Shown here: piece after piece, positions 1-64,000 of the stretch
How the letters are laid out: the number at the start of each line of letters is the position of its first letter
Numbering within the stretch: the stretch's first letter is position 1
Source of the DNA: Halichondria panicea
Taxonomy: Eukaryota; Porifera; Demospongiae; Suberitida; Halichondriidae
Assembly: GCF_963675165.1 (NCBI RefSeq)
Contig: NC_087393.1
Coordinates: 4,582,202 to 4,646,201 of the forward strand
Direction of reading: 5' to 3'
DNA: 64,000 bases
The notes under the pieces: model-generated
Databases searched by the model: none
Seen by the model: the letters and a program-made list of their open reading frames with translations, nothing else
What the model was told of the DNA's origin: nothing
Made by a program: the position numbers and the translations under genes

Positions 1-27
1 TTATTTGTATTGTGTATGTGTCTGCAG

Positions 28-3000
28 GTATGCTCAAGACTGCAGAAGCTAGTGGATGACAATGGCTGCAGACACCTCTGGGCCCGTGCTACACTAGAGG
101 GTGACTGTCTCTGGCTAACCAACGAGAACAAGACCCTCATACAAAGGTAGTGAGACCTCTGTCTACCAAGTTAATGCATACGTATAATTTATTGTATGTA
201 GCTACTGGCTCTTGTGCAAAATTAAATGTAGTGGTGATAATTCTCTTGTTTACATTTTGCAGAGCTGCTGAGCATGGCAATGTGGAGGCTCTCATCATGT
301 TGGCTGTGGCCCACCTCTACAGTGAAGGAGGTAGTACACAAATCACCATTCTGTAACCATAATATTGGCAGCTATTGAGTTTATATTTGTACTTGGATCA
401 ATAACTCTAAAGAAATCCTTATAATGAATAATGAAACCTTAATTAAGGAGTATTTTACTGTGGTTTTGTTACCCTTCAACTACAGGATATGTGGTGTGTA
501 CATATAGCTTTAATGTTTCTCTCCCACCCTCCAGTTTCTGAAGGCTCTGGCAAAGGAACATACGAGGCGACCAATGGGATTAAGGCGACAGAGCACCTGA
601 TCCGAGCGGAGCAGCTCACCCCTCACATCCCTCCCTTCTCCTGGGTGCTCTTCCGACCACCATGGGCCTCCAACAGCATGTGCTGTAAGGCGTGTGTCTG
701 TCAGAGAATGAAGGACCATTGTGCCAGCTTTGACACTGTGAGTGATAAGATACTGTGAGAACTTACGCATTTCCAGAGTGTGTGTACATGTTGAGCAATG
801 GGTGGTAGCAAAGACTGCTTTAGTATTAGGTTAGACTCTGTTAAAATTGTTTTGTTTTTGTGTTGAAGGCTGCTTGTATAGGGGCTAGCTCACATTACCC
901 TGCACGTGTACTGTAACTGATGGATTTCAAGACAGATACAGTAGGCCCCTGGTCCCATCATTTAGGTGTGTAGGTCATAGCTTGTGGTGTAGTATCTTAC
1001 AGAGAATTTGTTTGCTGTCATGGTAATGCGTATGAATAAGTATATTAGCGTGGACCAACCTGTTAATGGCAGCGATCAACACTCTCACTTGCACCCTTTA
1101 GTGCCTCTGGTCAGAATAAAGGTGTTCTTTTAGCTGAAATTCTACCTTCCCATTATTTGTTAGTGTGCAGCCCCTAACTTGATATCTTTTAACTCACAAA
1201 ATTAATGTTAATTTCACAGGACTCCACTGGACTACACTACTGTATTGGGAAAGTGCTTGGTTTCCATGATGATGCGGCCGAAGTGGCAGATGCCACTCAG
1301 TGGTTCGAACAAGGCTCTCAGGCAGGTTGCATCCACTCCAAACTGGAAACGTGGAGAAGAACTCACAAGAAAAAAGTAAGAGATGAGTGTACTACTAAAA
1401 TTAGCTTACAGTTTGCTTCTTGATTTCGTTTCGATAGACTGCCTTAAAAAACTTGATAGAAATAATCGATTTGACTTTATTCTTACATTTCCCCACCCTC
1501 CAGCTTTTGGCGGAATCCCTGGAGCCACTTCGTGAGCTCAGAACGACTGTGTCCCAGGCGAGCTTCCCCTCGTCCCTACTGAGTGCCCAACTGGAGCTAT
1601 GCTCTGCCTATGTTAGAGGATTCTATGGTGGTCACAGCAGGACAGAGGCGATGGGTTTTGTGAGGGAAGTGTTTGGACAGGCCAAAGCTGTGCTCTGGGA
1701 GCGTGTGTACCAGCTACAGGAGAACATGTCCCACAATGTCAGGTGAGTGATTAGGGATGACTGTGTCACTGTGTGTTCCAGCGTTAGAGATTAGAGCTTT
1801 TTGTTGTTGTACTTAATAATTTGTTAACCCTCTCTATCTATGGAAAGTACTACTGCTCCTTGGAGGCCCAAGTCCCTAGAGCTCCTTAGAGATTAGATTT
1901 CACCACAAAGTATTAGTATTTATGCCCCCTAGGTAAGGGAATATAGTGGGGGTGTCAGGTAGGTGGAAATTTATCTCGTTAGCCCTTTTATGTACTAAAC
2001 ATCCCTCCCTTGGATATTAGAGGCGTTGATTCCATCCACTCTTATCATCGCAAACTAGCAACTATTACCACAGAGTATCACCATAGAAACACCCACACAA
2101 ATAAACAACCAACAGTAGTTACCCCCCACAGCTACACACATGTACACATAAACAATCAATACCCTCCACAGCTACACATGTACACATAAACAAACAATCA
2201 ATACCCCCTGCAGATACATCCTAATCGACTGGATTATCGAAGTTGCTGGCATGAAATCGTTCTCTCCCCAAACAGTTCACTTAGCTGTCAGCATTATCGA
2301 TCGCTATCTACTCCAACGCACCATTCCTCGCTCAAAGCTGCAGCTGCTCGGGATCACTGCTCTCCTATTGGCCGCTCGCTGGAGTAGTGAGTTCATTCTG
2401 ACAGTGCGAGAGGCGTCGTGGTTGACTGAGGAGACGTATCAGTATGAGGACGTGGTGAGAATGATGGGAGGACTCGTGGCCACCTTCAAGGGGGAGGTCA
2501 AGGTACGTTTTATGTGTGTAGACTGTGCTATAGACTAGACTAGTGCGGGGAGGTCAAGGTACGTTTTGTGTGTGTAGATCGACTGTGCTATAGACTAGAC
2601 TAGTGCTGAGCCTAGCTGAACTAGATACAGTCTGCAGGTATGTACTTGTACAAGCATGTATGTACAAGATTGTGTACTAAGATTACAGTGTAGCTAGTGT
2701 GCATATCTAGTGTAGGTGTTTTGGCATATCGTATATCAGAGCTAGTAATCCTTAGCAGCGCTATATTTCATAATTATAACAGAGTACGTCCTAATGACTT
2801 ATTCTGCCCCCTCTCTCTGCAGAAGGAGATGATCACTGACTACCTGGACGTGGTGCTGGACCTGGTGGAGGCAGACTCCTCCACTAGGAACATGACCTAC
2901 TACCTCTCAGAGTGTCTGCTCCTCCACGCACGCTTTGGACGCTACTCAGCCTCACATCTTGCTGCTGCCTGTCTCCTGGAGGCAAGGATACTCCTCGGAG

Positions 3001-4428
3001 TAGGTGGGTATAATTATTGTGTGCACTTGTGTCTCTGTTGTGTAACTATGGCTGTGTAGTGGTTGGTACTGAGTGGTTGGTGGTATGTGTGTTATGTGTG
3101 TTCATGCAGCCTTGTAGAATGTGCTCTATTTTAGGCTGACTGTGCAACTAGTTGACTAGTCACATGCATCATTTGAACCTTCTCTCACTCTCCTCCCAGA
3201 GTTCCCCTGGCCTCAGAGGATGGTAGAGGCTACTGGCTTTGCTGTGAGTGGCCTAAAGCGATGTTGTCTGGCCATCTATGATGAGTGTCTCACTGACAAG
3301 AACTTGATACTGGACTACCGCAAGGTCAAGCTGGAGTCAGTCACTGCTAGGTAAGGGCAACAAGTCACTAGCTATGTGCACATCATTTTGCTAATTTTGT
3401 AGGATTCTTTGATACTCTAAAAAAGCTTTCGGTTTTAATGTGATCAAAATTTAATGTCTGCTGAGTATTATGTACTATACAGGTCTGTATGCAATCCTAT
3501 ATACATGTATCCTCAACAGAACGCTGTGTGCGTATCATCCATTATATACCTTTGCCCTCTTTCCTGTTGCAGGTATGCCAGTGACACATTTGGAGGCATC
3601 AGCAAACACAAGCCAATGTCGTACGCCGAGTTCAAGGAACAATTAGGAATGCATCCGGACGCATCTTTACAGCTCTTCACACCCACCCCCAAACCACATC
3701 GCCATAGCAGCAAACGGGATAAGCTCCTCTCATTCCTATCCGACAACTGCTACCTCAACCAAGTATCTCCAACACTCAGCTCCGATTCCAGCACCAATTG
3801 TTCAGATATCGGTGATGACCAATTGAGCTACCCTTCAGAGGAATCGCAATCCCCGAATCAAGTTCATTTCAGTGCCTCAGAACTCGATGCCATTTCTTCT
3901 CCGTATAGTTCTTCCTACTGCTCTATCACAATTAACCCCACTGGCTCTGGATTCCCACAACCGATATTTGACAATGACGAATCTGCTCTCTCTAGCCCAC
4001 CAAATCGAAGCCTTAAGAGGATAAATGTGTCTGTTTTCAAACCCCTGGCTTGTGCTGATAAAGACAAAACAAGTGAGCACATGGAAACCGAAGACACTCT
4101 ATTCTCCCAGTGCAATGGAGCTGAAGACACTCCTCTCGATATGCGAGCACTCACCACTGGTCTAGTTGGCCCCACCCCGACCTCAATGCAAGGCTCTGAA
4201 GAAACACTCATGAATTCTCCGAATGGCTGCCATTCTGTAACAAGTAAACAATTCTCGAAAACTTTCAAATCATTCGAAGAGCCAGAAAAACCAAATACAA
4301 GAGTTGCACTTCAGTCTGTTGAGAACAATATTCCATCACCATCGTTTGGAGGCAAGGTTAACAGGAAAACAGACTCTGAAAGTGGCTTGAGAAATGTTGG
4401 TTTTAGGACATACTCGTTTAGGAATTAA
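28..4428 (+). CDS. CCNF: Cyclin F (5'-partial)
   Basis: Cyclin F is the F-box substrate receptor of an SCF ubiquitin ligase acting in cell-cycle control and genome stability. Exons read by splice sites and phase: 28-146, 263-330, 535-737, 1220-1375, 1504-1742, 2214-2502, 2823-3003, 3200-3350, 3573-4428, about 753 residues; human CCNF has 786. The first exon continues an upstream one at an AG acceptor and lies in the tail of the F-box region, so most of the F-box is outside the window. Next come the Sel1-like stretch (RAAEHGNVEALIMLAVAHLY) and the conserved FRPPW segment. The N-terminal cyclin fold holds YILIDWIIEVA, LQLLGITALLLAARW and YEDVVRMMG, followed by the C-terminal cyclin fold. The last exon is Ser/Thr/Pro-rich, as in the regulatory tail of cyclin F, and keeps LKRINVSVF. 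All exon phases agree. Family assignment is near certain; the exact missing start is not visible. Confidence 0.95.
2491..2606 (+). repeat. Tandem duplication over the cyclin F exon 6 splice donor
   Basis: Positions 2491-2546 are repeated at 2547-2606 with a 4-base difference. Each copy carries the last 12 exon bases and a GTACGT donor. Donor use at 2503 keeps the frame; use of the copy at 2559 would insert 56 nt including an in-frame stop. Confidence 0.85.
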
Positions 4429-4832
4429 CTCAATGACAGTTAGGTATACCACAATGTACATGTGTTTGTGCGTCTTTTTCTTGTGTTCTTTACTGTATAA
4501 TTAAGTATGGAGAGCTTCCAAATTTGCACTTTCGTTGGGCATACTACTTGAATGGAATATTGCTATCTAATAATTATGTTACCGTCACTATTTACTAGTA
4601 TTATTGTACCCATATATTTTACTGCAGAGTGCCTTGCTTTTTAAAGCATGCATAAGGGTGTGATCCAGGTCAGATTATAAACCACGCCCTTTCTTTTGGG
4701 AAAGGGGCGTGGTTTCAAGTCGATTGTCATAATTATGCAGAATATAGAGGAGGAGCAAGAGCGCTCGAGCTCGAGCTAGCTAGCTAGGCAGTGAGTCAGT
4801 GACGGTACGTATTACCGTATACCTTCTCTACC
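4429..4832. other. Intergenic: cyclin F 3' flank and P450 promoter side
   Basis: No gene is seen. A strong hairpin lies at 4679-4715 (arms AAACCACGCCCTTTC and GAAAGGGGCGTGGTTT), probably a small palindromic repeat. The purine-rich stretch before 4833 is presumably the 5' UTR of the first P450. No TATA box can be supported. Confidence 0.6.
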
Positions 4833-6368
4833 ATGGACTATCTGTCAGTGCTTACCATCTCTGCCCTCTGCCTGTGTGCTGTCCTACTCTATAAGCTGGC
4901 AGCCATTGCTCACACTCTGCACAAGAGAGCAGTAGCTCTGAAAGATGTTCCAGACATGCCCAACATGCACTGGCTTTTGGGAAGCATGCCCTATATCAGG
5001 AAATTGTTTGAGGATGATGTAGAAACATTGAACTATATTAAATATGTGAGTGACAACAAGATCAAGATGACGAAGTTATGGATAGGACCTTTCTTTGTCA
5101 TGCTGAATGTTAAACATTGCTCACTGTTGCCCAAAGTGCTAAAACAACCCAAGAACAAGGTTGGCTATGACTTGCTGAGGCCGTGGCTAGGAGACGGTCT
5201 GCTCATCTCTGAGGGGAATAAATGGTTTCGGAATCGACGACTACTAACCCCAGCTTTCCATTATGCTATTCTCATGCCTTACATCAGTGTGTACAATAGA
5301 TGCCTCGGGGTGATGATGAACAAGTGGTCTACTGCAGCAAGGGTCAACGATCCCGTGAAACTGTTTGAGTGTGTGAGCCTGTTATCTCTGGACATTATTC
5401 TGCAATGCTCCTTCAGCTTCAGCAGTGACTGCCAGATCGAGTCGAGTAGGCATCCGTACATACACGCTGTTCAAGAGATTGTCGAACTAATAACTCGCAG
5501 ATCCACATCCCTGCCTGCGCGATGGGACTTGTACTACTACTTGACTAAGGATGGCCGCACCTTTAGGAAACACTGCAACACAGTTCATGACTATTCCAAC
5601 ATGGTCATTCAGAACCGAAAGAAAGAATTAAGAATTGGTGACGACAAAACACAACTTTCTGAGAGTGAGCTGCGGACTAGAAAGAAGGGGAAGTACCTTG
5701 ATTTCCTGGACGTTCTGCTCATAGCTAGAGACGAGGAAGGCAATGGCCTCACTGATCAAGAGATCCGAGATGAAGTGGACACGTTCATGTTTGAGGGCCA
5801 TGACACGACGACCAGTGGGATGTGCTGGACCCTGTACTGTTTAGCAAAGCATCCTGAGGCACAGGAGAAAGTGCGTGAGGAGGTGAGGAGTGTGCTTCAG
5901 GGACGAGAGACCCTTGACTATGATGATATTAAAGAGCTCAAGTACACTCTGTGGGCTATTAAAGAGGCCATGAGACTCTACCCTCCTGTCTTCTTTATAT
6001 CTCGAGAAACCAATGAAGAGTTTGAGTTGGATGGCTGTCTCGTTCCAAAAGGAGTCAGAGTTGGTATCGACATTCGCTGTATTCATCGTCAGTCGGACAC
6101 TTGGGAGAATCCCGATGAGTACGACCCTCTTCGTTTTAACCCCAGCAACTGTGAGGGTCGTGACCCCTATGCCTACGTTCCATTCTCTGGTGGTCAGCGA
6201 AACTGCATTGGACAGAACTTTGCTTTGAATGAAGAGAGGATTGTGATTGCCTCCATTCTAAACAGATTCAAGATATCGCTAGTACAAGGACACAAAGTTG
6301 AGGCAGACGCTAAAATTGTGTTACGGAGCAAGAATGATATCAAGATCAATCTAGAACCACTGTACTGA
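4833..6368 (+). CDS. CYP4-like cytochrome P450, copy 1
   Basis: A membrane-bound haem monooxygenase of 511 residues with no intron. It has an N-terminal hydrophobic anchor (residues ~3-26), as in microsomal P450s. The I-helix signature EVDTFMFEGHDTTTSG at ~314-329 carries the Glu and the EGHDTT oxygen-activation motif typical of the CYP4 clan. The K-helix ExxR lies in KEAMR (~377-381). The haem-binding loop FSGGQRNCIGQ places the axial cysteine at ~458. CYP4-clan enzymes often omega-hydroxylate fatty acids or related lipids, but the substrate here cannot be read from sequence. All expected catalytic motifs are present, so it looks functional. An almost identical copy lies at 8751-10286. Lack of introns, while neighbours have many, suggests an ancestral retrocopy or intron loss in this lineage. 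Confidence 0.95.
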   Translation: MDYLSVLTISALCLCAVLLYKLAAIAHTLHKRAVALKDVPDMPNMHWLLGSMPYIRKLFEDDVETLNYIKYVSDNKIKMTKLWIGPFFVMLNVKHCSLLPKVLKQPKNKVGYDLLRPWLGDGLLISEGNKWFRNRRLLTPAFHYAILMPYISVYNRCLGVMMNKWSTAARVNDPVKLFECVSLLSLDIILQCSFSFSSDCQIESSRHPYIHAVQEIVELITRRSTSLPARWDLYYYLTKDGRTFRKHCNTVHDYSNMVIQNRKKELRIGDDKTQLSESELRTRKKGKYLDFLDVLLIARDEEGNGLTDQEIRDEVDTFMFEGHDTTTSGMCWTLYCLAKHPEAQEKVREEVRSVLQGRETLDYDDIKELKYTLWAIKEAMRLYPPVFFISRETNEEFELDGCLVPKGVRVGIDIRCIHRQSDTWENPDEYDPLRFNPSNCEGRDPYAYVPFSGGQRNCIGQNFALNEERIVIASILNRFKISLVQGHKVEADAKIVLRSKNDIKINLEPLY

Positions 6369-7090
6369 CATGGTAGTACTTTTTAGTGTGCGTGCATGGT
6401 ATATAAATTTAGATATTTTGGTGTGTGTGTGTGTATTTTTTATATCCCCCTGCCAATTATTTAATCTTTTCACGTTCTATAAAACAATCACAATTAAAAG
6501 ATGGATCTCTGATATAATTATGATGGAGGTCATAGTTTCAAAAGTAATGCTTTTTACTCGAATGTCCTGCACAATTATTACTCTCAACGTTACTCTATAT
6601 ATGGCCCTGAGCCTCTGCCATGGACTAACAATTACAAAAACTGTGGAGTCAACCACTTTATTTGATGCTATGTGTGTGTGTTGTAACATTTATATTATTG
6701 CTCCCCCCCCCCCCCCCCTTACTGTTATGCCTTTTCCACTGCAGTAACTTGTTAAAATACAAAACTGTGTAATAAGGTGTAGATTAATGAGTTATGGGCC
6801 ATGGGAAACGATTACTAGCTCTACATGGCATTTCCATGTAGAAGTCCAACATACTTGTCAACCGCACATAATTATGCATAAACTTAAAGCATAGGTATGG
6901 ATGGAGGGGTAAAATAGGGCCAGTATATTCTAGGCCATTATATAGATACATTCATTGTCAGGCAATGTAAGTGATCTATAATTATATGACAGCAGGATTA
7001 TGGCGATAGGTACATGGAGATCGCTAAATGAAGCCATAATAATTATGGCTTCATAATTTTTTTTATTATGTGCATGGTCAATTATAGCCT
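6369..7090. other. Intergenic: 3' flank of P450 copy 1
   Basis: No gene is seen. It holds a GT microsatellite (~6420-6435), a 15-base C homopolymer (~6704-6718), and sequence partly matching the flank after the second P450 (for example around 6770-6800 versus 10700-10740), showing that the duplication included 3' flanking DNA. Confidence 0.6.
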
Positions 7091-7139
7091 CGACTCCTAT
7101 GGGGGGTGATCAGTGCCAAAACCTTCAGTTCTTTTTATA

Positions 7140-7570
7140 TAGTTATTTGCATGGTAAAGTTCTAATGACACGCTCTCTCTTATTTGCATGTGAAGTTCTA
7201 CATACAAATGATACTCTCATTTGCATGGTGAAGTTCTACATACAAATGACACGCTCTCTCTTATTTGCATGTGAAGTTCTACATACAAATGATACTCTCA
7301 TTTGCATGGTGAAGTTCTACATACAAATGATACTCTCATTTGCATGGTGAAGTTCTACATACAAATGACACGCTCTCTCTTGTTTGCATGGTGAAGTTCT
7401 ACATACAAATGACACGCTCTCTCTTGTTTGCATGGTGAAGTTCTACATACAAATGATACTCTTATTTGCATGGTGAAGTTCTACATACAAATGATACTCT
7501 TATTTGCATGGTGAAGTTCTACATACGATGAAAGTTCTACATACAAATGAGAAGTTCTACATACAAATAA
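7140..7570 (+). repeat. Minisatellite, left arm (~38 bp unit with octamer)
   Basis: About ten tandem copies of a unit built around GTTCTACATACAAATGAYAC and YATTTGCATGGTGAA, with some copies variant (GTTTGCAT, or an expanded CACGCTCTCTC). Most copies contain ATTTGCAT, the reverse complement of the POU/Oct octamer ATGCAAAT. Confidence 0.85.
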
Positions 7571-7981
7571 CGCTGCATGGCAAATGATAAGCTTTGTTAG
7601 TTTTACAATGACATGTACACTCTCATATATATTTGCATTAACTTGAAACCACTCCCTTTTTCATCTGTAAGGAAGGGCTCGGATGAAAAAGGGAAGGTTG
7701 GAATACAATTAGAACAAACCACTACATAATGTGTGGGTGTTTATTCAGCTTTGATCCCAGACCGTCAGAAATGTATTTTATACTCGAGGCTATATAGCAA
7801 CAGAAATAGTACATGCGTGAGTGGTGGCACGCGAGTTGTTAGGACGTTAACATTGTGGGAGCGTGACATTCTTCACGCATGCCCCTATAGGACAACTGTA
7901 AATTTATAGTGGCATATTGAAGGAGGACACAATTAACATTATAGTATAGACGGACATTTTAATTAACATATCAACTACGTG

Positions 7982-8038
7982 TTGGACACGCCCGCTCATG
8001 TGGCAATCCTTTTTGGTCACATAAGTGGGCGTGTCCAA
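7982..8038. repeat. Palindromic hairpin inside the foldback element
   Basis: TTGGACACGCCCGCTCATGTG pairs with the reverse complement of CACATAAGTGGGCGTGTCC, two mismatches, with a loop of ~16 bases. Either a nested MITE or part of the element core. Confidence 0.7.
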
Positions 8039-8104
8039 TAACGGAGTTAAAAAAATTACTCTCTCCCCTGAGCCTTTTCTTAGGTGAAAAGGGGAGTAGC
8101 AAAT

Positions 8105-8385
8105 GCGAGAGTATCTTTTGTATGTAGAGCTTCACCATGCAAATGAGAGTATCATTTGTATGTAGAACTTCACCATGCAAATGAGAGTATCATTCGTATG
8201 TAGAACTTCACCATGCAAATGAGAGTATCATTTGTATGTAGAACTTCACCATGCAAATAAGAGTATCATTCGTATGTAGAACTTCACCATGCAAATAAGA
8301 GTATCATTTGTATGTAGAACTTCACCATGCAAATAAGAGAGAGCGCGTCATTTGTATGTAGAACTTCACTATGCAAATGATTTTA
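8105..8385 (-). repeat. Minisatellite, right arm (inverted copy)
   Basis: About seven copies of the same ~38 bp unit in reverse orientation (TTTGTATGTAGAACTTCACC then ATGCAAATGAGAGTATCA). Each carries a perfect ATGCAAAT octamer. Together with 7140-7570 it forms a long imperfect inverted repeat. Confidence 0.85.
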
Positions 8386-8750
8386 GTACTAAATAAAAAG
8401 AGCTGGAGGTTTTGGCACTGATCACCCCCCATAGACTCCAGCCCCTTCAATAGTAACTTCCGGACCGAACTCAGTGCATGTTGTTCAAGTGTAGAGACAC
8501 CGGCAGTCTATACATTTCGCATGCACACACACGCTTATTATACTATAAAGGTTTTGACAGGGTACATGTACCCGGATGATATATATCCTGGGGGCGGGGA
8601 TTCTGTCCTAGGACGAAACCACCGGGGAGGGGGGGGGGGGGAGGCATTGTCCTAAGACCGCAGGCTCCGGGGGAGAAACTGTCGCCCGATCCTATGACAC
8701 CGGTACATGAGTACTGTAGTGCTATTACTGTATACCTTCAGTTCTTTACC

Positions 8751-10286
8751 ATGGACTATCTGTCAGTGCTTGCTATCCCTGCCCTCTGCCTGTGTGCTGT
8801 CCTACTCTATAAGCTGACAGCGATTGCTCAGACTCTGCACAAGAGAGCAGTAGCTCTGAAAGATGTTCCTGACATGCCCAACATGCACTGGCTTTTGGGA
8901 AGCATGCCCTATATCAGGAAAATGTTTGAGGATGATGTAGAAACATTGAACTATATTAAATATGTGAGTGACAACAAGATCAAGATGACAAAGTTATGGA
9001 TAGGACCTTTCTTTGTCATGCTGACTGTTAGACATTGTTCACTGTTGCCCAAAGTGCTAAAACAACCCAAGAACAAGGTTGGCTATGACTTGCTGAGGCC
9101 GTGGCTAGGAGATGGTCTGCTCATCTCGGAGGGGAATAAATGGTCTCGGAACCGACGACTACTAACCCCAGCTTTCCATTACGCTATTCTCATGCCTTAC
9201 ATCAGTGTGTACAATAGATGCCTCGGGGTGATGATGGACAAGTGGTCTGCTGCAGCAAGGGTCAACGATCCCGTGAAACTGTTTGAGTGTGTGAGCCTGT
9301 TATCTCTGGACATTATTCTGCAATGCTCCTTCAGCTTCAGCAGTGACTGCCAGATCGAGTCGAGTAGGCATCCGTACATACACTCTGTTCAAGAGATTGT
9401 CGAACTAACAACTCGCAGATTCACATCCGTGCCTGCACGGTGGGATTTGTACTACTACTTGACCAAGGATGGCCGCACCTTTAGGAAGCACTGCAATACA
9501 GCTCACGACTATTCCAACATGGTCATTCAGAACCGAAAGAAAGAATTAAGAATTGGTGAAGACAAGACACAACTTTCTGAGAGTGAGCTGCGGACTAGAA
9601 AGAAGGGGAAGTACCTTGATTTCCTGGACGTTCTGCTCATAGCTAGAGACGAGGAAGGCAATGGCCTCACTGATCAAGAGATCCGAGATGAAGTGGACAC
9701 GTTCATGTTTGAGGGCCATGACACGACGACCAGTGGGATGTGCTGGACCCTGTACTGTCTAGCAAAGCACCCTGAGGCACAGGAGAAAGTGCGTGAGGAG
9801 GTGAGGAGTGTGCTTCAGGGACGAGAGACCCTTGACTATGATGATATTAAAGAGCTCAAGTACACTCTGTGGGCTATTAAAGAGGCCATGAGACTCTACC
9901 CTCCTGTCTTCTTTATATCTCGAGAAACCAATGAAGAGTTTGAGTTGGATGGCTGTCTCGTTCCAAAGGGAGTCAGAGTTGGTATCGACATTCGCTGTAT
10001 TCATCGTCAGTCGGACACTTGGGAGAATCCCGATGAGTACGACCCTCTTCGTTTTAACCCCAGCAACTGTGAGGGTCGTGACCCCTATGCCTACGTTCCA
10101 TTCTCTGGTGGTCAGCGAAACTGCATTGGACAGAACTTTGCTCTGAATGAAGAGAGGATTGTGATTGCCTCCATTCTAAACAGATTCAAGTTATCGCTAG
10201 TACAAAGACACAAAGTTGAGGCAGACTCTAAAATTGTATTACGGAGCAAGAATGATATCAAGATCAATCTAGAACCACTTTACTGA
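8751..10286 (+). CDS. CYP4-like cytochrome P450, copy 2
   Basis: Same length (511 residues), same motifs and same intronless structure as copy 1. The ATG at 8751 is chosen because it aligns exactly with the start of copy 1; an in-frame upstream ATG at 8694 would add 19 residues not conserved in copy 1. I count 19 residue differences (96% identity). Sixteen fall in the first ~275 residues and three after residue ~480, leaving about 200 residues, including the I-helix, ExxR and haem loop, identical. This suggests gene conversion or strong constraint over the catalytic half. The intact motifs argue that both copies are active P450s. The flanking upstream sequence differs from copy 1, so regulation may differ. 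Confidence 0.95.
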   Translation: MDYLSVLAIPALCLCAVLLYKLTAIAQTLHKRAVALKDVPDMPNMHWLLGSMPYIRKMFEDDVETLNYIKYVSDNKIKMTKLWIGPFFVMLTVRHCSLLPKVLKQPKNKVGYDLLRPWLGDGLLISEGNKWSRNRRLLTPAFHYAILMPYISVYNRCLGVMMDKWSAAARVNDPVKLFECVSLLSLDIILQCSFSFSSDCQIESSRHPYIHSVQEIVELTTRRFTSVPARWDLYYYLTKDGRTFRKHCNTAHDYSNMVIQNRKKELRIGEDKTQLSESELRTRKKGKYLDFLDVLLIARDEEGNGLTDQEIRDEVDTFMFEGHDTTTSGMCWTLYCLAKHPEAQEKVREEVRSVLQGRETLDYDDIKELKYTLWAIKEAMRLYPPVFFISRETNEEFELDGCLVPKGVRVGIDIRCIHRQSDTWENPDEYDPLRFNPSNCEGRDPYAYVPFSGGQRNCIGQNFALNEERIVIASILNRFKLSLVQRHKVEADSKIVLRSKNDIKINLEPLY

Positions 10287-10767
10287 CACAGTATACGTAG
10301 TACTTTATTGTGCACACGTACGCATGGTATATGTATAGATGATTTTGATGTGTGTCTGTGTGTGTGTACATGTACTTTTGTGTCCTCCAGCCAAAATTAT
10401 TTTCAACATTGAATTTGTATACAAAATGTACATTTTTTGTATCTAGCTTACAATTACACAAAGATGGCCTGGATCTCATGACAGATCTAGGTCATTAGTT
10501 TCAAAAGTAACTTTTTACTGAATGTCTTGCACAATTATTACTCTCAACGTTACTCTGCTCCAATATTAATGAAACTATGGGAGTCAACCGCTTTACTGCC
10601 GCAGTAGTTGGTTTATTTGATGTATGTGTGTGTATCATTATCCCCCCCCCTACTGTTTTTCCTTTTCCACTGACAATAATTTGTCACAAAATTCTTAAAT
10701 ACAAAACTGTGTGAGGTGTGAGTTATAGGGCCATGGGAAATACAATAAAACGATAATCATTAATGAG
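10287..10767. other. Intergenic between convergent P450 copy 2 and INTS1
   Basis: No gene is seen. Sequence partly matches the 3' flank of P450 copy 1, including a short C homopolymer (~10642-10650). The two genes converge here, with INTS1 ending at 10768. Confidence 0.6.
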
Positions 10768-13700
10768 CTACTTAAAAGTATGTGAGGTACAAGCTTCTAC
10801 TGCCTTCATAAGTTCACTAGTACAGGAGAGGGTGGGACGAACACACAGTTGAAACAGCAGACTCAGCAAAATCTGTGCATCTTCAGCTGTGTGTATATGG
10901 GAGGGGGGGGGGGGGGGAGATAATCAGGAATGCAATTGGATCGACGAAATTCAAGTCCCTGAACCATTGATTGAACATGTAATTGAACATCTTTGAGCAG
11001 CCATAACTTTAACTATCATTGATCAAATTTATTTTCTGAAAGTTTAGAATAAGACCTTAACATTAGATGGGGCCATAACTTGTCATTTTTCGGCCTTGGA
11101 CCACATGGTGGCCGAAATTGGCAAACATTTTTATTTCTCAAATATGAACTTTGATGACACCATTTGAAAAAAGTATCTTTCTAAAGCTTTCATAAAATCA
11201 TAAACTCGTTAAATTGGGATTCACAGAATTCAAGTTATGGCAGCGCTGAAAGAGTCCCCAAATCATTGATTAAATTGAATTCTATGAGCTCACCTTTGCA
11301 TAAGAGAACCAGATCTTTGATGCTCCCAATGGCGGCTGTCACTACTCTTGGATCATGTGACTCCAAGCAGCTGATAAATGACGGTAACAGATCTCCCACA
11401 GAGCTGCATGGAGACAAACATGTTAATGTATAAACATGAGCTAATGTGTTTGAAGCTGTGATCGTCTAGTAGTTAGAGACAATATGTTGTAATAAACCCG
11501 ACATTCTTTTGATCTGTGCTTTAACATCGATGGATTTTGAGTAATCCCAGATTTCTGATCTAAACATGTCATGTGATAGACGTCTCTGAGATACAGAATG
11601 TATGTTTTTGTTTAAAAGTTGGTTGATCCAAACAAAGGTTTTGCCCAGTCAAAAATAATGCCAAATACTTTAACAATAAAAGACGCATGCTAAGTACGTA
11701 GTGATGGCTCACCTTGGGGATTTTTTAAAGTGTCTTAGTAGTAAGTTGTGAGCAACTTTAGATGTAGCTAGCTCAGGGTCTTGAATGATTCTACACAGCT
11801 CCGGCTATAGGGACGAGAGGAAGTTAAAGACGACATGAAGTAGCTCTTAAAACTTACCACAAAATGTTTTAGGATGTCGACTGAATGATGTGATGTTTCC
11901 TCCAAGTCATGTAGCACCTTCAGAATATCTAACACAGCCAAAAAATATATAATCCTACGTATGTATGTGATTGCCAGTGTGGTAGACACCAGGCGCGGTG
12001 CAGCTCAAGCAATTAGCCTCTGATTACACTCAGCAATCACGGCGTGGGCGGAGGCTCAAGACTGATTGCTGGAGCTGAACCACACCTCCTCTGGGTATAA
12101 ACATAATGGTACAGTATACATATCGTTAAAATTCTACTGCACTTTCACTGCACAAAGTACAGTCACATGCAGAGTGCAGGAAAAAGTTATTTGCTAATAA
12201 TTGCTGTTTCATAGTTTGCCCCACCTTCAATGGCAACTCACTCCCAGAATGCAAATAGCTACAATCCAAAGCTTACCTTCTCTTTGCTGTCCACTTTCAA
12301 GCTTCTTCAGAAATGGCATGACCTGCTCGTGAGTCAAACCGTGCCCACCGTCCACTGGGGGTATCATGGTGTACGTCAGGGGGGCAGGGGAGGATTTTGT
12401 AATAGCAACCCCCTCAATTGGCACAGGGAAGCACTCGACTAACGATTTCAGATTGGATTTCTTGTTTGAGTAAATTTCGCTGAGAGATCTGAATAATATT
12501 AATAGAGACTTTCCACAAAAGCATTAATTATGTGTACGTATGTATAAGAATTGATTATCAATTTGATCACTCCACGATAATTATTATAGTATACCTCAGT
12601 GTGTCCATGTTGTCATAGAGAAGGGGGGCGACCTTTGCTCTGTTGTTTTGTGCATAGCTGACCAGAAAGTTGGCAAAACTGTTCACAAACGATTGGTGCT
12701 TCTTATTCTCCATACATTGATTCTGCATAGGGAGACACAATCACAGTGTACTGCACGGCAAACCTAAATAACTTTACCTTTAAGAACTCAAAGTTAGCTT
12801 CCAAACACGAGTTCAATGCATCAGCCTGTATAAATATACGTATATACGTATATACGTAGAACCAAGAGTATAGCACTGATGTTGAATTGGAACTAAAATG
12901 ACATTGTACATCCAAATCCATGACTGGTGGGAGACCTAGTAAAAACTCAGACGTTTACAACACAAGCTATGGACAAGCAAAGATAGCTCCGAAAGATAGG
13001 CTATATATATAGCCCATGCATTTTTTCCCTAATCTATGGTGAGCAAAAACTGACCTGAGAGTTTTTGAAGATTAGGGGTTGTAGCTGCTCCAATATTGAG
13101 AAGATATTAACAAACACTTTCTTGTGATTTTGGTTCCGGAACTCTCCTATTGTCAGGTGAGCCCTGCCTCGTAGCAACCATCCCATCATTGGCAGCTGTC
13201 TCAACATCAGGGCAGGGTGAAGAATAGCTATCTTACGACAAAGGAGGGCAGCAGACGCCATTTTGTCACGGCTATCAGAGCCAGGACTAGCGCTAGCCAT
13301 GGCTGATAGGAGGTTGTGGAGCTCTGTGTCCAACTGTGTGTGTGGGGTGGAGTGGGTGTTAGCTTCGCTAGATTTGTTAGTGCAACACACGTGTTTATAA
13401 GTCACATTATACACTATAGTACTGAGCATGAATTAAATCTGCCATTTAGAGAGAAAATACCTCCCACTAAGGCAAGAGTATGCAGACAGAGACAGATCCC
13501 CGAGTGTTACCTTGGACGGTAGGTTGGAGTCCAGGGCGGCCACTGAGAGGGTGGCCGGCTCATTCACCACAAACATGACTCTCTCGTCGGCATGGTACAA
13601 CTGTACAAGCAGCTGCCAACTCAAGGAGGGGAAGCTGCAGAAATAATTATGGTGAAGAATTATCTTGATGTGAAAAACAATGGAATAGAATTACGTATAG

Positions 13701-16700
13701 TATCAAGCAAAACGAAATGGAGTACACATGCACAGACAGTAGCCACCGGTAAACTGCAAGCTCAAGATACACCTGTCAGTACACTAGTCTCTTTATTAGC
13801 GCCAGAAAATGAGATCAACAAAACTTGCAGGAACCTTCTCTTGAAAGAATAGGATTACTCTCCCACCATTAATGAGAGAATCAGACAAAACGTTCTTTCA
13901 CATTTCAGTGTGATGTGGGGAGATTTCTCAGTGGGGGGCAATTGTATACCCATGCAGGGGGTAACAATTGTAACAGGAAGTGGAGGAAGTACAACAACAA
14001 ACAATAGCTAATACTATCAGCCGTGGTGGTGGTGTGTGGTCAGTGGCAAAGGTCGTGTGGAAGAGTGCACAATTGTAAGTCACATGTTCTACAAAACACG
14101 TATTAAAAACAATACAGACGGTATTAAGGAACATTGATCAGTTCATTCATTGTGACAGCCACAGAATATGCTGTGTGTACACACTTGTGAATATGCTGTG
14201 TGTATACACTTGAAGAGCATGCATGCATGGATGAATACCTGCAGAAACTGAATCACCATAACAGGAACTGACTGACTGTACACTGACTAATATGGTCTGA
14301 TCCACTAGGATTTCCGTGTAACAAATGTGTATTATATAATCTCTTTACTCTACACAGCTGTCTTTAATACCAAAGATCCCGACTCCTCCTCTTTACTGAC
14401 CAACCACACCTATACAACCACACACTCACAGACTGAGAGACCCTATGAGCCCTATGGAGTCTCTTGTGATGGGCTTTGAATAAGAGAGCGTTGAAACCGA
14501 AAGAAATGAGGCATATGAAAACATTGAGACACACCCCAACGAATGCATGTATAGGCCTAGAGAAACAGGAACACAGGTTTCCCCTGGTGGATATCGATAG
14601 CTGCTCAGCTGTATGGGTTTGTCCTCCCTGCAGCTGAGTGCCTTGGTTTCATTACCGCGCCTTTGCTGTAGTTGGTGCAAGCTACAATCTGTCGTAAGAG
14701 AGCCATGTCAAGGTTGAGCAACCAGTCGATTTCTATCCACTATAACAAGTAAATTCCGTTATATAAAGTTAAAATTAATACAGCTACATGTGTTATTGAC
14801 AGATGCTACATCAAAACCTGTAATTATAATTATAGAATTCATACATGTACAGTACAATTATATTCACATCTCTGTAACACATGAAACGCTATATGCGAGC
14901 AGCTTTTAGTCAGTTGCTAACCATTAGTCATGCAAAAAACCATGAATTCAATTCCAGTTTCCTACATGCATGGATCACATGATCCCATGAATGCTACAGT
15001 TTCCCACCTCACAAACACATACCACATGAAACGCTATACATAGCTGTACTGCAAGCTATACATGTACTTAGTGTACACTACTAGCAGCTGCTATGGAATG
15101 TGTGGGAATCAACTCAACCAGGATACCCTATCAAAGCACTATCTGACACTCAGCCCCTAGTAGCGCATGTACACAGCTTCAGTACTAAAGAACAACCAGT
15201 GTAGCTTGTGATAAAGCTATGAGAGTGCACTGTTGGCTAGCAGCCCTAGGACACCTATTTTTGTTGAGTGGGACTCTTGGTGAGTTAAATAGTCAAGAGA
15301 ACATAGTGCATTGTGCATATAGAGCCACCCACAGTCATTCTATAGCCCATTATTCTACAAGCTTACAGTATCTGTTATTCAATACACACACAATGACAAG
15401 ACATAAACTAGAAGGCTTTTTTCCTCTGTATAGGTCAGAATGTGTCTACAACCGTGTCTACAACCGTGTCTACAACCGTGTCTACAACCGTAATCCAAAC
15501 ACAGTCAACTCCACCACCACCCCCCACCACAATAATACCAACAACCATTTTACAGCCCATATCCAATGGAAGTCAGCCTACACCTACCAACTCCACTACA
15601 CAAGAGCCCCCGTTTTTCAGTCCATTAATCTCAGGATTGCTTCTGACCTCGATGGTCGTAGGTGGATCAGGAGTGATATTAATTTGCGTGACGTTTGGGT
15701 GTGCTTGTATACTTGGCCGTAGACGAAAGAAAAGAAGCAGGAAATTCACATTGAAAATGAAACGAAAACCTGACGTGGAGAACCGTGAGTGAAGTCTCAA
15801 ACATACAAAATGATGCATATAATTATACAATACATACACTCTGTGAACCTAGAATTTGAAGTATTTTAAGTCCTTAATTGCAGTAAATAATACCACTGTC
15901 TGTTTGTACTTTTTGTGCATATAGTTAATACACACGTGCAGTATACTATAGCTTGTACTCTCCTTATATAGGTATAATTATAGTTTCCTACTGTCATCCT
16001 TGTTATACTGAGTTATCTCCAGATGCATGTGTTGAGTTTACTTTCTTTATCCCATACCTTACAGCTCACAGAATGAGCTCCCTTGATCCACAAGACAAAG
16101 ACCCAATACAACAAAGAGCACATGCGCAGCCTAGCAACAGCACACACAATAATATAGAAACATCTCAGACAGTACGCACTACCGATTATTTCCATAGAGA
16201 CACAGCTGAAACACAAAACCCTTCCTCTACTAGCTATCTCCTGCCAAACAATTCAAAAACCATTGAAATAGATGAAATAGAAGAAATATACGACAGTAAT
16301 CCATTATCACCGAATTCAGACGAAGAAGAAAATATCTACGACAATGACACGGTAGAAAAAGAGCTGCTCGAAACAGCCATTGCTTATACAACAACAGGGG
16401 AAGATGAAGTGTACGACGACGAAAATATATATGACAATGACACACCAGATGGGGAGATTATTATTGAAAATACAAACACAGCTGGAGATAACTACGAAGA
16501 CGAAGATATTTACGATAATGAAATACCTGATGATGATTATTCTAAAGCATCAGCCATTCCAATTAGACCTAGAGCACAAACACACTACGAATCGGTTAAT
16601 CAATGGGTCCCGCAGATAGGGAGGGAGAGAAAGAAGAGTGACATTCCACACAGTTCTGTCAATGAGGGTACTCAAAACAACGGCAACTCCTCCCCTCCGC

Positions 16701-19700
16701 TAGAAGACGATGATGGCTATGTAGACGTAGTTCCTCCATTGCAATCATCTCCATTGCAATCACCTCCATTGCAATCCCCTCAATCGCAGTGGACGGGATT
16801 GCAATTCCCTCCATCGAAATACCCTCCATTGCAATCCCCACTTGATGAAGATGAGAATATTTATGACAATGATTACTAAGCCTTAGACATAATTATAGCT
16901 AGCTTTGCACATAATTATTATGTAGATAAACGTACACACCATATTGCATAATTATATTGTGTAATTGTGGGCATCTTTTTATACACAAATTTTTTTTTAT
17001 CAAGTTATAATTTATAAGCAAGATGTATGTATGTATGTACGTTCGTTTATACCTGGTGTTGGATTGTAGATGTTTGACTACTATCCGCAGGGACGAAACG
17101 TTGTCGTGGCAACACGTCATCAATAATGGTAGACGTGCATAGATCACCTCTTTAGCTTCAATCGATCTGAAAGTTCCAACACTTAATTAGAATTAAAATA
17201 TCATTTTTGGCTTACAATTCACTTTCCTCTCGTACAGTAAGAGTTGTTAACCCCTTGATATCTGCAATATATCCAGCTGCCTCTTTTAGTATGTAACCCA
17301 CAAGACACTCCAGTTGGGAATGGGTTAAAATAAGGTGACAATCTTTGTTGATACCCTGCAATGTGAAAGTAGGGAGTAAGTAATTGAATTATGACATACC
17401 AATTACTTTGCTTTGCACAGAGGTTGGTACTTAAAGCTATCATTAATGGAGAATGGTGTGGTTCCTTATATCATATTACCATATTACCATAATATTTTGG
17501 TAGTTGAAATTTGATATATTTGCCATACAGTATGGGTTGTTGTTAAGTGTTACACATATGCTATTTTATGCAACCATATTTATAAGCACTCGCAAAGTTG
17601 TTAAATTTAGTCACACGTACGTTAGCTATACGGTATACATGTACATTTGTATAGGGATGCCTTGGTGGTGGTGGTCGGTACTAAACCACCTACATAGCTT
17701 TAGACAAAAATAACCACATCTTAGGCCTGGTTGCGCCTAGTTTACGACACCATAGGCGAAACATTTTGAATTGAAGGTTAAAAATAGTCATCACATCGAC
17801 AATTCTGGCTATGACGACAGAGATATAATTATCACTTACAAAACTGAAGCTACTGCTGACGATTGCTTCTTTTTTAACCCTTTCCTGCCAGAGGGACGGC
17901 TTATGTAGACACGCCCATACAAAGTCCAGTACAGCTGATGGGGTTAACCTATGGGTAGGGGGGTAGGGGGACATTAGTCACTCATTATTGAAACATGTAG
18001 GAGTAGCAGACCTACAAAAAAAGAAATTCTAAACGTAGTAGCATTTAAAAACAAAAGTGAGTACGCTTAATGAGGCGTATTGGAGCCACATGGTTTGCAC
18101 ACCAAGAGTAGCTCTTGTTTGCATGATGTAATGGGTAAATGGTAAATGGTAAAGATCATTACAAGCTCTAGTGATATTTTGGTTAGCCTAGACACACATA
18201 CACAAAATCAATATCATAGTACTACGACAGTATCACAGGATGGTGGGAAAGGGGGGATAGGGAGAGAAAAGGGATATTGGAAAGAAAGGGGGAGAGTTGG
18301 GGTACAATGTATAGTGAGTAACTTACAAGCACTTACCATTGTCTTGCTTGCTTTGAGTCCAGTAGCTTAGTTAGCGTGTCCAATAGAATGGGCCACGACG
18401 TGTCATGTGTTAGTCTAGCTAACAGGTAGCCCTGGCCGGACAAGAGCTGGGAAGGGGGGAAGGTGACTGCTGACTCAGCAGATGTGGAGGGGGTGGTCAC
18501 GGCTTTATTTCCATGGTCATTACCAAACGCCATCTCCATTGAAACGTCGGGAGATAAGTGCACAATCTGTACAAAAGAGGATGCAATTAAACAATAATTG
18601 TAGGTTTACATATTTTGCTGTTTCCTTAGCAACTAAAGTTTTTATAGGATACGAAAACAATAAAAGTGTCAATATAGAGTGGGGAAATGGGTCTGGAAGG
18701 CAACTAGACTACATATCAGTTGTGGTATCTGACAGGAGGGGAGTGCATATCTATTATAGTTATGCTACATGCAGAAAGTCATGTAAACACTATAGCTGAT
18801 GTTCTACATGCACAGTGCACTGTATGCATGTACCTATACACAATACAGTCATGTGACAAACGTACCTGTGGGTCCAAAATCTCCAGCCAATCAACAAAAA
18901 GCCCAGACAGATCTCCAATGACAACCATATTCATGCTCTGTTCATTCACTTCCATAATATTAAGGTCATCTTTCTCACACTCATATCCTTTCTTTGATAG
19001 CAGTCCCGGAAAGCATTGCAGGATGAGAGGAGCTTGTACGGTAGAAGTAGCTATTTTTATCTTCTGTAGAAAGGATATACATCTCGTCTCCATTCCAAGC
19101 GCAATAGCTCTCTTTGCAACCGTGCTTAAGATGTCTTCCACAAGAGCAAAGCATCCACTCTGAACGACATCGCTAGCCATTTTCACGAGTGCTTCCTCCT
19201 TTTCAAACGGGTCAACTGAGGCCTTAACTTCAACGCATGCGTTCTTTACCGTACTAGTGAGATCAGAGAACGGTAGAGGATCGTCAGGTGTGTCTCTTGT
19301 AATGCCCAGCTGCTCTGCACATCCCAACACTACACTGCGGAATACACTCAGGCCAGATATACTTGACATTCGTTTCGACTCGAGCAAATTCATGATTTGT
19401 TTGATTATTGACTGAAATAGATCTTCTAATTGCGTCAGAGTGTACAGTTTTGTGAGCATTCGAAGGAGACTGAGCGAGAATTGATTTTTTATCATCCCCT
19501 CGAGAAATTGTCTCCGAACACCACCCCCTGTCAGTAGTTTGTGTAGGGCAGTAACAAGAGTGCTGATCTCGGCATTAATAGAATCTTTGGATGCCTGGAG
19601 CTCGCTAGAAGTCAGTTTACGTGTAGCGAAGATGAGCTTCTTGAGCCCCGTTTCAATTTCTTGTTGGATATCCTCCGCTGCTAAGTCTGTTTGTGACAGA

Positions 19701-21328
19701 GTTGGAGTAAAGATGTTCAAAAGGTATTGCTCCATCTTCTCGGCTGAAATCTTTCCAAGCTCGACCACACTTGTATACAAAGGTAAGGGTTCTTCCTCCT
19801 TGGAGATTTTAGAGGGAACAGATTTCTCATCGTCAGCTTCTAAAATGGCGGTAACATTCGATGGTAAGTCAGTTGGAGGAATATCGGAGAGTCCTTGTAG
19901 GTACGTGTGGAATGCTTTTCCAGCTTCGATTCCTCTCAAAAAATGCACCTCGATAGAGTTGGCAACTTGTATAGGATCGTTTATAGACCTTCGCAAAGTA
20001 ACAGCTGTTTCTCTGTCAGCACAACACTCGTCCAATCTCCTCAGGGATTTTTCAACACTCTCACTACGACAACCAAACTGCTGTATAAATGAACAAAGTT
20101 GCAAAGGAGTAGCGAGGCTAATAACGGCGTCCAAAACCTTTGACTCGGTTGAGAAGAGCATTTGTGGCAATACAGACACTGGAGGAAGAGGTACAGGTTC
20201 TTTAGTCTCTACGGTAAAGGCCTCAGGGTTCTTTATATTGTTCGACGGAAACCACAATTCAGTGAAGTACTTGAAATCGGCTGGGTTGCTTCTTTGGGCG
20301 ATTTTGCAGGAAATAAAGAGGAAAATTGCTTCAACTAGAGCCAAATGGATGATTCCTTTCCTACCAACGTTTGGGAAATTGATGAGCAAGAAATCACTGC
20401 TTCCGGATAGTTCAGGTGATGTTTGCGACTCAAGAGCTTCTTCAAAGGCATGTCTGAGCATGCCCAGTACTGATCTGAATGTGGACAAACTGTCAATCGA
20501 ATCTCCATCGGCAAAGAGTTTACGAACTGTAGGAAATCGGTCAACCATAACTCGTGACATCTCGACCGCAGACTGGTACAGTTTCTCGTGAGGGGGGTAC
20601 TGAGTGAGGAAATTTATGTACCCCTGGAGGGCTTTTAGATTGGTTTCCACGAGACATGCCCTCAAAATTAGGGGGTAGATACGAGGTAAAATGGTGGTGA
20701 AGTGAGTGAGGTTCGGCAGGCTCTCTGTGAGCCAGTCTTCTTGTTCCATATTCTCCGCCGGGAAGGAGGACCGATCTTCATCTTCAGTGTCTTCGGATTG
20801 ACTTCCCGACCTGCTCACTGAACCACCATGGCTGCCAGCTAGAATGTCACGAAGCGCCTGTGGGGAAAAAGAGAGTGAATTGTCTACATAATACAATAGG
20901 AGAGTCTAAGTAACATAGTAAAAAGCGTTAATTGGAAGAAAAAATGTACAAAGTAAAAACTACGCTATGTTAAACATTTCTCTAAATTAATAGTGCGTAA
21001 ATTAATACTTGTAAATGTAGACACTTTTGGGCCCTATATTAAAAGTGTCTTGGTAATCTGTGTGATTATTATTATTGAGTTAGAACTTGGGACTTGGTGA
21101 AGTGCCCTAACTGAATAAGAAATGACCTCATTCCAGGGAGTCCACATTTGTACACAGAGTAGTTATATCCTTAGTTACCTTCAATGCCAACTTTCTTGGG
21201 GTGATGTGAGACTGGGTCAGTTTGTCCAGGAAATACTCCAACACTCCAGAGCACTCTTCACTAGAGGAGACATTGCTAGTGAGGACACTCTTCAGTTGCA
21301 CTATGAGCTTTCGATGTCTGCCTTCCAC
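10768..21328 (-). CDS. INTS1: Integrator complex subunit 1 (C-terminal part)
   Basis: INTS1 is the large scaffold of the nuclear Integrator complex, which cleaves snRNA and paused Pol II transcripts. Exons in coding order: 21328-21179, 20857-18866 (664 codons), 18566-18337, 17948-17840, 17355-17216, 17166-17053, 14739-14656, 13634-13511, 13333-13055, 12825-12778, 12722-12595, 12488-12277, 11928-11858, 11804-11713, 11403-11294, 10886-10768; about 1,334 residues. Recognisable blocks are AVLDFVWACLHKPSLWQ, GQGYLLARLTHDTSWP, LRQLPMMGWLLRGRAHL (followed by EFRNQNHKK), and the C-terminal SCLESHDPRVVTAAIG then LVLLCKAEDAQILL. Splice phases agree except on both sides of 14739-14656, where a small exon is probably missing from my reading. 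The first exon shown starts at an acceptor; the ~800 N-terminal residues expected from the human protein (2,190) are not found upstream. Low sequence conservation but clear colinearity with INTS1. Confidence 0.88.
11997..12090. repeat. Small palindromic repeat in an INTS1 intron
   Basis: GGTGCAGCTCAAGCAATTAG pairs imperfectly with the reverse complement of CTGATTGCTGGAGCTGAACC, spacer ~50 bases. Looks like a MITE-like hairpin; no coding content. Confidence 0.5.
14740..15218. other. INTS1 intron / upstream region of the nested gene
   Basis: No confident exon. Two copies of a CACATGAAACGCTATA-like segment occur at ~14879 and ~15025. The promoter of the nested plus-strand gene must lie here. 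A short INTS1 exon needed by splice phase may also be hidden in 14740-17052 on the minus strand. Confidence 0.4.
15219..16879 (+). CDS. Single-pass membrane protein with YDN tail motifs, nested in an INTS1 intron
   Basis: I do not recognise this family. Exons 15219-15279, 15434-15784 and 16065-16879 join in phase 1/1. Exon 1 encodes a signal peptide (hydrophobic AALGHLFLLSGTL). Exon 2 encodes a short Ser/Thr/Pro stalk starting with four STTV repeats, then a transmembrane segment (SGLLLTSMVVGGSGVILICV and on) and a basic stop-transfer RRRKKRSRK. Exon 3 encodes an acidic ~270-residue cytoplasmic tail. It has repeated tyrosine motifs EEIYDSN, ENIYDND (three times), EDIYDNE and DGYVDVV, and a Pro/Gln repeat (PLQSP). 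YDN matches the YxN pattern bound by Grb2-type SH2 domains, and the acidic run before Tyr resembles Src-family substrates. There is almost no ectodomain, so it looks like an adaptor or co-receptor rather than a ligand binder. The architecture (signal, T/P stalk, TM, Tyr tail) parallels the receptor array from 21.7 kb. Confidence 0.8.
15441..15490 (+). repeat. 12-bp coding microsatellite
   Basis: Four tandem copies of TGTCTACAACCG encode repeated STTV in the stalk of the nested gene. Copy number changes would keep frame. Confidence 0.9.
16880..17052. other. Spacer between nested gene and INTS1 exon
   Basis: Short intronic spacer with an ATGTATGT microsatellite near 17022-17038. Nothing else is seen. 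Confidence 0.5.
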
Positions 21329-21733
21329 CTGTATAGTGTGTGTGGGTGTGTGTGATTTTAAACTTTAGCTGTTAGATCTTCTTGAAATCCTCACCTATAA
21401 CCGAAAAGGCACTAATGTATACAGGGAGTTGTAAGGTGCGTTCTGGGTGTGTATAGTTGACCATGTAATAGACATGCATGAACAGTCTTACATACTCAAC
21501 ATTAAATTTTAGTAACTGTTATGCCCACTTGGATACGAATTAATCTAGCACATATCAGGGTTAACCCAACATGCACCCCCAAACTGTATAATTTTTGATT
21601 CCATTCAAAGCATTCCAACTAACTGTGAAATAACAAACAAATCACGAGTACCAGAGATCCGGCATGCATGGATTGCACGAAATTACAAAATTGACAGTAA
21701 ATCACTAAGTGGCCATAAGGAAAAGCTATCACG
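21329..21733. other. Boundary between INTS1 (-) and the receptor array (+)
   Basis: INTS1 should continue upstream here because 21328 is a splice acceptor, but I see no further INTS1 exon on the minus strand. A TG microsatellite lies at ~21335-21352. The promoter of unit A must lie just before 21734. Confidence 0.5.
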
Positions 21734-24027
21734 ATGAACATGGTATCGACAGTGGCCGTCTTATTGCTCCTTGTTCTTGGATCATTGCAAAAAATTAATG
21801 GTGAGTATACACAATAGAATGGTGTACAACACACAAAAATACAGAACTTTTGTATGCTATACCTCAATCATTTGCAGAATTCTCCTAGCTACGTATGATA
21901 TACCTATGTCTGAACACTTAATTGTATTTTGCCATTGTCATTCAGCCCAAGGAGATTGTCTTCTGACCAGTAATAGTAGTAGCGGTCCTCCAGATCACAT
22001 GATACCAGGAGCTCCGTTCTTTACCACCCAGGCCATCATCATTAGCTACAAGTTTAACTGTTGTGGAGTATAGTCACGGAGTGGAGAGCCTTCGTACACA
22101 ACAGTAATAACAGTCAAAATGACTCGTATCAGATCCTTTTCAGCGTGTGGAGACTCTCTCTTGTCACTGATGGCTGCTACATCTTGATCGGCTTTAACAT
22201 TTTCGAACTCTTTCCTTTACCACCGACCAATTCTGTCTCTGCTGACAGAGGAATATTGGTTGGGGTCACGATGGAGAGTGAGAGGATTGAGGTCCAACCA
22301 TGAGATGTGGTCGGGTTCTTACTCACGAATATCCAGATTGGTAACATCGAGTTTGCTAATGATTCTAACTACGAAAACGAAGATGTTAGGTATGCTGCTA
22401 ATGACAAAGTTACGCTTCAGACACCAGCTTGCCCATTTCCAGCCCACCCACAACGTTATCTCAATTCTTCCACTAACCTGGCTCCATTCATTACAGCAAC
22501 TATTGGTGAGTCATAATTTTATTATGTACGTATTTTCTAACTGATTTTGTTTCTCTCCGAAGTGAGTAAAGACTGTCCACACTCAGTAATAATGACACCT
22601 GCACCTTCAACCTCAATCGCCCCCCTCACACAAGTCACACAAGTCACATCCCTCACTGATGAACCAGACATAATGACACCGGAACCTTCAACCACAACCA
22701 CCTCCCTCACACAAGTCACATCCTTCACTGATGAACCACACATTATATTTCCTGTCACTACAGCAACTGTTTGTGAGTCAAGTACGTACGTATTTGTTTT
22801 CTAAATGATTTATTTTTCTCTCCCAAAGTAAGCACAGACATAATGACAGTATCGCCCACAACCACCCCCCTTACTGAGAACACACCCCCTCCTGCCGCAC
22901 TAGATACCACTAGCGTGGTGACAGGGTTTGTGACCGCTTTGATACTGATTATGGTCCTAGCTACGACTATAATTGTGGTTCTACTGGCTGTGGTTATTAG
23001 GATAAAGAAGAACAAGAGACCAAGTGTGGAAAAGAGTCACATAAACGGTGAGCTGTCATAAACAGTGAGCTGTTACAGTAGCCACAGTCTGAGGGGTTTT
23101 TGTTAAGCATTTTTGTGAGACCCTTTCATACATAATTATACTCACATGCAAATACACACGTAACTAGAATTCTAGACAATTAAACAGTCATACCCTAAAC
23201 TGTGAAAACAAACTTTCTTATTTGGAATTATAGGGCCTATAAATGTTTTTCCAAGAGCGTGTAGATTGGAATTGTAACATACTCTAAAATTAATCTCTGG
23301 CCCCTCCCACACATTCAACAGATGACAAGCTTGAACGGTCGGTGAGCACAGCAACAAGAGTAACAGAGCTAGTCCCAACTGAAGAGCCCCTCTACAGTTG
23401 CATAGAGTCGACAAGTGACTATAGCCACATTTCTGTACGTACAAATAATCCCGAAATTGTTACAGCAAAATTGAAAGTTACACCTGAATCAGGTCTACGA
23501 ACAGCGTTAAACGAAGCTTACGGAATGTTTGAAAGTATTGAAGTCTCAAAGACTAATACAGAATTAGAGTGTGCAGTTGATAATAACAAGACCGCAATGG
23601 AATGTGATGGACCAGTGACTGTCAGGAATGAAGCGTACGGAAGACTAACAGAGGATTCTGTAACAGGAGATGATTACTACGTGAACGAGGGAATGGGAGG
23701 GATAAATGAAGTAACCATGACAACAAACGAAGCATACGGCACAACCAAGCAACCACAAATGGCTAAGTTACCTACGACTATATTGCCAATCCTTCAGCTG
23801 TATCACATGATCCACCCACGATACTAAACCCGGCTTACGGTAATGTTACCATCACTAAAGATAGTGTCATAGCAACTGATGCTAACAAGTTGAGTGCAAC
23901 AGCAGAAGTGACAATGACAAGAAATGAAGCCTACGTTGGAGTAAGACAGTCGAGTTCTGACAATGACCCCTCAATACCCACCACAGAGAATGAGGCATAC
24001 AGTACAGTCCATAGTGTGACTGCATGA
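21734..24027 (+). pseudogene. Receptor array unit A (degenerate, divergent member)
   Basis: Exons 21734-21800 (signal peptide MNMVSTVAVLLLLVLGS), 21946-22505 (ectodomain), 22563-22772 and 22829-23047 (Thr/Pro stalk in two exons, then TM), 23322-24027 (tail with NEAYG, DYYVNEG, NEAYV). Three lesions: a 2-nt insertion after the CCGV motif near 22071 (exon length confirms it), a TGA replacing the Gly of the QPGD motif near 22301, and loss of one A near 23770 in the tail. Its ectodomain is more divergent than in other units (MIPGAPFFTTQ, YILIGFN), and it has one extra stalk exon, so it is probably an old branch of the family rather than a recent copy. Confidence 0.8.
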
Positions 24028-24379
24028 GAATGAACTTGAAACTTATTACTGCCTAAACTTAATACTAATTAGCAAGCAAACTCTATATCACGTTTATACA
24101 AGCATCTTGTATACGTACAATCTACCTGTAGCTATATTTACTATTGATATAAAGTGAATTGTTAACTGAAAGGTACAAAGTATAACCATGCATTATTCAA
24201 GGACATCACACACCGCACACAAAATCAGGAGTACACGTACGTACATGAATCTGACAAAACACAGCACATGCACATCCGTATAGAGGGAAATTGTTGCAAG
24301 TGCACATTTTCACTATTTGGCTCCAGAGCCCTCAGCAGAAAAATTAACAGTAGCTAAGAAGACCTTTGATTGGCCATAG

Positions 24380-25062
24380 TAACAATTATAATGATTCTAT
24401 TGTTGTTTATCATACAAAGAGAGCTAATAAACACAAGCAATCAGGTAAGGTACCTTGTAGACTATCAAATAAAACACATAATTATACTCCTCATTATTTC
24501 AGAAGTGGTTACCTACCAAGATACCAATAGCGGGAACTATGAATACATCGACACTGCCCCGATAACTAGCTCTAGTACAGAGGTCCCTTCAACTCAAGAG
24601 CCCCTCTATACTACCATCGAGGAATCAACTGACTCAAACAGCAACCTAACTCAGAGCACAGTTCATAGAGATGTTATCACAACAGATGATGATTACTACG
24701 TGAACGAGGGAATGGAAGGGATAAATGAAGTAACCATGACAACAAACAAAGCATATGACACAACCAAGCAAGCACAAATGGCCCAGTTAACCTATGACTA
24801 TGTCGCCAATCATTCAGCTGTATCACATGATCCAGATCCACCCACGATACTAAACCCGGCTTACGGTGATGTTACCACCACTAAAGATAGTGTCATAGCA
24901 ACTGACGCTAACGGGTTGAGTGGGACAACAGAAGTGCCAATGATAAGAAATAAAGCCTACGTTGGAGTGAGACAGTTGAGTTCCGACAATTACCCCTCAA
25001 TACCCACCACAGAGAATGAGGCATACACTAGTGTGACTGCTACACGTAACACTGAGACATAA
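24380..25062 (+). pseudogene. Unit B: transmembrane remnant plus tail exon only
   Basis: Contains the end of a TM segment (VTIIMILLLFIIQ), a donor at ~24446, and an intact type-1 tail exon 24503-25062 (186 codons) with LYTTIEES, YYVNEGM, LTYDYV, NPAYG, NKAYV and NEAYT. No signal peptide, ectodomain or stalk precedes it. Either a truncated duplicate or a tail module that could donate sequence to neighbours. The tail has no stop or frameshift. Confidence 0.75.
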
Positions 25063-26041
25063 TCATGACTACGTTAGGAGCTTACTAACCGAGCACAGAA
25101 CACATTAGAGTACATGGCATACAAATACGTAGCTACGTACATGCACACACTTGTGACACTTTACTTTGTAAAAATCTAAATATAATTTTAGTATTATAGT
25201 TAGTTGTATTTGAGAACTATAGTTAGTCTTAGTTGTATTGAGAACTAGTCTTAGTTGTATTGAGAACTACAGTTAGTCTTAGTTGTACATGTATTGAGAA
25301 CTCGAAGAGTCTGTCGAGGTTAATTAGTGGTCGTGCAGAAGTCACACTGACCTATGGTTTTCAATACAACTAAGAAACAGTACTATATACGCCTGATCTA
25401 CCATAAATGGAAGCAGTGCATGGTCAACTGTGGCAGTATCAGAAGCATAGTTCTATATAACACTACTCTTCCCAGTGACAAACTGATCTTATATCGTTCA
25501 ATATGCAGAGACCTTTAACTGGAGACCAACAGAATGCAAACACGTGTATATAGACTCTTCCTTAAACATAGGCGTGTGCGTACAATCATTCATTCTTACT
25601 ACAAGTATGTACAAGTTTGCTCTATTAATAGATGCTCCTATTTAGCTTTGATGGAAAAGGTGAGTAAATTACAAGAGTCAATATCAATCTCACTAACGTA
25701 CACAGCTCAGAAATGTCTTCTGGGCATAAGAATTAACACATGCAGCTATATACTTGTGAGACTTTATTATTTTGTAAAGATCTTTACCGTATATGCGCTA
25801 TGGTAATTGCAATACTAGTTTTGGCCTAAATGACAACACCCAATATATTAAGTGTTGGCTACTCAAAATAAAATTTAATTGGCAAAATTAATCAAAAACG
25901 TATATTGTGAGGTTTCTGGTAAAATGATATTGTCCACATTACTAATACATGCGTACACTATAGTACACTAGTAGTAAATGTGCATCAGATTCTGCATGCT
26001 ACTGATATAGCTAGTACAAGTAAAAGAGTTTGTTGAATAAG
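25063..26041. other. Spacer B-C
   Basis: Holds the tandem repeat at 25198-25302 and, at ~25607-25660, a degraded copy of the alternative signal-peptide exon (starts ATGTACAAGTTTGCTCTA, but in-frame TAG). Upstream of 26042 is the leader conserved between units (ATATAGCTAGTACAAG and GTTGAATAAGATG). Confidence 0.65.
25198..25302 (+). repeat. Short tandem repeat
   Basis: Four imperfect copies of a 22-32 base unit containing TTAGTTGTATTGAGAACTA. Confidence 0.8.
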
Positions 26042-27671
26042 ATGCACTACATCATTTGCTTACTGGCTTTGCTCTACTGTCAGACTAATGGTAGGTGGAT
26101 TAAGTGTGAAATCTTAAATATGATGTGTGATGGTTCTTTTTACAGCTCAGCAATGTCTTCGTGCAACTAATGGTGACAGGGATCTGCCAAACTTTGTCAG
26201 ACCAGGAGGCAATAGCGTGCCACGGTTTCTAGTCCAACCAATCCAAGCCATCATCACTAGCTACAGGTTCAACTGCTGTGGAGTTGTGACTCAATGGAGA
26301 GCCCTTGTGGAGAACAGTGGTTCTGGACACTTTGATGATCAGGCTTACACCATCTTCTTCCAAGTGTGGAGACCCAACTCTCTCTCACCCGTGAACACTG
26401 ATGGCTGCTACACGATGCAAGGCACTAACCATTTCCCATCCATTCCACTGTCTGATCCTGACACTGCTGACAGAGGAATAGTGACTGGGGTACCACTAGA
26501 GAGTGAGAGGATTGAGGTCCAACCAGGAGATGTGGTCGGGTTCTATCTGGAAAATAGTAGAGCTAATAATGATGGTATCCAGTTTGCTAGAAATAAAGAC
26601 AATAGAGACAACACAAGTCCGTACACCAATGGACTGTTTGGTTTGCTACTGGTTTACTGACCCCTCGCCCTGAGGCAACTTGCATGTATCCTGTCGGCAA
26701 ATCTCGTCTACTCAATTCCTCCACTAGCCTAGCTCCGCTCATCACAGCAACTATTTGTGAGTTCATTACAACACAATCAATTTTACGGTATTTATACTCT
26801 TTTATAGCAAAAACAGGCTGCCCTCCAAGGACAACTAAAGCCACTGCAACCCCAACAACCACAGCTGCCAACTCAGGTCCTACTACAGCAGCTGACAATA
26901 TTGGAGGAATAGCCGTACCAGTTGGTTTAGTAATGATTGCTGTAACAATTACATTGATTCTATCGTTGTTTGTCATACACAAGAGAAGAGCTAAAAAACA
27001 CAAGCAATTAGGTAAGATATACATTGCTTGAAGACTGTCAATTACAACACATAATAATACGTATTTCAGAAGTTTGAAGACTGTTAAATATCATTATTTC
27101 AGAAATGGTTACCTACCAAGCTACCAGTAATCAGTATGATGAAGACATCAACACTGCCCCGATAACTAGCTCTAGCACAGAGGTCCCTTCAACTCAAGAG
27201 CCCCTCTATACTACCATCGAGGAATCAACCGACTCAAACAGCAACCTAACTCAGAGCAAAGCCTGTGGAGATGTTATCACAACAGATGATGACTACTACG
27301 TGAACGAAGGAATGGGAGGGATAAATGAAGTAAAGATGACAACAAACGAAGCATACGACACAACCAAGCAACCACAGATGGCCCAGTTAACCTACGACTA
27401 TATTGCCAATCCTTTAGCTGTATCACCTGATCCACCCACGATACTGAACCAGGCCTACGGTACCAATAAAGAAAGTGTCATTGCAACTGAAGCTAGCAAT
27501 TTGAATGGGACAGCAGAAATAGCAATGATAAGAAATAAAGCCTACGTTGGAGTGAGACAGTCGAATTCTGACAATGATCCATCAATACCTACCACAGAGA
27601 AGGAGGAATATACACTATATAGTGTGACTGCTAACACTGAGTCGTATGACTACATTAGGAGCTTTGACTAA
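26042..27671 (+). pseudogene. Receptor array unit C (one-base frameshift)
   Basis: Exons 26042-26090 (MHYIICLLALLYCQTN signal peptide), 26146-26756 (ectodomain), 26808-27011 (short stalk and TM VGLVMIAVTITLILSLFVI), 27103-27671 (tail, 189 codons). The ectodomain exon is one base short relative to frame: after SPYTNG near 26630 the reading shifts and stops at 26658, whereas all other exons are open and in phase. Because only one base is missing in an otherwise clean gene, a sequencing error is possible. The stalk has only a partial 37-codon cassette. The tail carries YYVNEGM, LTYDYI, NQAYG, NKAYV and a C-terminal YDYI. Confidence 0.8.
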
Positions 27672-28091
27672 CTGAGATCATGCAAAGTCATGCAGAACAC
27701 ATTGTAGAGTATTACATCATAGCAATCTATGATTACAACATGACATGCTAGTTGTACACACTTGTGAGACTTCATTTGGCATCACAAAAGTATTACTGTA
27801 TACGTGCCTATAGATAGGATTGGATCAAATATAGAGTATTGTGACACCAGTTTGGTGTAAATGAATGACAACATCAAATGCATAGTGCAAGTGTGACAAT
27901 CCACAATAAACATGAAAGATTGATGTAATTAAAAAACTGGAACTGAACCAACTTAGCAATATCTCTATCTACGTATAATTTTATTGTAGTAAAACGACTG
28001 TTGCACACATTTCATATGTATTGACAAGTGCTCATAAGACTCCTGCTACTGACATAGCTAGTTCAAAGGTATAGGAGAGTTGTTGAATAAG
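27672..28091. other. Spacer C-D
   Basis: No gene. Ends in the leader shared by several units (CTGCTACTGACATAGCTAG, then GGAGAGTTGTTGAATAAG before the ATG). Confidence 0.6.
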
Positions 28092-31000
28092 ATGCACTAC
28101 ATCATCTGCTTACTGGCTTTGCTCTACTGTCAGACTAATGGTAGGTGGACTAAAACTGTTTCAGTGTGTATTGTTAAATATGGTTCCTTTATAGCTCAGA
28201 AATGTTTTCGTACAACTAATGGTGACAGGCAACTACCAAACTTTGTCAGACCAGGAGGTAGTAGCGTACCACGATTTGAAGATAATCCAATCCAGGCCAT
28301 CATTACTAGCTACAAGTTCGACTGCTGTGGAGTGGTCACTGAGTGGAGAGCCTTTGTGGAGGGAAGTGGCGATGATCATTTTAAAGAGCAACCTTATACC
28401 ATCTCCTTCCAAGTGTGGAGACCCAACTTCCCCTCACGTGTGAACACTGATGGCTGCTACACTATGCAAGGCACTAACCATTTCTCACCCATCTCACTTG
28501 GTGATCCCGGCACAGCTGACAGAGGAATAGTGACTGGGGTACCACTAAAGAGTGAGAGGATTGAGGTCCAACCAGGAGATGTGGTCGGGTTCTATCTGGA
28601 GAGTAGGGGAAATTCTGGTGATGGTATCCAGTTTGCAAGAGATGGAGAGGACGAATCCGTTTGGTATACTAATGCTACTGGTGTTATCACTGATAGTGGT
28701 TTAACATGTCCACTTCCAGTCGGCAAAGGACAAACTCTCAGCTCTTTCACTAACCTAGCTCCACTCATCACTGTAACTGTTTGTAAGTGTATGAGAATTA
28801 TAACAATAGCAAATACGTTTACAAAGACTATACAATTCTATAGCAAGTGTTGCCTGTCCTATAACAACTCCAAGGACGACAACTGAGGCCACTGTAACCC
28901 CTCCAACCACTGCAGCTATAGCACCCACACCCTCTGGCAGGTCAGGTCCTATTACAGCAGCTGACAATGTTGGACTCTATGTGGGAATAGCAGTACCAGT
29001 TGGTTTAGTAACAATTACTGTAACAGTTATATTGATTCTATTGTTGTTCGTTATTCACAAGAGAAGAGCTAAAAAACACAAGCAATCAGGTAAGATACAC
29101 TGTATTTGAGTGTCAATTAATCTACTGTACGTCAAGTAATAAACATGCAAGCCATGCACCCAATTAGATACCATTACCACTACGAAGTTATGTCACTCTA
29201 GGTATCGATGAGTACAGCTACCCATTACCGCAACGCTCCTTGGAGGGTGAGCCGGACCATGACTGAAGGCCGTTAATATGGATAGGAAGCCCCTCTAATT
29301 AATTAGAGGGGTGCAACCTCGCTAATTAGATAATGATGAAGCGTTTCTAATAATTATGATGCTCCCCTAATTAAGTACTTGGGGGTAAAGAGGTGGCCTA
29401 GCCAACAGTCATAGCCACGGCTCAGTCATGTCGTACTGACAGAGAAATGTATAGAAACCAAGGGAGGGTTGGGTGTGGGGCTTTAAACTCAGGTAGCTAT
29501 AATCGAGCACGAGGTAGGTGTAGAGATAATTACGCATGCGCGTAAATGCTGGGCAGTACATAATGCAGTAGGCGGGGCAAGCGGAGTACATCGATTAACC
29601 TTGTTTAACTACCTTAAACATCATTTAATCTACTGTACGTCAAGTAATAAACATGCAAGCCATGCACCCAATTAGATACCATTACCACTACGAAGTTATG
29701 TCACTCTAGGTATCGATGAGTACAGCTACCCATTACCGCAACGCTCCTTGGAGGGTGAGCCGGACCATGACTGAAGGCCGTTAATATGGATAGGAAGCCC
29801 CTCTAATTAATTAGAGGGGTGCAACCTCGCTAATTAGATAATGATGAAGCGTTTCTAATAATTATGATGCTCCCCTAATTAAGTACTTGGGGGTAAAGAG
29901 GTGGCCTAGCCAACAGTCATAGCCCATCGGACGAATGTCCTACCCCCAAGGAATTAATACATCGATTGCGTAAAGGTAAGTATAGCAAAGCATATCATAA
30001 TGGACACAAACTAATGTCAGTATTCTCAGACTAAGAACAAATACGTTTAGACACCGCTGCTAGAAGTTGTGAGGGAGTGCGAACGTAGGTGATATATGCA
30101 GAGCTTTTCCATCGCCCGAGGGTTTGAATCATGGAGTCCTCGACGCCGTTCAGTGAAGCAGTCGTGGCTGCGCCGATTCTAAAACTGTGGCCTGCGTACA
30201 GCGAACTGTCAATGCCCCGTGATGAAAGAGCCTTACGGAAGGAGGAGGTAAATTTGCATTTTGTGAGAAGTGCGCCATCTTGGTAATGGAAGAGTAGGCC
30301 TGGATTTGTACCGCGAATGGCCAGGTAGTTAAGGAGTGCTGCTACGGGACAAAGAGCGCTGCCGGTGCGCCCAACATGAACATCGACTCCTTGTCTGAAT
30401 GGGTCTGTTTTGGATGCCTTTAAGTGCAGCCGAATAATGGACGGTTGCTGTGCATCGTTAACAGAGATATCTGCCAAGCAGAGATGGGCCGCGGGGTCGA
30501 AACAAGAGGGCGATGGGACAGTTATCTCACCAGATCGAAGAAACCCAAAGAAACATGTCAGAGAGGCAGCCCAGAGCATTACATTATCAAATGAGGGGTT
30601 ATGGAAAGCGAGCTGGAGCTCCTGTAGTATCTTGGGTGTGATGGGAAGACGTGTTTTTGGTTTTGAGGCGGGGTCTTTGGACTGTGATGATTTGATGCCT
30701 TTGAGTACGTATGTGAGCTTTGGCATATCGGTAGTAAATGGGTCTGCGTGAGAGTTTATAATGTGGTAATACCTGATTCCGGATAGGTATGATTTAATGG
30801 TTTGGTGCTTTAAGTGTTGTGTGCCTAGGAAAGCTACAAATTGGGTGAGGATAGTTTCGGTAGTGGGGTATGGGGTGTGAGTAGAGCGATGGCAGAAGTT
30901 GAGGTACCTGCGATGGGCTGTTGTGTAGGAGGAGATGGTGCTTTTGGCGAGGGCGGCTTGAAGGTAGCGTTGAACATTGAGCTCCAGGCTGGGGATGTCC

Positions 31001-34000
31001 AGTCGAGTCTGGAGATTGTGAGCAGGTCGATTAGGGCGGGGGGGATAGGATCCGGGTTGGGGAGGGCCTGTGGTGAGAGGGAGAGAAAGAGTTGTAAGTT
31101 ATTCCTGGACAGGGCGTCGGCGAGAATGTTGATTGAGCCAGGGAAATGAGTGGCTGTAAGGAGCAGATTATGCTTAGCAGTTATGAAAAACAGGCAGCGC
31201 ATGAGGGGCATTGCTTCGCAATCTTTGCTTGTTCCCGTATTAATGATTGCTACGACGGCTTCGTTGTCGCAGCGGCAGAGTATCGATTTTCCCTGCCATT
31301 GAGCGCCCCAGACTGCCACTGCAAAGACAATCGGTAGGAGTTCTTTGGCAGTGATGTGGAGACCTAATGTAGTGTGGGACCATTTATATTGGAACCAGCG
31401 ATCATTCCAGAAGGCGCCGCAGCCCCAATTCCCAGAGGCGTCGGAAGTGAGGATGATCTCAGGGTTTTCCCGCTGGTGGCTGCGCATCATGGAGAGCCCG
31501 TTCCAATCACCTATGAATTGTTTCCACCAGAGGATATCGGATCTTGCTTCGGTGTTTAGCCGGATGTGTGCTTCTCTGGGGCGGTTGTGAGAGGATTTCA
31601 GCAGGTCGACCAGGCGGCGAATGAAGGTGCGACCCGGTTTAATGACGATACTAGCGTCATGGAGGAGCCCTACGAGCGATTGCAGGTCACGTTTTAAACA
31701 TGACCTTCGTCCGGCCCAAGAGGTTAGTGTACGCTGGAGCCGTGACAGTTTTTCTGCTGGGAGACGTAGCTGGAGGAGAGATGTGTCTAGTTCGATACCC
31801 AGGAAAGTGAGGCATGTGGTAGGGCCCTCGAGTTTTTGCAGGGCCAAAGGTAATTTCAGAATCTTGCAGGTATCGACGAGCAGCTGGAGGTTGGTTTGGC
31901 ATTCGTGGCTGTGGGGTTTCCCTGTGGTGATAAAGTCGTCTAGGAAGTGATCTAGATTTGTAACCCCTCTTTCTAGGGCAATCCATTGGAGCCCGTCGGC
32001 TACAGCGTTAAATATCTTAGGGGCCGAGCGTAGGCCAAAGGGCAAGGTTGTGTCGATGTAGAGCTGGTTGTCCCACATCATCCCTAACAGATGGCGGTCA
32101 TCAGGGTGAATCGGAACATTTCTGAAAGCATTTTCTATGTCTATCTTAGCTAACAGTGTGTCGCGTCCTGACAAAAGGATTCGTGGGATGATGTAGTCTA
32201 CTTTTGTGTATGTCAGAGAGCAGAGCTGACGGGAGATACCGTCGTTAATGCTGTGGGATTTGGGGTGCGATAGGTCCAATATCAGTCGCCATTTTTCTGA
32301 GTGTTTTTTAGGTATAGCGCCAAGGCTGCTTGTGTGGACATATGGGTAGAGTGTTGGGTTAAGCGGGCCAACGAGTCGCTGTGCGCCGGTTTCGGCAAGG
32401 AGGGATTTTTTGATAATATCAGGGTGCTCGATGGCCGATGGGTGGTTGGTGGATGCTGAGCGGAGAGCGGTGTTAGTGTGGTCAAAGCCTATCCGGAAGC
32501 CATGGGCGATGCCGTGTAGTATGTACGATGCATAGTGTTGGTCGGGGTGATAATCTAGCCAGAGTTGCCATGCATCGTAGTTGAGCGGTGATGTAATGAG
32601 GGCTAAGCGGGGAGGCAAGGGCGGCGGTGCTGGGTTGATGTGAGAGGCAAGGGCGAGCAGGTCGGGAGTGTAGGGGTATAGTGGCGTCCCTGTGTGGGTG
32701 AAACTACGTAACATGCTTACTAATTACCATTGAACGTGTTGGACGTGTATAATCACGGCACATAATAATGGGGTAATCCGAAACACAAAGTGAAGCAATA
32801 ATAATGAGGCAACGCAAATGGCATAATAATGAAGCGATAAGGGTAACGCAATAGGCATAATAATGAAGATAATGAGGGTAATGAGAAACGCAGCAATAAT
32901 GAATAATGAGGCAACGCAAATGGCATAATAACGCAAATGGCATAATAATGAAGCGATAAGGGTAACGCAATAGGCATAATGAAGATAATGAGGGTAATGA
33001 GAAACGCAGCAATAATGAATAAGTAAGCACAGAGGGAAACACAACAATTAATAGTATGGGCAGGAGCTACGGGCAGGAGCTACTGGTGGCTTTTGTTGGG
33101 ACAGTGGGTTCTCGGGTGTCCTTGGACGCCGCATACTGAACACTTATGAGGGTAGCGACAAGAGAGGCCATATTTGCAGTTTCCACCGGACATGTTATAG
33201 TTGATGCAGTAGTCCCCTGGTGGTCTGGGGCGTTTGGGGGCGGGTGGCAATAGGGACCGGGGTTGAGACGGTGGGTGTTGTGGGGGGAGAGGATCAGTGG
33301 GGATAGGGTACCGTGGACAGTCAAAGGTGTGGTTACCTCCGTCTACCTGACATATCGGGCACCACGACACAGGGTTGCCTTGTCCGGTAAAGGCGAGGGA
33401 GTAAAGCTGGGTGTTAATGGTGGACCACTCTTGGCAGTGAGTTGTGGCGGCCCATTTTCTGTACTCTGTATCGTAGTACAGCCAAGAGGGGTACCGGAAT
33501 TTCTTGGCTGCCTTGACGATAAATAATTGATATGCTATTAATTCGGGTAAGGCTTGCGGGTGTCTGGACGAGAGGATTAGGATGTAGGTACTGTACAGCT
33601 GCACCCATGTGGCGATATCGATTATTTGCCTTTTTCGTTTCTTCTGGCTTTCCCAGCTACGCTGAGGGAAAAGGACGATTTGTGGGTCTGTGGTCGAAGA
33701 GCTGGAGCGAAGTTGATCGGGCAGCAGCTCCGAGAGGTCCGTGTACTGCCAGGAGAGGATCGTGTCGAGTAGTTTGGGGGGAATGGATGGAATGTCCGGG
33801 AAGCCCGCGAGAGGGTTGGTAGTGGGAGCAGGTGGGAGCGGAGCAGGTGGGGGCGCTGTGGGGTGGGTGGGGACCAGGGGTGGGGGTCGGATGCTGGCAG
33901 AGGGGGGCAGGAGCAGGGTTGGGGAGGAGTCAGCTTGGAAGGTAGGTAATCCAAGGGCGTGAATGGTGGCTGCGGACGGCATTCCGCTGTCTATGGTACC

Positions 34001-35236
34001 TGTGGGCGAGTGTGCGTCAGGGGGGGGGGGCGGGCTCGCCAAGTGATAGGTTGGCGGTATGAGCAGAGCAGGGCAGTATATTATAGAGCAGAGCGGTGGG
34101 CATAGAGTGGGCATAGAGCGGGCATAGAGAGCAGAGTAGGGCAGTATATTATAGAGCAGTACATTATAGAGCAGAGCGGTGGGCATGGAGCGGGCATAGA
34201 GTGGGCATAGAGCGGGCATAGAGAGCAGAGTAGGGCAGTATATTATAGAGCAGTACATTATAGAGCAGAGCGGTGGGCATAGAGTGGGCATAGAGTGGGC
34301 ATAGAGCGGGCATAGAGAGCAGAGCAGGGCAGTATATTATAGAGCAGTACATTATAGAGCAGAGCGGTGGGCATAGAGTGGGCATAGAGTGGGCATAGAG
34401 CAGGCATAGAGAGCAGAGCAGGGCAGTATATTATAGAGCCGTACATTATAGAGCAGAGCGGGCATAGAGTGGGCATAGGGCAGGGCGGGGCAGTATATTA
34501 TAGCAGGGCAATATATAGTATGGGGCAGAGCGGGGCAGTATTTTATAAGTTGTTATTGTAGGGTGTAGGCTGTTATAAGCAATATGGGTGAGGGCAGGGC
34601 AGGGTGGGCAGTAAATGTAGGACTCACGGTGATGAGGCTGGTGGGTCTGTTGAGCTGCAGCCAAGGCCTGCTCGAGGGTGGAGAGTCTTTCGTTGAGGGC
34701 CACCAGGTCGGCGGATGTGTCCCTCGGTGTAGGAGAGATGGAACCAGAGGGAGAAGACATCTTTAAACTCAGGTAGCTATAATCGAGCACGAGGTAGGTG
34801 TAGAGATAATTACGCATGCGCGTAAATGCTGGGCAGTACATAATGCAGTAGGCGGGGCAAGCGGAGTACATCGATTAACCTTGTTTAACTACCTTAAACA
34901 TCATTTAAAAACACACATACATATTATTTTATTTCAGAAGTGGCCTACCAAGCTACCAATAGTGAGCACAATTATGAAGACATCAACACTGCCCAAATAA
35001 TTAGCTCTAGCAAAGAGGTCCCTTCAACTCAAGAGCCCCTCTATACTACCATCGAGGAATCAACTGACTCAAACAGCAACCTAACTCAGAGCAAAGTCTA
35101 TGAGGATGTTATTACAACAGAGGACTACTACTACGTGAACGAAGGAATGGGAGGGATAAATGAAGTAACCATGACAACAAACGAAGCATACGGCACAACT
35201 AAGCAACCTCAAATGGCTCAGTTAACCTATGACTAA
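28092..35236 (+). CDS. Receptor array unit D, split by a retrotransposon in its last intron
   Basis: Exons 28092-28140 (signal peptide), 28195-28782 (ectodomain), 28844-29089 (stalk and TM), 34938-35236 (tail). All phases agree, so the gene is spliceable if the 5.85 kb last intron, carrying the Ngaro element, is removed. The ectodomain has the family core FVRPGG, SFQVWRP, DGCYTMQGTN, RIEVQPGDVVGFYLES, and a distinct C-terminal part (GVITDSGLTCPLPVGKGQ) shared with unit F. The stalk is short. The tail is only 99 codons: it stops right after LTYD, losing the second half (NQAYG, NEAYV, NEAYT) found in neighbours. Intron 1 is 54 nt, in frame and free of stops. Presumed type I membrane protein with truncated signalling tail. 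Confidence 0.75.
29117..29416 (-). repeat. Ngaro split direct repeat A, outer copy
   Basis: 300 bp repeated at 29625-29924 with a constant offset of 508. Contains an internal palindrome around CCCCTCTAATTAATTAGAGG. Confidence 0.9.
29481..29628 (-). repeat. Ngaro split direct repeat B, inner copy
   Basis: 148 bp matching 34761-34908 with a constant offset of 5280. It abuts the inner A repeat with a few bases of overlap. Confidence 0.9.
29625..29924 (-). repeat. Ngaro split direct repeat A, inner copy
   Basis: Copy of 29117-29416, no difference found by eye. Confidence 0.9.
30031..30990 (-). CDS. Tyrosine recombinase (YR) of the Ngaro element
   Basis: Integrates the element by site-specific recombination of cDNA. 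The catalytic domain shows FLRSGE (first Arg region), HSFRIGAATTA (HxxR) and GRWKSSAYITYVR (Trp/Tyr region with the nucleophile). The methionine-initiated part spans 30726-30031, but the same frame continues upstream through LNVQRYLQAALAKS and YLSGIRYYH, which look like the N-terminal core-binding domain. It overlaps the end of the RT reading frame (from 30834) in another frame. How translation starts (frameshift, reinitiation or splicing) is not visible. It looks intact. Confidence 0.88.
   Translation of the reverse strand, partial: SLELNVQRYLQAALAKSTISSYTTAHRRYLNFCHRSTHTPYPTTETILTQFVAFLGTQHLKHQTIKSYLSGIRYYHIINSHADPFTTDMPKLTYVLKGIKSSQSKDPASKPKTRLPITPKILQELQLAFHNPSFDNVMLWAASLTCFFGFLRSGEITVPSPSCFDPAAHLCLADISVNDAQQPSIIRLHLKASKTDPFRQGVDVHVGRTGSALCPVAALLNYLAIRGTNPGLLFHYQDGALLTKCKFTSSFRKALSSRGIDSSLYAGHSFRIGAATTASLNGVEDSMIQTLGRWKSSAYITYVRTPSQLLAAVSKRICS
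30834..32714 (-). CDS. Reverse transcriptase-RNase H of the Ngaro element
   Basis: 626 residues, uninterrupted. RT motifs in order: WRLILDLSHPKSHSIND, LLAKIDIENAFRNVPIHPDD, LPFGLRSAPKIFNAVADG and the active-site LDHFLDDF (FLDD variant as in DIRS/Ngaro RTs). RNase H follows with ILTSDASGNWGCGAFW, AKELLPIVFAVAVWG, RCDNEAVVAIIN and ILADALSR. No protease or integrase domain is seen, consistent with YR elements. The last ~50 codons are Pro/Ser-rich and overlap the recombinase frame. Confidence 0.92.
   Translation of the reverse strand: MLRSFTHTGTPLYPYTPDLLALASHINPAPPPLPPRLALITSPLNYDAWQLWLDYHPDQHYASYILHGIAHGFRIGFDHTNTALRSASTNHPSAIEHPDIIKKSLLAETGAQRLVGPLNPTLYPYVHTSSLGAIPKKHSEKWRLILDLSHPKSHSINDGISRQLCSLTYTKVDYIIPRILLSGRDTLLAKIDIENAFRNVPIHPDDRHLLGMMWDNQLYIDTTLPFGLRSAPKIFNAVADGLQWIALERGVTNLDHFLDDFITTGKPHSHECQTNLQLLVDTCKILKLPLALQKLEGPTTCLTFLGIELDTSLLQLRLPAEKLSRLQRTLTSWAGRRSCLKRDLQSLVGLLHDASIVIKPGRTFIRRLVDLLKSSHNRPREAHIRLNTEARSDILWWKQFIGDWNGLSMMRSHQRENPEIILTSDASGNWGCGAFWNDRWFQYKWSHTTLGLHITAKELLPIVFAVAVWGAQWQGKSILCRCDNEAVVAIINTGTSKDCEAMPLMRCLFFITAKHNLLLTATHFPGSINILADALSRNNLQLFLSLSPQALPNPDPIPPALIDLLTISRLDWTSPAWSSMFNATFKPPSPKAPSPPTQQPIAGTSTSAIALLTPHTPLPKLSSPNL
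32760..33030. repeat. Tandem duplication between gag and RT frames
   Basis: A ~120 bp unit containing AATGAAGCGATAAGGGTAAC is present about twice, itself made of short AATAATGA-type repeats. It lies in the non-coding gap between the gag stop (33080) and the RT start (32714). Confidence 0.75.
33080..34760 (-). CDS. Gag-like protein of the Ngaro element (two exons)
   Basis: I read exon 1 at 34760-34628 (MSSPSGSISPTPRD, then a coiled-coil-like LVALNERLSTLEQALAAAQQ) and exon 2 at 33999-33080, joined over a GTGAGT donor and CCCACAG acceptor with matching phase (133 nt ends in phase 1; 2 + 918 nt follow). Total ~350 residues. The C-terminus has a CCCH finger (C-x9-C-x5-C-x3-H) directly followed by a CCHC knuckle (CSVCGVQGHPRTHC), expected for nucleic-acid binding. 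The middle is Pro-rich. The intron holds a minisatellite that gives spurious open frames. The splice is inferred. Confidence 0.75.
34065..34480. repeat. Minisatellite in the gag intron
   Basis: About five copies of an 85-95 bp unit containing GAGCAGAGCGGTGGGCATAG and GGGCAGTATATTATAGAGCA, with internal ~10 bp repeats. Lies wholly within the inferred gag intron (34000-34627). Confidence 0.85.
34761..34908 (-). repeat. Ngaro split direct repeat B, outer copy
   Basis: Copy of 29481-29628 at the 5' end of the element. The gag ATG (34760) starts immediately after it. Confidence 0.9.
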
Positions 35237-36174
35237 TTAGTGACCTTTTGACACTGGCATTCCTCCTCTGATCTACTCTTGATTGTGTATGACATGCTAC
35301 AATGACCGTGGGCAATAAGAGCTACGAACATATGCACACTCCTGGTACTGCATTGCATAATTTTCTACATCTATTTTGCAAGTATTTTAACTAAGCTATG
35401 TATAACATATACCGGGTAATTTCCAAGGGTCAAAACATTCGTGGTCGAGCAATATTTAGTCAGTCCGTGGGTTATAATTTCCTGGCTGTGTGTGCATGGT
35501 AAAGGTGACCTTCATTCGTGAGTAAAATATTCCTGCTCAGAGTTTCAAACACTAAAACAACGAAAATGTTGCGCCCCATCCCCCTACTGAAAATTACCCC
35601 TATACACAGTGTATACCCAGCACCACATTCAGTATAAGCAGACGTGCAAAGTGAATGGAAGCCGTGGGTGGCAGTATATATATGCATAGTTCTGTTGCTA
35701 CTGCCATTCTGCCCAGTAACAAACTAAACAAACATGATATCTCACACAGTTCAATAAGCAGATCCTTTTCTACGGAAACCATACTGACAAAATTTAGTGT
35801 CTGAGAAATACAAACAACATGTGTAGGAAGTGACGTGTAGGACTTCCCCAAGCCTTAATTGGTGTGACCGTACAAGCTTCTTCTATTGATGCTCCTATAT
35901 AGTTTTGGTGGAAAAGGTGAGAAAATTAAAAGAGTGCATATTACATAATCAAATTTACCGTGTGTGCTATAGATAGCTTTGGCCAATTATAGTACATGGA
36001 TTCCACCATTTTTTTACATCATACAATGCATTATAGTGAAAGTGTGGCTACTCAGAATAAACATGAAGACTGCCAAATACGTTAAAACAGCAGGCCTAAA
36101 CCAACAAGAGTATATATATTAAACAAATGATATACCGGTAGCTATAGTACAGGATAGGAGAGTTGTTGAATAAG
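35237..36174. other. Spacer D-E with duplicated upstream segment
   Basis: No complete gene. From ~35404 to ~35640 it holds a segment (GAGCAATATTTAGTCAGTCC and following) that recurs at ~38930, ~42950 and ~45955, marking the unit of segmental duplication. A degraded copy of the alternative signal-peptide exon lies at ~35868-35925 (its ATG is lost, in-frame TAG). Confidence 0.7.
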
Positions 36175-38088
36175 ATGCACTACATCATCTGCTTACTGGC
36201 TTTGCTTTACTGTCAGACTAATGGTAGGTGGACTAAAACTATTTCAGTGCGCATCGTTAAATATGGTTCCTTTAAAGCTCAGAAATGTCTTTGTGCAACT
36301 AATGGTGACAGGGATCTACCAAACTTTGTCAGACCAGGAGGTGGGGGAGAGCCACGGTTTCAGGTCAACCCAATCCAAGCCATCGTCACTAGCTACCAGT
36401 TTGACTGCTGTGGAGTTGTGACTCAATGGAGAGCCTTTGTGGAGAGGAGTGGTGGTGCGTTCTTTCAGGATCAACCTTACACCATTTCCTTCCAAGTGTG
36501 GAGACCCAACTCCCCCTCACCCGTGGACACTGATGGCTGCTACACTATGCAAGGCACTAACCATTTCCCATCCATTCCACTGTCTGATCCTGACACTGCT
36601 GACAGAGGAATAGTGACTGGGGTACCACTAGAGAGTGAGAGGATTGAGGTCCAACCAGGAGATGTGGTCGGGTTCTATCTGGAGAGTAGTAGAAACGATG
36701 ATGATGGTATCCAGTTTGCTAGAGATTTTAACAACACAAGTCCGTACACTGACGAGGCAGTTTGGTTTGCTACTGGTTCACTGACTCCTCGCCCTGAGGC
36801 AACTTGCATGTGTCCTGTCGGCACATCTGGTCTACTCAGTTCCTCTACTAACCTAGCTCCACTCATCACAGCAACTGTTTGTGAGTTCATTACAACACGA
36901 TCAATTTTCTGGTAATTATACCCTTATAGTAAACACGGGCTGCCCTATAACAACTGCAAGGACAACTGAAGCCACTGTACCCTCTACAGCCACAACTATA
37001 GCACCACCAACCCTACACACCTCACCCACACCCTCACAAACCCTTGACACGACACAAGACCGCAACCCAGGTCTTACTGAAGTCACGGTAACCTCTACAA
37101 CAACAACTATAGCACCACCAACCATACACACCTCACCCACACCCTCTCAACCCCCTGGCATGACAACAGACGGTAACTCAGATCCTACTACAGCAGCTGA
37201 CGATGTTGGACTCTATGTGGGAATAGCAGTACCAGTTGGTCTAGTAATGATTGCTGTAACAATTATATTGATTCTATTGTTGTTTGTCATGCACAAGAGA
37301 AGAGCTAAACAACACAAGCAATCAAGTAAGATACAGTGTACCGTATTACAAGAATATTTTGCGGGCCATTGCGGAGCAGAAAAATTGAACTTTTGTGATA
37401 TAACTATTGTGTTCTGGCAAGGATTGTGTGTATTTACCAGTTTTTATTGTTGCGCATTGATCAACCAATTACTTGATACTCGCAAAACATTCTAGTAATA
37501 CGGTATTTGAAAAACTATCAATTAAATCACGTTTTCATTATTTCAGAAGTGGTTCCCTACCAAGCTACCAATAGCGGCAACTATGAAGACATCAACACTG
37601 CCCCGATAATTAGCTCTAGCACAGAGGTCCCTTCAACTCAAGAGCACCTCTATACTACCATCGAGGAATCAACTGACTCAAACAGCAACCTAACTCAGAG
37701 CAAAGCCTATGAGGATGTTATCACAACCGATAATGACTACTACGTGAACGAGGGAATGGGAGGGATAAATGAAGTAACCATGAAAACAAACGAAGCATAC
37801 GGCACAACCAAGCAACCACAGATGGCTCAGTTAACCTGCAACTACATCGCCAATCCTTTAGCTGTATCACATGATCCACCCACGATACTAAACCAGGCCT
37901 ATGGTACCACTAAAAACAGTGGGACAGCAGAAGTGGCAATGGATAAGATAAGAAATGAAGCCTATGTTGGAGTGAGACAGTCGAGTTCTGACAATGACCC
38001 CTCAATACCCACCACAGAGAATGAGGCATACACTAGTGTGACTGCTAACACTGATCCTGAAGAAGCTTATGACTATGTTAGACCATAA
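36175..38088 (+). CDS. Receptor array unit E, intact
   Basis: Exons 36175-36223, 36278-36880, 36930-37325, 37547-38088; all phases fit (lengths 49, 603, 396, 542), about 530 residues. Layout: signal peptide ending CQTNA; ectodomain with conserved Cys at the start (QKC), DCCGVV, DGCYTM and EATC; Thr/Pro stalk of two 37-residue cassettes; TM (VGIAVPVGLVMIAVTIILIL and on); basic HKRRAK; tail with LYTTIEES, KAYEDV, YYVNEGM, NEAYG, NQAYG, NEAYV, NEAYT and YDYVRP. The ITIM-like LTYDYI of other units is LTCNYI here, losing the first Tyr. Presumed type I receptor signalling through tyrosine phosphorylation; the ligand is unknown. Intron 1 is 54 nt, in frame and stop-free. Intron 3 holds a MITE. Confidence 0.85.
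37340..37505. mobile_element. MITE in intron 3 of unit E
   Basis: Ends ACCGTATTACAAGAATATTT and, inverted, ACATTCTAGTAATACGGT form terminal inverted repeats of ~24 bp. Related sequences without perfect ends occur at ~38626-38832 and ~42283-42490. It accounts for the longer third intron of E compared with other units. Confidence 0.8.
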
Positions 38089-39380
38089 CATATATATATC
38101 TTTTTTCTGTATGTAGCTATCGAACAATGTCGGTACCCAAAAGATCACAGCATGCAGTAGACTTCAATTACAGTATAGCAAAAAACATAATTATAGATTA
38201 ACTTGTGTTAACTATGTACTTTGTTATTTATAACTCAACCTATAATTTATGCACGCATAGAATTGTGCAATGTAAATAATGTATGTCATCATCAGTTGTG
38301 ATGTGGTACTCAGATTAACTACCGTGTGTTACACAATATTTAGTGAGCATCAATAATTATGCGTACTTTATCAAACATTGTAGTAATACAGTAACACACT
38401 GATTAAGTTATTGTGCCTCATAATTACGTATGTCGATGGCTTAGCGACTAATAAGCATGATACTTGTGCAATTAAGCCAAAACAAGAAAAAAAGGAGTAA
38501 TAATTATTGCAGGAACAATTATGTACAAAGACTATTATAAATCAGACCAAGCTTATGTATCTTCCGCAATGGTGTACTCGTATGATCATAACTGCTATTT
38601 AACGTACTGACACATAATTAGAACACATTGGTACCGTATTACTGGTGGTGAAAACCTTTGCGAATGAGCCAAATCAGCAGAAATATTGACCTTCGGCGAT
38701 TTAACTATTGCGTTCTGGCAAGGATCGTGTGTATTTACCAGTACTAATTTGGGTTTTGTGATTTTTTTTGTTGCAAATTGATCAACCCTCGCAAATTGAG
38801 CATATGTTTTGATACTCGCAAAACATTCTAGATGACATGATACAGTGACCGTGTACAATAAAGGAGTTATACAGCATATTGCATAATCTATTTGCATGGT
38901 ATTTAACTAAGATGTATAAACGTATAGCGGGTTAGCTTCTGGGGGTCAAAACATTCATGGTTGAGCAATATTTAGTCAGTCCGTGGGTTATAATTTCATG
39001 GCTGTGTGTGCACTGTAAAGGTGACCTTAATTCATTCGTGAGTAAGATATTCCTGCTTAGAGTTTCAACCACGAAGACCACGAAACAGTTGCGTCCCTCA
39101 CCACCGAATTACCCCTACACGGTGTACCCAACACCACATTCAGTGTAAGCAGACAAGCCGTGGTCTACATGGCAGTATATATCAGATGCATAAGTTCTGT
39201 TGCTATAGTTCTACTCTACCCAGTAATGAACTATTATTATACAGTTCAATAAGCAGAGACTTTTCCCTAGAGATAATAACACATTTTGGTTTCCGAGAAA
39301 TGAACTGAAACAACACGTGTAGGACTTCCCCAAGCCTTATTGGCGTGACCGTACAAGCTGCCATTATTCTTACTACAAGT
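38089..39380. other. Spacer E-F
   Basis: Contains the 3' UTR segment conserved after most units (ATCGAACAATGTCGGTACCC), a MITE-related copy (~38626-38832), and the duplicated upstream segment (~38925-39150). No gene. Confidence 0.65.
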
Positions 39381-40976
39381 ATGTACAAGCTTCTTCTAGC
39401 ACTACATGTACATCATTTATACTTACTGGCTTTGCTCTACTGTCAGACTAATGGTAGGTGGACTAAAACTGTTTCAGTGTGCATTGTTAAATATGGTTCC
39501 TTTAAAGCTCAGCAATGTCTTCGTGCAACCAATGGTAACAGGGATCTACCAAACTTTGTCAGACCAGGAGGTGTGGGACAGCCACGGTTTCAGGTCAACC
39601 CAATCCAAGCCATCATTGCTAGCTACAGGTTTGACTGTTGTGGAGTGGTGACTGAGTGGAGAGCTATTGTGCACAACAGTGGCTTTATAAACTTTGAGGA
39701 GCAACCTTATACCATCTCCTTCCAAGTGTGGAGACCCAACTCCCCCTCACCCATGGACACTGATGGCTGCTACACTATGCAAGGTACTAACTATTTCCCA
39801 TCCATTCCACTGGCTGATCCTGACACTGATGACAGAGGAATAGTGACTGGGGTACCACTAGAGAGTGAGAGGATTGAGGTTCAACCAGGAGATGTGGTCG
39901 GATTCTATCTAGAGAGTAGGGAAAATGGTAATGATGGTATCCAGTTTGCTGAAGATCGAAGGGATGAATCAGTTTGGTATGCTACTGGTGTTATCACTGA
40001 TAGTGGTTTAACATGTCCACTTCCAGTCGGTCCAGGACAAACTCTCAGCTCTTTCACTAACTTAGCTCCACTCATCACTGCAACACTTTGTGAGTTGATG
40101 ACAACATAATGGTACCTCCATATGATACAATTCTATAGCAAGTGTTGCCTGTCCTAGAACTCCAAGAACAACTGAAGCCACTGTAACTCCTACAACCACA
40201 GCTATAGCAACCCCAACCCTACACACCTCACCCACACCCTCAGGCATGACAACAGGTCCTACTACAGCTGACAATGTTGGACTTTATGTGGGAATAGCAG
40301 TACCAGTTGGTTTAGTAACAATTGCTGTAACAATTATATTGATTCTATTGTTGTTTTTTATATACAAGAAAAAAAAACACAAGCAATCAGGTAAAATACA
40401 TTCTATTTTAAGACTATCAATTACATCATGTTCTCAGAAGTGGTTACCTACCAAGCTACCAATAGTGGACACTATGAAGACATCTACACTGCCCAAATAA
40501 TTAGCTCTAGCAAAGAGGTCCCTTCAACTCAAGAGCCCCTCTATACTACCATCGAGGAATCAACTGACTCAAACAGCAACCTAACTCAGAGCAAAGCCTA
40601 TGAGGATGTTATCACAACAGATGATGACTACTACGTGAATGAGGGAATGGGAGGGATAAATGAAGTAACCATGCAAACAAACGAAGCATACGGCACAACC
40701 AAGCAACCACAAATGGCCCAGTTAACCTACGACTATATTGATCCCTCAGCTGTATCACATGATCCACCCACGATATCGAACCAGGCCTATGGTACCACTA
40801 AAGATAGTGGGACAGCAGAAGTGGCAATGGATAAGATAAGAAATGAAGCCTACGTTGGAGTGAGACAGTTGAGTTCTGACAATGACCCCTCAATACCCAC
40901 CACAGAGAATGAGGCATACACTAGTGTGGCTGCTAACACTGATCCTGAAGATGCTTATGACTATGTTAGACCATAA
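39381..40976 (+). CDS. Receptor array unit F, intact, hybrid signal peptide
   Basis: Exons 39381-39453, 39508-40089, 40139-40390, 40438-40976; all phases fit. The usual ATGCACTACATC start is lost (TAGCACTAC). The frame is instead opened by ATGTACAAGCTT at 39381, the start of the alternative signal exon seen elsewhere, giving MYKLLLALHVHHLYLLALLY. This looks like a deletion that fused the two signal exons. The ectodomain has the GVITDSGLTCPLPVG ending shared with D. The stalk has one shortened cassette. The tail (179 codons) has YYVNEGM, NEAYG, LTYDYID, NQAYG, NEAYV, NEAYT and C-terminal YDYVRP. Intron 1 is 54 nt and open in frame. Confidence 0.83.
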
Positions 40977-41155
40977 ATATTCGGTAAATATAGCATGTAT
41001 CGAACATAGTCGGTATTCCAAAAATCACAGCACTAGCCTTCAATTACAGTACAGTATGAACCAAGGAACATATAGATCAGCTGCTGCTATACGTTTTTGA
41101 CATGTAAACTAACTACTTTGTTATTTGACACGTACTATAACTCAACCTACCGTAT

Positions 41156-41667
41156 AGAAACTGGATTATTAGCGCATGCGCTTTGGGGGTCAATAGCAGA
41201 GCTCTATACACTTATATTCAAGAATACGCCTATAAAGCAGTAATTTCGAGCCCAACCCAGCAACCGGATGTTTCTGTGATGAGAACTGACTCGCAAGCTG
41301 GCTAGAAAGTGAGCAAGCAAGGCAAGCAGGCAACCCTATAACTGGATCTATATCAAACTATTATGTTACAGTTCATTTTACAGTTCATTTATTATAAAAA
41401 CATTCATATTGACCAGGAACTTGGAATAAAAGGACCTCATCCATGTCTCACATTCTCTCAGCATGATCAGACAAGGTAACAGCATGCCCAGAGAGTATTT
41501 CCAGATGGATATCACCAGCTATATTAGCTATCCTGCACTGTACAAGCTAACTAGCTCATAATTAGATTTCTAATAACCTTCGCACAAGCTCTTCATTCGA
41601 GTATAAAAAGCATGCGCTTAAAATAAAGATGCGCTTATGTCGAGTAAGCGCTAATAATCCAGTTTCT
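41156..41667. mobile_element. MITE-like element, ~510 bp
   Basis: Starts AGAAACTGGATTATTAGCGC and ends with the inverse GCGCTAATAATCCAGTTTCT. No coding sequence. It sits inside the 3' flank that is continuous after other units, so it inserted after the duplication. Confidence 0.8.
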
Positions 41668-42061
41668 AACGGTTTATGTAATAATTTATGCATAGCATGC
41701 AATGTAAATAATGTATGTCATCATCTATTGTGAGGTGGGACTCAGATAACTACCATACGTATTACTACAACGTTTAGTAAGCATCAATCAATATGCGTAC
41801 TTTGATAAGCGCTAATGGCGACTTCAAGATAGTGAAAACATACACCGGTACCCAGTATGACATCACGATCCTTACCAGTTCACACAACGTTAGATGATCG
41901 CGAAGTCTGATAATTTGGCTCATAATTTGCTTCACTCGTAAAACATTGTAGTCACACTGATAACTTATTGTGCCTCATAATTGTGTATGTTGAAGGTGGT
42001 GGCTAATAAGAATGATACTCAATGCCAAAACAAGGAGTAAAATTGCAGGAACAATTATTTA

Positions 42062-42177
42062 CCGTATATGCTTGATCAGGAGCCGCGGCTACTAAATGTT
42101 TCATTTTGCTAGCAAGGGAGGCTACTACTTGAGTGCGGCCTTTATACAAGAGCGGCCTCTGATCGAGCATATATACG
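42062..42177. mobile_element. Small MITE, ~116 bp
   Basis: ATATGCTTGATCAGGAGCCG pairs with the inverted CGGCCTCTGATCGAGCATAT. No coding content. Confidence 0.75.
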
Positions 42178-43657
42178 ATACAAAGACTATTTTAAATCAG
42201 ACCAAACATAATGGTGCATGCACTCGTATGATCATAACTGCTATTTAACGTACTGACACATAATTAGAACACATTGGTACCGTATTATTAGAATATTTTG
42301 GTGGTGAAAACCTTTGCAAATGAGCAGAAAAATTGACCTTCTGCGATTTAACTATTGCATTCTGGCAAAGATCGTGTGTAAAATCAAAGACCAGTACTAA
42401 TTTGGGTTTTTTGCAATTTTATTGTTGCGAATTGATCAACCCTCGCAAATTTCGCATATGTTTTGATACTCGCAAAACATTCTAGTAATCTGTATATACA
42501 AATTAATTTTGTGAGACTTTGTAAGCTTCAACTTTTAGGCCTGCCATAACGGTTTGTGATTATCAATCGAATATATATACTAAACTATAAGAATTGATTA
42601 ACAAATCTTGTTGGTCGATCTCTACAAACAAAGTTTCTTCGTTCTCAAAAACCGTACAGTAGCCTATTTCTATTACATTTCCCCGTCAAAGCATGATTGC
42701 TGGAGTGTGTCAATAGTATAGAAATGCCATATCAAATAATATCAACATATGCCCTAAAGTTAGTTAGCGACAATGAGAGAAGCAAGGCAAGTGTTTGCAG
42801 CTGAGCACTGTCCAAAGACACGAAAGCGTTTGTATCCACTCTTGATTGCATATATGACATGATACAATGACCGTGTACAATAAAGGAGTTATACAGCATT
42901 GCATAATTTATTTGCAAGGTTTTTAACTAAGATGTATAATTATACCGTATAGCGGGTTAACTTCTGGGGTCAAAACATTCATGGTTGAGCAATATTTAGT
43001 CAGTCCGTGGGTTATAATTTCCTGGCTGTGTGTGCACTGTAAAGGTGACCTTCATTCGTGAGTAAAATATTCCTGCTCAGAGTTTCAACCACAAAGACCA
43101 CGAAACAGTTGCGTCCCTCAACACCGAAAATTACTCAATATACAGTGTACTCAACTAACCAACACCATGCATATACAGTGTAAGCAAACATGCAAAAGGG
43201 AATGGTTCCATGGTCCACGTGGTATCAGATACTTCTATGTATCTGAACTATAGTTCTGTTGCTATAGTGCCATTCTTCCCAGTAAATGAACTACCATATT
43301 ACAGCGTGACATTTTCACGGGGCTTAATTTTCGCTTTTTTTTCATGGGTTAGCAATCTTACAAAAATTAATTAATACCACGAACATAGAATTATCTGCTA
43401 TAACAAGTTTAAAGGCGTGGTTTCCGGTAAACTGTCAACCAACGAAAATTATTCAACAAATTGCCTCGAAAATTTCGCGCTATTAAACTTGATCTCATAC
43501 ACAGTTCAATATAAGCAGAGACTTTTCCCCGGAGACAATCAGGGTACCGAGATATGCAAACAACACATAATCAGGTGTAGGACTTCCTGTGTAGGACTTC
43601 CTTAAGCCTTAACTGGCGTGACTGCATGTACAAGCTGCCATTATTTTCACTACAAGT

Positions 43658-43706
43658 ATGTACAAGCTTGCTCTCTTGATGCTCCTATACAGCCTAGGGG
43701 GAAAAG
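43658..43706 (+). other. Alternative signal-peptide exon upstream of unit G
   Basis: An ATG opens MYKLALLMLLYSLGGKG, then a GTGAGT donor at 43707. The exon is 49 nt and ends in phase 1, exactly like the standard first exon, so it can splice to the ectodomain exon at 44315. An intact homologue lies at 49004-49052 and degraded ones at ~25607 and ~35868. The encoded peptide is hydrophobic and signal-like. Confidence 0.6.
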
Positions 43707-44200
43707 GTGAGTAAATTATACAAGAGTGCATAATTATCAATAACTAAGGTATATTTTAATGTGAGTCGTAAAAACATAAATCAAATTTTACCGCATGCTA
43801 TAGATAGTTTTGGACGAGTAAATGGATTCTTAAGCATAGTAAAAGTGTGGCTACTCAGAATGAACATGAAGACTGACTAATACGTCAAACACCATGCAGG
43901 CCTAACAAATGTCTATTAGTGTTGAGTTTGACCTTCATAAAGTTGTCATAACGTTGTCACACTTTACTGAAATTCAACGTTTCATACCTTTGGTTAAAAA
44001 GCGCTTCTATCTATATACTGTAGAGCTGGTAAGCTCCAACCAGCTAAAAGTTAGCATTTTCCACGTAGAAGTCCCAGGCATTAAGTCCACCACATAAAGC
44101 ATAAATGAAGCCATGATTGACCACATAACTTCCGGGGTCAAACTCAACGCAAATAGACTTTAACAAACCTATTATAGGGATAGGAGAGTTGTTGAATAAG

Positions 44201-45706
44201 ATGCAATACATCATTTGCTTACCGGCTTTGCTCTACTGTCAGACTAATGGTAGGTGGACTAAAACTGTGTCAGTGTGTATTGTTTAATATGATGTGGGAT
44301 GGTTCCTTTTAAAGCTCAGCAATGTCTTCGTGCAACTAATGGTGAAAGGGATCTACCAAACTTGATCAGGCCAGGAGGTAATAGCGTGCCACGGTTTGAG
44401 GTCAACCCAATCCAAGCTATCATCACCAGCTACAGGTTTGACTGCTATGGAGTGGTCACCGAGTGGAGAGCAATTGTGCAGGGAAGTGGTAGTTCCTTCG
44501 TTGATACTTACACTATGTCCTTCCAAGTGTGGAGACCCAACTCTCCCTCACCCGTGGACACTGATGGCTGCTACACTATGCAAGGCACTAACCATTTCCC
44601 ATCCATTCCACTGTCTGATCCTAACACTGCTGACATAGGAATAGTGACTGGGATACCACCAGAGAGTGAGAGGATTGAGGTCCAACCAGGAGATGTGGTC
44701 GGGTTTTATCTGGAGAATAGTAGAGCTAATACTCGTGATGGTATCCAGTTTGCTAGAGATATTAACAACACAAGTCCGTACACTGACGAGAGAGTTTGGT
44801 TTGCTACTGGTTCACTGACTCCTCGCCCTGAGGCAACTTGCATGTATCCTGTCGGCTCATCTGGTCTACTCAGGTCCTCCACTAACCTAGCTCCACTCAT
44901 CACAGTAACTGTTTGTAAGTTTATTACAACATGATAAACCTTCCAGTTATTACACCCTTATAGTAAACACGAGCTGCGTAACAACTGCAAGGACAACTGA
45001 TGCCACTGTAACCTCTACAACCACAGCTATAGTACCACCAACCATACACACCTCACCCACACCCTCACAAGCCACTGACACGACAACAGACGGTAACTCA
45101 GGTCCTATTACAGCAGCTGACGATATTGGACTCTATGTGGGAATAGCAGTACCAGTTGGTTTAGTAACAATTGCTGTAACAATAATATTGATTCTATTGT
45201 GGTTTGTCATACACAAGAGAAGAGCCAAACAACACAAGCAATCAATAATTAGCTCTGGAAAAGAGGTCCCTTCAACTCAAGAGCCCCTCTATACTACCAT
45301 CAAGAAATCAACTGACTCAAACAGCAACCTAACTCAGAGCAAAGCCTATAGGAATACAACCGATAATGACTACTACGTGAACGAGGGAATGGGAGGGATA
45401 AATGAAGTAACCATGGAAACAAACGAAGCATACGGCACAACCAAGCAACCACAGATGGCCCAGCTAACCTACGACTATATTGCCAATCCTTTAGCTGTAT
45501 CACATGATCCACCCACGATACAAAACCAGGCCTATGGTACCACTGCAGAAGTGGCAATGGATAAGATAAGAAATGAAACCTACGTTGGAGTGAGACAGTC
45601 AAGTTCTGACAATGACCCCTCAATACCCACCACAGAGAATGAGGCATACACTAGTGTGACTGCTAACACCAAGCCTGAAGATGCTTATGACTATGTTAAA
45701 CCATAA
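44201..45706 (+). CDS. Receptor array unit G, TM and tail exons fused
   Basis: Exons 44201-44249 (MQYIICLPALLYCQTN), 44315-44914 (ectodomain), and a single exon 44964-45706. The third exon runs in frame from stalk (one cassette) and TM through KQHKQS directly into IISSGKEVPSTQEPLYTT, so intron 3 and the first ~20 tail codons are missing without loss of frame. Standard units have a GTAAG donor after this Ser codon. The tail keeps YYVNEGM, NEAYG, LTYDYI, NQAYG, YVGV and NEAYT and ends YDYVKP. The ectodomain has Tyr for the first Cys of the CC pair (DCYGVV), as in unit N. In one otherwise conserved site it has TADIGIV instead of TADRGIV. Reads as a functional membrane protein. Confidence 0.82.
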
Positions 45707-46400
45707 ATTAACTTTTACGGATGTAACGTGTATCGAAAATTGTCGGTACCCGCAGATTTAATTAATGAACCAAGGAACATAATTATAGATTAACTGCTGT
45801 TATTTTCATGTACTATAACTCAACCTACATGTAATAATTCGTATAGCATGCGATGTAAATAACGTATGGAATGTAAGCCAGTCAGATTAACTACCGTACG
45901 TATATTACTACAATGTTTAGTGAGAATCAATATGTGTGTATACCGTAAAGCGGGTAATTTCCGAGGGTCAAAACATTCATGGTTGAGCAATATTTAGTCA
46001 GTCCGTGGGTTAATGTCCTGGCTGTGTGTGCATGGTAAAGGTGACCTTCATTCGTGAGTAAACTATTCCTGATCAGAGTTTCAACCACGAAGCCCACGTG
46101 ATTACCCCCTATACAGTGTATACCCAGCACCACATTCAGTGTAAGTAGATTGCAAAGTGAATGGAAACTGTGGTCCACGTGACAGTATCAGATGCAAACC
46201 CCTTCTTTTTAATAACATGTTCTATGGGATGCTAGCTAGGTTTGTATGTGGGGGGGGGGGTCTGATATCAAGAGTCAACATCAAATACCATGCATGCATC
46301 CGGATTACTAGTTTATACTGCGTGTCTATCACTATTGCATTCGGTCTGCAGGGAATACACTGAGCTCACACTCACATGTCTGCATTCCTCATTGTTACCT
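45707..46400. other. Spacer after unit G
   Basis: Contains the conserved 3' flank (TGTCGGTACCC) and the duplicated upstream segment (~45955-46150), which here is not followed by a signal-peptide exon. A 10-base G run lies at ~46251-46260. Confidence 0.6.
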
Positions 46401-46402
46401 AG

Positions 46403-46790
46403 GTGACGAAGTGTGGCTGAGCGATCCGGATGGGGAATTCAACTCGCCAATAAAAATCTCGTGATAGTGGCAGCAGACTCTGGTAAGCCAATTGCATAAT
46501 TATAATACAGGCATGAATCTTCTTAATAACCACTAAAAGTGTGTTTATATCAACTGTATAGTGACATTGAGTTACTTTTGTCTATAGGTTTCACGCCAAT
46601 GGTGAAGTTGCTTCGTGACTTCTTTCATACCGATCTAGTGGCTAGAGAGAACAGGAGACGAGTGACAGACAGCTCTACCAACTAACAAAGGGAACACGCA
46701 GAGTGTCCGACAAGCAATGCCAAGCTCCTCTTTGCTAACAAGACAGAGAGTGACATTTGATGAAAGGATGAAATGCGACAGAATTTGTAG
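46403..46790 (+). pseudogene. Cytochrome-b5-reductase-like gene fragment
   Basis: GDEVWLSDPDGEFNSPIK reads from an AG acceptor at 46401-46402, then after a +1 frameshift NLVIVAADSG, a GTAAGC donor at 46483, an acceptor at 46586-46587, GFTPMVKLLRDFF, then stops, then AKLLFANKTESDI followed by TGA TGA. The order matches the FAD/NAD-binding module of CYB5R4-type reductases (SPEGNF, AAGTGFTPM, KLMFFNKTEDDI). Retained intron and several lesions: a degenerate duplicated fragment, not a retrocopy. I have not seen the parent gene in this window. Confidence 0.65.
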
Positions 46791-46793
46791 AAC

Positions 46794-46840
46794 AGCAGCT
46801 GACAATGTTGGACTCTATATACTACCATCGAGGAATCAAC
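46794..46840 (+). pseudogene. Receptor fossil: stalk end joined to tail start
   Basis: ACAGCAGCTGACAATGTTGG then ACTCTATATACTACCATCGA: the juxtamembrane TAADNVGLY of the stalk exon is joined directly to the tail's YTTIEEST at the shared bases CTCTAT. A ~45-base relic of unit recombination. Confidence 0.7.
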
Positions 46841-47119
46841 TGTTGTCTAACATAATCATAAACATCTTCAAGATTAGTGTATGTAATCTTTGTACGTATA
46901 TATAGCAGTGTATCGAAACATTTCGGAACCCAAAACATCACATCAATTAACTACGTACCTTGACACATGTAACCTATACATAGCATGCACTGTAATATAA
47001 TTAGGGCATGTGAAGCTGAAGCAGCATATAACCTATCAGTACATTTAATTCCTCTATAGCTCCACTTATCTCGTTAAGTACGTAATGACATATCAAACAA
47101 AAAGATCAGAAACTACGTA

Positions 47120-48135
47120 GCTTATATTGCAGGAAGACTGTATACACAAGTTCAAGCCACACACCCTAACACCCACACCCCCACCTCTCAACGTCTCTAC
47201 CCATTGTTACTACTGACACAAATCCTGTTCGTACAGCAGAGACTACCAAAATGTCAGCACTGATACTGACGGTATAGTGCAGTGCGCTTCATTGATCATC
47301 GGGTGTGACTAAAGCAACATCTCGGTCAGGTGTGTTAAACACTAAACAGCTGTATTGCTGCCTATTTTATAGACAGATGTCTGCAGTAGAGCCCCAGTAG
47401 GGTATTATCACTGCATTGGTAGTTCATGGTGTAGGATAAATTATCAGTTCATTGGTGTTAATTTTAACAATTTTAAAAACTTTTTGTTCAAGAGTGTACC
47501 CCTACACTCTTTGTTCCCCATATATATGGGAGACAAAGAGCGGCCCTACACTCTTTGGTCCCCATATATATGGGAGACAAAGAGCGGCCCTACACTCTTT
47601 GGTCCCCATATATATGGGAGACAAAGAGCGGCCCTACACTCTTTGGTCCCCATATATATGGGAGACAAAGAGCGGCCCTACACTCTTTGGTCCCCATATA
47701 TATGGGAGACAAAGAGCGGCCCTACACTCTTTGTTTCTCATATCGTATAGGAACCAAATAGTGTACCCCTACACTCTTTGCTCCCCATGTACTTGGGGAA
47801 TGATATGGTAAGAGTGTACTTTTATCCTCACCCTAATTTATATAAACTGCACCTCTTATCTTAATTAAATCATATTGTATTCAGTTGCTAAGAATCAAGA
47901 AGTGAAAATGGACCCAATAACAGACGAGAATAAATCATATGGCCAGCTGGGGGAAGAAGCTATGTCACCTGACTGTCATTCTTATGACTACATGGACGAG
48001 ACAGACTTGACTACTGCAGCCACAGAGACAAGCCAAACGAAATGGGGAATGATAAGAAACGAAGCTTATGCTGTGACCAGAGAGACAGTCACAGATGTAG
48101 AGGATGTGGACAATTTTAAGTATAGAAATATCTAA
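47120..48135 (+). pseudogene. Fragment of a type-2 receptor (unit K/M-like stalk and tail)
   Basis: 47120-47335 matches the stalk/TM exon of unit K (GTTCAAGCCACACACCC, CAACGTCTCTACCC, AACATCTCGGTCAGG) but is frame-broken and lacks most of the TM. After the 44-bp minisatellite, a tail exon at ~47884-48135 is open: AKNQEVKMDPITDEN, SYDYMDETDL, RNEAYAV. It is shorter than the tail of M because its centre is deleted. No signal peptide or ectodomain. Confidence 0.7.
47497..47745 (+). repeat. 44-bp minisatellite
   Basis: Five tandem 44-bp units (spacing 47541, 47585, 47629 and so on), each with the palindrome CCCATATATATGGG and AGACAAAGAGCGGCCC. Degenerate copies flank both ends (~47500 and ~47765). 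All three frames are open through it, giving spurious proteins. Confidence 0.9.
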
Positions 48136-49003
48136 CATGTGATCTGTACAATGACAACAATACAAGACAGTTTTTGCATACATACGTATACAGAAATAAT
48201 CATACGTACACTGTATCTAATATATGCTTGCCAAGTGACAGACTGAATACACTGATAGATAGGGTGCACGGAGGTAATGAAAACTGCTTGCTTATTGTAA
48301 ACAGTGACATAATTATAGTTAGAGTTAACGTTGAAATACAACGGCTTACAGGTATTGAGGTATATTGCATAAGGGTCTACAATGGTCGTGTAAATAGGCT
48401 GCATCAGATATGCAGTAGATTCTCGTTGATCCGGTCACCCTTGAGACAGTGCAGCTTGGCTGGAATAGTGAGTTGGCTGTAGGCTAAAAAAACCACCGTA
48501 CCTCGAATCTAATGACTAATTTTGCGGTTCTGTTTCGAGGATAACGAATCATTCTGCTCTCAATTTTATCTGCCAAACCCATACCTATAACATCATATCT
48601 GGCCATAAAAAAACGTATAATTGAAAACCTAGTTTGGGGCAGCCAGCACTGGCCAGTATACGGAATAGCGGAGTGGCCGTACTTTAGGGTGAGTTTTGTT
48701 GCAGTAAACATCTAGCTAGCAATATGTGCCAAACCAAATAACCGGTATATCGAGGTAGCCGTACTTCAGAGAGCCGGAATAGCGAGAGTTGCTAGTGCCA
48801 CCACACTCACCAAATTGAGCATTATTTACGTTTACAATACCAATACGGTGCAAATGTTAAATAGAAACCTTTTGATTAGACGCCATAAATGAAAATATTA
48901 AGTTTGGTATCCGAGGAATGAAAGCTCATGCAGGATTTTCCCAAACCGTAATAGGCATAAACCTGTACAAGCCATTCGGTACTCACAATTTTTAATACAC
49001 AGT
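48136..49003. other. Spacer before unit H
   Basis: No receptor exon. The stretch 48415-48800 holds GATCCGG/CCGGAATAGCG-type sequence similar to degraded pogo-like MITE ends. Nothing else can be supported. Confidence 0.45.
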
Positions 49004-50424
49004 ATGTACAAGCTTGCTCTCTTGATGCTCCTATATAACCTAGGTGGAAAAGGTGAGTAAATTATACTAGAGTGCAAAATTATCAATAACTAAGGTATAT
49101 TTTAATGTAAGAATTACTTAGTAAAAAAACATAAATGAAATTTATAAGAGATAGTTTTGGATAAGAAAATGGATTCCATCATTTATTTACGCATAGTAAA
49201 AGTGTTGCTACTCAGAATAAACATGAAGACTGCCAAATATGAAGACTGACTAATACGTTAAAGATAGTCAAACACCAGGCGTTAACTAACAAACATACTA
49301 GGGAAGGAGAGTTGTTGAATAAGATGCAATACTTACTGGCTTTGCTCTATACTGTCAGACTAATTAATGTTTCAGTGTGCATTGCTAAATATGATGTGTG
49401 ATGGTTCCTTAATTTATAGCTCAGCAATGTCTTCGTGCAACTAATGGTGACAGGGATCTACCAAATTTTGTCAGACCAGGAGCTGGGGCAAACCCACGGT
49501 TTGAGGTCAACCCAATCCAAGCCATCATTACTAGCTACAGGTTCAACTGCTGTGGAGTGGTCACCGAGTGGAGAGCTATTGTGCACAATAGCAATTTCAA
49601 TGCTCAGCAATCTTACACCATCTCCTTCCAAGTGTGGAGACCCAACTCCCCCTCACCCGTGGACACTGATGGCTGCTACACTATGCAAGGCACTAACCAT
49701 TTCTCACCCATTCCACTGGCTGATCCTGACACAGCTGACAGAGGAATAGTGACTGGTGTACCACTAGAGAGTGAGAGGATTGAGGTCCAACCAGGAGATT
49801 TGGTCGGGTTCTATCTGGAGAGTAGTAGAAACGATGATGATGGTATCCAGTTTCCGGAAGATAGAGGCAACCCAAGTCCGTACACTGATGAGACAGTTTG
49901 GTTTGCTACTGGTTCACTGACTCCTCGTCCTGAGGCAACTTGCATGTATCCTGTCGGCTCATCTGGTCTACTCAGTTTCTCCACTAATCTAGCTCCACTC
50001 GTCACAGTAACAGTTTGTGAGTTTATTAGAACATAATATTATTTATGATTATACCCCTTTAGTAAACACGGGCTGCCCTATAACAACTGGAAGGACAACT
50101 GAAGCCACTGTAACTCCTACAACCACAGTTATAGCACTCCCAACCCTACACACCTCACCCACACCCTCACAAGCCCCTGACACGACACAAGACGGGAACT
50201 CAGGTCCTACTGAAGCCACTGTAACCTCTACAACCACAACTATAGCACCCTCAACCCTACATACCTCACCCACACCCTCACAAGCCCCTGACATGACAAC
50301 AGACGGTAACTCAGGTTCTACTACAGCAGCTGACAATGTTAGACTCTATGTGGGAATAGCAGTAGCAGTTGGTTTAGTAATGATTGCTGATATTGTTGTT
50401 CGTTATTCACAAGAGAAGAGCTAA
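49004..50424 (+). CDS. Receptor array unit H, truncated at the transmembrane segment
   Basis: Exons 49004-49052 (alternative signal peptide MYKLALLMLLYNLGGKG), 49420-50016 (ectodomain), 50063-50424 (two stalk cassettes, then TM). The standard first exon at 49324 is damaged: two extra bases shift its frame and its GTAGG donor is gone, so the upstream alternative exon is the only intact signal exon. In the TM, ~17 nt are missing after VGLVMIA; the frame shifts to DIVVRYSQEKS and stops at 50424. The predicted product has ectodomain, stalk and a short hydrophobic end but no tyrosine tail. The ectodomain itself is undamaged (RPGAGANPRFE, VHNSNFNAQQ, YLESSRNDDDG). Confidence 0.65.
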
Positions 50425-51040
50425 AAAACACAAGCAATCAGGTAAGGTACATTGTATTTGAGTGTCAATTAAAAACACGCATACATAGTATGTTTTCATT
50501 ATTTCAGAAGTGGTTACCTACCAAGCTACCAATAGTGAGCACAACGAAGACATCAACACTGCCCCGATAATTGGCTCTAGCAAAGAGATCCCTTCAACTC
50601 AAGAGCCCCTCTATACTACCATCGAGGAATCAACTGACTCAAACAGCAACCTAACTGAGACAACAATAGATGCCCAGGGCTACTACAGGAACGTGGGAAT
50701 GGACACCATGAAAACAAACGAAGCATACGACACAACCAAGCAACCACAAATGGCCCAGTTAACCTACGACTATATCGTCAATCCTTTAGCTGTATCACAT
50801 GATCCACCCACGATACTGCTGAACCAGGCCTATGGTACCAATAAAGAAAGTGTCATTGCAACTGACGCTAGCAATTTGAGTGGGACAGGAGAAGTGGAAA
50901 TGATAAGAAATGAAGCCTACGTTGGAGTAAGACAGTTGAGTTCTGACAATGACCCCTCAATACTCACCACTGAGAATGAGGCATACACTAGTGTGACTGC
51001 TAACACTGAGCTTGAAGATGACTATGTTGTTAGAACTTAA
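50425..51040 (+). pseudogene. Unit H tail, out of frame with its TM exon
   Basis: The end of the TM exon (donor at 50442) and the tail exon 50508-51040 (177 codons) remain open, with LYTTIEES, GYYRNVGM, NEAYD, LTYDYI, NQAYG, NEAYV, NEAYT. It is unreachable in frame because of the 17-nt TM deletion. Confidence 0.7.
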
Positions 51041-51716
51041 ATTATAATTAAGATTCTTTTTTCGTAAGTAGTGTGTATCGAAAATTGTCAGTATACCCCA
51101 ATTACAGCAGTAGCCTTCAATAACAGTATATGAAGAACAGTATAGGAACCACAGATTAACACACGTATACCGTATAACTTTACACAGTATGTGATGTGAA
51201 ATATGATATGTGAACCAGATGTGGAACTTAGATTATATATATATACTACACAACGTTTAAATACCTGTATCGGTACCCAGTGACATTACGACGCTTGCCA
51301 GTTTGTATTTTCTACTGATTTGGCTCATTTGCGAAGGTTATTCACTTGTAAAACATTGTAGTAATACAGTAACACACTGATAAGTTATTGTGTCTCGATC
51401 ATAATTACGTATGTCGAAGGTGGTGGCTAATAATGTTGATACTCAATGCAATTAAAACAAAACGACAAAGTTAGATAGGAGCAGCGTTTAATATTGCAGA
51501 AACAGTTATACAAAGTGAAAGACTGTTATATTGGACCAAATTTAGGCATCTTCCGTAATGGTACACTCGTATGATCATGACTGCTATAACACTGACACGT
51601 GCATAATTATGACTACATGCACTAGGAGCTTTGATTATAAAGAACACATTGGTATACACAATAATTGTGAGATTTTCAATTTGTAAGCATGCCATAACCT
51701 TTTGTAAGCAGCGGGT
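51041..51716. other. Spacer H-I
   Basis: Conserved 3' flank of a type-1 unit (ATCGAAAATTGTCAGTATAC) followed by AT-rich sequence. No gene. Confidence 0.5.
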
Positions 51717-52128
51717 ACAATGAAGACATCAACACTGCCCCGATTATTACTCACATCAAAGCCAATGGGGCACAACAGATGGCGACTACTACGTGAACGA
51801 GGGAATGGGAGGGATAAATGCATGAAAACAAACGAAGCATACGGCACAACCAAGCAACCACAAATGGCTAAGTTAACCTACGACTATATTACCAATCCTT
51901 CAGCTGTATCACATGATCTACCCACGATACTAAACCCGGCTTACAGTGATGTTACCACTACTAAAGATAGTGTCATAGCAAATGACGCTAACAAGTAGTG
52001 GGACAGGCAATGAGAGGATAAAAAATGAAGCCTACATTGGAGTAAGACAGTCGAGTTCTGACAATGACCCCTCAATACCCACCACAGAGAATGACACGTA
52101 CTAGTGTGACTGCTAACACAGAGCCATA
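51717..52128 (+). pseudogene. Unit I: decayed tail-only fragment
   Basis: Starts inside the tail (ACAATGAAGACATCAACACT) with internal deletions. Pieces of YYVNEGM, NEAYG, LTYDYI, NPAYS and the C-terminal part are in different frames. No upstream exons. Confidence 0.75.
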
Positions 52129-52393
52129 ATTATGGAGCCTTGACTAATCGAGCACAGAACACATCATACGTACACTATGGTACATGTATATACACACTTG
52201 TGATACTTTATTTTATATCCTATGATTAGACTTTTGTGACACCAATTTTGGTGTAAATTAATGACAATATCCAACACATAGTGCAATTAGTGATAATAAA
52301 CATGAAGTATATCAGTAACTGTGCATTGTCAAAGTGATCGACTCCTGCTACTGATATAGCTAGTACAAAGGCACAGGAGATTTGTTGAATAAG

Positions 52394-54309
52394 ATGCACT
52401 ATATCATCTGCTTACTGGCTTTGCTCTACTGTCAGACTAATGGTAGGTGCATGGACTAAAACTGTGTCAGTGTGTATTTTTTAATACGGTTCTTTATAGC
52501 TCAGCAATGTCTTCGTGCAACTAATGGTGACAGGGATCTACCAAACTTTGTCAGACCAGGAGGTAGTGGCGTGCCACGGTTTGAAAAAAATCCAATCCAA
52601 GCCATCATCACTAGCTACAGGTTTGACTGCTGTGGAGTGGTGACTGAGTGGAGAGCCTTTGTGCTTGGCAGTGATGGTGCGTACTATAGAGATCAACCTT
52701 ACACCGTGTCCTTCCAAGTGTGGAGACCCAACTCCCCCTCACCCGTGGACACCAATGGCTGCTACACTATGCAAGGCACTAACTATTTCTCACCAATCTC
52801 ATTGGCTGATAATCTAAGTGCGGATAGAGGAATAGTGACTGGGGTACCACTAGAGAGTGAGAGAATTGAGGTCCAACCAGGAGATGTGGTCGGATTCTAT
52901 CTGGAGAGTAGTAGATTAACTAGTGATGGTATCCAGTTTGCTGGACATTTTGACAACCCAAGTCCGTACATTGATGAAACAGTTTGGTTTGCTACTGATT
53001 CACTGACTCCTTACCCTGAGGCAACTTGCATGTATCCTATCGGAACATCTGGTCTACTCAGTTCCTCCACTAGCCTAGCTCCACTCATCACAGCAGCAGT
53101 TTGTGAGTTTATTAGAACAAACAAATGTTAAGGAATTTATACCTTTTTATATAATTATAGCAGCTGCTGCCTGTCCTATAACTGGAAGGACAACTGAAGC
53201 CACTGTAACTCCTACAACCACAACTATAGCACCCCTAACTCTACACACCTCACCCACACCCTTACAAGCCCCTGACACGACACAAGACAGCAACCCAGGT
53301 CCTACTGAAGCCATTGTAACCTCTACAACCACAGCTATAGCACCACCATCCCTACACACCTCACCCTCAACATCAAAAGCCCCTGACACAACAAAATACG
53401 GCAACCCAGTTCCTACTGAAGCTACTGTACCCTCTACAACCACAACTATAGCACTCCCAACCCTACACCCCACACCCACACCCTTACAAGAAGCCCCTGG
53501 CATGACACAAGACAGCAACCCAGGTTCTACTGAAGTCACTGTAACCCCTACAACCACAACTATAGCACCCCCAACCCTACACACCTCACCCACACCCTCA
53601 CAAGTCCCTGACACGACAACAGACGGCAACCCAGGTCCTACTACAGCAGCTGACAATGTTGGACTCTATGTGGGAATAGCAGTACCAGTTGGTTTAGTAA
53701 TGATTGCTGTAACAATTATATTGATTCTATCGTTGTTTGTCATACACAAGAGAAGAGCTAAAAAACACAAGCAATCAGGTAAATACATTGTATTCGATAA
53801 AACACATATAATTATGTTTTATTATTTCAGAAGTGGTTACCCATCAAGCTACATATTACGAAAACATCAACACTACCCCGATAATTAGGTCTAGGACTAC
53901 AACTCAAGAGCCCCTCTATACTACCGTCGAGGAATCAACCAGCAGCCTAACACAGAGCAACGACTATTGGAACATAACAAGAGATGTGCAGGGGAAAACC
54001 ATGACAACAAACGAAGCATATGGCACAACCAAGCAACTACAAATGGCCCAGTTAACCTACGACTATATTGACAATCCTTCAGCTGTATCACATGATCCAC
54101 ACACGATACAGAACCAGGCCTATGGTGATGTCATAGTATTTGACGTTAGCAAGTTCAGTTGGACAGGAGAAGTGGGAATGATAAGAAATGAAGCATACGT
54201 TGGAGTGAGACAGTTAAGTTCTGACAATGACCCCTCAATACCCACCACAGAGAATGAGGCATACACTAGTGTGACTGCTGACACCGAGACTGAAGAAGGT
54301 TATGACTAA
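52394..54309 (+). CDS. Receptor array unit J, intact, longest stalk
   Basis: Exons 52394-52442, 52500-53102, 53161-53778, 53831-54309 (49, 603, 618, 479 nt), all in phase. The signal peptide is standard. The ectodomain carries its own variants (SGVPRFEKNP, LGSDGAYYRDQ, SSRLTSDG, DSLTPYPEATC). The stalk has four 37-38-residue Thr/Pro cassettes (TTTTIAPLTLHTSPTP type), the most in the array, so the ligand domain would stand furthest from the membrane. The TM and HKRRAKKHK are standard. The tail is shorter (159 codons): it lacks the YYVNEGM block, keeps NEAYG, LTYDYI, NQAYG, NEAYV and NEAYT, and ends at YD because TAT became TAA, losing the C-terminal YVRP. The same stop occurs in fragment L. 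Confidence 0.85.
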
Positions 54310-56095
54310 GTTAGACCTTCTATTTAAGATCCTTTCTTGTATGTATATATAGTGTGTCGAAGATTGTCGGTATCCCAATAAATCACAGCAGTAGTTTCCA
54401 ATTACAATAGTATGAACCAAAAGGACAGCCCGAGGGATGAGGGACACATAACCATAGATACCAAATGCAAAATGTACTGACTATATAAGATAGATTAACT
54501 GCTTTGCTTTAACACATATCGTATAACTCAACCTATGTATTTTAGCATGCAATGTAAATACGACATGTGAATCAGATTGGGACTCAGATTAACTACCATT
54601 ATATAGCGAGCATCAAAGACATGAGTACTTTGCAAGTGCTATTGGCGGTTTCGCAAATAAAAAACCTGAAAAACCTATACTGAGTATGACATTACAATAC
54701 TTACCAGTTCGCAAAATTAAATAAAGTAACACACTGCTAATGTATTGTGCCTCATCATTACGTATGTCGGAAGGTGGTGGCTAATAATATTGATACTTGG
54801 TGCAATCATAAGCCAAAAGACCAAGAAAAACAAAAGCAGTATTTAATATTGCAGGAAAAAATTATAGGAACAACTAGAGTACTGAACTGCTAACCCTCGG
54901 CTGTTTTACATCTCACAACCAAGCAGGTAATGATACGGTAGGCACATGAACATGAAACGCTATGACAAGGCTTTGAAAACGGTAGCGGTGCATGCATAGT
55001 CATACATACACTATAGGCTAGGCTATAGGATCACAGCAGAGTCAGCAGAAAGAAGCCTATAAAAATTAATGTTATACAAATAAGGCACCTGACATGCACT
55101 CTGGTTCAGGTTGTTTTTCTTGTTCTCTCACTGCTGAACACGGTTCATTCCAAATAAGAAGCACTTCCTAGTGTGCAATAGCAAGTGTGAAGTAATACGG
55201 TTGATACTTTCGGGTGTGACCACTGTGTGTGAGCTGGAGCAGAGCTGGAGCAGTGAGAGACATCAGTTGAAAGAAAAGACCAAAGACAGCTTCAAAACAA
55301 TAAAAGGTAGTAACACTTAGTAGAGCTTGTGAGAACGCTTCTTAAAGATACTGGAAAAAGACTACAAGTAAAAAAACGCTCAAATATACTGACTGCAACA
55401 CTACAAGAAGAAGAATGAAGCTCTGTGATGGTGGAGTGGAGGTGTAGAGCGACTGGACCGACGTGATACTTTGAAAACTCAACAGAAAGTGTCAAGCGAC
55501 TGCTAAAGTGTACTTGCTGCTTCCTGGCTCACCGCCAATGCCCAACCGGAAAAAAGCAATACAGAGCAACAGTGGGCATGGAAAGAATGAATATTGACTG
55601 AACAAACTGTGTTTTTACAGTGTCTTTGCCGTATCTTCTTGTCACTTTCACTAAAATTTCATTCCATCTTTTGAGAACTTCCTACAAAATATTTGTCACT
55701 TTTTGTGTAGAATATGCCGTCCACTTTCTATAGAAAATGCGTCCACTTCCTGTAGAATAAGCGTGCTTCCTGTATATTATGGTTCCATGCAATCTACTGT
55801 TTCAGCCAATCAGATCTATTACAGATGATATAATGTAGTCTAAGAAATATCTGCACACTTGGTGATAACAACTCACAAAATGCTGATATCAGCACTTAAT
55901 AAAAAGCAATAATAAGGCTTGGAGTGATTACTAAATACCCTGAAACTGAAGACAATAAAAACTGCACCAAGTGCAATAACTATCATTGTCCAGTGTGCGT
56001 ACACAAGTACACATGTATCAGCATATTATTAAGATGGTCACAAGAACTCTTGCTACTGATATAGCTAGTACAAGTAAAAGAGGTTGTTGAATAAG
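54310..56095. other. Spacer J-K
   Basis: Conserved 3' flank (GTGTCGAAGATTGTCGGTAT) to ~54850, then ~1.1 kb not seen elsewhere in the window, with short repeats such as CACTTCCTGTAGAATA around 55730-55780. No gene found. The conserved leader (ATATAGCTAGTACAAGTAAA) precedes 56096. Confidence 0.55.
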
Positions 56096-56948
56096 ATGCA
56101 CTACATCATCTGCTTACTGGCTTTGCTCTACTGTCAGACTAATGGTAGGTGGACTAAAACTGTGTCAGTGTGTATTGTTAAATGATGGTTTCTTTATTGC
56201 AGCAATAACTACAAAGACTGTCTGCCCAAGTTCAAGTCTCACCCTCACCCCATCCTCACACCGTATGCTCACCCCCACCACCACCCCCACCCCCACCCCC
56301 ACCCCCACACCTCCACCCTCAACGTCTCTACCTCCTGCTACTACCGACACAGATCCTGCTCGTGCAACTGATAGTGCATGGATAGTGCTACCAGTGATGC
56401 TAATAGTAGTCTGTGCTGCTTTATTGACAGTGATTAAAGTAACATCTCGATCAGGTATACTAAAATATGCACAATAATTTATGTACGCTACACTAAACTG
56501 AACATCTTACGTATACAATTATTTACATTTAATATGCAGTTCCTGAAAATCAAGAAATGGAAATGGACCCAATGACAGATGAGAATGAAGCATATGGCCA
56601 GCTGGGGAAGAAGCTAGGTCACCTGACTATCACTCTTTTGGCTACATGGACGAGACAGACTTGACTATTGCAGCCACACAAACCCCGGCCGACCTAATAA
56701 CAGTCAGTAATGACACAAACTATTACGAGATTGAGGACGAGATAGGAATGACAACAAATAAAGCTTATGCTGGGACTAGAGTCACGGATGTTGAGGTTGC
56801 AACTGACGCTAACAAGTTGAGTGGGACAGCAGAAATGGCAATGATAAGAAATGAAGCTTATGCTGTGACCAGAGATACAGTCCCAGACGTTGAGCATGAG
56901 GACTACTATTATGAGTATGTAGGACCTCTTGAAATGTCTAACATGTGA
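56096..56948 (+). pseudogene. Receptor array unit K: no ectodomain, tail frameshift
   Basis: Exons 56096-56144 (standard signal peptide), 56203-56454 (stalk with a CCCCCA/TPTPTP microsatellite, then TM WIVLPVMLIVVCAALLTVI), 56540-56948 (type-2 tail). No ectodomain exon lies between signal and stalk, but splice phases fit directly. In the tail one G is missing (GGGGAAGAAG versus GGGGGAAGAAG in the related 47.9 kb copy), which shifts the frame near 56607 and soon stops. The rest of the tail stays open in another frame (NKAYAG, RNEAYAV, YYYEYVG). Could be a one-base assembly error. Confidence 0.7.
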
Positions 56949-57659
56949 TTTTTAATTTTTTACAATAACAAACAATACAAAAACGTTTGTGTGACATAAA
57001 GACTGGCTTGATTCATAAAAAGTCCAACTGCATGCATGCATCCCGTAAATTATAAGAGTAGATCTGCTTGACAAGATTGACAGTACTATACTAAACGCAT
57101 GCAGGTGTAACATAATAATTTTATGACAGATTGCATAATGAAAGCGGTGCTGATGCCTCGGTGGAGATGCCAAAGCTACATAACATAAAGCTACTAATAG
57201 CTTGTATACACATGATGAACATTTTTACGTTAATTATGCTGCATGAACTCAAAGAGTGGGTAATGATCGACCATGATTGTTGTTAAAAACGATCGATGCC
57301 AAAAGTTTAAGTCTAAAATTAATGGCTGCATCAGTAGAGCCTTGCAGCTCTTTTCTCACTCTTGCAGCTACCAATAGCTAGCGTTCTAGTGAAGAGCTAA
57401 CTACTAAGTAGAGTAGCAACACTCGGTAAACAAGTTTGGCTACGTGCTCTTCTGAAAAGGCTGCAATGGCATTTCAAGTAAGCAAAACTAGGCATAACTC
57501 GAGAACGAAGCATTATTTTGCAAATCCAAGTAAACATGACTAGAAGCCTATAAAAACTCTTACTTGCACTTGATTGATCCTTGAGCAGCTGTAGCAGTCT
57601 ACACAGACAGACACACAGTCAGCTTTACCGTATCCCTCGTGCGGCTACGCCTCGAGGCA
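56949..57659. other. Spacer K-L
   Basis: 3' flank of a type-2 unit (also after M at 60789: CATCCCATAAATTATAAGAG-like), then unique AT-rich sequence. No gene. Confidence 0.5.
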
Positions 57660-58266
57660 TAATAATTCTATTGTTGTTTTTTATTTACAAGAAATGAGCT
57701 AAAGAACACAAGCAATAATGCAGGTACAAACCGTATTCGATAAAACACATATAATTATATTTTAATTATTTCAGAAGTGGTTTCCTACCAAGCTAGCTAC
57801 ACATTATAAAGTATGAAGACATCAACACTACCCCAATATAACTAGGTCAAGGACTACAACTCAAGAGCCCCTCTATACTACCATCGAGGAATCATCCAGT
57901 AGCCTAACACAGAGCAACGACTATTGGAACATAACAAGAGATGTGCAAGGGAAAACCATGACAACAAACGAAGCATACGGCACAACCAAGCAACCACAAA
58001 TGGCCCAGCTAATCTACGACTATATTGCCAATCCTTCAGCTGTATCACATGACCCACCCACGATAAAGAACCAGGCCTATGGTGATGTCATAGCATGTGA
58101 CGTTAGCAAGTTCAGTTGGGCAGCAGAAGTGGAAATGATAAGAAATGAAGCCTATGTTGGAGTGATACAGTCGAGTTCTGACACTGACCCCTCAATACCC
58201 ACCATAGAGAATGAGGCATACACTAGTGTGACTGCTAACACTGAGCCTGAACAAATTTATGACTAA
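57660..58266 (+). pseudogene. Unit L: TM remnant and tail, J-like
   Basis: 57660-57720 resembles the end of the TM exon with an in-frame stop after YKK. The tail from 57775 has early frame damage (AGTATGAAGACATC, CCAATATAACTAGG) and then is open from 57943: NEAYG, LIYDYI, NQAYG, NEAYV, NEAYT, ending YD-stop. Shared features with J (no YYVNEGM, DYWNITRDVQGK, same terminal stop) show recent common ancestry. Confidence 0.75.
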
Positions 58267-59358
58267 GTTAGACCTTCTATTTGAGATCCATTTTTGTATG
58301 TATTGCGTGCAAAATTGTCGGTATACCCCAAAAAATCACAGCATATAGCTACTGTATGAACTAAGGACAGGAACTATAGTAACTGCTTTGTTACTTGACA
58401 CGTGTATCATATAACTCAACCTACATATATTAATAGCATGCAATGTAAATATGGCATGTGAGCCAGATGTGCCATGGGATTTAGATTAACTACTGTATAC
58501 GTATTACAACATTTAACGAGCATCAATCAAACATATATGCACAAATTGCAGGTATTTATGGTGGCTTTGCAAAAAAATAGCCAATAATGTACTGTCACGG
58601 TTTGAAATGTATAGATGTCATAATTAAATTATTTTTGTTTATAATTATTATAATAAATATGCATTACACAATAAGTCCTGCAGCATATGAAAAGCCAGTA
58701 CTAACCCTAGTTTTGGTCACATCCAACTCCCATGTAAAGCAACGTGCATACATTGCTATACCGGTGCCTAGTATATGACATCACAATCCTCCAGTTCACA
58801 GATGATCACAAGGTCTCAAATTTCTGCTGATTTGCCTCACTCGCAAAATATTATAATAATAAAATTATTATAGTCACACTGATAATTTATCGTGCCTCAT
58901 AATTCGTACGTCGAAAATAGAGCTAATTGACAAGAAAGAGACAAAGGCAGAAACATGCAATATCTGTTAATTGGGCCAAATTTAGGCACTTTCCGTAATG
59001 GTGATGGTATACTCATATGATTATGACTGCTAAATAACACTGACATAATTATAACTAGGTATGTGTGTTTTAGATTGTAAGCATGCCTTGTAAGCGATAC
59101 TATACAAATGTATTCCATAGGATTTGATCTACAGAGTATATTTGAGATACTATAGTAGATGGATTCTGTAATTATGAGTGTGGCTATAAATTATAAGGCA
59201 CAATTAGCGTGAGAGATTGACAAAAGACAATCAAACACCGAAACTAAACCAACTAGTGTAATAACTATTGTCCACATTGTGTGTACATGCACTATAGTAT
59301 ACACATGTACCAGCATTATCAAGGTGGTCATGCTACTGGTAGAGAGCTGTTGAATAAG
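58267..59358. other. Spacer L-M
   Basis: Conserved 3' flank (AAATTGTCGGTATACCCC) then AT-rich sequence. No gene. Confidence 0.5.
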
Positions 59359-60205
59359 ATGCACTACATCATCTGCTTACTGGCTTTGCTCTACTGTCAG
59401 ACTAATGGTAGGTGGACTAAAATTGTGTCAGTGTGCATTGTTAAATATGATGTACTATAGCTCAGCAATGTCTTTGTGCAACTAATGGTAACAGGGATCT
59501 ACCAAACTTTGTCAGACCAGGAGGTGGGCTAGAGCCACGGTTTAGAGACAACCCAATCCAGGTCATCATCACTAGCTACAGGTTCGACTGCTGTGGAGTG
59601 GTGACTGAGTGGAGAGCCTTAGTGGAGAAGTTTACTGATCAGTCCTATACCATCTTCTTCCAAGTGTGGAGACCCAACTCCCCCTCACCCATGGACACTG
59701 ATGGCTGCTACACTATGCAAGGCACTAACTATTTCTCACCAATCTCACTTGGTGATCGTGGCACTGATGACAGAGGAATAGTGACTGGGGTACCACTAGA
59801 GAGTGAGAGGATTGAGGTCCAACCAGGAGATGTGGTCGGGTTCTATCTGGAGAGTAGTATAAGAATTGATGATGGTATCCAGTTTGCTAGAGATGCAAAT
59901 CTGTACACTGATGAGACAGTTTGGTTTGCTACTGGTTCACTGACTCCTCGCCCTGAGGCAACTTGCATGTATCCTGTCGGCACATCTGGTCTACTCAGTT
60001 CCTCCACTAACCTAGCTCCACTCATCACAGCAACTGTTTGTGAGTTCATTACAACACAAGCAATGTTATGGAATTTATACCTTTTTATATAATTATAGCA
60101 ACTGCTGCCTGTCCTATAACTGGAAGGACACACCCCCACCCCCACACCCTCAACATCTCCACTTCCTGCTACTACCGACACAAATCCTGCTCGTGCAACA
60201 GATAA
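59359..60205 (+). CDS. Receptor array unit M, predicted secreted ectodomain
   Basis: Exons 59359-59407 (standard signal peptide), 59461-60039 (ectodomain, intact: RPGGGLEPRFRDNP, VEKFTDQ, SSIRIDDG), and 60099 onward. The third exon begins as a type-1 stalk (ACPITGRT) but switches within a few codons to the type-2 stalk in the wrong frame (HPHPHTLNISTSCYYRH), ending at TAA 60203-60205. Exon length (196 nt) confirms a frame mismatch. The product would be a signal peptide plus ectodomain with no TM, so likely secreted, unless an unseen alternative splice restores the type-2 frame. Confidence 0.65.
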
Positions 60206-60788
60206 TACAGTGTATGCGTGGATAGTGCTACCAGTGATGCTAATAGTAATCTGTGCTGCATTATTGACAGTGACCAAAGTAATATCTCGATCAGGTGTGT
60301 TAACGACTTATTAAACTGCACATGCATCTTATACGTACATCAGTATTCATAGTTTACATTATGCAGTTCCTAACAATCAAGAAGTGAAAATGGACCCAAT
60401 AACAGACGAGAACGAAGCATATGGCCAGATGGGGGAAGAAGCTATGTCACCTGACAACCACTCTTATGACTACATGGACGAGACAGACTTGACTATTGCA
60501 GCCACACAAAACCCAGCCTACCTAACAACAGTCAGTGATGACACAAACTATTACGAGAATGAGGACGAGACAGAAAAATCTGTAATGAAAGCAAATGAAG
60601 CTTATGCTGTGACCAAAGAGACAGCCACAGATGTTGAGGTTGCAACTGGCGCTAACAAATTGAGTAGGACAGCAGAAATGGCAATGATAAGAAACGAAGC
60701 TTATGCTGTGACCAGAGATACAGTCACAGATGCGGAAGATGTGGACAATTATGAGTATGTAGGAGCTCCTGAAATTCCTAACATGTGA
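60206..60788 (+). pseudogene. Unit M type-2 TM and tail, out of frame
   Basis: Downstream, a type-2 TM (WIVLPVMLIVICAALLTV) to a donor at 60295 and an open tail exon 60367-60788 (140 codons: NEAYGQMGEE, SYDYMDETDL, NEAYAVT twice, NYEYVGAPE). They are coherent with each other but one frame off the ectodomain. Treated as disabled in this haplotype. Confidence 0.65.
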
Positions 60789-61569
60789 TTTCAATTTTGT
60801 ACAATACTTTGTGTGACACGAACAGAGTAATGACCCATATAAGTCAAATTGCATGCATCCCATAAATTATAAGAGTATCAAATAATTATGATTGTCAAGA
60901 TTGACAGTACTATATTAAACGCATGCATGCAGGTGTAACACAATAGTTACGACAGATTGCATAAGAAACATGTACATAATTGTTATTAAGCATAGTTTCT
61001 GCATGAACTACAGATTGGGTGCGAAGACATTGACAATTCCGGAAGGTTTATAGTCATGCATTGAATATTTAAACATGCAGTGCTATCTGCATGCAGACAG
61101 AGTGTCTATAACTTTTTTATGGTTTATTGGCAAAACACATCAAACTAAAACTGTTACCAGCTAGTACACGCATACTGAGCAAAATATACACAAGTTAACG
61201 TAACTTAATGAGGGGAATATTTAGCAGGAAGATAAATAACACTTTATATGGCGCACTTGTTGTCAAGGTGAGCCGGAAGTTTATGTGTACTTAGCAATTA
61301 CACAAGTTATATAACTAATGAGGGGGACAGTTAGTGCGAAGATAACCCTTTTATGGCATCTGTTTTCAGGGTGAGGCTAACAAATCGTTATACGTAGGTG
61401 GTATAGACAAACAAATTGGTTGTCGGTGCATGCCCTAATGCATGTACAAAGCACAAATCTAATATGGAATTAGTGGTACACTGCACGTACATACACATCC
61501 CTTCAACTGACTGCAGAAGTATAAAATGCAAGCTTTTGAATATTTACCTATAGCTTCAAATAGTCAAAA
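60789..61569. other. Spacer M-N
   Basis: 3' flank of a type-2 unit, then a short direct repeat: AAGTTAACGTAACTTAATGAGG near 61190 versus AAGTTATATAACTAATGAGG near 61303, each followed by TTAGnnnGAAGATAA. No gene. Confidence 0.5.
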
Positions 61570-62833
61570 ATGATGCTTCTACTTATGATACTGTTTTGCT
61601 CAGGCATTAAAGGTAAGTAACATTGTTATAGTACGTAAGCACAGCTAAAGGTTACACGCTATAATTGTCTGCAGGTGAGGAGCATCTTCTTGCTAGCAAC
61701 GGCACTAGACCTCTACCAATATTTATCAGACCGCACGGTATGATGGCTCATCGTTTCATGGAGAACCCCATCCAGGCTATCATCACTAGCTACAGGTTCG
61801 ACTGCTATGGAGTGGTCACTGAGTGGAGAGCCTTTGTAGAGGGGAGTGGTGGTGCTCACTTTAAAGATCAACCTTACACCATCTCTTTCCAAGTGTGGAG
61901 ACCCAACTCTCCCTCACCCGTGGACACTGATGGCTGCTACACTATGCAAGGTACTAACCATTTCCCATCCATTCCACTTGCTGATGATAGAAGTGCTGAC
62001 AGAGGAATAGTGACTGGGATACCACTAGAGAGTGAGAGGATTGAGGTGCAACCAGGAGATGTGGTCGGGTTCTATCTGGAGAGTAGCCACATGAGGGATA
62101 GCAACCACGACGGAATCCAGTTTGCACCTGATTCTACTTACAAAAGTGAAGCTGTTTGGTATGTTACAGGCAGCTATAATAAAGGTCCTACAGATTGTCC
62201 ATTCCCCGTTGGCCCAAAGAGGGTGCTCTCCAGTTCAACCAATCGAGCTCCTCTCATCACGGCAACAGTTTGTAAGTTAATAACGTTTTTAACATATCAC
62301 TTTTACAACAATTGCTTTATTTTAGCAACTACCAATTGTCAGCGTATTTCTATTGCCGTCCCATCTACCACACCCCCACTACAAGCTTCTACTACCACAC
62401 CCACAGAACCACTACCAGCGTATGCAGTGGGGCTGTATGTAACGATAGCAGCAACAACAGTCGTCATACTCGTTTTTTACTAGTGCTGTTTGCAGCTACA
62501 AAGATTAATAAAAGTCGTAGAAGAAATAATCAAGCTCAGAGAGCCCCTAGGCAACACGATGAAGCAATTACAGTAGTACAAACAGAGGAAGTAAATATGG
62601 TACCCATACACGTACATTCAGAAGCCAGTACACCAGTTGAAGTTGATCCAACATCAACAGCAAAGAACAAGGCATACGGAATGTTTACAGAGACCAATTC
62701 GACCTCAGACTACACATACTGTTACGCTAATGACACTCCTAGCTGCAACGATATTACGACAACAGCTGACAAGACCGGCAGCACTACAGATCATCATAAC
62801 ACCGAGGAAATTCATTCATATGACAATAAATGA
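61570..62833 (+). CDS. Receptor array unit N, divergent, homopolymer frameshift
   Basis: Exons 61570-61612 (a different signal peptide, MMLLLMILFCSGIKG), 61675-62271 (ectodomain, in frame), 62326 onward (short stalk, TM and tail without intron). The ectodomain keeps SFQVWRP, DGCYTMQGTN and QPGDVVGFYLES but differs at both ends (RPHGMMAHRFMENP, GSYNKGPTDCPFPVG), with Tyr at the first of the CC pair. In the TM (VGLYVTIAATTVVILVF) the frame hits TAG at 62481-62483. One additional T in the T6 run (~62474-62479) would continue into LLVLFAATKINKSRRR and a tail ending 62833 with NKAYGMF and DYTYCYAND. Either a base-calling/assembly error or a real truncation right at the membrane. Type-3 tail, unlike the others. 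Confidence 0.7.
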
Positions 62834-62900
62834 ATCATACCTACGTACAATGATTAATTAGCGTAATTATAGTAGCTAAATTTGACCAAACTTATACATA

Positions 62901-62985
62901 CAGTAGAACCTTGATTATCCGGACACCTTGGTTCCAGAAGCAGGCCGGATAAGTGAATATGCCGGATAATCGAATATATAAACCA
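62901..62985. mobile_element. pogo/Tc1-like terminal fragment
   Basis: CAGTAGAACCTTGATTATCC then GGACACCTTGG and GCCGGATAATCGAATAT. CAGTA-start and repeated GATTATCCGG are typical of pogo-like MITE ends. Only one end is recognised. Confidence 0.5.
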
Positions 62986-63051
62986 CGCCTTGATCCATCC
63001 ACTTTATTGATAAACAGCAGTGCCACATGGTTGTCTGCGCAAGAGTAATGT

Positions 63052-63123
63052 GCGGTTGACGCAAATATGCGTCATCCGCAGTTAACAGCTTATTCCTTAA
63101 TGACGCAAATTTGCGTCAACCGC
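63052..63123. repeat. Near-perfect palindrome with 24-bp arms
   Basis: GCGGTTGACGCAAATATGCG and its inverse CGCAAATTTGCGTCAACCGC flank ~25 bases; each arm itself contains GACGCAAAnnTGCGTC. A hairpin-forming repeat. Confidence 0.85.
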
Positions 63124-63472
63124 GGGGAATCGGTTAAGGTTGTGTGTTGCTCTTATAATAATTATGTGAATGCGTCAAACGTTTGTTCGGTAAAAATTAA
63201 CATTCTCCATGTACTGTATGCTTGTGACTTGGTGTTTTGTTTTCTGTGCAGAATTCAGACAATCTTTGTGCCAGACCAGTACAGACTGTATTTTCTATGT
63301 GATGTTGAACAAGAGCCAACGTGCGAGCTAAGTGTATTCTTTGGACTCAACGAACAAAATTGAACCCTTTGGCACATGTATAATTATAATCTCATTTTAG
63401 TGCTGCTATGATGTTTTGTTTCTTTGCTGCTATACTTTTGTGGATGTGTTTTAACTTGATACAGCTGTGATC

Positions 63473-63768
63473 AATAGTCCTATTCGTTTAAGAGCCTGGA
63501 ATTTTGATTGCTATTTGAACGCCCACTAACTACTTCCTGTATAGCTTCCGCAGTAAAATTGTGCTGAGCTGGCACACCCTTTTACATTGAAGTCATTGTA
63601 AAATCAATGTGTTTTTGCAGCCTCTGCATTCTGCAATGCATGCGCTATTATTCTAAATAAAGAAAGTTTATGAAATATTGAAGTAAGAGCTACACAATGG
63701 TTTTTGTCCCAGAGAGTGTTTGTCAACTGTCAGTGAGCTAGCTGGTCTCTTAAACGAATAGGACTATT
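63473..63768. mobile_element. MITE-like element, ~296 bp
   Basis: AATAGTCCTATTCGTTTAAG (63473) is inverted at the right end as CTTAAACGAATAGGACTATT (to 63768). Arms are 22 bp and perfect. No coding sequence. Confidence 0.8.
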
Positions 63769-64000
63769 TGAATGTAGCCTCCTTCGCAGCCTCTCCTTTT
63801 TCTGTTCTTTGTCATAGTTCAATAAGATAAAATACGGGACTAATTGGAGGAACAAAGAAAGAAAGAAGGAAGAGACTAAGAAAAAGGAGAGCCTGCCTTG
63901 CTAAGTCGCGTGACGGTAGACGAGTGGTAGACGAGTGAAAATGAACGTGGGCAATCACTAGCTGGGCGGAGCCTGACAGAGCAAAAAGCTACAGCATGCC

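Follow-up and report, generated by a model that had tools for sequence, protein, structure and literature searches.

A window of 64,000 nt from the sponge Halichondria panicea (C17:4,582,202-4,646,201) carries a tandem array of 13 receptor-like units, all on the + strand between positions 21,738 and 62,833, as defined by module profiles and gene models (Table 1). Sequence and structural models together make it probable that the array encodes type I membrane receptors with a role in recognition, a germline family that has multiplied by tandem duplication and recombines. The original prediction, a one-strand array of about 14 genes in a sponge-like animal, is right as to array and source, with the count corrected to 13. 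Its interpretation holds in part; the proposal of a recognition receptor family is supported by loop-confined variability in a predicted beta-sandwich, recombination, phosphotyrosine-type tail motifs and a cassette shared with other ectodomain types.

Table 1. Units of the array and associated fragments, in window positions.
Feature	Position	Strand	Parts and evidence
Unit A, degenerate	21738..24021	+	ectodomain frames broken 21738-22513; profile matches
Unit A, parts	stalk/TM match 22849-23019; tail 23318-24021	+	profiles; stalk/TM match weak (iE 0.04); tail frame broken
Unit B, tail-only copy	24370..25062	+	profile match 24502-25056
Unit C	26042..27671	+	signal exon 26042-26090; ectodomain exon 26146-26756, frame break; stalk/TM 26808-27011; tail from 27103
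Unit D	28092..29089	+	signal exon 28092-28140; ectodomain 28195-28782; stalk/TM 28844-29089; phases 1/1
Tail piece, probably of unit D	34940..35233	+	profile match
Unit E, intact	36175..38088	+	exons 36175-36223, 36278-36880 (ectodomain), 36930-37325 (stalk/TM), 37547-38088 (tail)
Unit F, intact	39381..40976	+	exons 39381-39453, 39508-40089, 40139-40390, 40438-40976
Unit G, intact	44201..45706	+	exons 44201-44249, 44315-44914, 44964-45706 (stalk + TM + tail)
Possible tail fragment	47950..48123	+	weak profile match, iE 0.007-0.05
Unit H	49324..51040	+	ectodomain 49420-50016; stalk/TM 50063-50441 (TM deletion); tail 50508-51040; signal exon without GT donor
Tail fragment, frame broken	51798..52101	+	profile match
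Unit I, intact	52394..54309	+	exons 52394-52442, 52500-53102, 53161-53778, 53831-54309
Unit J, ectodomain-less	56096..56924	+	signal exon 56096-56144; stalk/TM from 56203; tail match 56604-56924
Unit K, tail-only copy	57817..58266	+	profile match
Unit L, secreted form	59359..60205	+	exons 59359-59407, 59461-60039, 60099-60205; RefSeq LOC135351302 (P0015)
Unit M, ends after TM	61570..62833	+	exons 61570-61612, 61675-62271, 62326-62483; RefSeq LOC135351301 isoform X2 (P0030)

An ectodomain exon is present in 10 of the 13 units (A, C, D, E, F, G, H, I, L and M). Four units, E, F, G and I, are intact receptors, and the other nine are broken or partial. An intact class had been foreseen with E, F and J as its members, and J proves to be the unit without an ectodomain, although the lettering of the two analyses may differ; the predicted secreted, ectodomain-less and tail-only forms all exist. 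The four-exon plan with phases 1/1/1 is verified in units E, F and I, while unit G, with TM and tail exons fused, has phases 1/1. Units D and L show phases 1/1 across the exons present, and unit M has phase 1 after each of its first two exons. The expectation of 1/1/1 phases throughout thus holds for the intact units, given the fused exon of G, but fails in some broken ones: unit C reads 1/0/0 because of the frame break in its ectodomain exon, the signal exon of unit H lacks a usable donor, and several frames of unit A are broken.

Single units show further features. A DIRS-like element (30031-34874) sits between unit D and its probable tail piece, the stalk of unit I is long, with 4.0 copies of a 111-bp repeat unit, tail-like sequence lies downstream of the stop of unit L (60435-60764), and a tail-like open frame runs on to 62833 in unit M. 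Our gene models of L and M are identical letter for letter to the RefSeq models, which are labelled "uncharacterized protein". The repetition exceeds chance: a 300-nt ectodomain stretch has nine copies in the window, eight of them 75-93% identical to the reference copy, and a search with the ectodomain of one unit hits 52 sites of the H. panicea genome (E from 9.5e-180 to 3e-4). Genes for INTS1, P450 and cyclin adjoin the array, and Rfam gave no match within the window.

The ectodomain corresponds to no named family in Pfam, PDB and literature searches; the first reading likewise knew of none. Specifically, Pfam gave no match for units E and C at E<=1 or for the ectodomain frames of D, F, G, H, I, L and M at E<=0.1, and over unit E plus 62 relatives it returned two families only, one member each (E 0.046 and 0.078). 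Immunoglobulin and SRCR domains (E<=0.1) and Sushi domains gave no Pfam match in these 63 members or in the seven further window frames, and a Pfam identity as Ig, SRCR, Sushi or any other family was discarded after these scans. Sequence search of the PDB gave chance-level matches only (carbonic anhydrase 7, E 0.33; best profile match, E 0.66), and the titles and abstract openings listed, with few subscription papers among them, contain no description of the family.

AlphaFold models of two different members, one of them unit E, predict an all-beta, jelly-roll-like sandwich of about 200 residues. The nearest structures listed for both models are remote, the lectin-like chain of Cwp84 and CBM-type modules, with 3-13% identity among the matches listed; no Ig fold is among the matches listed, an absence that excludes nothing. 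A match to a non-recognition family, named beforehand as a refuting result, was not seen in these searches. Variation is confined to loops of the predicted sandwich, mostly alternate ones; little of it falls in the strands or in loops BC, DE and FG. None of 199 shifts concentrates it on loops as strongly, in either of two sequence sets that largely differ. The dN/dS ratio is about 0.5 in the framework and below 1 overall, and we do not claim positive selection because the variable columns were chosen after the fact.

The cytoplasmic tails are tyrosine-rich, as expected. In particular, nine of ten tails hold 3-6 NxxY motifs against 0.6-1.1 expected, and the tail of unit M holds 1 against 0.4, the copies being related so that nine tails are not nine independent tests. 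Yxx-hydrophobic motifs number 3-7 in nine of ten tails (against 1.8-2.6) and 0 in unit M (against 0.7). Judged on sequence, NxxY is repeated in these tails beyond chance, with a predicted docking role. The ITIM pattern is not enriched (0-2 per tail against 0.2-1.0 in shuffles, ten tails), and the ITAM pattern, Yxx(I/L) x6-12 Yxx(I/L), is absent from E, F, G, I and five other tails and has two matches in the tail-only unit K.

By analogy, the family most likely works as paired receptors or Alr and fester do, with an unrelated ectodomain. The lectin- or CBM-like beta-sandwich would present its variable loops, which by strand alternation in the models probably share one pole, to ligands of diverse kinds: candidates are a microbial or cell-surface glycan or a surface protein of another sponge. 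The Thr/Pro-rich stalk, variable in repeat number, would set the reach. Ligand clustering would expose the tail to phosphorylation by a tyrosine kinase, after which its NxxY and Yxx-hydrophobic motifs could recruit PTB and SH2 adaptors. The secreted, tail-less and ectodomain-less copies may act as decoys or may simply have arisen from exchange. With an outer domain that is variable and sugar-binding-like and a tail for signalling, these proteins are good candidates for telling microbes or other sponges apart.

Within this recognition family, it is quite possible that the receptors are sensors of microbes or glycans. In this form they would be lectins of innate pattern recognition, carried by feeding or immune cells and used to tell food, symbionts and pathogens from one another, and changes in microbial surfaces would have diversified the copies. 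The carbohydrate-module-like fold of the predicted ectodomain is consistent with such a function, as is the large repertoire (1206 relatives among 8000 scored candidate proteins). H. panicea is also reported to process native and foreign vibrios differently, although the excerpted text of that report names no receptor of this kind (PMC12345144). Against a sensor, glycan-binding residues are not identified in the ectodomain.

The divergence of related records bears on a second form of the recognition reading, an allorecognition locus comparable to Hydractinia Alr or Botryllus fuhc, where the cluster haplotypes would decide whether individuals fuse or reject each other, by binding that is allele-specific or homotypic; we rate this somewhat unlikely. 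These records, which may come from other individuals or species and in the protein database are clustered at 90%, differ from the locus in a patchy, block-wise manner, some units being 98-99% identical and others 87-92%. In one related contig, units D, H and L are 98.5%, 99.3% and 98.6% identical, versus 87.6% for F and 88.3% for M, as if records of the same gene diverged in patches. The unusual signal exon of unit F is common to P0023 and P0027. Furthermore, 24 of the 193 ectodomain positions distinguish F from P0023, 10 in residues 10-40, 13 in residues 142-177 and one between, and unit E is identical to P0001 over the first 96 ectodomain residues and differs thereafter. Of 143 relatives, 46 show 70-95% identity to the closest copy in the H. 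panicea genome, a count that leaves out P0008, P0030 and P0040 as this genome's own units C and M. An invariant locus, which had been named as speaking against recognition, was not seen, since records elsewhere differ from it, possibly as other species. For allorecognition, that same possibility, the clustering and a comparison with no neighbour-gene control weaken these points; the predicted fold carries no sign of homophilic binding, and paralogue abundance alone is not indicative.

Recombination is detected by PHI. The predicted unequal exchange is supported by this result and by the mosaic relatives. A tail cassette is common to scaffolds C11 and C17, but within the window the data do not demonstrate shuffling of whole modules. 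There, E+F+G as a clade is rejected by the ectodomains (p-AU 6e-6), a group picked by eye from the tails. The tail tree neither shows E+F+G nor rejects D+F (p 0.45); therefore no conflict between ectodomain and tail is proved, and we set within-window shuffling aside.

The sharing of this cassette between scaffolds is new beyond the first reading of the locus. The TM-plus-tail cassette, intron included, occurs in five copies on C11, with DNA about 84% identical to unit F. Sushi or EGF exons adjoin three of the five copies and Calx-beta exons lie in the same stretch; the C11 frames scanned gave no SRCR match. C11 probably represents a second, unlinked gene set that uses the same cassette with Sushi or EGF, and probably Calx-beta, exons. 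One cassette serves two gene sets, and different recognition domains may therefore feed one pathway. A stronger proposal, a histocompatibility-type system in which the C17 supercluster decides self from non-self and shares an interchangeable tyrosine-signalling cassette with the C11 set, two unrelated recognition domains thus feeding one decision pathway, we consider unlikely; if true, an animal lineage that branched among the earliest would have polymorphic, tyrosine-coupled recognition on a non-Ig ectodomain.

The C11 neighbours Sushi, EGF and Calx-beta are adhesion-type domains, and would also fit variable, mucin-stalked receptors that serve cell adhesion, development or contact with the matrix, have no recognition role and owe their number to drift and gene conversion. 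The framework dN/dS, unproved positive selection and the many broken copies agree with this view, but drift explains the loop-concentrated variability poorly, and we find an adhesion role doubtful. A decaying array that persists by chance near transposons with little function left would account for the broken units and the DIRS-like element inside unit D, and is very improbable given four intact units with coherent splice sites, the overall dN/dS, the RefSeq models and the 52 exon places genome-wide.

The recognition-receptor family resembles several known systems in part. Vertebrate paired receptors (KIR, LILR, SIRP, SIGLEC) lie in tandem clusters, combine common signalling parts with varied ectodomains, include soluble as well as tail-less forms and undergo exchange between copies; they use Ig folds and ITIM/ITAM signalling. 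The sponge cluster is like them in its tandem arrangement, its soluble and tail-less forms and its exchange between copies, but no homology to them was found in our Pfam, PDB and protein-database searches. Hydractinia Alr proteins are clustered, polymorphic membrane receptors with tyrosine tails and immunoglobulin-superfamily ectodomains. The present family shares the clustering and the tyrosine tails, whereas its jelly-roll-like sandwich and NxxY-rich tails set it apart, as judged from descriptions. Sponge aggregation factors, polymorphic allorecognition candidates, are secreted proteoglycan cores with Calx-beta domains, which the C11 stretch contains and the window family, by Pfam, lacks.

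ITAM and ITIM motifs are reported on candidate allorecognition genes of Hydractinia, and Botryllus fester co-receptors comprise a signal, Ig and Sushi domains, a TM and a long tail that carries ITIM, hemITAM or Y-x-x-I/L/V core motifs (PMC12065747, excerpted). The C11 set likewise pairs Sushi with Y-motif tails, whereas the window family gives no Sushi or Ig match in Pfam, shows no ITIM enrichment and, in its intact units, has no ITAM. Large expansions of sponge receptors are also known from the SRCR superfamily, with 296 genes in Amphimedon (PMC10855680, excerpted), and the Geodia cydonium aggregation receptor combines SRCR with short consensus (Sushi) repeats (PMC4557014, excerpted). CBMs and the Cwp84 lectin-like domain are among the best structural matches of both models, but belong mostly to bacterial enzymes and surface proteins, and a common binding site is not identified.

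Sponge receptors that discriminate microbes and other sponges are poorly known. An excerpted review terms invertebrate allorecognition mechanisms "a complete mystery" (PMC12065747), and in a sponge graft transcriptome, according to its excerpted text, genes of aggregation-factor-mediated adhesion were not enriched (PMC5450542). Beside these systems stands a mapped cluster whose ectodomain has no family name and varies in its loops, which recombines, and whose tyrosine tail also occurs in a second receptor set. A long-standing question of sponge recognition can thereby be put to tests of segregation and binding at two loci, C17 and C11.

Profiles grown from the modules of unit E, one of the receptor-like copies, marked 13 units (A–M) in the window. 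Units E, F, G and I are intact, comprising a signal peptide, an ectodomain exon of 582–603 nt, a Thr/Pro-rich stalk plus transmembrane segment (TM), and a tail of 156–179 residues, separated by introns of 47–221 nt. E, F and I each have three phase-1 introns (1/1/1); in G, the last two exons are fused. The stalk, 53% Thr, Ser and Pro in unit E, is a 111-bp repeat. Unit H has 2.0 copies of it and unit I has 4.0; counts made by eye are 2 for E and about 1 for both F and G. The other nine units (A, B, C, D, H, J, K, L and M) are broken or partial. Protein record P0008 is an unbroken version of the unit C protein, the frame of which is broken in this assembly; the break reflects either an error in the assembly or a pseudogene that is polymorphic. 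The retroelement in unit D, which we take to be DIRS-like, contains a reverse transcriptase (Pfam RVT_1, E 4.6e-13), a tyrosine-recombinase-like frame (sub-threshold hits to SAM-like and integrase models, with E between 1.6e-4 and 1.7e-3), a 418-residue frame that matches nothing in Pfam, and a 94-bp tandem array.

Features of the window and of related loci on scaffolds C17 and C11
Feature	Position	Strand	Observation
P450 genes	window 4803–6368, 8580–10286	+	two near-alike cytochrome P450 genes in tandem
Tandem arrays	window 7253–8372 and 47500–47788		38-bp and 44-bp units
Small receptor-like gene	window 15189–16879	+	Pro/Thr stalk, TM-like stretch, repeated ENIYDND tyrosine-motif tail
Unit A			several frames broken
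Units B, K			tail only
Unit C ectodomain exon	window 26146–26756		frame break
Unit D			tail probably split off by retroelement
Retroelement	window 30031–34874	−	between unit D TM exon and tail piece
Unit H			no signal donor; TM deletion
Unit J			no ectodomain
Unit L			secreted
Unit M			terminates after TM
C17 ectodomain group	4.51–4.57 Mb	− (all)	unit E ectodomain search
C17 ectodomain group	window	+	unit E ectodomain search
C17 ectodomain groups	5.22–5.23 Mb; 5.58–5.60 Mb; plus singles		unit E ectodomain search
C11 loci (five)	4.886–4.960 Mb		matched by tail searches
L029	C11		Sushi upstream of TM (Pfam)
L037	C11		partial Sushi sharing one open frame with TM (Pfam)
L039	C11		EGF_CA upstream of TM (Pfam)
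TM-tail copies	C11:4,925,786 and 4,959,937	−	equal tail search scores; 34 kb apart; adjoining long TG/CA repeats

The window occupies C17:4,582,202–4,646,201 of the analysed genome (G000; 131.5 Mb, 39 contigs). The unit E ectodomain matches 52 exon-level places genome-wide, 51 of which are on C17, with a single weak match on C16. The minus-strand C17 cluster is also matched by the tail and TM profiles; the window array is thus only one side of a more extensive cluster, which flanks INTS1, P450 and cyclin genes. The gene with the ENIYDND tail lies on the strand opposite INTS1 and has no Pfam match above cut-off. For units L and M, the spliced models exactly match the RefSeq entries LOC135351302 and LOC135351301 isoform X2 of the demosponge H. 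panicea, respectively, both named 'uncharacterized protein'. Despite this identity, C17 has 5,739,701 bases in G000 and 5,741,248 in its RefSeq counterpart, probably because the two are different versions of a single assembly, or because of masking. A 2025 proteomics paper refers to a chromosome-level assembly, odHalPani1 (PMC12345144).

The strongest evidence for the tail being a reusable module comes from C11, where the unit E ectodomain search found no place. At all five C11 loci, similarity to unit F begins just 5′ of the TM, spans the intron between the TM and tail exons and continues into the tail, with 84–85% DNA identity over 456–544 bases; the largest blocks shared with units H and B are 76–87% identical over 287–744 bases. 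An 8-kb stretch also contains EGF_CA, one further Sushi, one Calx-beta over the Pfam cut-off and a second under it, and the frames scanned at L031 and L032 have no Pfam domain. Judged from order and strand, the Sushi, EGF_CA and Calx-beta exons would belong to the same genes as the TM-tail cassettes, with L037 linked directly by its open frame. In a tree of 11 tails, two from C11 group together (support 95/95), which fits a single transfer followed by local duplication. The copies at 4,925,786 and 4,959,937 are probably a recent duplication.

We compared 11 ectodomains, eight of them from the window (D–I, L and M) and three from 5.59–5.60 Mb; the broken A and C were omitted, as was a 4.55-Mb copy of greater divergence. 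Column entropy averages 0.25 in predicted strands versus 0.93 elsewhere, a contrast matched by none of 199 circular shifts. Specifically, the N-loop, CD, EF, GH, HI and IJ are variable (0.77–1.89), BC, DE and FG are near-invariant (0.22–0.29), and the C-terminal J-K stretch is intermediate (0.49–0.71). This alternation suggests one variable pole, provided that neighbouring strands are antiparallel. An alignment of 62 relatives was split by identity to unit E, leaving nine intermediates unused. The 16 at ≥70%, three of which (P0020, P0028 and P0030) are identical or almost identical to copies in the 11-ectodomain set, give 0.28 versus 0.94 (0/199 shifts), with DE at 0.56; the 37 below 60% give a weaker contrast, 1.24 versus 1.93 (1/199). 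Selection is not proved, because dN/dS is 0.57 overall and 0.50 in the framework, reaching 1.12 only in 25 of 205 columns picked as variable. Recombination was detected by a purpose-written PHI script (138 informative sites; 0/2000 permutations as extreme at all three widths).

A profile search scoring 8000 candidates returned at least 1206 relatives (E ≤ 0.01), and H. panicea is the only name among the 120 listed. Alignments over ≥120 residues to the genome's ectodomain frames were obtained for 143 of 148 relatives (five were dropped): 13 at ≥95% identity, 6 at 90–95%, 19 at 80–90%, 24 at 70–80%, 15 at 60–70% and 66 below 60%. The 70–95% range holds 49 relatives, or 46 once three proteins encoded by this genome itself are removed: P0008 (unit C), P0030 and P0040 (both unit M). 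One contig of 1,472,025 bases carries counterparts of D (98.5%), H (99.3%) and L (98.6%), along with a cluster mate of G; F and M, in contrast, reach only 87.6% and 88.3% identity there. F and P0023 have an unusual signal exon in common, and their ectodomains differ at 24 of 193 positions, 23 of which fall within two blocks; E and P0001 share an identical run of 96 ectodomain residues, beyond which they diverge. Such patchiness looks like allelic mosaicism, but could instead come from paralogues or a sister species, because the database uses 90% clustering and the compared contigs carry no species label in it. P0156, which begins within the ectodomain, and P0157, both from other contigs, retain ectodomain, stalk, TM and tyrosine tail, so the predicted receptor plan extends beyond this locus.

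Motifs were counted in ten tails (A, D and J left out). Nine contain 3–6 NxxY versus 0.6–1.1 in shuffles and 3–7 Yxx-hydrophobic versus 1.8–2.6, with unit M having one and none, respectively. ITIMs are not enriched over shuffles in the ten tails, and intact units E, F, G and I have no ITAM. Across eight aligned tails, 7 of 13 tyrosine columns are invariant, and four of these seven fall within an NxxY motif in the majority of tails. Taken together, the tyrosine columns are only marginally more conserved than the rest (0.90 versus 0.86). SH2 and PTB exons are present in the genome.

We consider it likely that the array encodes recognition receptors, and on that reading we lean towards microbial or glycan sensing over allorecognition. 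The data do not support membership of the fester, SRCR or aggregation-receptor families, and membership of Alr is unproved; the mode of working resembles that of these families.
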